Assembly (NCBI RefSeq): GCF_947495715.1
Contig: NZ_CANLZU010000027.1
Span: forward strand, 1-35,290
DNA: 35,290 bases
Source: an uncultured Oceanisphaera sp.
GTDB taxonomy: Bacteria > Pseudomonadota > Gammaproteobacteria > Enterobacterales > Aeromonadaceae
Direction: 5' to 3'
How positions within the stretch are numbered: the first letter of the stretch is position 1; each line of letters begins with the position of its first letter. Under the pieces are notes generated by a model. That model was not told the origin of the DNA and did no database searches. It saw only the letters and a list, made by a program, of their open reading frames with translations. Both the position numbers and the translations under genes were made by a program. Below are positions 1-35,290 of the stretch, piece after piece.

Positions 1-147
1 CTTCAACCTTGGGCGCTTCGGCTTCAACCTTGGGCGCTTCGGCTTCAACCTTGGGCGCTTCGGCTTCAACCTTGGGCGCTTCGGCTTCAACCTTGGGCTC
101 GACGGCTTCAACCTTGGGCTCGACGGCTTCAACCTTGGGCTCAACGG
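1..147 (-). repeat. 21-bp tandem repeat inside rne (7 units)
   Basis: Seven in-frame 21-bp units begin at 1, 22, 43, 64, 85, 106 and 127. In protein direction three VEPKVEA units come first, followed by EAPKVEA units running to the window edge. The DNA is nearly identical between units, so recent slippage or unequal exchange is likely. The unit is acidic/basic alternating and proline-containing, expected to be disordered. Confidence 0.95.
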
Positions 148-2674
148 CTGCTGTCTTGGGTGCTTCCTGTTGTGGCGCGACTGCCGCAGGGCGGGTTTCC
201 ACCTCGGCCTGGGCGACTTGTTTTGCCGGTGCCGCTTCCGTGTCGGCGGTTTCCGATGCAACCCACTTTTCTTCACCCTGAGCGGCAATCAGGGCGGCTA
301 TGCTGTCCTCACGACGGCGACGACGGCTGTCTTCGTTGATGCGTTTGCGCTTGGGCATGGCACCACCACGCTGGTGGTGAGTCGCGGGCTTGTCAGCGGC
401 GCTCTGTGCTGCAACGGGCTCCTGTTTTGCCTTGGGCTGACGTTGCGCCGGACGCTCGGCCTGCTCTGTGGCGGCATCTGTCTGGCGGGCTTCGCTGCCA
501 ATGCGTACCTGCTTACGCATCTTGCGACGCTGACGGCGCTCGGCAACGGCCTGTTCTTTCTGCTCGATTTCCTGAGCAGGCTGTTGCTGTTGTTGAGGCT
601 GTTGCTGCTGTGGAGCCGGGGTCTGCACCTGCTCTGCGGCGGCAGTCTCTTTTTGTTGCTGCTGCTGAGGCTGCTCGCGACGCGGCTTGCGACGTTCACG
701 ACGCGGCCGGTCGGTCTTGGCCTCGCTCTGCGGTTGTGACTGAGCCTCGGCTGCGGCCGGAGCGGCTTTGTTGCTGCGCTCTTCATCACGCGGTCTGCGG
801 TTGTTGCGGGTGTTACGGCGATCGCCACGGTCACGGCGCTCGCTGTTTCGCTCCTGATTGCGTTCGCTGTTGCGATCCTGGTTGCGATCCTGATTGCGTG
901 ACTGACGGGCCGGTTTTTCGACCGGGGTCGGCGCTGGGGCTGGCTGAGGCTCGGTAGTTCCCTTGAACCAACTGCTCAGGGCACAGAACATGCGGCTCAA
1001 CAGGCCAGGCGCGGCAGCAACGGGAGCGGCCGCTTCGGCTTTGGCTGCAACCGGCGCCGGAGTGGGAGCCGGGGCAGGTGCGGGAGCAGTAAAGCCCTGC
1101 AGTGCCGGTTGCTCGCTCTTGGCGGCAGCCGTGCCCTGGCGGGGGCTGTAGGCCGGCTTTTCGACGGTGGTTTTCAGCGCAAAGCTGGAGACATTTTCTT
1201 CTTCCCCGCTGCGAACCCGGGCCACGTCGAAGTGTGGCGTTTCCAGCTGTTCGTTGGGAATGATGTAAATCTCTACCTTGTAGCGATTTTCCAGCCCGGC
1301 AATGGACTTGCGCTTTTCGTTGAGCAGATAGGCGGCCACATCGACGGGCACCTGGGCATGAATTTGCCCGGTGTTGTCTTTGAGCGCTTCTTCTTCAATC
1401 AGGCGCAGTATGGCCAGTGCCAGCGATTCGTTGTCGCGAATGGTGCCCTGACCCAGACAGCGCGGGCACACATGGGTGCTGGACTCGCCGAGGGAAGGAC
1501 GCAGACGCTGTCGGGACATTTCCAGCAGACCAAAGCGGGAAATACGGCCCAGCTGAATGCGGGCTCTGTCCTGGCGTACCGCGTCGCGCAGGCGGTTTTC
1601 CACCTCGCGCTGATGGCGTACCGGGGTCATGTCGATGAAGTCGATCACCACCAGGCCACCCAGGTCACGCAGGCGCAGCTGACGGGCGATTTCTTCTGCC
1701 GCTTCCAGGTTGGTCTGCAGCGCAGTTTCCTCGATGTCGCCGCCCTTGGTGGCGCGTGAGGAGTTGATGTCGATACTGGTCAGTGCTTCGGTCGGGTCGA
1801 TAACGATGCTGCCGCCGGAAGGCAGACGCACTTCCCGTTGAAAGGCCGACTCGATCTGGCTTTCAATCTGGTAGTGGCTGAACATGGGCACGTCGCCCTC
1901 GTACAGCTTGACCCGGTTAACGAAGTCGGGGCGAACCAGTTCGATGTGCTGCTTGGCGCGCTCGAAAATCACCGGGTTGTCGATCAGGATCTCGCCGATA
2001 TCGCGACGCAGATAATCGCGAATGGCGCGCACGATGACGTTGCTTTCCTGATGGATCAGGAACGGGGCGCTACCGCCTTCGGCGGCTTCCTGAATGGCGG
2101 ACCAGTGAGTCTGCAGCACGTGCAGATCCCATTCCAGCTCTTCGCCGGTTTTGCCGACACCGGCGGTGCGCACAATCAGACCCATGCCGTCGGGCAGCTT
2201 GAGGTGAGCCAGGGCTTCCTTGAGCTCGGTACGCTCGTCCCCTTCGATGCGGCGGGATATACCACCGGCACGGGGATTGTTGGGCATCAGTACCAGATAA
2301 GAGCCGGCCAGACTGATAAAGGTGGTGAGGGCGGCGCCTTTGTTGCCACGCTCTTCTTTATCAATCTGAACGATAACTTCCTGACCTTCCTTGACCACTT
2401 CCTTGATATTGGGGCGGCCCTGATAGCTGTAACCGGCGGGGAAGTAGTTGCGGGCGATTTCCTTGAGTGGCAGAAAACCGTGGCGGTCGGCACCGTAGTC
2501 GACGAAGGCGGCTTCCAGGCTGGGTTCTACCCGGGTGATCCTGCCTTTATAGATGTTGGCTTTTTTTTGCTCGTGGCCGGGACTTTCAATATCCAGGTCG
2601 TATAGTTTTTGCCCATCTACCAGGGCTACACGCAACTCTTCTTCCTGGGTTGCGTTGATTAGCATTCTTTTCAT
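1..2674 (-). CDS. rne: Ribonuclease E (3' end cut by window edge)
   Basis: Essential endoribonuclease of mRNA decay and rRNA/tRNA processing and scaffold of the degradosome at the inner membrane. The 891 visible codons start [21 protein letters not shown], the classic RNase E N terminus. In order: S1 RNA-binding domain (about 35-125), RNase H-like and 5' sensor regions, the DNase I-like catalytic domain (about 280-400) including the VVIDFIDM segment, and the zinc-link HVCPRC with C403 and C406. Residues about 555-571 ([16 protein letters not shown]) form the amphipathic membrane-targeting helix. The natively unstructured tail follows: an Arg/Asn-rich RNA-binding stretch, Gln-rich runs, then a tandem 7-residue repeat that reaches the window edge. 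The stop codon lies outside. It is divergent from rluC, as in E. coli, with a long structured leader that suggests autoregulation. Confidence 0.97.
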
Positions 2675-2922
2675 TGAGTACTCTTTTTTATTAAGTTTTT
2701 ACTGTTTCTACAGTGTTGGTATTCCCCTGGCTTGACCGTGTTATTCCGACGGACACCGGCCTCGAGTCTGTGAGCGTAATGGTTACAGCCTCCCGGCTGG
2801 GTACGCATGAGGCGCATATTCAGGTGTCTTTCACGTTAAGGGGGGAGCCCAAAGGTCGCGAATAAAACGGAAAATCAGAGGTATTCAGGGTGCGCCCTCC
2901 GATCCCGGAAAGCACGAAAAAC
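2675..2922 (-). promoter_or_regulatory. rne 5' untranslated leader, structured
   Basis: If transcription starts from the promoter at 2929-2958, the rne mRNA has a leader of about 248 nt. It contains nested inverted repeats between 2752 and 2828: GACACC with GGTGTC outermost, GCGTA with TACGC, AGCC-ggga-GGCT and GTAA-tgg-TTAC inside. In E. coli the rne leader (Rfam rne5) folds into hairpins bound by RNase E, which lowers its own mRNA. Position and structure fit the same role; sequence homology to rne5 was not tested. Confidence 0.6.
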
Positions 2923-2928
2923 GGAGTC

Positions 2929-2958
2929 ATTATCACACTTTAACTGCAGCCTTAGCAA
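2929..2958 (-). promoter_or_regulatory. Candidate sigma-70 promoter of rne
   Basis: On the minus strand TTGCTA (2953-2958) is followed after 18 bases by GATAAT (2929-2934), preceded by TGTG. Start expected near 2922. Confidence 0.5.
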
Positions 2959-2992
2959 GACGCCTTTTTTGCAGCCAAAGCACACTGGCTGG

Positions 2993-3001
2993 TGTTAGAA
3001 T
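2993..3001 (+). promoter_or_regulatory. Extended -10 promoter of rluC
   Basis: TG-T-TAGAAT (TG 2993-2994, hexamer 2996-3001) is an extended -10 element. The hexamer ends 7 bases before the rluC ATG, so transcription would begin at or next to the start codon. No Shine-Dalgarno sequence is visible before the ATG. Confidence 0.5.
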
Positions 3002-3008
3002 AACGGCC

Positions 3009-3959
3009 ATGAAACAAGAACAACACAGCGTGCGGCTGCTCACCATCGAGGCTGAGCATGAAGGGCAGCGCATTGACAATTATTTACGGACTCAGCTTAA
3101 AGGCGTTCCCAAAAGCCTGATTTATCGAATTTTGCGCAAAGGCGAGGTAAGAGTTAACAAAAAGCGCATCAAACCGGAATACAAGCTGCTGGCCGGCGAC
3201 GTGATCAGGGTGCCGCCGGTACGGGTGGCGGAACGCGAGAATACGCTGCCATCGGCCAAACTGAACCAGGTGCAATCGCTCGATGCGGCCATCATCTATG
3301 AAGATGATGCGCTGATCGTGCTGAACAAGCCCTCGGGTATTGCGGTACATGGCGGCAGCGGCCTGAGCTTTGGCGTGATTGAAGGCCTGCGGGCGTTACG
3401 GCCCGAGGCGCGGTTTCTGGAGTTGGTGCACCGGCTGGACCGGGATACCTCCGGCATTTTGCTGGTGGCCAAGAAACGCAGCATGTTACGCAGCCTGCAC
3501 GAGCAACTGCGTGAAAAAACCATGGACAAGCATTACCTGGCCTTGGTGCGCGGCCAGTGGCAGCCTCATCAAAAGGTGGTGAAAGCCCCGCTGAAGAAGA
3601 ACGAGCTGGCCTCGGGTGAGCGCGTGGTGCGGGTTGATAAAGAAGGCAAGCCGTCGGAAACCCGTTTTCGCATCATCCAGAAGTTTACCGGGGCGACCCT
3701 GGTGGAATGTAGTCCGGTTACCGGCCGAACTCACCAGATCCGGGTTCATACCCTGCATGCCGGCCATCCGATTGCCGGTGACAACAAATACGGTGATCAG
3801 TTGTTTGATCAGAAGATGAGCGGAATGGGACTGAAACGGCTGTTTTTGCATGCCTGTCGTATTCGTTTCTTCCACCCTGGGCGTGAAGAGAGCATGGTGC
3901 TGGAAGCCCCCCTGGAGCCGGCGCTGAAAAAACTTCTGACCCGGATGGCGCAATCGTGA
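3009..3959 (+). CDS. rluC: 23S rRNA pseudouridine synthase C
   Basis: RluC isomerises uridines 955, 2504 and 2580 of 23S rRNA (E. coli numbering) to pseudouridine. The 316-residue protein has an N-terminal S4 RNA-binding domain (about 18-75, with [17 protein letters not shown]) and the RluA-family catalytic domain, whose HRLDRDTSG motif places the catalytic aspartate at D144. Later family motifs GRTHQIRVH and [10 protein letters not shown] are present. The length matches the family. The first ATG is used; no ribosome binding site precedes it and the likely promoter abuts it. It overlaps the next gene by 4 bases, suggesting translational coupling. Confidence 0.96.
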
Positions 3960-4597
3960 AGTATCAGCTGGTGATTTTCGACTGGGACGGCACCCTGATG
4001 GACTCGGTGGCACGCATCGTGTCCAGCATGCAGGCGGCGGCGCAGGATTGTGTCCTGGCCGTGCCCACGGCGGCGGCGGTGCGTGACATTATCGGCTTGA
4101 GTCTGCACAAGGCCTTTCCGTTGTTGTTCGGCGCCTTGGCGGCGGTGGAAGAGGCCGCCCTGCTGGCGGCGTATCGCCGTCATTATCTGGAACTGAACGA
4201 GACGCCGTCCCCCCTGTTTACCGGCGCGGCGGACATCATCAAGGGCTTGCATGGTAATGGTTATCGGCTGGCCGTTGCCACCGGCAAGCAGCGAGTGGGG
4301 CTGGATCGGGTGCTGGCAGAAACCGATCTCGGCGCCTATTTTCACGCCCTGCGCGGCGCGGATCAGGCTCAGTCCAAACCCCATCCCTTGATGCTGGAGC
4401 AAATTCTGGACGAGCTGAAGCTCAACCCGGCCGATGCGGTGATGGTGGGGGATTCGAGCTACGATCTGGCGATGGCCGAAGCCATTGGCATGGACAGAAT
4501 CGGCGTGACCTACGGTGTGCATGACAGTAAAAAATTATGCCAACATACACCGTTGGCGCTAATCGATGATATCCGCCATTTGCCCCGTTGGCTTTAA
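3956..4597 (+). CDS. HAD-superfamily phosphatase (phosphoglycolate phosphatase-like)
   Basis: A 213-residue soluble hydrolase of HAD subfamily IA. It has motif I DWDGTL (nucleophile D9, acid/base D11), motif II ATGK (T109), a conserved lysine K141, and motif [13 protein letters not shown] (D166, D170), with a helical cap between motifs I and II. It starts at GTG and overlaps rluC in a GTGA junction, so the two are probably co-translated. Paralogues of this family hydrolyse phosphoglycolate, pyrophosphate or nucleotides; the exact substrate cannot be told from sequence. Its stop is 7 bases before a heptamer repeat element. Confidence 0.88.
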
Positions 4598-4604
4598 ATA
4601 TTCA

Positions 4605-4711
4605 GTAAGGAGTGAGGCGTAAAGCGTGAGGAGTAAAACCGGCCTGCAAATATGATGTTTTGCACCTCACACCTCACACCTCACACCTCACACCTCACAC
4701 CTCACACCTCA
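4605..4711. repeat. Heptamer inverted-array element 1
   Basis: Left arm 4605-4639: five phased heptamers GTAAGGA, GTGAGGC, GTAAAGC, GTGAGGA, GTAAAAC. Right arm 4663-4711: seven perfect copies of CACCTCA, whose complement reads GTGAGGT in the matching phase. A 23-base spacer lies between. It fills the whole gap between the convergent HAD gene and yceF; the array ends 6 bases from the yceF stop. Confidence 0.9.
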
Positions 4712-4716
4712 CATCC

Positions 4717-5295
4717 TCACGGTACTTCCACCCCAAAACGACCCAGCAGTTCCACCAGGGCGATCAACGGCAAGCCGACCAGGCTGTTGGGATCCCGACC
4801 TTCCATCCGTTCGAACAAACTGATGCCGAGGCCTTCACACTTGAAGGCGCCGGCGCAGTCCAGCGCCGGCTCCCGGTCCAGGTAACGCTCGATCTGCGCC
4901 TCGCTCAACGAACGGAGTACCACCGAAAACGGCTCTACCATCGAATGCAGGCGATCATTTGCTGCATCCAGCACTGCCAGACCGGTATAGAAGGTGATGT
5001 GTTGCCCGCTGGCAGCCAGTAGTTGTGCTCTGGCGCGATCCCGGGTACCGGGCTTGCCCAGGATCTGGCCCTGATTGACACACACCTGGTCCGAGCCGAT
5101 GATGAGCCCCTGAGGAAACCGGGTCGCGACGGCGCGGGCCTTTTGCTCGGCCAGCCGTTGCACCAGCGCCGTTGCCGGTTCGTCGGGCAAGGATGTTTCG
5201 TCGATGTTCGGGCTGCAGCTTTCAAAGTCCAGCCTAAGCTTGCTCAGCAGTTGCTGGCGGTAAGGGGAAGAAGAGGCGAGGATAATTCTGGCCAT
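4717..5295 (-). CDS. yceF: 7-methyl-GTP pyrophosphatase, Maf family
   Basis: A 192-residue Maf/YceF nucleotide pyrophosphatase; the E. coli orthologue hydrolyses 7-methyl-GTP and related modified nucleotides. It begins [17 protein letters not shown] (Maf N-terminal loop) and carries IIGSDQVCV with the presumed catalytic D69, the GKPGT segment, and the C-terminal block [21 protein letters not shown], which matches YceF better than the shorter Maf (YhdE) branch. ATG at 5293-5295 is chosen because an upstream in-frame ATG would add 24 unconserved residues. It lies between rluC and yceD as in E. coli, but transcribed the other way, divergent from yceD. Confidence 0.93.
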
Positions 5296-5338
5296 GGGCA
5301 CCCGAGCCTGTTTTAGGCAGTAAAATAAGAGGGTTGGC

Positions 5339-5367
5339 ATTGTAGTCGCCGCAGGCGGTAACGTCAC
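5339..5367 (-). promoter_or_regulatory. Candidate promoter of yceF
   Basis: On the minus strand GTGACG (5362-5367), 17-base spacer, TACAAT (5339-5344); start expected near 5332, about 37 bases before the ATG. Confidence 0.5.
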
Positions 5368-5417
5368 GGGCAGGACTCGAATGCTTGCCGTTTATTCGCG
5401 CTCAGTTTGCTTTTCTC

Positions 5418-5445
5418 TTTGACTCCGAAGGCCCGTCGCTATAAT
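5418..5445 (+). promoter_or_regulatory. Promoter of yceD-rpmF-fab cluster
   Basis: A perfect TATAAT (5440-5445) has TTGACT about 15-16 bases upstream. The next bases ATGCGCGCC form a GC-rich discriminator, typical of stringently controlled translation-machinery promoters. Expected start about 5452, only some 5 bases before the yceD ATG. Confidence 0.65.
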
Positions 5446-5456
5446 ATGCGCGCCTT

Positions 5457-5978
5457 ATGGAAAAGGTAAAGTTGCCCATTAAGGTTGATCCCGCTCGCTG
5501 CGCGCAAAGTCGTCTTGTATATCAAGGTGTGTTTGCCGCTGCTCTGATGCCCAGACTGCAGGATTCAACCCAAGGTATCCATGGTGATATCGACGTGTCT
5601 CTGAACTTTGGTACAGATGCCCAGGGGCTGCGCGTGATGTCGGGCCATGCCCGATCTCAGGTGTCGCTCCAGTGCCAAAGATGCAATGAGCTGTTTGATA
5701 CCACTATAGAATCCGAATTTACATACACGCCGCTACGTGCAAACGCAGAGGCGCCTGAACTGCCGGAAGATTACGACACTATTGAAGTGGATGAAATTGG
5801 TGAAATCAACCTGGCCGAGATCATCGAGGATGAATTAATCCTCGCTTTACCGCAGATACCGACTCATGAAAATGAGCAGTGTTCCGAGGGTAAATTTGAT
5901 CAAAGCTTTGGTGAGATCCCTACCGCTGAAGAGCGTCCGAATCCTTTCGCGGTTCTGGAAGGACTAAAACGTAAGTAA
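5457..5978 (+). CDS. yceD: YceD, DUF177 rRNA-accumulation protein
   Basis: A 173-residue DUF177 protein encoded just before rpmF, as in most bacteria and in plant chloroplast homologues, where the family supports 23S rRNA accumulation. The N terminus MEKVKLPIKVDPARCAQ and the C terminus PNPFAVLEGLKRK are the family signatures. Central LQCQRCNE keeps the two cysteines, and an acidic stretch EVDEIGEINLAEIIEDEL follows. The start is fixed by alignment to the E. coli N terminus. The promoter leaves almost no leader and there is no Shine-Dalgarno sequence, so translation may begin on a near-leaderless mRNA. Confidence 0.94.
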   Translation: MEKVKLPIKVDPARCAQSRLVYQGVFAAALMPRLQDSTQGIHGDIDVSLNFGTDAQGLRVMSGHARSQVSLQCQRCNELFDTTIESEFTYTPLRANAEAPELPEDYDTIEVDEIGEINLAEIIEDELILALPQIPTHENEQCSEGKFDQSFGEIPTAEERPNPFAVLEGLKRK

Positions 5979-5999
5979 CTGATTTAGGAGTGAGGTCAA

Positions 6000-6170
6000 A
6001 TGGCCGTACAAAAGAGTAAAGTATCTCGTTCTCGTCGTGGTCAGCGTCGCTCTCATGACGCACTGACCACCGCAGCTCTGTCTGTGGATAAAACCACCGG
6101 TGAACTGCATCGTCGTCACCATGTGACTGCCGACGGTTTCTACCGTGGCAAAAAGGTAATCGCCAAGTAA
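6000..6170 (+). CDS. rpmF: 50S ribosomal protein bL32
   Basis: A 56-residue basic protein starting [20 protein letters not shown] and ending YRGKKVIAK, matching E. coli bL32 almost residue for residue. It lacks the four zinc-binding cysteines found in C+ forms, so it is a C-minus paralogue. AGGAG (5986-5990) precedes the ATG. It sits between yceD and plsX, coupling ribosome and lipid synthesis in one transcript. Confidence 0.98.
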
Positions 6171-6180
6171 GGGTTGCCTT

Positions 6181-7200
6181 TTGCCGCAGCTGACCGTTGC
6201 GTTAGATATGATGGGGGGCGATCATGGCCCTTCGGTTACAGTGCCTGCCGCCGCGCAGGCACTGTCGCTTCTGCCTGATCTCAATCTGGTTCTGTTTGGC
6301 CTCGAGGCCGAGCTTTCTCCCTGGTTACGCCGCTTTCAATTGGACTCCCATCGTCGGGTGTGCGTGCAGTATTGCAGCCAGCAGGTAGAAAACGAACATA
6401 AAGCCGCTTATGCCCTGCGTCATCTGACCGACTCCTCCATGCGCAACGCGCTTGATGCCTTGGCATCAAGGCGGGCGCAGGCCTGCGTCAGCGCCGGTAA
6501 TACCGGTGCCTTGATGGCGATGGCGATGAAAACACTCAGTACCCTGCCCGGAGTGGACAGACCCGCCCTGATCACCCGGATGCCACAGGCCGGTGGTGGT
6601 TATGCGTTGCTGCTGGATGTGGGGGCCAACCTTAGCTGCGGCGCCGGGCAACTGGTTCAGTTTGCCCTGATGGGCGAGCAGGCGGCACGACATATCCTCG
6701 GCATCAGCCAGCCCCGCATCGGCCTGCTGAATGTGGGCGTGGAAGCCAACAAGGGTAATGAGTCGGTTCGCGAGGCGGCGCAGTGTTTGCAACAGTTGCA
6801 GCAGACAGAAGGGTTGCACTATAGCGGGTACGTGGAAGGGGATGAGCTGTTTTCCGGTCGCGTCGATGTTATTGTATGCGACGGTTTTGTCGGCAATGTG
6901 GCTTTGAAAACCAGCGAAGGGGTAGCACGGCTGTTGCTTGGTCAGCGACAACAGCGCGGTTTTTTAAGCAAAATATTGACTGTTTGGTTAAAAAAGCGGC
7001 TTTCCCATCTGAACCCCGACCAGTATAACGGCGCAAGTCTGATAGGATTGCGCGCCAGTGTGGTCAAGAGCCACGGGAGTGCCGGCTCACCTGCCTTCTT
7101 AAATGCGATCTTGCAGGCCGTTTCCGAAATTGAACATGACCTGCCTGCGAGCATCGCGCATCGTTTTGATACTGCCCCACGGGACAGTCACGCAAGATAA
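6181..7200 (+). CDS. plsX: Phosphate acyltransferase PlsX
   Basis: PlsX makes acyl-phosphate from acyl-ACP for PlsY, the first step of phosphatidate synthesis, at the inner face of the membrane. The 339-residue protein has the N-terminal [20 protein letters not shown] motif, [32 protein letters not shown] and the C-terminal [25 protein letters not shown] block. The start is TTG, 10 bases after rpmF, with AAGGG (6169-6173) seven bases upstream; this start fits the E. coli N terminus. Confidence 0.96.
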
Positions 7201-7205
7201 CGCCT

Positions 7206-8165
7206 ATGAACAGTAGAATATTGGGAACTGGCAGCTACCTGCCTGAAGCGGTACGCACCAATGCCGACCTGGAACAAATGGTAGAAACCAGCAATGACTG
7301 GATCGTCGAACGTACCGGAATCCGGGAACGTCGCATCGCCGGGGCAGAAGAAACTGTCGCCACCATGTCTTATGGCGCCGCCCTGCGTGCTCTGGACGCC
7401 GCCGGCATAGACGCGCAGCAGCTGGACATGATAGTGCTGGCCACCACCAGTGGCGATAACGCCTTTCCGGCCGCCGCCTGCGAAGTGCAGGCCATGCTGG
7501 ACGTGCCGGGCATTCCGGCATTCGATCTGGCCGCCGCCTGCGCCGGTTTCAGCTATGCCCTGAGTGTGGCCGATCAGTTCATCCGCAACGGTCAGGCCCG
7601 TCACATCCTGGTGATTGGGGCCGATGCCCTGTCACGCATGTGCGAGCCGGGCGATCGTTCCACCATCATCCTTTTCGGTGATGGTGCCGGTGCCGTGGTG
7701 CTGGGTGCCAGCGAAGAGCCGGGCATTCTGTCCACGCATCTGCATGCGGATGGTCGTTATGGCGAGCTGCTCAAGCTGCCCCAGCGTCAGCGCGGCGTCA
7801 GCGGCAGCGAGATGGACGCCTACATGAGCATGAAGGGTAACGAAGTGTTCAAGGTGGCGGTCTCGCGGCTGAGTGAAATCGTCACCCAGACCCTGGCCGC
7901 CAACGGCATCGACAAATCCGAGCTGGACTGGCTGGTGCCGCATCAGGCAAATTACCGCATTATCAATGCCACCGCCCGCAAGCTGAACATGCCGATTGAG
8001 CGGGTGATCCTCACGCTCGACAAGCACGGCAATACCTCGGCGGCCAGCGTGCCCATTGCGCTTGACGAGGGCGTGCGGGATGGCCGTATTCAGCGGGGCC
8101 ATCTGGTACTGCTGGAGGCCTTCGGTGGCGGTTTCGCCTGGGGCTCTGCCCTGGTGCGCTTCTAA
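7206..8165 (+). CDS. fabH: 3-oxoacyl-ACP synthase III
   Basis: KAS III condenses acetyl-CoA with malonyl-ACP and starts each fatty acid chain. The 319-residue thiolase-fold protein has the catalytic triad C112 (in [10 protein letters not shown]), H246 (in LVPHQAN) and N276 (in KHGNTSAAS), plus the C-terminal [13 protein letters not shown]. Position C112 is the same as in E. coli. It follows plsX by 5 bases in the same operon. Confidence 0.97.
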
Positions 8166-8213
8166 CGACCGGCTTGTTTTTTAAACGGATTCGTTTTCAA
8201 AGAAGGACAGACA

Positions 8214-9149
8214 ATGACATTTGCCATTACCTTTCCCGGACAGGGATCTCAGGCGGTAGGCATGCTTGCGGGCGTGCTGGCCGAGCATGATATCGTGAAG
8301 CAGACCTTTGCCGAGGCGTCCAGCGCCCTGGGTTACGACCTGGCCGAGCTGGTACTGAGCGGTCCGGCCGAAGAGCTGAACAAGACCTGGCGTACCCAGC
8401 CGGCCTTGCTGACTGCTTCGGTTGCCCTGTGGCGCCTGTGGCAACAGCAGGGCGGTGCCCAGCCGGCCGTGATGGCCGGTCACAGCCTGGGCGAGTACTC
8501 GGCGCTGGTCTGTGCCGGTGTACTGAGCCTGACCGACGGCGTCAAACTGGTCGAATTGCGTGGCCAGTTGATGCAGGAAGCCGTGCCCGAAGGCACCGGC
8601 GCCATGTCGGCCATTATCGGTCTGGACAACGACACCATTGTGGCCAACTGCGCCAAGGCGGAAGAGGGCGAAGTGGTGTCGGCGGTGAACTTCAATTCAC
8701 CTGGCCAGGTCGTGATCGCCGGTAACAAGGCGGCGGTAGAGCGGGCCAATGTACTGATGAAGGAAAGCGGTGCCAAACGCGCTCTTCCACTGCCGGTCAG
8801 CGTGCCTTCACACTGTGCGCTGATGCGAACTGCCGCCGAGCAACTGGAGCAGACCCTGGCCGAGATGACGTTCAACGAGCCGGCAGTACCGGTGATCAAC
8901 AACGTGGACGTCAAGATGGAAACCTCGGCGGCGGCCATCAAGGACGCTCTGGTACGTCAGCTGTACAGTCCGGTACGCTGGACCGAAACCGTGGAGGCCA
9001 TGGTGGGGCAGGGCGTAACCCTGGCGCTGGAAGTCGGCCCGGGCAAGGTATTGTCCGGCCTGGCCAAGCGTATCGACAAGCGGGTTGAAGGTCTGGCGGT
9101 TAACGACGACGCCGGCCTGCAGCAGGCTCTGGCGGCAGTACAGGCTTAA
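8214..9149 (+). CDS. fabD: Malonyl-CoA:ACP transacylase
   Basis: FabD loads malonate from CoA onto ACP. The 311-residue protein has the N-terminal FPGQGSQ, the nucleophile elbow GHSLGE with S91, a conserved arginine at 116 (ELRGQLM) and catalytic H200 in SVPSHCALM. GAAGGA precedes the ATG. The downstream gap to fabG (204 bases) is unusually long for this operon and is occupied by a palindromic element. Confidence 0.97.
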   Translation: MTFAITFPGQGSQAVGMLAGVLAEHDIVKQTFAEASSALGYDLAELVLSGPAEELNKTWRTQPALLTASVALWRLWQQQGGAQPAVMAGHSLGEYSALVCAGVLSLTDGVKLVELRGQLMQEAVPEGTGAMSAIIGLDNDTIVANCAKAEEGEVVSAVNFNSPGQVVIAGNKAAVERANVLMKESGAKRALPLPVSVPSHCALMRTAAEQLEQTLAEMTFNEPAVPVINNVDVKMETSAAAIKDALVRQLYSPVRWTETVEAMVGQGVTLALEVGPGKVLSGLAKRIDKRVEGLAVNDDAGLQQALAAVQA

Positions 9150-9178
9150 CTATATACAACGCAGAATTGATAAGGGAT

Positions 9179-9325
9179 GGCAGAGTGACAGCTAAGCCGA
9201 CCGTGACATGCCAGCGCCAACAACAGCTCCTGCAATGTTGGCATTTCCGCCATCCGTGGCGGTCAGACGGCATGTCCGAGCCCCCAGGGAGGGGTTTATG
9301 GCGTGTCGGCGTGCTTCGCTCTGCC
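9179..9325 (+). repeat. Palindromic element copy C, inside the fab operon
   Basis: A 147-base element between fabD and fabG, closed by GGCAGAG (9179-9185) and CTCTGCC (9319-9325). Nested pairs are GCCGAC (9196-9201) with GTCGGC (9305-9310), GACATGCC with GGCATGTC, GCCAAC with GTTGGC and CCGCCA-tccg-TGGCGG. Its last third aligns without gaps over 31 bases with copy B at 18230-18262. It would be transcribed with the operon. Confidence 0.8.
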
Positions 9326-9353
9326 AGCCCTTTGCACAATCGAAGGAGTCACT

Positions 9354-10088
9354 ATGAGTTTTTCCGGTAAAGTGGTACTGGTCACCGGCGCCAGCCGGGG
9401 TATCGGTCGGGCAACCGCCGAGCTGTTTGCCAGCCGTGGCGCGACCGTTATCGGTACCGCCACCAGCGAAAAGGGCGCCGAGGCGATCGGAGCCTATCTG
9501 GGCGACAATGGTACCGGTCTGGTCCTGAACGTGACCGATGTCGAGTCCATGAATCAGCTGCTGGAAACCATCAAGCAGCGTTATGGCGATATCGATGTGC
9601 TGGTCAACAACGCCGGCATCACGCGCGATAACCTGATGATGCGCATGAAAGACGACGAATGGCAGGATATTCTGGACACCAACCTGACTTCGGTATTCCG
9701 TTTGTCCAAGGCGGTACTGCGGGCCATGATGAAGAAACGTCATGGCCGTATCGTGACCATCGGCTCCGTTGTCGGCACCATGGGCAATGCCGGTCAGGCC
9801 AACTATGCGGCCGCCAAGGCGGGACTGATTGGGTTCAGCAAATCGCTGGGTCGCGAAGTGGCTTCGCGTGGCATTACCGTCAATGTGGTGGCACCCGGAT
9901 TTATTGAAACCGACATGACACGTTCATTGAATGAAGAGCAAAGGGCCGGTATCTTGTCACAGGTTCCAACACAACGGTTGGGCGACCCGAAAGAAATTGC
10001 CTCTGCCGTGGCTTTTTTGGCTTCGGATGAGGCCGGTTATATCACAGGTGAAACGCTGCACGTAAATGGCGGCATGTACATGGTGTGA
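9354..10088 (+). CDS. fabG: 3-oxoacyl-ACP reductase
   Basis: NADPH-dependent reductase of the elongation cycle, a 244-residue classical short-chain dehydrogenase. It has the cofactor motif TGASRGIGRA (11-20), NNAG (85-88), and the tetrad N110, S138, Y151 and K155, identical in number to E. coli FabG. The C-terminal LHVNGGMYMV is typical. ATG at 9354 is chosen: AAGGAG lies just upstream, and the in-frame ATG at 9303 would add 17 unconserved residues made from the palindromic element. Confidence 0.97.
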   Translation: MSFSGKVVLVTGASRGIGRATAELFASRGATVIGTATSEKGAEAIGAYLGDNGTGLVLNVTDVESMNQLLETIKQRYGDIDVLVNNAGITRDNLMMRMKDDEWQDILDTNLTSVFRLSKAVLRAMMKKRHGRIVTIGSVVGTMGNAGQANYAAAKAGLIGFSKSLGREVASRGITVNVVAPGFIETDMTRSLNEEQRAGILSQVPTQRLGDPKEIASAVAFLASDEAGYITGETLHVNGGMYMV

Positions 10089-10145
10089 TGAAAATCTCCG
10101 CAGTTAGGAGCTATTTGACGGAAATTGCGACATTATTGGCAGTTT

Positions 10146-10162
10146 TTCTGGTTTGACCAGAC
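10146..10162 (+). promoter_or_regulatory. FadR-like operator upstream of acpP
   Basis: TTCTGGTTTGACCAGAC contains the inverted repeat CTGGT-ttg-ACCAG, very close to known E. coli FadR sites such as that of fadB. It is centred about 53 bases before the expected acpP start, compatible with activation. FadR is known to activate fabA and fabB in E. coli; control of acpP here is inference. Confidence 0.55.
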
Positions 10163-10172
10163 TCAAATAGTC

Positions 10173-10200
10173 TTGCAAACTACGGTTAATTTAATACACT
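10173..10200 (+). promoter_or_regulatory. Candidate promoter of acpP
   Basis: TTGCAA (10173-10178), 16-base spacer, TACACT (10195-10200). Start expected near 10207, leaving a leader of about 40 bases. The 158-base gap after fabG supports a separate promoter for this highly expressed gene. Confidence 0.45.
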
Positions 10201-10246
10201 ACCGCAACGACACGCACTTGCGTATTTCTAAAGGATAATACTGGTC

Positions 10247-10483
10247 ATGAGCAACATCGAAGAACGCGTAAAAAAAATCATCATCGAGCAACTGGGTGTT
10301 AAAGAAGAAGAAGTTAAGTCTGAAGCCTCTTTCGTTGATGATCTGGGCGCCGATTCCCTGGATACCGTTGAGCTGGTAATGGCTCTGGAAGAAGAATTCG
10401 ACACCGAAATTCCTGACGAAGAAGCTGAAAAAATCACTACCGTTAAAGCGGCAGTTGATTACATCAACGCTAACCAGGAATAA
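10247..10483 (+). CDS. acpP: Acyl carrier protein
   Basis: A 78-residue acidic four-helix protein that carries growing acyl chains on a phosphopantetheine arm attached to S37 in [10 protein letters not shown]. The N terminus [18 protein letters not shown] matches E. coli AcpP closely. AAGGA lies upstream of the ATG. It is followed at once by a strong hairpin that probably sets its mRNA level apart from fabF. Confidence 0.98.
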
Positions 10484-10492
10484 TAAACCTGT

Positions 10493-10523
10493 ACCGAAGT
10501 GGCTATCGCCACTTCGGTTCTTT
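10493..10523 (+). terminator. Hairpin terminator between acpP and fabF
   Basis: A perfect 11-bp stem ACCGAAGTGGC (10493-10503) and GCCACTTCGGT (10508-10518) with loop TATC, followed by TCTTT. The U-tract is short, so partial termination is likely, giving more acpP than fabF mRNA. Confidence 0.65.
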
Positions 10524-10555
10524 CCCCGTTTTAACCCCCATTCGGAGACGCTCCT

Positions 10556-11797
10556 GTGTCCAAACGCAGAGTCGTGGTGACTGGCCTCGGTATGCTCTCT
10601 CCTGTCGGTAACTCGGTCGATGCCAGCTGGCAGGCCCTGTTGGCAGGCCAAAGTGGCATCAGCAACATCGAACACTTTGATACTACCGACTACAGCACCA
10701 AATTCGCAGGCCTGGTCAAGGACTTTGATCCCGAAGCTCATGGTATCGCCAAGAAAGAAGCCCGTAAGATGGACTTGTTCATCCAGTACGGGGTGGCGGC
10801 CGGCTTGCAGGCCATGGCCGATTCCGGTCTTGATATCACCGAAGCTAACGCCGACCGCGTTGGTGTATCCATCGGTTCCGGTATCGGTGGTCTGGGTCTG
10901 ATAGAGCAGAACCACACCAACCTGATGGCCAGCGGTCCTCGCAAACTCAGCCCGTTCTTTGTACCGTCCACCATCATCAATATGGTGTCCGGTCATTTGT
11001 CGATCATGAAGGGTCTGCGAGGCCCCAATATTGCGGCGACCACCGCCTGTACTACCGGTACGCACAGCATTGGTCTGGCCGCACGCATGATTGCCTACGG
11101 TGACGCCGACGCCATGTTGGCGGGCGGCACCGAGAAAGCCTCCACCACCATGGGCATGGGTGGCTTTGCCGCCGCTCGTGCTCTGTCTACGCGCAATGAC
11201 GAGCCGCAAAAGGCGAGTCGTCCCTGGGACAAAGAGCGCGATGGCTTTGTGCTGGGTGATGGCGCCGGTGTGATGATGCTTGAAGAGTATGAACACGCCA
11301 AGGCGCGTGGCGCCACCATCTATGCCGAGATGGTTGGTTTTGGCATGAGTGGCGACGCCCATCACATGACGGCACCACCCGGCGATGGCAGCGGTGCCGC
11401 CAAGGCGATGGCCAACGCCATCAAGGATGCTGATATCGCGCCCGAGCTGATCGGATACGTCAACGCCCACGGCACCTCTACCCCGTTGGGTGATGTGGCC
11501 GAGCTGCGTGGCATGAAAACGGTATTCGGCGCTCACGCCAATCAGTTGATGATCAGCTCGACCAAGTCGATGACCGGTCACCTGCTGGGTGCTGCCGGTG
11601 CCGTGGAAGCCATTTTCAGCGTGCTGGCGTTGCGTGATCAGATTGCGCCCCCCACCATCAACCTGGATAACCCGGATGATGAGTGCGATCTGGATCTGGT
11701 GCCTAACCAGGCGAAGAAAGGTCAATTCGAGTATGCCCTGTCCAACTCCTTCGGTTTTGGCGGCACCAATGGCTCATTGATTTTCAAACGCATATAA
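10556..11797 (+). CDS. fabF: 3-oxoacyl-ACP synthase II
   Basis: KAS II elongates acyl-ACP with malonyl-ACP and governs temperature-dependent unsaturated chain length. The 413-residue protein starts at GTG ([18 protein letters not shown]), the start conserved in E. coli. Catalytic C165 lies in [13 protein letters not shown]305 in [11 protein letters not shown] and H342 in [12 protein letters not shown]. The C terminus [17 protein letters not shown] is canonical. An intrinsic terminator begins 21 bases after the stop. Confidence 0.97.
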
Positions 11798-11817
11798 TGG
11801 CCTTTTGGCCAATCCCG

Positions 11818-11846
11818 AGCCCGGCCTTAGCGCCGGGCTTTTTTAT
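11818..11846 (+). terminator. Intrinsic terminator after fabF
   Basis: Perfect 8-bp stem AGCCCGGC (11818-11825) and GCCGGGCT (11832-11839), 6-base loop, followed by a run of six T. It ends about 10 bases before the pabC ATG. Confidence 0.88.
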
Positions 11847-11855
11847 TGGGTGATC

Positions 11856-12653
11856 ATGCAAACCATTCTTACAGACACGAATCCATTGTCGGCCCTGAGT
11901 CGGGCCTGGCAGCTGGGCGACGGGCATTTCAGTACCCTTCACGCCCAGGCTGGCCAGTTACGCCACTGGCATTATCATCAGGCCAGACTGATGGCTGCCT
12001 GTCACCGGCTGCAAATGCCGATGCCGGACTGGAACGCACTGTATGCGGCGGCCCAGGCGGCGTTGAACGACGACGATGAAGTGTTGCGCATCACCCTGGT
12101 GCGCGGCCCGGGTGCCCGTGGCTACGGCATCGCCGGCTGCGGCGACACTACCGTGGTGCTGAATCGCTCGCCGTTTCCCGCCCATTATTATCAATGGCGG
12201 CAGCAGGGCATCGCCATCGGCGTTTGTGCCGGTCGCCTGGGGCAAAGCCCCTTGCTGGCGGGACTGAAAACCGTGAATCGCCTGGAGCAGGTGATGCTCA
12301 AGGCCGAACTGGAGGCGAATGGCTGGCCGGAAGCGGTGGTGCTGGACGCCGAGGGTAGGGTGATGGAAGCGGTGACCGCCAACCTGTTCTGGCGAGAAGG
12401 CGAACGGGTGTATACCCCGGATTTGTCGATGGGCGGTGTTTGCGGTACCTTGCGCGCCTGGTGTACCGATTATCTGGGTGAACGACTGACGGTGACCCAT
12501 GCCGGCTTGTCCCGTTTGTTGGCGGCCGATGAAGTCTGGCTGACCAATGCCCTGATGGGCGTGGTGCCGGTCACGGCGATTGACGAATGCGTTTTTAACC
12601 CCGATTTCATGATGACGAGAGAATTACAGCAGGCTTATGAACAGACTGACTAA
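11856..12653 (+). CDS. pabC: Aminodeoxychorismate lyase
   Basis: PLP enzyme that splits 4-amino-4-deoxychorismate into pyruvate and 4-aminobenzoate for folate. The 265-residue fold-IV aminotransferase-like protein has LGDGHFSTL near the N terminus, the PLP-lysine region AGLKTVNRLEQVML (K138), and ANLFWREGERVYTPDL. ATG 11856 is chosen: an earlier in-frame ATG at 11805 would place the whole fabF terminator inside the gene. The ribosome binding site is weak (GGGTGA). It overlaps mltG by 17 bases. Confidence 0.92.
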   Translation: MQTILTDTNPLSALSRAWQLGDGHFSTLHAQAGQLRHWHYHQARLMAACHRLQMPMPDWNALYAAAQAALNDDDEVLRITLVRGPGARGYGIAGCGDTTVVLNRSPFPAHYYQWRQQGIAIGVCAGRLGQSPLLAGLKTVNRLEQVMLKAELEANGWPEAVVLDAEGRVMEAVTANLFWREGERVYTPDLSMGGVCGTLRAWCTDYLGERLTVTHAGLSRLLAADEVWLTNALMGVVPVTAIDECVFNPDFMMTRELQQAYEQTD

Positions 12654-13647
12654 ATGGCTGGGGCGCGTGTTGCTGCTGGCGATACTGGCACTGGGCGGGC
12701 TGACCGCATATGGCTACCAGCAATGGCAGCAACTGGAGCAGAAGACGGTGGCGACGGTGGCAGACAAGCCGCTGTTTGTGGTGGCCCGGGGAGAAACCAG
12801 CTTCCATTTGATCAATCGCCTGAGTGCCGAACCGGTGCCCGCCTTGCATCGCAAGCTGTGGTTGCGCTTTCATCCCGAGCTGGCGGCGGTGCGCCAGGGC
12901 ACCTATAAATTCGAGCCGGGCACTCGGCTGCGTGATGCGCTGATGACCATAGTGAATGGCGATGTCTATCGCCTGCAGGTGACGCTGGTAGAAGGATTGC
13001 GACTGAGTGACTGGTTGCAACGGCTGGCGGGGGCGGAATACATGAAGGCCACACTGGCCGAGATTGACGAAGGCGAGCTGGCCAACAAGCTGGGTGTGGA
13101 GCGGAACAAGCTGGAGGGGCTGTTCTTGCCCGAAACCTACAGCTATACCCCGGGCGATACCGACATCTCCATTCTGCGGCGGGCGCATCGGGAGATGGAA
13201 CGTTTTCTGGATGACACCTGGGCCGCCCGGCAACCGGGCCTGCCCATCGAGACGCCTTACGAGGCGCTAATCCTGGCGTCCATCATCGAAAAGGAAACCG
13301 GTATCGCCGAAGAGCGACCCATGATCGCCTCTGTCTTTGTCAATCGCCTGCGCCGTGGCATGCGGCTGCAGACCGACCCGACGGTCATCTATGGCATTGG
13401 AGAAGACTACGACGGTAATATTCGCAAGCGGGATCTGCAGACCCACACGCCGTATAACACCTACATGATTGATGGGCTGCCGCCCACGCCCATTGCCATG
13501 CCGAGCAAGGAAGCGATTCTGGCCACCCTGCAGCCGGCAGACAGCAAATACTATTATTTTGTGGCCATGGGCGAGGGGCGCCATCATTTTTCCAAGACGC
13601 TGCGCGAACACAATAACGCCGTTCGTCGTTATATTCTGAAAAGGTAA
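12637..13647 (+). CDS. mltG: Endolytic murein transglycosylase MltG
   Basis: Inner-membrane lytic transglycosylase that cleaves nascent glycan strands and so sets their length. The 336-residue protein has one N-terminal membrane helix (about 10-27), a LysM-like region (about 45-110) and the YceG domain. Catalytic E218 lies in LASIIEKET, the same number as in E. coli, and RGMRLQTDPTVIYG and TPYNTYMIDGLPPTPIAMPS are present. The 17-base overlap with pabC suggests coupled translation. Confidence 0.96.
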   Translation: MNRLTKWLGRVLLLAILALGGLTAYGYQQWQQLEQKTVATVADKPLFVVARGETSFHLINRLSAEPVPALHRKLWLRFHPELAAVRQGTYKFEPGTRLRDALMTIVNGDVYRLQVTLVEGLRLSDWLQRLAGAEYMKATLAEIDEGELANKLGVERNKLEGLFLPETYSYTPGDTDISILRRAHREMERFLDDTWAARQPGLPIETPYEALILASIIEKETGIAEERPMIASVFVNRLRRGMRLQTDPTVIYGIGEDYDGNIRKRDLQTHTPYNTYMIDGLPPTPIAMPSKEAILATLQPADSKYYYFVAMGEGRHHFSKTLREHNNAVRRYILKR

Positions 13648-13650
13648 TAC

Positions 13651-14274
13651 ATGAGCCAGTTTATCGTGATTGAAGGACTCGAAGGGGCGGGCAAGAGCAC
13701 GGTGCAGCGTCATGTGGTGGCCTGGCTCGAGGCTCGAGGGCTCCCGGTAATGAGCACCCGCGAGCCGGGTGGCACGCCGCTGGCCGAAAAGATGCGCACC
13801 CTGGTGAAAGAGGTTCATGAAGAGCCGTTGACCATGGAAGCCGAACTGCTGCTGATGTATGCGGCCCGGGTACAGCTGGTGAAAAACCGCATTCAGCCGG
13901 CGTTGGCGGCGGGCACCTGGGTAGTGGGAGACCGACATGACTGGTCTTCCCAGGCCTATCAGGGCGGGGGCCGGGGTATCGATACCCGGCTGATCAGCCA
14001 GATAAAACAGGCGGTGCTGGGGGACTTCGGTCCCGATCTGATCCTGTATCTGGACATCAATCCGGCACAGGGACTGGAGCGGGCACGGGTGCGGGGCGAG
14101 CTTGACCGTATCGAACAGGAGCAGTTGGGCTTTTTTGAGCGCACTCGCGCCCGCTACCTGGAGCTGGCACAGGATAATTCCCGTTGCGAACTGATAGATG
14201 CCGGCCGTAATGAAGCCGAGGTAAAAGCCGCGGTCATTGCCTGCCTGGAGCGCCGCCTGTGTATCCCTGGCTAA
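13651..14274 (+). CDS. tmk: Thymidylate kinase
   Basis: Phosphorylates dTMP to dTDP. The 207-residue protein has the P-loop GLEGAGKST (8-16), the substrate segment [14 protein letters not shown] and [19 protein letters not shown]. The LID region [13 protein letters not shown] carries arginines, as in the E. coli type. It starts 3 bases after mltG and overlaps holB by 16 bases. Confidence 0.96.
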
Positions 14275-15242
14275 GTGGTCAACAGCAGCAACTGACCGCG
14301 CTTATCCGCCAGCAGCATCTGGGCCATGCCCTGTTGTTGAAAGGGGTGGAAGGCGTGGGCAAGCGCGAACTGGCGCAGGCATTGGCACATGCTTTATTAT
14401 GCCAACATACAAATGATGGCCATCATGCATCCGGTGAACAAGGCGTCCCCTGTGGGCACTGTCATTCCTGTCAGCTGATGGCTGCCGGCAATCATTCGGA
14501 TCTGCATGTCATCAGTGGCAGTGCACGCAGCATAGGGGTGGATGCCATCCGCCAGTTGACCCAGGTATTGAATGAAAGTGCTCGCCTGAGCCATGGCAAG
14601 GTGGCGGTGATCGAGCAGGCGGAAAAAATGACCGAAGCCGCCGCCAATGCGCTGCTGAAAACCCTGGAAGAGCCGGCGGGCGAGGCGACGCTGCTGCTGA
14701 CCAGCTCGCATCCCGAACGATTGCTGCCGACCATTCGCAGCCGCTGCCAGCAGTGGTTGTTACCGGTGCCCGAGTCTGAAGTGGTCTTGCGCTGGCTGAC
14801 CGGGCAGGGGCTGGATCCCAGCCTGGCGGCGCTGAATGTAAACCAGGGCTCGCCGCTCAACACCCGCGATTACCTGATTGCCGGTACCGATCGGCGGCGC
14901 CGTGAGCTGTTGCAGCAGTTTGTCGAGCTGGCCACACAGCCGCGAACCCTGACGTCGGTGCAAAGCGGTCTGCTGGAGCAGCCGGTGCACCTGCTCTGGT
15001 TGCAAATGCTGCTGCAGGATGCGCTGCAACTGGCGCTGGGTTTGTCACCGGCCGGGTTGCGGCTGGCCGACAGCGAACCCCTGTGCCGCACGCTGAGCCA
15101 GCATGGGCCGGAGCGGCTGACTCAGGCGCTGAACAGCCTGTTGCAATTGCGCCAGACCCTGCAGCCGGGCACCGGCAGGCCGGTAAATACCGGCCTGCAA
15201 CTGGGCCAATGGCTCAATGACTGGCTGATTAACATAAAGTGA
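14259..15242 (+). CDS. holB: DNA polymerase III subunit delta'
   Basis: Clamp-loader subunit that acts as the stator of the gamma complex. The 327-residue AAA+ protein has a modified P-loop GVEGVGKR (29-36) and a zinc module with C48, C65, C68 and C71. Sensor-1-like [20 protein letters not shown] and [21 protein letters not shown] are typical of delta'. The start is GTG, with GGAG (14247-14250) 8 bases upstream, inside the end of tmk. Confidence 0.94.
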
Positions 15243-15245
15243 AGT

Positions 15246-15369
15246 GTGAGGAGTAAGGAGTAAGGAGTAAGGAGTAAGGAGTAAGGAGTAAGGAGTAAGG
15301 AGTTTTGTACTGCTGCCTTTGTCTCACGCCTCACGTCTTACTCCTCACGTCTTACTCCTCACCCCTCAC
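15246..15369. repeat. Heptamer inverted-array element 2
   Basis: Left arm 15246-15301: one GTGAGGA then seven perfect GTAAGGA. A 19-base spacer follows. Right arm 15321-15369: seven heptamers of form NYCTYAC (GTCTCAC, GCCTCAC, GTCTTAC, TCCTCAC, GTCTTAC, TCCTCAC, CCCTCAC). The arms are complementary over about 50 bases and would form a long hairpin in the transcript. It begins 3 bases after the holB stop and separates holB from tatD. Confidence 0.92.
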
Positions 15370-15407
15370 ATGTCTTTCCCCTCACTATCTATTCAAAGGA
15401 GACGGTT

Positions 15408-16196
15408 TTGCTGGTTGACTCCCATTGCCATCTGGACAAACTCGACTACGGAAAAAAACACCGCGACATGGCCGAGGCCGTTCGCAAGGCCGCCAACCGC
15501 GGTGTCGATCACATGTTGTGCATCAGCGTCGGCTTGTCATCCTTTCCTGCCATGCTGGAGGCGATAACGCCTTTTCCCCAGGTGTTTGCCTCCTGTGGCG
15601 TGCATCCGCTGCATCAAGATGATGAGCCCAATGATCCCGAGCAGTTGCGGCAGTTGGCGGCGCACCCCCGGGTGGTGGCCATCGGCGAGACCGGCCTCGA
15701 TTATTTCTATGCGCCGGAGTCCGCCGAGCTGCAGCGTCGGTCCTTCGAACAGCATGTGGCCGTGGCCGTGGAATTGAACAAGCCGTTGGTCATTCATACC
15801 CGCAGTGCCCAGGAAGATACCCTGGATATTCTGCGCCGGGGCGGGGCCGACAAGGTGGGCGGCGTGCTGCACTGCTTTACCGAATCGCTGGAGATGGCCG
15901 AAGCCGCCATCGAGCTGGGTTTTTATATCTCGATTTCCGGCATCGTCACCTTCCGCAGCGCCGACGCATTGCGCGAGGTGGTCAAGGCATTGCCGCTGGA
16001 GCGGCTGCTGGTGGAAACCGACTCGCCCTGGCTGGCCCCGGTGCCATTTCGCGGTGAAGAAAACGAACCCGCCTACACCCGCACCGTGGCGGAGTTTATC
16101 GCCGAGCTGAAGGGCGTGTCGGTGGAGGCGGTTGCCAAGCAGACCACCGCCAATTTCTTCGAACTGTTCAAGCTGGCCAAGCCGGTCGGCAATTGA
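15408..16196 (+). CDS. TatD-family metal-dependent DNase (YcfH-type)
   Basis: A 262-residue TIM-barrel hydrolase of the TatD family, the E. coli ycfH positional equivalent that closes the holB operon. Metal ligands are seen in DSHCHLD (H6, H8), GETGLDY, VIHTRSA, GVLHCFTES and ETDSPWLAP. Family members act as 3'-5' DNases or D-aminoacyl-tRNA deacylases; which applies here is not decided. The start is TTG with AAAGGAG (15395-15401) six bases upstream. Confidence 0.9.
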   Translation: MLVDSHCHLDKLDYGKKHRDMAEAVRKAANRGVDHMLCISVGLSSFPAMLEAITPFPQVFASCGVHPLHQDDEPNDPEQLRQLAAHPRVVAIGETGLDYFYAPESAELQRRSFEQHVAVAVELNKPLVIHTRSAQEDTLDILRRGGADKVGGVLHCFTESLEMAEAAIELGFYISISGIVTFRSADALREVVKALPLERLLVETDSPWLAPVPFRGEENEPAYTRTVAEFIAELKGVSVEAVAKQTTANFFELFKLAKPVGN

Positions 16197-16198
16197 AA

Positions 16199-16412
16199 GT
16201 AAGGGGTGAGGGGTGAAAAATAAGCACCGAGCTCCAGGCGCCAGGCTAAAACATACACCCAAGGCCAATAATCGTCATACCGGGCGTGCCCCGGTATCTC
16301 TTTGCAAATAGCCCCCCAGACCGAAACAAGATCCTGACGTTCGTCAGGATGACGGCTTTCGTTGAACTCGGCGTTTGTCTCTGTTCCTCACTCCTCACCC
16401 CTCACCCCTCAC
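16199..16412. repeat. Heptamer inverted-array element 3
   Basis: Left arm 16199-16219: GTAAGGG, GTGAGGG, GTGAAAA. Right arm 16385-16412: four heptamers TCCTCAC, TCCTCAC, CCCTCAC, CCCTCAC. Unlike the other copies the interior is 165 bases and holds a pair of REP-like hairpins. It starts 3 bases after the tatD stop. Confidence 0.8.
16273..16354. repeat. Inverted pair of REP-like hairpins
   Basis: CGTC-ATACCGGG-loop-CCCGGTAT (16273-16297) and ATCCTGAC-gttc-GTCAGGAT-GACG (16331-16354). Both are perfect 8-bp stems, and the flanks CGTCAT and ATGACG are mutually inverted, the layout of a REP doublet (BIME/REPIN). Confidence 0.7.
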
Positions 16413-16448
16413 ATCTTTTATCCGTTTCCTTTCTATCCGTCTGTCCCC

Positions 16449-16454
16449 TATAGT
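16449..16454 (+). promoter_or_regulatory. Possible -10 for the nfeD-SPFH pair
   Basis: TATAGT 42 bases before the chosen start, with only a poor -35 (TTCCTT, 17-base spacing). Confidence 0.3.
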
Positions 16455-16483
16455 AACTCTAGTTTCAATTGCGTCTTATCTTT

Positions 16484-16490
16484 GGAGGTG
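16484..16490 (+). promoter_or_regulatory. Ribosome binding site deciding the nfeD start
   Basis: GGAGGTG, 5 bases before TTG 16496. It rules against the upstream in-frame TTG at 16469, which has no such site. Confidence 0.75.
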
Positions 16491-16495
16491 ATGCC

Positions 16496-16909
16496 TTGCT
16501 TGCCTGGCATTGGTGGCTGATTGCCGCCTTGTTGTTGTTGTTATTGGAGTTACTGGGTACCGGTTTCTTCGCCTTTGCCTTTGGATTGGCGGCGCTGGCA
16601 GCCATGGTGGTCGCCTGGCTGGATGTTGGCGTCACCTGGCAGTGGTTTACCTTCGCGCTGGCGGCGGCGCTGTTGGCACCGCTGCTCAAGCGACTGTTTC
16701 GCCGCTTTGCACCGTCGCAGCGGACCAGTTTTCTGGCCGGCGAAAATCGTCGGCAGCAGGGAGAAATCGTGCAGCTGGCGTCCGGTGACTTTCGTCTCAA
16801 ACTGGAAGGCGACCTGTTCATGGTGCGCAGCGCCTCGGGAGCGACATTAACGGTTGGCGATCGGGTCGAGATCCGCCGTTTCGATGGCATTACCGCCATC
16901 ATCGATTAA
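16496..16909 (+). CDS. NfeD-family membrane protein
   Basis: A 137-residue short NfeD protein: two or three N-terminal membrane helices (about 5-25, 30-50, 55-70) followed by an OB-fold domain (about 85-137) ending VGDRVEIRRFDGITAIID. NfeD proteins partner SPFH/stomatin proteins, and the SPFH gene follows 14 bases later, the usual pairing (ybbK/qmcA in E. coli). Role in membrane quality control or microdomains is known only in outline. Start TTG chosen from the strong ribosome binding site. Confidence 0.87.
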   Translation: MLAWHWWLIAALLLLLLELLGTGFFAFAFGLAALAAMVVAWLDVGVTWQWFTFALAAALLAPLLKRLFRRFAPSQRTSFLAGENRRQQGEIVQLASGDFRLKLEGDLFMVRSASGATLTVGDRVEIRRFDGITAIID

Positions 16910-16923
16910 AAGAGGGAACAGCA

Positions 16924-17877
16924 ATGGATGCGATGTTAGTGATAGCGCTGGTGTTTACGGCCCTGATCCTGGTGTTGATCATCAAGGGCCTGATGATCAT
17001 TCAGCAGTCGGAAGCCGTGGTGATTGAACGGCTCGGCAGTTATAACAAGACCCTGAGCCCGGGGGTAAACTGGGTCATTCCCTTCGTGGACAAACCTCGC
17101 TCGATCAAGGTGCGGCGCTACCAGGCCATCGGTGGGGAAAACGTCGCCGTGGTACAGGAAGAAACCCGTATCGACCGGCGCGAGACGGTGCTCGACTTTC
17201 CCGGCCAGTCGGTGATCACCGCCGACAACGTCAGCGTGACCGTGAACGGCGCCCTCTATTTCCAGGTTATCGATCCCGAGCGGGCCGTCTATCAGACCGA
17301 GAACCTGATCCAGGCCATCGAAATTCTGGCCAAAACCTCTCTGCGTTCGGAAATGGGCAAGATGGAGTTGGACAAGCTGTTCGAGTCGCGTCAGGAAATC
17401 AACGACAAGTTGCAGCTGGTGATGGACGAAGCGGGCAACAAGTGGGGCGTCAAGGTCACCCGGGTCGAGATTCAGGACATACTGATCCCGGCCGAAGTCG
17501 AAGATGCCATGCGCAAGCAGATGGCGGCCGAGCGTGAGCGCAGGGCGCTGGTATTGCGTGCCAGCGGTGAACGGGAAGCCGCCATCGCCAAGGCGGAAGG
17601 CGAGAAGCGTTCGAGCGTTCTGGTGGCAGAGGGCAAGAAGGAGGCCGCGATCCTGATGGCCGAAGGTCAGCGCCAGGCCATCGATCAGGTGCTGGCCGCC
17701 GGCAACGAGAAGCTGGAGCCGCAACTGGTGGTGGGCTATCTGCTCGGGCTGGAATACCTGAAAACGCTGCCGGAAATCGGCAAGGAAGGGGATCGCATCT
17801 TCTTGCCTTATGAAGCCAGCAGCGTACTGGGTGCGGTGGGCAGCATAGAAGCGCTGCTCAAGGGACCGTCAAAATAA
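16924..17877 (+). CDS. qmcA: SPFH/stomatin-family membrane protein (QmcA-like)
   Basis: A 317-residue protein with one N-terminal membrane helix (about 3-25), the SPFH/band 7 domain (about 26-190, with GVNWVIPFVDKPRSIKVRR and KTSLRSEMGKMELDKL) and a helical region rich in Ala/Glu (about 195-260) of the kind that drives oligomerisation. E. coli QmcA is 305 residues with the same layout and is linked to FtsH protease function. Co-transcribed with the NfeD gene and closed by an intrinsic terminator. Confidence 0.9.
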   Translation: MDAMLVIALVFTALILVLIIKGLMIIQQSEAVVIERLGSYNKTLSPGVNWVIPFVDKPRSIKVRRYQAIGGENVAVVQEETRIDRRETVLDFPGQSVITADNVSVTVNGALYFQVIDPERAVYQTENLIQAIEILAKTSLRSEMGKMELDKLFESRQEINDKLQLVMDEAGNKWGVKVTRVEIQDILIPAEVEDAMRKQMAAERERRALVLRASGEREAAIAKAEGEKRSSVLVAEGKKEAAILMAEGQRQAIDQVLAAGNEKLEPQLVVGYLLGLEYLKTLPEIGKEGDRIFLPYEASSVLGAVGSIEALLKGPSK

Positions 17878-17901
17878 ACCAGGATTAATCAATCTGGATT
17901 A

Positions 17902-17930
17902 ACGGGAAGCGCAGGCTTCCCGTTTTATTT
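17902..17930 (+). terminator. Intrinsic terminator after the SPFH gene
   Basis: Perfect 9-bp stem ACGGGAAGC (17902-17910), loop GCAG, GCTTCCCGT (17915-17923), then TTTATTT. Confidence 0.88.
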
Positions 17931-18017
17931 CTGTCAGTATTAAACATAATCATATTGTCGGCGCAGTAGTGTCAGTTTCATTAAAAAAACGATCTATTTC
18001 ATCTCAGTGTAAACGTT

Positions 18018-18118
18018 GGACAAAGGGCCCGCTCCGCCGACTCGCCGTAAATACATCCGTGTAGGCTCAGCCGCGCCATCCGTAGCGCGGATGGTCGGCT
18101 GAGCAGATCCCTTTGTCC
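18018..18118 (-). repeat. Palindromic element copy A
   Basis: A 101-base element with perfect 10-bp ends GGACAAAGGG (18018-18027) and CCCTTTGTCC (18109-18118). Inside are CTCAGCC with GGCTGAG and CCATCC with GGATGG. Read on the minus strand it shares the core GAGC-CTACACGGATGTA-TTTACGGCGAGTCGG with copy B. It lies in the gene-free stretch 17931-18309. Confidence 0.8.
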
Positions 18119-18120
18119 TC

Positions 18121-18176
18121 CTTGAATCTCCGGCGTTGCCTGTAGGCGCCGTCTGCTGACCACTCGGAGTTCAAGA
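18121..18176. repeat. Hairpin between copies A and B
   Basis: CTTGAATCTCCG (18121-18132) and CGGAGTTCAAG (18166-18176) pair with one bulged base; the inner part has GGCG and CGCC. It joins the two palindromic elements and may be part of the same unit. Confidence 0.5.
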
Positions 18177-18177
18177 A

Positions 18178-18283
18178 GAGGCAACAGAGAATGACTCCCG
18201 CGACCGTGAAATGCCATGGATGGCATTTCCGAGCTTACATGGATGTACTCGTGGCGTGTCGAGGGAGGCGGCTGTGTTGCCTC
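18178..18283 (+). repeat. Palindromic element copy B
   Basis: A 106-base element with ends GAGGCAACAGAG (18178-18189) and CTGTGTTGCCTC (18272-18283), 11 of 12 paired. The centre is the palindrome GAAATGCCAT-gg-ATGGCATTTC (18208-18229), then GAGC, the hairpin TACAT-gg-ATGTA and GTGGCGTGTCG. The pair CGAC/GTCG encloses the centre, as in copies A and C. It ends 27 bases from the transporter stop. Confidence 0.8.
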
Positions 18284-18309
18284 TGGTCTGAGGCTTTATG
18301 ATTAGAGAC

Positions 18310-19488
18310 TTACTCCCGATCACACAACAGGCGATAGGCCAGCATGGATATCAGGGCGCAGCCGCTCATGGTTACCAGCATATACAGCGGCGAGCTGTCG
18401 GGCAGGGCGGCGACTACGGCGCCCACCAGGGCGGCGGTGCCAAAACGCAGGGTACCGGCCAATGACGAGGCGGTGCCCGCCAGATTGGGCAGGCTGCCGA
18501 GCAGACTGGCCATGGTGTTGCTGCCGATGGTGGAGATGACGCCGACATAAAGCATGATGGGTGCCACCACCGACCAGAGTCCCCAGCCCATCAAGGGCCC
18601 TATCGGCATCAGAATCCCGGCCAACAGCTGCAAACCCAGCGCCAGCCGCAGCATGGTGCGTGAGCCCAGTCGACGAACCCATTTACCGTTTAGCGTGGTA
18701 AACAGCATCAGACTCAGTACGTTAAGCCCGAACAGATAGCCGACATGCTGGGGAGACACCCCATAGAGTTCGATATAGATAAACGAGGCGCCGGTGAGAA
18801 AGGCAAACATGCCCGCGAAGGAAAAGGCGCCGCAGAGCATGAAGCCGAGTGCCTGGCGGGTGGCGAGCAAGCGCAGATAGCTGCGTAAAATCGACATCAG
18901 GTGCAACGGCTGTCGATGCTCCGGTGCCAGGGTTTCCGGTAAGCGCAGGCTGCAGATCAACGCGATCAGGGCGGTAAAACCCGCCAGCACCCAGAAAATG
19001 GAACGCCAGCCAAACCAGTGGGCCAAATGACCGCCCAGCATGGGGGCTATCAAGGGAGCCAGCGTCATGACCAGGGTGATATAGGCCATGGTGCGGGCAA
19101 AGTCTTCCCGGTTGAACAAGTCGCGCACCAGTGCCTGTACCACCACGGCGGAGGCGGCGCCGGCAAAGCCCTGGGCGGCCCGCAGCCAGGTCAGACTTTC
19201 CACACTGTCGGCCAGCGCACACAGCAGGGCCGCAATCATGAAAATCACCATACCACCCAGTAGCACCGGTCGCCGCCCGCGGGCATCGGAAAGCGGACCA
19301 AACAACAGCTGGCCGAGGGCAAAACCGCCGGTATAGGCGGCAAGGGTCGCCTGCACGCGATGGGAATTACTGGACAGTGCTTCGGCGATGGCGGGCATGG
19401 CCGGCAGGTACATATCGATGGCCAGGGGGGTGAGGGCAGAGACGGCGCCCAGCAGAATAATCAGCGGTAAGGTGGCACTGGATGACAT
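18310..19488 (-). CDS. Bcr/CflA-family multidrug efflux transporter (MFS)
   Basis: A 392-residue inner-membrane proton antiporter with about 12 helices. Helix 1 has AIDMYLPAMPAIAEAL, the DHA1 Bcr/CflA signature. The helix 2-3 loop carries motif A, GPLSDARGRRPVLLGG (64-79), and motif B is seen as VVVQALVRDLF. Substrates cannot be read from sequence; relatives export bicyclomycin, chloramphenicol or sulfonamides. ATG 19488 is chosen because GGAGGAA lies about 10 bases upstream and the protein start matches the family; a longer frame from 19641 would cross the Fur-like site. Confidence 0.9.
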   Translation of the reverse strand: MSSSATLPLIILLGAVSALTPLAIDMYLPAMPAIAEALSSNSHRVQATLAAYTGGFALGQLLFGPLSDARGRRPVLLGGMVIFMIAALLCALADSVESLTWLRAAQGFAGAASAVVVQALVRDLFNREDFARTMAYITLVMTLAPLIAPMLGGHLAHWFGWRSIFWVLAGFTALIALICSLRLPETLAPEHRQPLHLMSILRSYLRLLATRQALGFMLCGAFSFAGMFAFLTGASFIYIELYGVSPQHVGYLFGLNVLSLMLFTTLNGKWVRRLGSRTMLRLALGLQLLAGILMPIGPLMGWGLWSVVAPIMLYVGVISTIGSNTMASLLGSLPNLAGTASSLAGTLRFGTAALVGAVVAALPDSSPLYMLVTMSGCALISMLAYRLLCDRE

Positions 19489-19539
19489 AACGCAGCAGGT
19501 TCCTCCGAGACAACAACCCGGCTCCCAGCCTGCTGTTGT

Positions 19540-19562
19540 GATAAGAAAATGATTGTCATTTC
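19540..19562 (-). promoter_or_regulatory. Fur-box-like site upstream of the transporter
   Basis: The core AATGA-ttg-TCATT (19548-19560) within GATAAGAAAATGATTGTCATTTC resembles the Fur repeat GATAATGATAATCATTATC. It lies 52-74 bases before the transporter ATG. Iron control is inference. Confidence 0.4.
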
Positions 19563-19589
19563 TGCTAAACAATGAGCAAAAATAACAAA

Positions 19590-19771
19590 CAAAAAAAGCC
19601 AGGTACCAAATCCATGTACCTGGCCTAGGGGAATGGCTCATTGACTGAGCCGTGCGCTAGTGTGAAGGCACCAAGAAGGCACACTTCGATTAAACTATCG
19701 GCCAGAATACGCTCGCTCGCCAGAAACCGGGCAAAAAAGTTGCCCGAATCCGTTTAAATCAGCAGATCGAG
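19590..19771 (-). ncRNA. Candidate structured small RNA or leader
   Basis: About 180 nt on the minus strand with no plausible open frame, between a promoter (19778-19805) and an intrinsic terminator (19591-19624). Read 5' to 3' it has CGCTCG...CGAGCG enclosing CGGGCAA-cttt-TTGCCCG, AGTGTG...CACACT, GGCTCA-gtcaa-TGAGCC and the terminator stem. I do not recognise it as 6S, Spot 42, GcvB, RyhB or SRP RNA. It could be an independent sRNA, or an attenuated leader of the transporter gene that begins 100 bases downstream. Confidence 0.5.
19591..19624 (-). terminator. Minus-strand intrinsic terminator
   Basis: On the minus strand GCCAGGTAC (19616-19624), 9-base loop, GTACCTGGC (19598-19606), then seven T (19591-19597). 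It cannot serve the transporter or yebG, both of which point away or start later. Confidence 0.8.
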
Positions 19772-19777
19772 CGGCCT

Positions 19778-19805
19778 ACTATAAAGCCGTTATTGTGTCT
19801 TGCAA
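19778..19805 (-). promoter_or_regulatory. Sigma-70 promoter on the minus strand
   Basis: TTGCAA (19800-19805), 16-base spacer, TATAGT (19778-19783). Start expected near 19771. It faces away from yebG. Confidence 0.6.
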
Positions 19806-19824
19806 CCGGCGCGACATAATATTA

Positions 19825-19840
19825 CTGTATGTATATACAG
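19825..19840 (+). promoter_or_regulatory. LexA (SOS) box of yebG
   Basis: CTGTATGTATATACAG fits CTGT-N8-ACAG exactly, AT-rich in the centre, 14 bases before the yebG ATG. yebG is a known LexA-repressed SOS gene in E. coli. Confidence 0.92.
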
Positions 19841-19854
19841 ATAAGGAGTCAGTT

Positions 19855-20163
19855 ATGGCAGTCACAATACAGTACCTGGTGGTAAGAAACGGAATCGATA
19901 AAATGACGTTTACCAATAAAAAAGACGCAGATGCCTACGATCGTCTGCTCGATCTGGCCGAACACCTCGACGAGCTGCTGGCCGATGCGCCGGTCAGCCT
20001 GAATGAAACCGATCGCGAAGCCCTGGCCCTGTACCTGGCTGAGCATCAGGATCAACTGAGTGGGCCCAAGAAGAAACCGGCCAAAAAAGCCGACAAGGCA
20101 CTGAACAAGTCTGAAGCCGCTCATGCTACCGAGCATGACGACGATATTCAGGCCGTTGCCTGA
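19855..20163 (+). CDS. yebG: YebG, SOS-induced DNA damage protein
   Basis: A 102-residue YebG-family protein: MAVTIQYLVVRNGIDKMTFTNKKDADAYDRLLDLAEHL matches E. coli YebG (96 residues), including the DADAYD segment. The C terminus here carries a lysine-rich stretch KKKPAKKADKALNKSE not seen in E. coli, then an acidic tail. Biochemical role is unknown beyond damage induction. ATG 19855 follows AAGGAG; the longer frame from 19795 would run through the LexA box. Confidence 0.93.
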   Translation: MAVTIQYLVVRNGIDKMTFTNKKDADAYDRLLDLAEHLDELLADAPVSLNETDREALALYLAEHQDQLSGPKKKPAKKADKALNKSEAAHATEHDDDIQAVA

Positions 20164-20174
20164 AGTCTGTTAAA

Positions 20175-20214
20175 GTGAGACATGAGGGCGCGCGATCGTC
20201 GCCTCATGCCTCAC
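20175..20214. repeat. Heptamer inverted-array element 5 (minimal)
   Basis: Two heptamers per arm: GTGAGAC ATGAGGG (20175-20188) and GCCTCAT GCCTCAC (20201-20214), whose complement reads GTGAGGC ATGAGGC. It forms a tight hairpin between the convergent yebG and ABC transporter genes, 11 and 10 bases from their stops. No T-run follows, so it is not a standard terminator. Confidence 0.65.
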
Positions 20215-20224
20215 TGCTGCGTTG

Positions 20225-22012
20225 CTAGCTGTACAGGGTGCGGTACAGACCGGGCTGCTCCAGCAGCTCGTGATGGGTGCCGGACTGGCTGATTTTGCCG
20301 TCTTCAAATACCAACACTCTGTCGGCCTGGCGCACCGAGCTTAACCGGTGCGCCACTATCAGGGTGGTTCTGCCCTGTAAAAAGCCGGCCAGCGCCTGAT
20401 GCAGCTTTTGCTCGGTTTCGGTATCCAGCGCGGAAGTGGCTTCATCCAGAATCACGATGGACGGATTTTTCAGCACCATGCGCGCAATGGCCAGCCGCTG
20501 TTGCTGCCCCCCCGACAGCTTGACGCCACGCCGCCCTACCTGGGTATCCAGCCCTTGCTCCATGGCGGCGATCACCTCATCCAGTTGCGCCACCCGCAAT
20601 GCCTGCCACAGCGCCTCGTCGTCATGCATATCGCCCAGGCTCAGGTTGGAGCGTACCGTATCGTTGAACAACACCGGCTGCTGCAATACCGTGGCCACGT
20701 GCTCACGAATGGTTGGAAAGCCGATATCCCGACTATTGACGCCGCCAAAGCAGATACTGCCGGTATCGGCCGGGTAAAGGCCCAGCAGTAGCTGGATAAA
20801 GGTGGACTTGCCGCCGCCGCTGGCGCCGACCAGGGCGACCTTTTCTCCGGCCCGGATCTGCAGGCTGACATCATCCAGCACCCTGCGTTCGCCATTGTAG
20901 GAAAAACTGAGTCCGTTCACCGAAATGGGCAAGGTCGTGCAGCCCTCGAACGGATCGACCCGGCCCACCGGCTCCGGCTCGCCCCCCAGAACCAGCATGC
21001 GGTTGATGCGCTTGAGGGCGGCGGTGGCGGCATAAAAGGAATACTGCATGTTGAGCAAGTCCTGCACCGGTCCCATCATGAACCACAGGTAACTGAATAC
21101 GGCAAAAATCTGGCCGACGGTCAAATCGGTATAAAGCACCATGATCATGCCGGTGGCCCGAAACAGCTCCACCCCGGACAGAAACAGCAGAAAACTGGCG
21201 CGACCGGCGGCTTCGCTCTTCCAGGCGTAATCGATGGCGGTATCGCGGACCCCGCGGGCCCGGTCGATCACCCGCAGCATATAGTGACGCTCGCGGTTGG
21301 CCGCCCGAATTTCGTGAATGCCGTCCAGGGTTTCCACCAGTGCCTGCTGAAAGACCTCGAAGGCGCTGTTTTCGTTACGCTTCAGATGTTTGACCCGGGC
21401 TCCGAGGCGGCTGGAAAAATACACCACTACCGGATTGAGCAGCAGAATAAAAAGTCCCAGCTGCCAGTTGAGCAGCAGCAGTACCACCGCCGTCCCCACC
21501 ACGCTCAGTATGCTGATCAGCAAGCGACTCAGGGTTTCGCCGAGAAATTTATCCAGGGTTTCCACATCGGTGACAAAATGCGAACTGACGCTGCCGGCCC
21601 CGATGGACTCGAAGGCGCGCAAGGGGGTTCGGGTCAACTGGCGCGCCAGTCGCCGACGGATCTGAAAGGTCAGGTGTTTGGCCACTCGCGCAAACTGGCG
21701 GCCCTGTATGATGTTGAATACCAGCGACAGACTGCGCAGTAGCAGGGTAATGACCAGCACCGCCAGAATATAGCCGACTCCGGTCTGCCAGGCGGCAGGC
21801 AGCAGCCAGTCCAGCCCGCTCAGCAGACGACCGGGGCTGTCCAGCAGCACTTCATCGACCAGCAGCGGCATCAGCAGCGGCACCGGCACCGCCAATAAGG
21901 TGCCGCACAGGGCAAACAAATGCGCATTAATCAGCAGGGAGCGATGGCGCTGCATCATCCGAATGATGTTCGGCCACTGTAAAAGCGGGGCATTCAGGTT
22001 TTTTTTATCCAT
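20225..22012 (-). CDS. ABC exporter, fused membrane and ATPase domains
   Basis: A 595-residue half-transporter that should work as a homodimer in the inner membrane. Residues about 20-330 are a six-helix type IV exporter domain; the rest is the ATPase, with Walker A GASGGGKS (396-403, K402), Q-loop VLQQPVLF, signature LSGGQQQ (499-505), Walker B VILDEATS (D523, E524) and switch histidine in IVAHRLSS. It belongs to the MsbA/HlyB-like group, but the cargo is unknown; no peptide-protease domain is present. ATG 22012 is preferred to the TTG just before it. Confidence 0.9.
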   Translation of the reverse strand: MDKKNLNAPLLQWPNIIRMMQRHRSLLINAHLFALCGTLLAVPVPLLMPLLVDEVLLDSPGRLLSGLDWLLPAAWQTGVGYILAVLVITLLLRSLSLVFNIIQGRQFARVAKHLTFQIRRRLARQLTRTPLRAFESIGAGSVSSHFVTDVETLDKFLGETLSRLLISILSVVGTAVVLLLLNWQLGLFILLLNPVVVYFSSRLGARVKHLKRNENSAFEVFQQALVETLDGIHEIRAANRERHYMLRVIDRARGVRDTAIDYAWKSEAAGRASFLLFLSGVELFRATGMIMVLYTDLTVGQIFAVFSYLWFMMGPVQDLLNMQYSFYAATAALKRINRMLVLGGEPEPVGRVDPFEGCTTLPISVNGLSFSYNGERRVLDDVSLQIRAGEKVALVGASGGGKSTFIQLLLGLYPADTGSICFGGVNSRDIGFPTIREHVATVLQQPVLFNDTVRSNLSLGDMHDDEALWQALRVAQLDEVIAAMEQGLDTQVGRRGVKLSGGQQQRLAIARMVLKNPSIVILDEATSALDTETEQKLHQALAGFLQGRTTLIVAHRLSSVRQADRVLVFEDGKISQSGTHHELLEQPGLYRTLYS

Positions 22013-22087
22013 CAATCACCATCATCGGGTTTTCATTTGGGAAAAGGGCAGGTAAGTTAGGCAAAATTTTACGGTGCTCTGTATTTT

Positions 22088-22546
22088 ATGTCTGAAAAAT
22101 CTGCATTTTACCAAAGCCTCACCGCCCAGGCACAGGCTCTGTGCGACGGTGAGCCCAATCGTATTGCCAAGCTCGCCAACCTGTCTGCCCTGCTTAACCT
22201 GGCACTGGAAGACATCAACTGGGTGGGTTTTTACCTGCGGGAACAAGACACCCTGGTGCTGGGACCTTTTCAGGGCAACCCGGCGTGCGTCCGGATTCCG
22301 GTCGGCAAGGGGGTTTGCGGTACCGCCGTTGCCACCGGTCAGGTGCAGCGAATTGCCAATGTACATGAATTTTCCGGCCACATCGCCTGTGACAGTGCCA
22401 GTAATGCAGAAATCGTGCTGCCGCTGAGTCGGGACGGCGAGGTATGGGGCGTGCTGGATATCGACAGCCCCACTTACGGTCGTTTTGATGAAGAAGACGA
22501 AGCCGGTTTACGGCACTGGGTTGCCGCCGTATTGCCGCTGCTGTAA
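22088..22546 (+). CDS. msrC: Free methionine-(R)-sulfoxide reductase
   Basis: A 152-residue GAF-domain enzyme that repairs free Met-R-sulfoxide, the E. coli YebR/MsrC orthologue. DINWVGFYL, VLGPFQGNPACVRIPVGKGVCGTA and HIACDSASNAEIVLPL are characteristic, and they supply the three redox cysteines C67, C77 and C101. The length is near the E. coli enzyme. It is divergent from the ABC exporter and directly precedes proQ and prc, the E. coli order. Confidence 0.94.
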   Translation: MSEKSAFYQSLTAQAQALCDGEPNRIAKLANLSALLNLALEDINWVGFYLREQDTLVLGPFQGNPACVRIPVGKGVCGTAVATGQVQRIANVHEFSGHIACDSASNAEIVLPLSRDGEVWGVLDIDSPTYGRFDEEDEAGLRHWVAAVLPLL

Positions 22547-22633
22547 CGCCGGGGTCGCTTTTGTCTGCGTGCGCTTTATAATATGAATGTTTCAATGGGC
22601 GCTGCGCCCTTAGGTCTTACACCAAGGTATTTC

Positions 22634-23188
22634 ATGGAAAACTCGGAAAAATTGAAAAACAGTAAAGAAGTTATCGCCTACCTGGCCGAATGCTTCCCTC
22701 AGTGCTTCGTAGCGACTGGCGAAGCCAAACCGCTGAAAATTGGCATTTTTCAGGATCTGGCTAGCCGTCTGACCGACGATCCCAAGGTATCCAAGACCCT
22801 GCTGCGCACGGCGCTGCGTCAGTACACCTCCAGCTGGCGTTACCTGCACGGCCTCAAGGCCGGACAGAGTCGGGTAGATCTGGACGGCGAACCTTGTGGC
22901 GAGCTGACTCAGGAACATGTCGATCATGCCCGGGGCGCGCTCAAGGAAAGCAAGGAAAAAGTGTTTGGTCCGCGCAAGGACAAGCCGGCTGCCAAAAAGC
23001 CTGCCGCCAAAAAGCCCAAGCCCCGCAAGGTGGATCCGGCGGCCCTGACCGTAGAGCAGAATGTTAAAGTATTGCTGGGCAAGTCCCCGGTTCCCGCTAC
23101 GATTAAAGAAGTGACTCGTGATGACGTTCAGGTGGAACTTAAAACCGGCATGTCCATGCGCGTCAAGTTTGAGCATCTTATTCTTTAA
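22634..23188 (+). CDS. proQ: RNA chaperone ProQ
   Basis: A global sRNA-binding protein of 184 residues. The N-terminal FinO/ProQ domain (about 5-120) has [26 protein letters not shown] and [14 protein letters not shown] Lys/Ala/Pro linker (about 120-150) and a C-terminal Tudor-like domain ending [11 protein letters not shown] follow. The linker is shorter than in E. coli ProQ (232 residues). ATG 22634 starts [13 protein letters not shown] as in E. coli; an earlier ATG at 22583 would add 17 residues without support. Confidence 0.95.
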
Positions 23189-23198
23189 GGAGTAGGGT

Positions 23199-25205
23199 TT
23201 GATCAATCACGGAATTCGTTTGTCTCTGGTAGCCGCCGGTATCATGGCTGCGGGAATCGCCTGGGCGGTACCGCCGGCCATCGATGCTTCCGCCATTCCT
23301 GTTTTGGCCCCGGAAAGTCAGCATGCGGCTGCCAGCAAGCGGGTTACCGCGCTGTTCACCCGTTCCCATTATCGCCAGTTTCAGCTTGATAATGCCTTCT
23401 CTGAAGCGATCTTCGATCGCTTCATCGACAGTCTGGATTACAACAAGAATATCTTTACTCAAGCCGATATCGCTCATTTCGAGCGCTATCGTGACGAGTT
23501 TGATGATGCGCTGCGAGCCGGTCGTCTCGATATTGCCTTCGACATGTATAACGACAGTTTGCAGCAACGCTATCAGCGTTTGGTGTATGCCTTGTCGTTA
23601 CTCGATACGCCCATGACCTTCGATGGTCAGGAGCAGTATCAGTTTGATCGCCGCGAGGCCGACTGGCCCAAAGACAAGCAGGATCTCGACCGGCTCTGGT
23701 CTCAGCGAGTCAAATATGACGCCCTGAGCCTGGCACTGGCCGATAAAGACTGGAACGAGATTCGCGATACCCTGGGCAAGCGCTACAACAACGCCATCAA
23801 GCGTCTGGCCCAGAGTGAAAGTGAAGATGCCTTCCAGAGCTTTGCCAACGCCTTTGCCCGTGCCATAGAGCCCCATACCAGTTATCTCAGTCCTCGCAAT
23901 GCCGAGCGTTTCGAGACCGAAATGAATCTGTCGCTCGAAGGTATCGGTGCCGTACTGCAGGCCGAAGACGACTATACGGTGATCCGCTCTCTGGTCCCGG
24001 GTGGTCCGGCTGCCAAGTCCGGTGAGCTGCTGCCCGAGGATCGTATTATCGGGGTCGGGCAGAGTGCCGACAAGGTGACCGATGTGATCGGCTGGCGCCT
24101 GGATGAAGTGGTTGATCTGATCAAGGGCCGTAAAGGCACTCGGGTCTGGCTGCAAATTCAGCGCGGCAAGGCGGTGACGGCGACGCCAAAAGTCATCGAG
24201 CTGACCCGTGATACCGTGCGGCTGGAAGACAGAGCCGCCAACGGCAAGGTGCTGCCGATCGACGGTGAAAATATCGGGGTGATCGAAATTCCGAGTTTTT
24301 ACGTCAACCTCAGCGCCGATGTGGCGGAAGAAATCAGCAAGCTGAAAGCCAAAGGCATTCAGGGGCTGGTCATCGACCTGCGCGGCAATGGCGGTGGTGC
24401 CTTGACCGAAGCCTCGGGCCTGACCGGACTTTTTATCGACAGCGGCCCCGTGGTGCAGATTCGTGATGGTCTGGGCCGTATTTCGGTCAACGGTGACGAA
24501 GACGACTTCCTGGCCTATGACGGGCCGATGACGGTGCTGGTTGATCGGTATTCTGCCTCGGCGTCCGAGATTTTTGCCGCCGCCATGAAAGACTATGGCC
24601 GGGCGGTGATCCTGGGTGAAAACACCTTCGGCAAAGGCACGGTGCAGCAACATCGCAGCCTGTCGCGTATCTACGATCTCTATGAAAACCCCATGGGGTT
24701 TGTGCAGTTCACCATTGCCAAGTTTTATCGTATCAACGGGGGCAGCACCCAGAATAAGGGCGTGCAGCCGGATATTCCGTTTCCGACCCCCATTGTGGCC
24801 GATGAGACCGGTGAAAGCCTGGAGAAAAACGCACTGCCCTGGGATCAGATTGCCAGCCTCGACTTCAAGCGTATTCGGGATCTGACTCCGGTATTGGGTG
24901 AGCTTCGTCAACGCCATCAGGCGCGCATCGAACAGGATCCCGAGTTTGTTTATGTCTTTGAAGACATAAAGGAATACAGGAAACTGAAAGACAAGGATTC
25001 GGTGTCACTCAACCTTGTTGAGCGCAAAACCGAGATGGAAGAGCAGGACGCCAAGTCTCTGGCCCGTCTTAACGACCGGTTACGACGCGCCGGACTGGAT
25101 CCGGTTGATTCCCTCGATAATATCCCCAGCGATTTTGAGCCGGATGACGGCTATCTGAAAGAAGCGGCACGCATTACTGCCGATCTGGCCCGACTGCTTG
25201 GCTGA
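23199..25205 (+). CDS. prc: Periplasmic tail-specific protease Prc (Tsp)
   Basis: A 668-residue C-terminal processing protease that degrades proteins marked by hydrophobic C termini (including ssrA-tagged periplasmic proteins) and trims PBP3 and MepS in E. coli. A signal peptide spans 1-23, with likely cleavage after AWA. A PDZ domain lies at about 235-325. The catalytic Ser-Lys dyad is S454 (in SASASEIF) and K479 (in NTFGKGTVQQ), 25 residues apart as in the family. The start is TTG, with AAGGAG (23187-23192) just upstream, overlapping the end of proQ; the genes are 10 bases apart. Confidence 0.95.
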   Translation: MINHGIRLSLVAAGIMAAGIAWAVPPAIDASAIPVLAPESQHAAASKRVTALFTRSHYRQFQLDNAFSEAIFDRFIDSLDYNKNIFTQADIAHFERYRDEFDDALRAGRLDIAFDMYNDSLQQRYQRLVYALSLLDTPMTFDGQEQYQFDRREADWPKDKQDLDRLWSQRVKYDALSLALADKDWNEIRDTLGKRYNNAIKRLAQSESEDAFQSFANAFARAIEPHTSYLSPRNAERFETEMNLSLEGIGAVLQAEDDYTVIRSLVPGGPAAKSGELLPEDRIIGVGQSADKVTDVIGWRLDEVVDLIKGRKGTRVWLQIQRGKAVTATPKVIELTRDTVRLEDRAANGKVLPIDGENIGVIEIPSFYVNLSADVAEEISKLKAKGIQGLVIDLRGNGGGALTEASGLTGLFIDSGPVVQIRDGLGRISVNGDEDDFLAYDGPMTVLVDRYSASASEIFAAAMKDYGRAVILGENTFGKGTVQQHRSLSRIYDLYENPMGFVQFTIAKFYRINGGSTQNKGVQPDIPFPTPIVADETGESLEKNALPWDQIASLDFKRIRDLTPVLGELRQRHQARIEQDPEFVYVFEDIKEYRKLKDKDSVSLNLVERKTEMEEQDAKSLARLNDRLRRAGLDPVDSLDNIPSDFEPDDGYLKEAARITADLARLLG

Positions 25206-25211
25206 CTCCCT

Positions 25212-25245
25212 GCCCGAATCCGCTCACACCGGGTTCGGGCTTTCT
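25212..25245 (+). terminator. Intrinsic terminator after prc
   Basis: GCCCGAA-tcc (25212-25221) pairs with ggg-TTCGGGC (25231-25240), followed by TTTCT. Confidence 0.6.
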
Positions 25246-25285
25246 CATTAAAGCCCCCTCCGACGACGTTAACGAGATCTCCGCT

Positions 25286-27892
25286 ATGACCCAAACAAAA
25301 CCGCAAGTGCAATATCGCGAAGATTATCAGCCACCTCATTACTGGATTGATACCCTGGATCTGGACATTCAGCTGCATGACAGTGCCACCGAAGTGGTAG
25401 CCATCAGCCGGGTGCGCCGCAATGGTGAACATGACGAACCGCTGGTACTGGACGGCGAGCAGCTCGAACTGCTGCAGGTGGCCGTCAACGGAGTGGACAT
25501 TGCACAATATCAGCAGACCGAGAACGGACTTGTCCTGTCTCAGCTGCCGGAAGCATTCGTGCTGACCATCAAGACCCGAATCAACCCGGCCGGCAATACC
25601 GCGCTGGAAGGGCTGTACAAGTCGGGCTCGGCATTCTGCACCCAGTGTGAAGCGCAAGGGTTCCGGCGCATCACCTATTATCTGGACAGACCCGACGTGC
25701 TGGCGCGATTCAGTACCCGGATCACCGCCGATGCGGCGGCCTATCCCTATTTGCTGTCTAACGGCAACCGTGTCGATCAGGGGTCGCTGGATGATGGCCG
25801 TCACTGGGTGCAATGGCAGGACCCTTTCCCCAAACCGGCGTATCTGTTTGCCCTGGTGGCGGGTGACTTCGATGTGTTGCGTGACAGCTACACCACGTTG
25901 AGCGGACGGAACGTGGCACTGGAGATCTTTGTCGACAAGGGTAATCTGCATCGGGCCGGGCACGCCATGGACAGCCTCAAGGCTTCCATGGCCTGGGACG
26001 AGCAGCGTTGCCATCTGGAATACGATCTCGATATCTACATGATAGTGGCGGTGGACTTTTTCAACATGGGGGCCATGGAAAACAAGGGCCTCAACGTGTT
26101 CAACGCCAAGTTTGTGCTGGCCGATGCTAACACCGCCACCGACAGCGACTATCTGGATGTAGAACGGGTGATCGGTCACGAATATTTCCATAACTGGACC
26201 GGTAACCGGGTGACCTGTCGCGACTGGTTTCAGCTGTCGCTGAAGGAAGGACTGACCGTGTTTCGGGATCAGGAGTTTTCGTCCGATCTGGGCTCGCGTA
26301 CCGTGAATCGCATTCAGAATGTACGCATCATGCGTGGTCCCCAGTTTGCCGAAGACGCCGGTCCCATGGCGCACCCCATTCGCCCGGATGCAGTCATCGA
26401 AATGAACAACTTCTATACCCTGACCGTGTACGAGAAGGGCTCGGAAGTCATTCGCATGCTGCATACCCTGCTGGGCGAACAGGCGTTTCAACGCGGGCTG
26501 GCGCTGTATCTGCAACGCTTTGATGGCCAGGCGGCCACCTGCGACGACTTTGTGGCGGCGATGAGCGAGGCCAGCGGACGGGATCTGAGCCGTTTCAAAC
26601 GCTGGTACAGTCAGGCCGGTACCCCGGTGCTGACCGTGACCGATGCCTATGATGCCGAGCAACAGCGCTATACCCTGACGGTGCGCCAGCATACGCCGGC
26701 CACCCGGGAGCAGCCCGGTAAACTGCCGCTGCATATTCCGCTCAGCCTGGCGCTTTATACCGAGCAGGGTGAGCCGCTGTCGTTGCTGGTTAACGGCGAT
26801 ACCGTCGGTCCGGTGCTCGATGTACTGGAAGACGAGCAGCAGTTTGTATTCGAACAGATTCCGTCCCGGCCCGTGCCGGCGTTGTTGCAGGGTTTTTCGG
26901 CTCCGGTGAAGCTGGACTATCCCTATAGCGATGAACAGCTGACCCTGCTGGCCAAGAGCAGCATCGACGAATTCGTGCGCTGGGATGCGGTACAGATGCT
27001 GATCAACAAGGCGGTGATGGACAAGCTGTCTCGCCTGCAGCGTGGCGACGTGGTGTTGGTGCCACGCACCCTGATAGACGTGTTTCGCACCACCCTGGAA
27101 GATACGTCCCTCGACCGGGCTCTGCAGGCACAAATGCTGGCGTTGCCGGATCTGGGCAGCCTGCTGGAACTGTTTGAGCAGGTCGATATCGGCTTGCTGG
27201 GCCAGGTACACCAGCAACTGCAGGCAGAGCTGGCCGAGGCGCTGCGCCCTCTGTGGCAGCAGGCCTATGAGCAGAACCTGACGCCGGAATATCGCATCGA
27301 ACACCAGGATATAGCGCGGCGGGCCATGAAAAATGTGGCGCTGGGCTACCTTGCCCTGGCTGGCGATGCGGTCAAGGTGCAGCAGCAATATCAGGATGCC
27401 GACAACATGACCGACACCCTGGCGGCGATGAAGGCGGCGGTACGTGCCGAATTGAATGAAGCCGACGCCATGCTGGCCGACTTTGAAACCAAATGGCGTC
27501 AGGATGGCCTGGTACTCGACAACTGGTTCCGGCTGCAGGCCACGGCGCCGGGCGAGGGCACCCTGGCCCGGGTACAACAGCTGATGAGTCACCCGACCTT
27601 CAGCATGAACAACCCCAACCGGATACGGGCCTTGATTGGTGCCTTTATTTCGGCCAATCCGCTGCAGTTCCATCGTCTGGATGGCGCCGGTTATGATCTG
27701 CTGGTGTCGGTGCTGGAGCAACTCAACGACAGCAATCCGCAGGTGGCCTCGCGTCTGGTAACGCCGCTGATCCAGTTTTCCCGACTGGATGACGCCCGTC
27801 AGGGGCTGATCAAGGCGCGGCTGCAGCAGTTGATGGCAATGCCTGCGCTGTCGCGGGATCTGTTCGAGAAAATCAGCAAGGCGCTGGCCTGA
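25286..27892 (+). CDS. pepN: Aminopeptidase N (alanyl aminopeptidase)
   Basis: Cytosolic M1 zinc aminopeptidase that removes N-terminal residues from peptides. The 868-residue protein has the exopeptidase motif GAMEN (about 262-266) and the zinc site HEYFHNW with H298, E299, H302 and downstream E321, one residue off E. coli numbering (870 residues). The C-terminal helical domain is complete. ATG is preceded by GAGAT. It shares one base (TGATG) with the next gene, so the two are coupled. Confidence 0.97.
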   Translation: MTQTKPQVQYREDYQPPHYWIDTLDLDIQLHDSATEVVAISRVRRNGEHDEPLVLDGEQLELLQVAVNGVDIAQYQQTENGLVLSQLPEAFVLTIKTRINPAGNTALEGLYKSGSAFCTQCEAQGFRRITYYLDRPDVLARFSTRITADAAAYPYLLSNGNRVDQGSLDDGRHWVQWQDPFPKPAYLFALVAGDFDVLRDSYTTLSGRNVALEIFVDKGNLHRAGHAMDSLKASMAWDEQRCHLEYDLDIYMIVAVDFFNMGAMENKGLNVFNAKFVLADANTATDSDYLDVERVIGHEYFHNWTGNRVTCRDWFQLSLKEGLTVFRDQEFSSDLGSRTVNRIQNVRIMRGPQFAEDAGPMAHPIRPDAVIEMNNFYTLTVYEKGSEVIRMLHTLLGEQAFQRGLALYLQRFDGQAATCDDFVAAMSEASGRDLSRFKRWYSQAGTPVLTVTDAYDAEQQRYTLTVRQHTPATREQPGKLPLHIPLSLALYTEQGEPLSLLVNGDTVGPVLDVLEDEQQFVFEQIPSRPVPALLQGFSAPVKLDYPYSDEQLTLLAKSSIDEFVRWDAVQMLINKAVMDKLSRLQRGDVVLVPRTLIDVFRTTLEDTSLDRALQAQMLALPDLGSLLELFEQVDIGLLGQVHQQLQAELAEALRPLWQQAYEQNLTPEYRIEHQDIARRAMKNVALGYLALAGDAVKVQQQYQDADNMTDTLAAMKAAVRAELNEADAMLADFETKWRQDGLVLDNWFRLQATAPGEGTLARVQQLMSHPTFSMNNPNRIRALIGAFISANPLQFHRLDGAGYDLLVSVLEQLNDSNPQVASRLVTPLIQFSRLDDARQGLIKARLQQLMAMPALSRDLFEKISKALA

Positions 27893-28113
27893 TGCAACGG
27901 CTGCGTTTTCGTCTGACCATCAGCAGAGCGCAGCTGCTGCAGTACTATCAGGGTCACACCGCCGCCCTGTCGGTGATCACCGAGCAGGGGCTGCGACTGC
28001 AGGTGGCCCTGCATCACTTTCGCAGCTTTGTCGGTCACGACGGCCTCAACGGCCGTTTTGAAATCGAACTGACCGAGCAACGCCAACTGCATCGACTCCA
28101 CCGCCTGTCCTGA
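27892..28113 (+). CDS. DUF2835 family small protein
   Basis: A 73-residue protein starting MQRLRFRLTISRAQLLQYYQG; the F-L-I-S then L-YY-G pattern and the later HHFRSFVGHDGLNGRFEIEL correspond to DUF2835. Function is unknown. The ATG overlaps the pepN stop by one base. No signal peptide, membrane helix or catalytic motif is visible; basic residues and alternating beta pattern suggest a small cytosolic beta-rich protein. Confidence 0.8.
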   Translation: MQRLRFRLTISRAQLLQYYQGHTAALSVITEQGLRLQVALHHFRSFVGHDGLNGRFEIELTEQRQLHRLHRLS

Positions 28114-28123
28114 TCCGGGATAT

Positions 28124-28154
28124 AAAGCAGGCTGGCAAGTCGTCGGTCTGCTTT
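28124..28154 (+). terminator. Possible weak terminator after the DUF2835 gene
   Basis: AAAGCAG (28124-28130) and CTGCTTT (28148-28154) pair across a 17-base loop; only a poor T-run follows. The rest of the 370-base gap to 28483 is AT-rich with a possible -10 TATATT near 28332-28337; no gene was seen in it. Confidence 0.3.
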
Positions 28155-28483
28155 CATTCATGTTATTTCATGTTCGTTACCACTTTCGCGCAGGGGCATA
28201 GTGCCTGTGATGTTATTTTATTCGTTAACCCCACAAATTAAATAAATAACGCGCCTAATTATTCAAAATAACACTGAAACAATTCATTTACGTTTAGATG
28301 ATTATTTTGCAAATGTTTTTCTATGCTTTGTGTATATTCTGCCCACTAGTGATCGAGTCGATATTTTGAAACCTTTTTCTCCTGCTTTACTCGCATTCGA
28401 TATATACCGGGCTTACACTGTTTTGGTCCCGTTGGGGCTCCACTTCCCCATGGTCATTGCCTGTATCCGAGGAACACGACGCC

Positions 28484-31400
28484 ATGATATTTAAAGACGC
28501 AGCAACGTCCGTTTTACTTGAAAATGTGAATCAACTGATAGCCGACAAGTTTTCCGATAATGCCGCGCCCCTGGTAAACACTTTTGTCAGCAAGCTTTAT
28601 AGCGGCATGACCCACCACGATCTGAACCATCGTAACGATAGCGATCTGTATGGTGCTGCCATCAGCCTGTGGGGTTCTTTTGAAACTCGCGCCGAACAAA
28701 CGCCCTATGTTCGCGTCTACAATCCCGAATTGTCCCGTCACGGTTGGCAGTCCCCTCACACCATCGTCGAACTGATTATCAAAGACGCGCCTTTCCTGGT
28801 GGACTCCATCCGCATGGTACTGACCCGCATGGGCATTACTTCCCATCTGATGCTGCACCAGCCGATGCATCTGGTACGCGACGAGCAGGGCAAGCTGCAG
28901 CAGATACTGTCGAGCAGCGAGCAGAAAAAACAGAACCGGGTCGAAACCGCCTTTTTGATCGAAATCGACAGGCAGCCCCAGGCAAAGACCCGGGAGCAAC
29001 TGTGTGACGAATTGCTGTCGGTGGTCGAAGAAGTCTCGCTGATGGTGGGTGACTGGCAGCCGATGGTGGAACGCTTCGGCGAGATCATCAAGGAACTGCC
29101 CAGGCAGGCCAAGCGCGCCAACCCGGAACATCTGGAAGAAACCCTGTCCTTTCTGAGCTGGGTCGCCGATCACAACTTTACCCTGATGGGCTACCGCCGC
29201 TACCATATTTCCGCCATCGAAGGTGACTACGAGCTGGTACCCGAGCAGGACACCAGCCTGGGCTTGCTGCGTCATGTGCAAAAGGACGACAGCCTCAAGT
29301 TCAGCAGCCTGACCTCGACCGCGCGCGAGGCGGCGCTGAGCAAGGATATTCTGGTCCTGACCAAGACCAATCACAAATCCCGGGTACACAGACCCGCCTA
29401 TATCGATTATATCGGCGTCAAGCGTTTTGACGACAAGGGCAATGTGGTGGGGGAAGATCGCTTTATCGGCCTCTATGCCTCCAGCATCTACAACACCAGT
29501 GCCATGCAGATTCCGCTGATTGGCGCCAAGCTCAGACGCATCATCGATGGCTCCGGCCTGGAGCACGGCTCGCATGCCTACAAGGCGCTGCTCAATATTC
29601 TGGAGACCTATCCGCGTGATGAGCTGATTCAGGCGACCGAAAAAGAGCTGCGTGATATCGGCATGGGCGTACTGGCCATGCAGGAGCGGGACATGACCCG
29701 GCTCTTTGTGCGCCGCGACCTGTTTGGCCGTTTCTTCTCCTGCATGGTGTATGTCACCAAGGAACGCTACAACACGGCGCTGCGTGAAAAAACCCAGCGC
29801 ATACTGCAGCGTTATTTCGGCTCGGAAGAAGAAGTGGAATTCACTACCTACTTTTCGGAAGGCGTACTGGCCCGCACCCATTATTTGATTCGGGTGCCGA
29901 ACAATTCGATGGATATTGATGTGAACGACATTCAGGCAAATTTGATTGAAGCGGCGCGCAGCTGGGAAGACAAGCTGGAACAGTCGCTGTCCGTCAGCTT
30001 CGGCGAGGCCGAAAGCAATCGACTGAAAGAAAAATATCGTAATGCCTTTCCGCGCGCCTATACCGAGCATGTGATGCCCGGCTCTGCGGTGGGGGATATC
30101 GAAAAACTGGAAGCACTGAGCGATAACAACCCGCTGGGCATGCTGTTCTACCGGGCCCAGGAAGAAGACAAGGACTCCAACCGAGTACGCCTCAAGCTGT
30201 ATCACAGAGCCGAGCCCATTCATTTGTCCGATGTGTTGCCGATGCTGGAAAACATGGGGCTGCGGGTGATTGGTGAAACGCCGCATGAAATCGACTGTGC
30301 CGGTGATACCTTCTGGATCCTCGACTTCTCCATGTATTACAACGGTGCGCCGCTCGATCTGGACGCCACCCAGGAACGGTTCCAGAAGGCCTTTGCCCAG
30401 GTGTGGAGTAACGAGCTGGAGAGTGACGGTTTCAACCGCTTGGTGCTGGCCACCCGGCTGACCGGGCGCGAGGTCAGCGTACTGCGCGCCTATGCCCGCT
30501 ATATGCGCCAGACCGGGGTCACCTTCAGCCAGAGCTATATCGAGGAAACCCTGTCCCGTTACCCGCATCTGGCCTGTCTGCTTTTCACGCTGTTTGAACA
30601 GCGGCTGTCGCCCGTTCACAAGCAAAGCGTCAAGGCGCTGCAGGCGCTGCATCAGGAAATGCTGGAGGAACTCGACAAGGTCGCCAACCTGGACGATGAC
30701 CGTATCATCCGCCGTTACATGGAGATGATTGAAGCGACCCTGAGAACCAACTTCTATCAGCCTGCCGTTGATGGCAGCGACAAGGCCTATATCTCGTTCA
30801 AGATGGCGCCCGAAACCATCAGCGACATGCCGTTGCCGCTGCCCAAGTTCGAAATCTTCGTCTACTCGCCGCGAGTGGAAGGGGTGCATTTGCGCTGGGG
30901 CAAGGTGGCGCGGGGCGGCCTGCGCTGGTCCGATCGTCGGGAAGACTTCCGTACCGAAGTGCTCGGCCTGGTCAAGGCGCAGCAGGTCAAGAACACCGTT
31001 ATCGTGCCGGTGGGTGCCAAGGGCGGTTTCGTCTGCAAGCAACTGCCGGTCGGTGACCGAGCCGCCTTCCTCAAGGAAGGCCAGAATTGCTATCGTCTGT
31101 TTATTCGCGCCCTGCTCGACGTAACCGACAACATCATTCAGGGCGAAGTGATTCCGCCCAGGAATGTGGTGCGTCACGACGAAGACGACTACTACCTGGT
31201 GGTGGCGGCCGACAAGGGCACCGCGACCTTCTCCGACATTGCCAACGAAATCAGCGCCGAGTACGGCCATTGGCTGGGCGATGCTTTCGCCTCCGGCGGC
31301 TCTGTCGGTTACGATCACAAGAAAATGGGCATTACCGCCCGCGGCGCCTGGGAATCGGTGAAACGCCATTTCCGGGAAATCGGCATCGACTGTCAGCAGA

Positions 31401-33319
31401 CCGACTTTACCGCCGTTGGTGTGGGTGACATGGCCGGCGACGTGTTCGGTAACGGCATGCTGCTGTCCGAACATACCCGTCTGGTGGGGGCCTTCAACCA
31501 TCTGCATATCTTCATCGACCCGGAGCCGGATGCCGCCAGCAGCTACAAGGAGCGGCAGCGTCTGTTCAATACCCCGGGTTGCAGCTGGGACGATTATGAT
31601 CGCAGCCTGATTTCCGACGGTGGCGGCATCTTCCTGCGCTCGGCCAAGTCCATCAAGCTCAGCCCGCAGATGAAGAAACTGCTGGGTACCCAGAAAGCCA
31701 GCCTGACCCCGACCGAGGTGATCCGTCACCTGCTGATGGCCGAGGTCGATCTGTTGTGGAATGGCGGTATCGGTACCTACGTCAAATCACGCCGGCAAAC
31801 CGATGCGGATGTGGGCGATCGCGCCAACGATTCCGTTCGTATTAACGGTGAAGATCTGCGTGCCCGTATCGTGGGCGAAGGCGGTAATCTGGGTTGTACC
31901 CAACTGGGCCGTATTGAATATGCCGGCAAAGGCGGGCGCATCAATACCGACTTTACCGACAACGTCGGCGGGGTGGATTGCTCGGATAACGAGGTTAACA
32001 TCAAGATCCTGCTCAATTCCCTGGTCGACAAGGGTGAATTGACCAAGAAACACCGGGATCAGTTGCTGTACGACATGACGCAGGATGTGGCCGACATAGT
32101 TCTGACCAACGCCTATCGTCAGTCACAGACCATCTCCATTACCGCGCATCGTGGTGCCAGCCCGCTCAAGGAGCATCAGCACTTCATGCACTGGCTGGAG
32201 CGGGAAGGCAAACTCGACCGTAACCTGGAATACCTGCCGAACGATGAAGAGCTGGCCGAGCGCATGGCCGACGGTCGTGGTCTGACCCGTCCCGAACTGG
32301 CCGTACTGGTGGCCTACGGTAAAATGGTGTTGAAGGACATGCTCAATGTGCCCGAGCTGACCGATAACGACTACATTGCCCGCCTGCTGCCCACCAGCAT
32401 GCCGGCCAAACTGGTAGAGCGGTTCGGTGAGGCGCTGATGGAGCACCCGCTGCGCAGTGAAATTATTGCCACCCGTCTGGCCAATATCATGGTCAACGAC
32501 ATGGGCTTCAACTTCGCCAACCGGCTGCAGGATGAAACCGGCGCCAGCATGTGCGATATCGCCATCAGCTTCATGATTGCCCGTGAAGTGTTCGGCATGA
32601 ACCAGTTGCTTCGCGATATTGAAGCGCTGGACAACAAGGTGGCGGCCGCAACCCAGCTGGAGATGTTCTATCAGGTACGGCGCATGGTTCGCCGGGCGAC
32701 CCGCTGGTTCCTGCGCTCGCGCAACCGTAACCAGAGCATCGAACAGACCATAGATCTGTTCAAGCCGGCCTATGCGACCCTGACCGAGCATCTTTATCAG
32801 GTGATGGTGGAGTCCGAGGTCCAGGAGCACCAGCAAGACGTCGCCAGGCTGGAAAAGCAGGAGGTGCCGACCTCTATCGCCGAACGAGTGACTCAAATGA
32901 GCAGCTTGTTCTCGGCGCTGGATCTGGCCCAGATAGCCGTTGAGCAGGAGCGGGATATTCGGGTGGTGGCCGAGCTGTACTTCCATTTGGGTGCCGAGCT
33001 TCAGTTGCACTGGTTCCTGGAGCAGATCAACAAGCAGGCGGTGGGCAACCACTGGCAGGCGCTGGCCCGGGCCGCCTTCCGGGAAGATCTGGATTATCAG
33101 CAGCGCAGCCTGACATCAGTGGTATTGAAACGCTGTAAAGCCAAGGTTGAATGCGCTAACATGCTCGACCAGTGGCTTGATGAGCATGAACAGTTACTGA
33201 ATCGCTGGCGTCATCTGCTGGCGGACTTTAAAGCGTCCGGCAGTCATGAGTTTGCCCAATTCTCTGTCGCCATGCGCGAGCTGAACCTGCTCCATCTCAA
33301 TTGTATGAACGCCGTCTAA
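28484..33319 (+). CDS. gdhB: NAD-specific glutamate dehydrogenase, large 180-kDa class
   Basis: Oxidatively deaminates glutamate to 2-oxoglutarate with NAD, a catabolic role. The 1611-residue protein belongs to the large GDH class known from Pseudomonas, Shewanella and Streptomyces and absent from E. coli. Long N-terminal ACT-like regulatory regions (about 1-700) precede the catalytic domain, which has [33 protein letters not shown] (K846), [12 protein letters not shown] and [11 protein letters not shown]-terminal helical region (about 1250-1611) follows. ATG 28484 is preferred to the TTG at 28457 on conservation of MIFKDA and an upstream GAGGA. The gene symbol follows Pseudomonas usage. Confidence 0.93.
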
Positions 33320-33340
33320 ATATCACGGTGTAAAACACAA

Positions 33341-33368
33341 AAGCCCCGGCCATGACCGGGGCTTTTTT
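33341..33368 (+). terminator. Intrinsic terminator abutting pyrD
   Basis: Perfect 9-bp stem AAGCCCCGG (33341-33349), loop CCATGA, CCGGGGCTT (33356-33364), with six T (33363-33368). The T-run ends one base before an in-frame ATG of pyrD. Confidence 0.9.
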
Positions 33369-33370
33369 AT

Positions 33371-33375
33371 GAGGA
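33371..33375 (+). promoter_or_regulatory. Ribosome binding site deciding the pyrD start
   Basis: GAGGA, 8 bases before GTG 33384. The ATG at 33369 has only the terminator before it. Confidence 0.65.
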
Positions 33376-33383
33376 AGAAATAC

Positions 33384-34391
33384 GTGTATTCACTGGTTAA
33401 ACCCCTGCTTTTTCAATGTGATCCCGAACATGTGCACGAACTGACCATCAAGGGGCTGGCCAAGTCTCAGCACGGCCCGCTGGCGGCCTTGTATCGTCGG
33501 CCCAGCATTCATAATCCGGTAGAACTGATGGGGCTGACGTTCGATAATCCGGTCGGGCTGGCGGCCGGACTCGACAAGAACGGGGACTGCATCGATGCCT
33601 TCGCCGCCATGGGGTTCGGTTTTATTGAAATTGGTACCGTCACGCCGCGCGCGCAGCAGGGCAATGAAAAACCGCGGCTGTTCCGTATTCAGGAAGCCGA
33701 CGCCATTATCAACCGCATGGGCTTCAATAATAACGGTATCGATTATTTAATCGAAAATGTCCGACAGTCTCGTTATACCGGTGTGTTGGGTATTAATATC
33801 GGCAAGAATAAAGATACGCCTATCGAGCACGGCAAAGACGATTACCTGATTTGCATGGAAAAAGCCTATGCCCATGCCGGTTATATTACCGTGAACATTT
33901 CTTCGCCCAATACGCCGGGCCTGCGCTCGCTGCAATACGGCGAGGCACTCGACGACTTGCTGTCTTCGCTCAAGCAAAAACAGCGGCAACTGGCCGAGCA
34001 ACATAACAAGCAGGTACCCTTGCTGGTCAAGATAGCGCCCGATCTGTCGATGGAAGAAATCGAGCAGGTGGCCGACAGCCTGGTGCGCTTCGAGCTCGAT
34101 GGTGTCATCGCCACCAATACCACCCTGGATCGGGAGCTGGTGTTCGACCTGCCGCATGCTCATGAAGCAGGGGGCCTGAGTGGTCGACCGGTGCAGAACA
34201 AAAGCACCTTGGTGATCAAGGAGTTGTCGCGCCGCCTCGATGGTCGACTGCCGATTATCGGCGTCGGAGGGATCGACTCATTGACCGCCGGCAGAGAAAA
34301 AATGGCCGCCGGTGCCAGTCTGGTACAGGTCTATTCCGGCTTTATTTATCAGGGACCGGCACTGATTCAGCGTCTGGCCCGACATCTGTAA
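33384..34391 (+). CDS. pyrD: Dihydroorotate dehydrogenase (quinone)
   Basis: Class 2, membrane-associated FMN enzyme that oxidises dihydroorotate to orotate with quinone. The 335-residue protein has an N-terminal amphipathic helix region ([19 protein letters not shown]), [33 protein letters not shown] with the catalytic serine, and [13 protein letters not shown] 33384 is chosen for its ribosome binding site and the E. coli-like N terminus; ATG 33369 would add 5 residues. An intrinsic terminator lies directly before it, so its promoter is not obvious. Confidence 0.93.
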
Positions 34392-34407
34392 CGGATATTA
34401 TTGGTCT

Positions 34408-34475
34408 GATAATTTGCTCCCCACGGCCAAATACAATATAAATTAAGGGATTGGGGAGCAAGATTATCATTTTAT
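34408..34475 (+). terminator. Large hairpin between pyrD and zapC
   Basis: GATAATTTGCTCCCC (34408-34422) pairs with GGGGAGCAAGATTATC (34453-34468) with one bulge, across a 30-base AT-rich loop; ATTTTATT follows. It may terminate pyrD or fold in the zapC leader. Confidence 0.5.
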
Positions 34476-34495
34476 TCTCACAAGGTGTGACTGGG

Positions 34496-35032
34496 ATGTT
34501 ACTACAACCAAATGATTGCTGGCGCTGGTTCATGGGCGAGGATCGACACCTTATGTTGGATCTGGGGGCGGAAATGCTGTTCAGCACGCCCTACCTCAAA
34601 AAACAACTGGTGTGTCCGGAAACGATAAATCAGTGCTTTTCGGTCGAAGATGCCGGTCTTTATTATCGCTTTCTCGATACGCTGTCTTCGATCCGTGCGC
34701 CCGCACAACGGGTACAGGCTGCCCTGAACGGCGTTGCCATCGCCCGTTTTTATAAACCCCTGATGCCACAAAGCTGGTTTTTCGAGCCACAGGCCGATTA
34801 CCATCAACCGCAACTGGGAGAGCTGATTGCGCTCGATATCCAGACCGAGCTGTTGACCATGATGGTGGTGGAAACCTCGCCGTCGGCGACAGTCTGCATG
34901 TCCTTGTCGGGAGATCAGTTACTGGCGAACAGCAAACAACTACCGACTTTCGCTGCCATCAAGGTGATGAACGACAGGATCATCAGCCTGGAAGCATCTT
35001 ATCGGGAAGAAGAAATCAGGAAAGTGGGATAA
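34496..35032 (+). CDS. zapC: Cell division protein ZapC
   Basis: A 178-residue FtsZ-associated protein that promotes Z-ring bundling. The N-terminal pattern QPNDCWRWF...LMLDLGAEMLF, ALNGVAIARFYKPLMPQSWFF and the late AAIKVMNDRI block match E. coli ZapC, which also follows pyrD. ATG 34496 has AAGGTGTG upstream; the earlier TTG at 34451 falls in the hairpin. It is followed by a heptamer repeat element. Confidence 0.9.
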   Translation: MLLQPNDCWRWFMGEDRHLMLDLGAEMLFSTPYLKKQLVCPETINQCFSVEDAGLYYRFLDTLSSIRAPAQRVQAALNGVAIARFYKPLMPQSWFFEPQADYHQPQLGELIALDIQTELLTMMVVETSPSATVCMSLSGDQLLANSKQLPTFAAIKVMNDRIISLEASYREEEIRKVG

Positions 35033-35036
35033 ACAA

Positions 35037-35154
35037 AGCTAAAAGACAGCGGTAAGCCATAAGCGATCAGCTGTAAGGTAAGAAAAACAATGATTGGATT
35101 TAAATGCACGACGCATAAACTAATTTGATAGCTGATAGCTGATAGCTGATAGCT
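35037..35154. repeat. Heptamer inverted-array element 4 (AGC type)
   Basis: Left arm 35048-35082: phased AGCGGTA, AGCCATA, AGCGATC, AGCTGTA, AGGTAAG, preceded by AGCTAAA at 35037. Right arm 35127-35154: four perfect GATAGCT (complement AGCTATC). A 44-base spacer separates them. It follows the zapC stop and lies in the gap before the convergent tRNA gene. Confidence 0.85.
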
Positions 35155-35223
35155 TGAAGTTGGATATTTCTGGGAATGAATAACAAGAGAGATATTACAG
35201 GGGAGGGGATTCGTTGCTCAAGT

Positions 35224-35290
<67 letters not shown>

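Follow-up and report, generated by a model that had tools for sequence, protein, structure and literature searches.

Five gene ends in the window, the whole 35,290-nucleotide stretch of Oceanisphaera DNA analysed here, carry an arm of tandem heptamers, a spacer and an arm of inverted heptamers, and all five had been recognised in the sequence-only reading. Their parts are as follows:

4605..4631, plus strand: 5' arm of four GTRAGGN units, 7 nt past the gph stop codon
4665..4712, minus strand: 3' arm of seven CCTCACN units, 4 nt off the stop codon of the convergent maf
15239..15300, plus strand: 5' arm of nine units, the TGA of unit 1 being the holB stop codon
15322..15369, minus strand: 3' arm of seven units, tatD beginning 38 nt downstream
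16199..16211, plus strand: 5' arm of two units, 2 nt past the tatD stop codon
16212..16385, no strand assigned: 174-nt loop with a nested palindrome and a REP-like GATCCTGACG-CGTCAGGATGACGG hairpin
16386..16412, minus strand: 3' arm of four units
20175..20214, no strand assigned: minimal form, an imperfect two-unit hairpin (GTGAGAC-ATGAGG ... CCTCATG-CCTCAC) between convergent genes
35037..35080, plus strand: class C 5' arm of five NNTMAGC units, 4 nt past a stop codon
35126..35154, minus strand: class C 3' arm (GCTKANN) with four TGATAGC copies

At 4605-4712, a cap heptamer, GTAAAAC, continues the four-unit first arm in phase, and a 33-nt loop parts this arm from the seven-unit arm. The array behind holB starts 7 nt upstream of the previously proposed position 15246, with GTGAAGT as unit 1. 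The 16212..16385 insert is also present in O. litoralis (G007) and in G016, and is missing from G013. At 20175-20214 the right arm alone satisfies the two-unit detection rule, and in G009 the right arm at this site has five units. Since the five loci begin 7, -4, 2, 11 and 4 nt from the preceding stop codon, with one overlap (holB), their description as lying just after stop codons holds.

A genome-wide family with a period of 7 and inversion is borne out in an 835-kb sample of the same genome. Under a strict rule (13 of 14 lag matches), 37 period-7 arrays are found in 147,713 intergenic bases and none in 687,577 coding bases, as delimited by a crude, home-made gene caller. The sample covers 280 of the 291 kb of C1, 160 of the 184 kb of C4 and the greater part of C3 in long stretches; the C2 blocks and C3:110001-130000 were chosen for prior GTRAGG matches, and the C5 and C6 blocks were likewise picked from a search. 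A looser rule (12 of 14 lag matches) gives 42 intergenic and 2 coding arrays. Ten first-order Markov simulations produced no period-7 array, and the intergenic arrays are far beyond what random sequence yields. Other periods from 4 to 16 gave at most four intergenic arrays each, except period 14 with 35, which we take to be the 7-mers detected again. Over the whole genome, two adjacent GTRAGG units match 530 times, against 61 matches of a backwards control that can itself match arrays, so that no conclusion is drawn from this comparison.

At least three unit classes are found in this genome, GTRAGGN (class A), GGGANTN (class B) and NNTMAGC (class C). Under a detection rule that tolerates one mismatch per unit, class A units of both arms carry G1 in 191/192 and A4 in 192/192 cases. 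The proposal that period and inversion are kept more than sequence is right in that several unit sequences follow one design; within a class, however, sequence is held tightly, and the unit is therefore not freely exchangeable. Class A comprises 39 detected groups, 21 forming pairs and 18 unpaired (seven with at least three units, 11 with two); three two-unit groups lie inside genes. The 75 units of class B conserve positions 1-4 and 6, and GGGANTN at up to two mismatches has 193 whole-genome matches compared to 67 for a backwards control; this class forms seven pairs, one of them weak (C1:73684; 28 nt, 2 + 2 units). The 20 class C groups give six pairs in the usual order and one in the opposite order. 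However, one pair of each order (C6:10020 in the usual, C5:15219 in the opposite) is AGCT-rich and spans 30-36 nt; we take each to be a single arm that matches on both strands, leaving five class C pairs. The largest arm has 15 units, and two-unit arms are common in the sample. Neighbouring units share position 7 in 35/45 and 41/63 cases, in line with slippage. Units paired from outer to inner match at position 7 in 10/43 cases (28% expected for random arm pairing) and at position 3 in 39/64 (63% expected). Copying from arm to arm and selection for perfect stems are rejected, because the arms do not covary.

All 21 GTRAGGN pairs in the sample face inward, with a GTRAGGN arm, a loop and a CCTYAC arm. 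The link to gene 3' ends is strong: 19 of the 21 pairs start between -4 and +15 nt from a stop codon, whereas 40 of 400 random segments lie between -5 and +15 nt (Fisher p = 6e-16). No pair lies between divergent genes (0/21; background 88 of 399 gaps of at least 60 bp), and 10 of 21 lie between convergent genes (background 78/399), with both stop codons within 15 nt of the array in six of these ten. Three long ORFs end on the TRA of the first unit (holB in the window, C1:75929 and C2a:5748). GTRAGG carries TRA (TAA or TGA), and a 7-nt period places stops in three frames, but a stop-codon trap as the main function is rejected: among 11 co-directional pairs, the far arm, whose sense strand has no stop, keeps T2 and A4 (63/63 each) at least as well as the near arm (T2 45/50, A4 50/50), and a stop is missing from many class B units. 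Shine-Dalgarno mimicry and a likeness to integron core sites were dropped, each suiting one class alone.

GTRAGGN arrays of four units occur in 14 of 369 genomes of the class, this one included, and in 12 of 272 genera. Among seven genomes taken from other families, two (G296 and G423) gave arrays and no pair; the 18 pairs found, in five other gammaproteobacterial families, have identical polarity. In this sample the stops within the units account in part for those at -4, -11 and -18. Closer to the window, arm lengths vary between close species in a slippage-like manner: the first arm at 4605 is one base off that of O. litoralis, and the second arm, at 4665..4712, has seven units versus two. 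In 16 more distant genomes of the genus, which share ancestry and do not give independent counts, the window's four sites (32% of the mapped intergenic bases) hold 12/12 class A arrays, 3/4 class B arrays and, under a looser rule, 7/11 class C arrays, or 22/27 in all. A recount with Tandem Repeats Finder placed 9 of 10 arrays at these sites. Our first count (20/20) left out arrays outside mapped gene pairs, and the fuller recount thus slightly weakens site conservation. Four of the exceptions, each in a different species, follow qmcA, which may be a fifth site; the other two are at fabF/pabC (G015) and fabH/fabD (G018). When 56 array groups of our genome were sought in a sample of O. litoralis, the first 400 kb of which holds three class A pairs only, loose rules that include false positives gave six syntenic matches: three kept their class, one changed from A to C, one was lost and one is a likely coding false positive. 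The site at C1:29814 was lost or rebuilt between close species. Unit sequences that share one design and swap at the same gene ends are, in this way, borne out across relatives.

The expectation that no such family would be known in gammaproteobacteria does not stand, since GGGANTN is the published consensus of Xanthomonas repeats that form convergent pairs (PMC4692102). In that account (Rehm et al., 2015, which covers the GGGAATC/(GGGANTN)n repeats of Xanthomonas and the GGGGA(C/T)T repeats of Nostoc), 70 (Xcc) and 75 (Xac) convergent pairs are described, preferentially within 50 bp of stop codons, and transcripts begin or end more often at G4-forming than at control repeats. The resemblance extends to the period of 7, the conserved positions 1-4 and 6, the intergenic, sense-strand location near stops, the scarcity between divergent ORFs, and sites mostly common to Xcc and Xac with variable length (PMC4692102). 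Tandem 7-nt units with a conserved core and a free position are found here too; convergent pairs near stops, rare between divergent genes, are seen for class A, and class B also forms pairs. The GGGANTN motif itself is that of class B and not of the arrays in the window, which are built of GTRAGGN and NNTMAGC. The repeats are reported there as present in Xanthomonas and absent from other gammaproteobacteria (PMC4692102), to which class B is a counter-example. Unlike the Xanthomonas units, those of the main class here have no G3 run (GTGAGGA/C/T), except with G at position 7. Our arrays also differ from that account, as far as it goes, in that their polarity is fixed, their arms do not covary, classes switch and one genome has several of them.

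Other heptamer systems are more distant. The TAACTGA repeats of Beggiatoaceae, Cyanobacteria and Bacteroidetes (MacGregor, 2015; PMC4679880) are likewise 7-mers that are mostly intergenic, patchy over distant taxa and provided with stops in three frames. They are direct, however, and mostly just upstream of start codons, with 169 direct sets and one indirect repeat described in the Guaymas genome (PMC4679880), and the arrays here consist of other units, inverted and past stops. In Geobacter metallireducens, the predicted global regulator binding sites of classes 1-3 and the GGACCGG heptamers are tandem 7- or 8-mers, and classes 1 and 2 form opposite-strand pairs at variable distance; the motifs differ, some class 1 sites have an IS element at constant spacing, and a link to gene 3' ends does not figure in the description as far as it extends (PMC2700814). 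The parS heptads of pSM19035, bound by the RHH protein omega/ParB, are contiguous 7-bp units (WATCACW), direct or inverted, that work as an array, but they are plasmid promoter and centromere sites of a known protein, with another motif and away from gene 3' ends (PMC9499535). So far, heptamer arrays have been treated case by case, as repeats forming G-quadruplexes, sites for regulators or signals in translation. New here are the GTRAGGN class, its patchy spread, the strict polarity, the non-covarying arms and the class switching at orthologous gene ends. With three classes of one design in one genome, swapping with one another, the question moves from the role of a motif to the need for a 7-nt step and an inward polarity.

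Behind many genes of Oceanisphaera-like marine bacteria lie facing 7-base arrays able to fold into a hairpin. We favour, tentatively and at somewhat short of even confidence, the view that the arrays form hairpins in the 3' UTR, which terminate or shield transcripts at gene ends with few separate intrinsic terminators. Transcribed first after the stop codon, the inward-facing arrays would fold into a long hairpin in which 6-bp helices alternate with single free bases. Within a locus every unit could pair with every unit of the opposite arm, and either arm could therefore change its unit number by 7-nt slippage with the stem intact. Such a hairpin may end or protect the 3' end of the mRNA, as an exonuclease barrier or an aid to Rho-dependent termination; where a T run comes next, it could be a long intrinsic terminator, and between convergent genes a single palindrome might serve two transcripts. 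This would bear on how 3' ends are defined in genes without a separate intrinsic terminator, convergent ones above all.

In keeping with the proposed RNA hairpins at gene 3' ends, stems are predicted at 21 loci with a median folding z of -4.8 (weakest -1.6), scores that stem largely from the inverted design itself; at two loci whose first arm is very long, arm-to-arm pairing is weak. A separate short intrinsic terminator was found at 3 of 29 array gene ends (unpaired arrays of at least four units included) versus 140 of 408 others (p = 0.007), using a crude, home-made finder that folds 38 nt only and is blind to an array stem followed by a T run. T-rich runs, though missing at most loci, lean towards the terminator reading: of the 11 co-directional pairs, 6 have one within 12 nt past the far edge (p = 0.001; for example, GTTTTTT at C2b:33728), as do 11 of 31 gene-end readings versus 154 of 1197 random intergenic points (p = 0.001), a signal confounded at convergent loci by the AT-rich stop region of the opposite gene. 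The placement past stops, the slippage-like arms, the recurrence at the same sites and, in the related Xanthomonas family, the transcript starts and ends at G4-forming repeats also speak for the hairpin view. At some convergent loci a terminator-like hairpin with A and T runs sits beyond the array, which is thus not the sole terminator candidate there. Three observations sit uneasily with the hairpin reading: all accepted pairs have one polarity, although a hairpin needs none; hairpin selection leaves the shared motif of unrelated families unexplained; and the arms do not covary.

Polarity and per-unit constraint allow for a factor reading 7-nt steps. Possibly, though we find it doubtful, a protein occupies the units on DNA (or RNA) in 7-nt steps, by analogy with ParB/omega, and the inward arrays would then form a two-sided roadblock or boundary, presenting the same orientation to RNA polymerase arriving from either gene. 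Such a protein would account for the strict pair polarity, for G1 and A4 being held in both arms without covariation and for one GTRAGGN motif recurring in 12 of 272 genera. Each 7-bp unit, whether direct or inverted, takes up one omega dimer, and full ATPase activation requires at least four contiguous units (PMC9499535); two-unit arms are common here, at least three classes in one genome would demand several proteins or a loose one, and class switching at one site is a poor fit. A broader form of the idea, in which several families share a gene-end mark of inward 7-nt arrays read by a 7-nt-step factor, the unit being interchangeable and step, polarity and place conserved, we regard as unlikely. 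Neutral slippage, by which 7-mers would expand readily and persist only where harmless, past stops, would explain why close species differ in arm length, and 7 nt has been suggested to be the stretch contacted by DNA polymerase (relayed in PMC4692102 and PMC4679880). We nevertheless give it a small chance: period 7 stands alone, not 5, 6 or 8, and random slippage would not produce inverted partners with a single polarity, nor would it repeat identical units in distant families, keep to a few unit classes or spare divergent gaps.

An equally small chance is given to selfish, REP-like palindromes that a transposase would mobilise by recognising their heptamer ends and that would land preferentially past stops. 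REP/BIME elements are extragenic palindromes past genes, able to protect mRNA 3' ends; they are single palindromes partnered with RAYT, and are not known to contain heptamer arrays. Dispersed copies, patchiness over families, the REP-like palindromes nested within loops and the loss or rebuilding at C1:29814 would suit such an element, but the sites recur and do not move. Moreover, counts of the Y1 transposase (PF01797) do not track array counts in 40 genomes, and 18 of 20 sampled Y1 places have no array in their flanks; RAYT-driven spread is thus unsupported. In our own genome, a Y1 gene near a class B array is presumably an IS200-type TnpA.

All five inverted heptamer loci that the sequence-only reading claimed in the window are present. 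Three adjoin the 3' ends of genes that we take to be gph, holB and tatD, and the remaining two those of a small ORF preceding an ABC transporter gene and of an ORF ending at 35032. The 3.65-Mb genome whose contig 27 forms the window is labelled Oceanisphaera-like because the best match of the window TatD in the named collection is Oceanisphaera litoralis TatD (96% identity). The same reading saw the period of 7 and the inversion as a shared design; the period is borne out beyond chance in 800 kb of this genome, taken as 20-kb stretches, with the window added. Under a strict rule (at least 13/14 matches at lag 7) all 37 arrays are intergenic; a looser rule finds 42 intergenic and 2 coding arrays, and ten runs of intergenic DNA simulated by a first-order Markov model yield none. 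No other period between 4 and 16 exceeds 4 intergenic arrays except period 14, whose 35 are taken to be the period-7 arrays re-detected. Period 7 is thus nearly exclusive, which general slippage does not predict.

In the same sample, the GTRAGGN class has 39 detected groups, 21 of them pairs of inward-facing arrays. The order is GTRAGGN arm, loop, CCTYAC arm in 21/21 pairs and the reverse in none; single arrays hold 2 to 15 units, and the loops measure 8 to 174 nt. Both arms are under the same per-unit constraint: G1 is kept in 191/192 units and A4 in 192/192, position 3 is almost invariably a purine, and position 7 is free. On the loop side of each arm, the next heptamer in phase tends to be GTAAAAC; its G1 is present in 33/39 and 34/39 cases (own and other-family pairs). 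At position 7, neighbouring units of an arm agree in 35/45 and 41/63 cases, whereas facing units of the two arms agree in 10/43 (28% expected); thus, slippage seems to change each arm independently of the other, with the constraint on the unit and not on the base pair.

The design is not confined to one unit sequence. The window's split of four loci to one, as first described, widens in this genome to three classes, whose pairs share one polarity. Besides GTRAGGN, there are GGGANTN arrays (10 groups, 7 pairs, 7/7 alike in polarity); searching the whole genome for three such units at up to 2 mismatches gives 193 matches, against 67 in a backwards control. The third class, NNTMAGC, includes window 35037-35154 and has 5 pairs of that polarity, leaving out two overlap artefacts, one of them called in opposite order. 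Judged by its consensus, the gene-side arm is the purine-richer arm in all three.

GTRAGGN is patchy yet exact across distant families. Three adjacent GTRAGG units occur in 19/23 same-genus genomes (own included) and in 0/38 other genomes from the family and order. Four adjacent units occur in 14/369 sampled class genomes (own included), or 12/272 genera; overlapping matches number 24 to 108 in seven of the other 13 positive genomes and 1 to 9 in the remaining six. Stretches chosen at listed matches in seven other-family genomes gave 18 pairs, from five of them, all of the same polarity, and 40 matching stretches of a viral collection gave 9 paired groups (8 simple pairs and one double) that agree in polarity.

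Arrays also recur at orthologous gene ends. Among the 20 of 22 same-genus relatives whose TatD region was fetched, they are found at gph/maf, holB/tatD, tatD/nfeD and small ORF/ABC, where the intergenic sequence, judged by eye, is largely unrelated between species. Depending on the species, gph/maf and tatD/nfeD carry GTRAGGN, GGGANTN or NNTMAGC-type arrays, and at another gene end (C1:19268, in a sampled contig block) one pair that is GTRAGGN in this genome is NNTMAGC-type in O. litoralis. In 16 more distant species, the four sites, 32% of mapped intergenic bases, hold 12/12 class A (GTRAGGN) arrays and 22/27 of all classes, counts that are non-independent through shared ancestry. Six exceptions appear once Tandem Repeats Finder rows are counted, four of them, in four species, behind qmcA (class B (GGGANTN), class C (NNTMAGC) or TCCAGCT arrays in G014, G011, G002 and G022; stretches L136, L144, L145 and L149). 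The qmcA gene end may be a fifth recurring site; the window itself has no array there. The tatD/nfeD sites of G006, G002 and G017 (L135, L145, L143) hold AATCCCC in 14 to 16 copies and, unlike the paired arrays, show no obvious facing GGGGATT arm. At gph/maf, G002 (L145) has a fourth heptamer type, GTNRRAC (GTTGGAC, GTGAAAC, GTAAGAC), in inverted arrangement.

That the arrays lie near gene 3' ends, as initially noted, is confirmed: the nearest stop codon is at -4 to +15 nt in 19/21 pairs, and the stop codons of holB and two other long ORFs are a TGA or TAA inside the first unit. Ten pairs lie between convergent and 11 between co-directional genes; none occupies a divergent gap, against 88/399 background gaps. 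In six convergent pairs both stops are within 15 nt of the array, leaving room for little else between the genes. A separate short intrinsic terminator is found at 3/29 array-bearing gene ends versus 140/408 others. T-rich runs within 12 nt past the far edge (6/11 co-directional pairs versus 154/1197 random intergenic points) suggest that some loci could be long intrinsic terminators.

We tentatively favour, with considerable reserve, a hairpin behind the stop codon that would end or protect the mRNA, its repeated units letting it tolerate slippage. The place of the arrays, the scarcity of separate terminators, the T runs and the service to both convergent genes argue for it, as does the report, in a Xanthomonas study, that transcript starts or stops are commoner at G4-forming than at control repeats (PMC4692102). 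A hairpin alone leaves the polarity, the per-unit constraint without covariation and the exact units across families unexplained. These leave room for a factor that reads the units in steps of 7 nt, and the omega/ParB heptads offer a biochemical precedent for one (PMC9499535); we regard such a factor as rather unlikely. A gene-end hairpin and a bound factor may also both be true together.

The kind of array is already known, so the view that gammaproteobacteria lack a described family of this sort is not supported. Xanthomonas (GGGANTN)n arrays match those here in period, place, convergent pairing and conservation of sites, and their motif is that of one class in this genome (PMC4692102); Geobacter paired 7/8-mers (PMC2700814) and Beggiatoaceae TAACTGA repeats (PMC4679880) are more distant. 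Among the literature matches listed, no account of GTRAGGN or Oceanisphaera heptamer arrays was recognised. New are the GTRAGGN class and its spread, the fixed polarity, the absent arm covariation and the class switching at orthologous gene ends.

Other palindromes are frequent inside array loops (window 16212-16385; L031, L045, L171, L175), of the form GATCCTGACG-CGTCAGGATGACGG, and a loop in G392, another compared genome, holds a long inverted element, CCACGGAAGCACACGGAAA...; the impression is of nested palindromes in which the heptamer pair forms the outermost layer. A Y1 transposase gene, IS200-like (G000:C2:27075-27440, L271, own genome), lies ~220 nt from a GGGACTC array at the next gene's end, probably by chance, because 18/20 fetched Y1 places have no array in their flanks. 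Two further features were seen in the window:

1-140, left edge: a 21-bp repeat of 6.7 copies, which may come from a minus-strand RNase E-like gene (gene name guessed) and would then be its repetitive C-terminal part
19587-19726: overlapping sRNA matches, SdsR/RyeB (minus strand, 59 bits) and SraC/RyeA (plus strand, 40 bits), between a bcr-like gene and the small ORF
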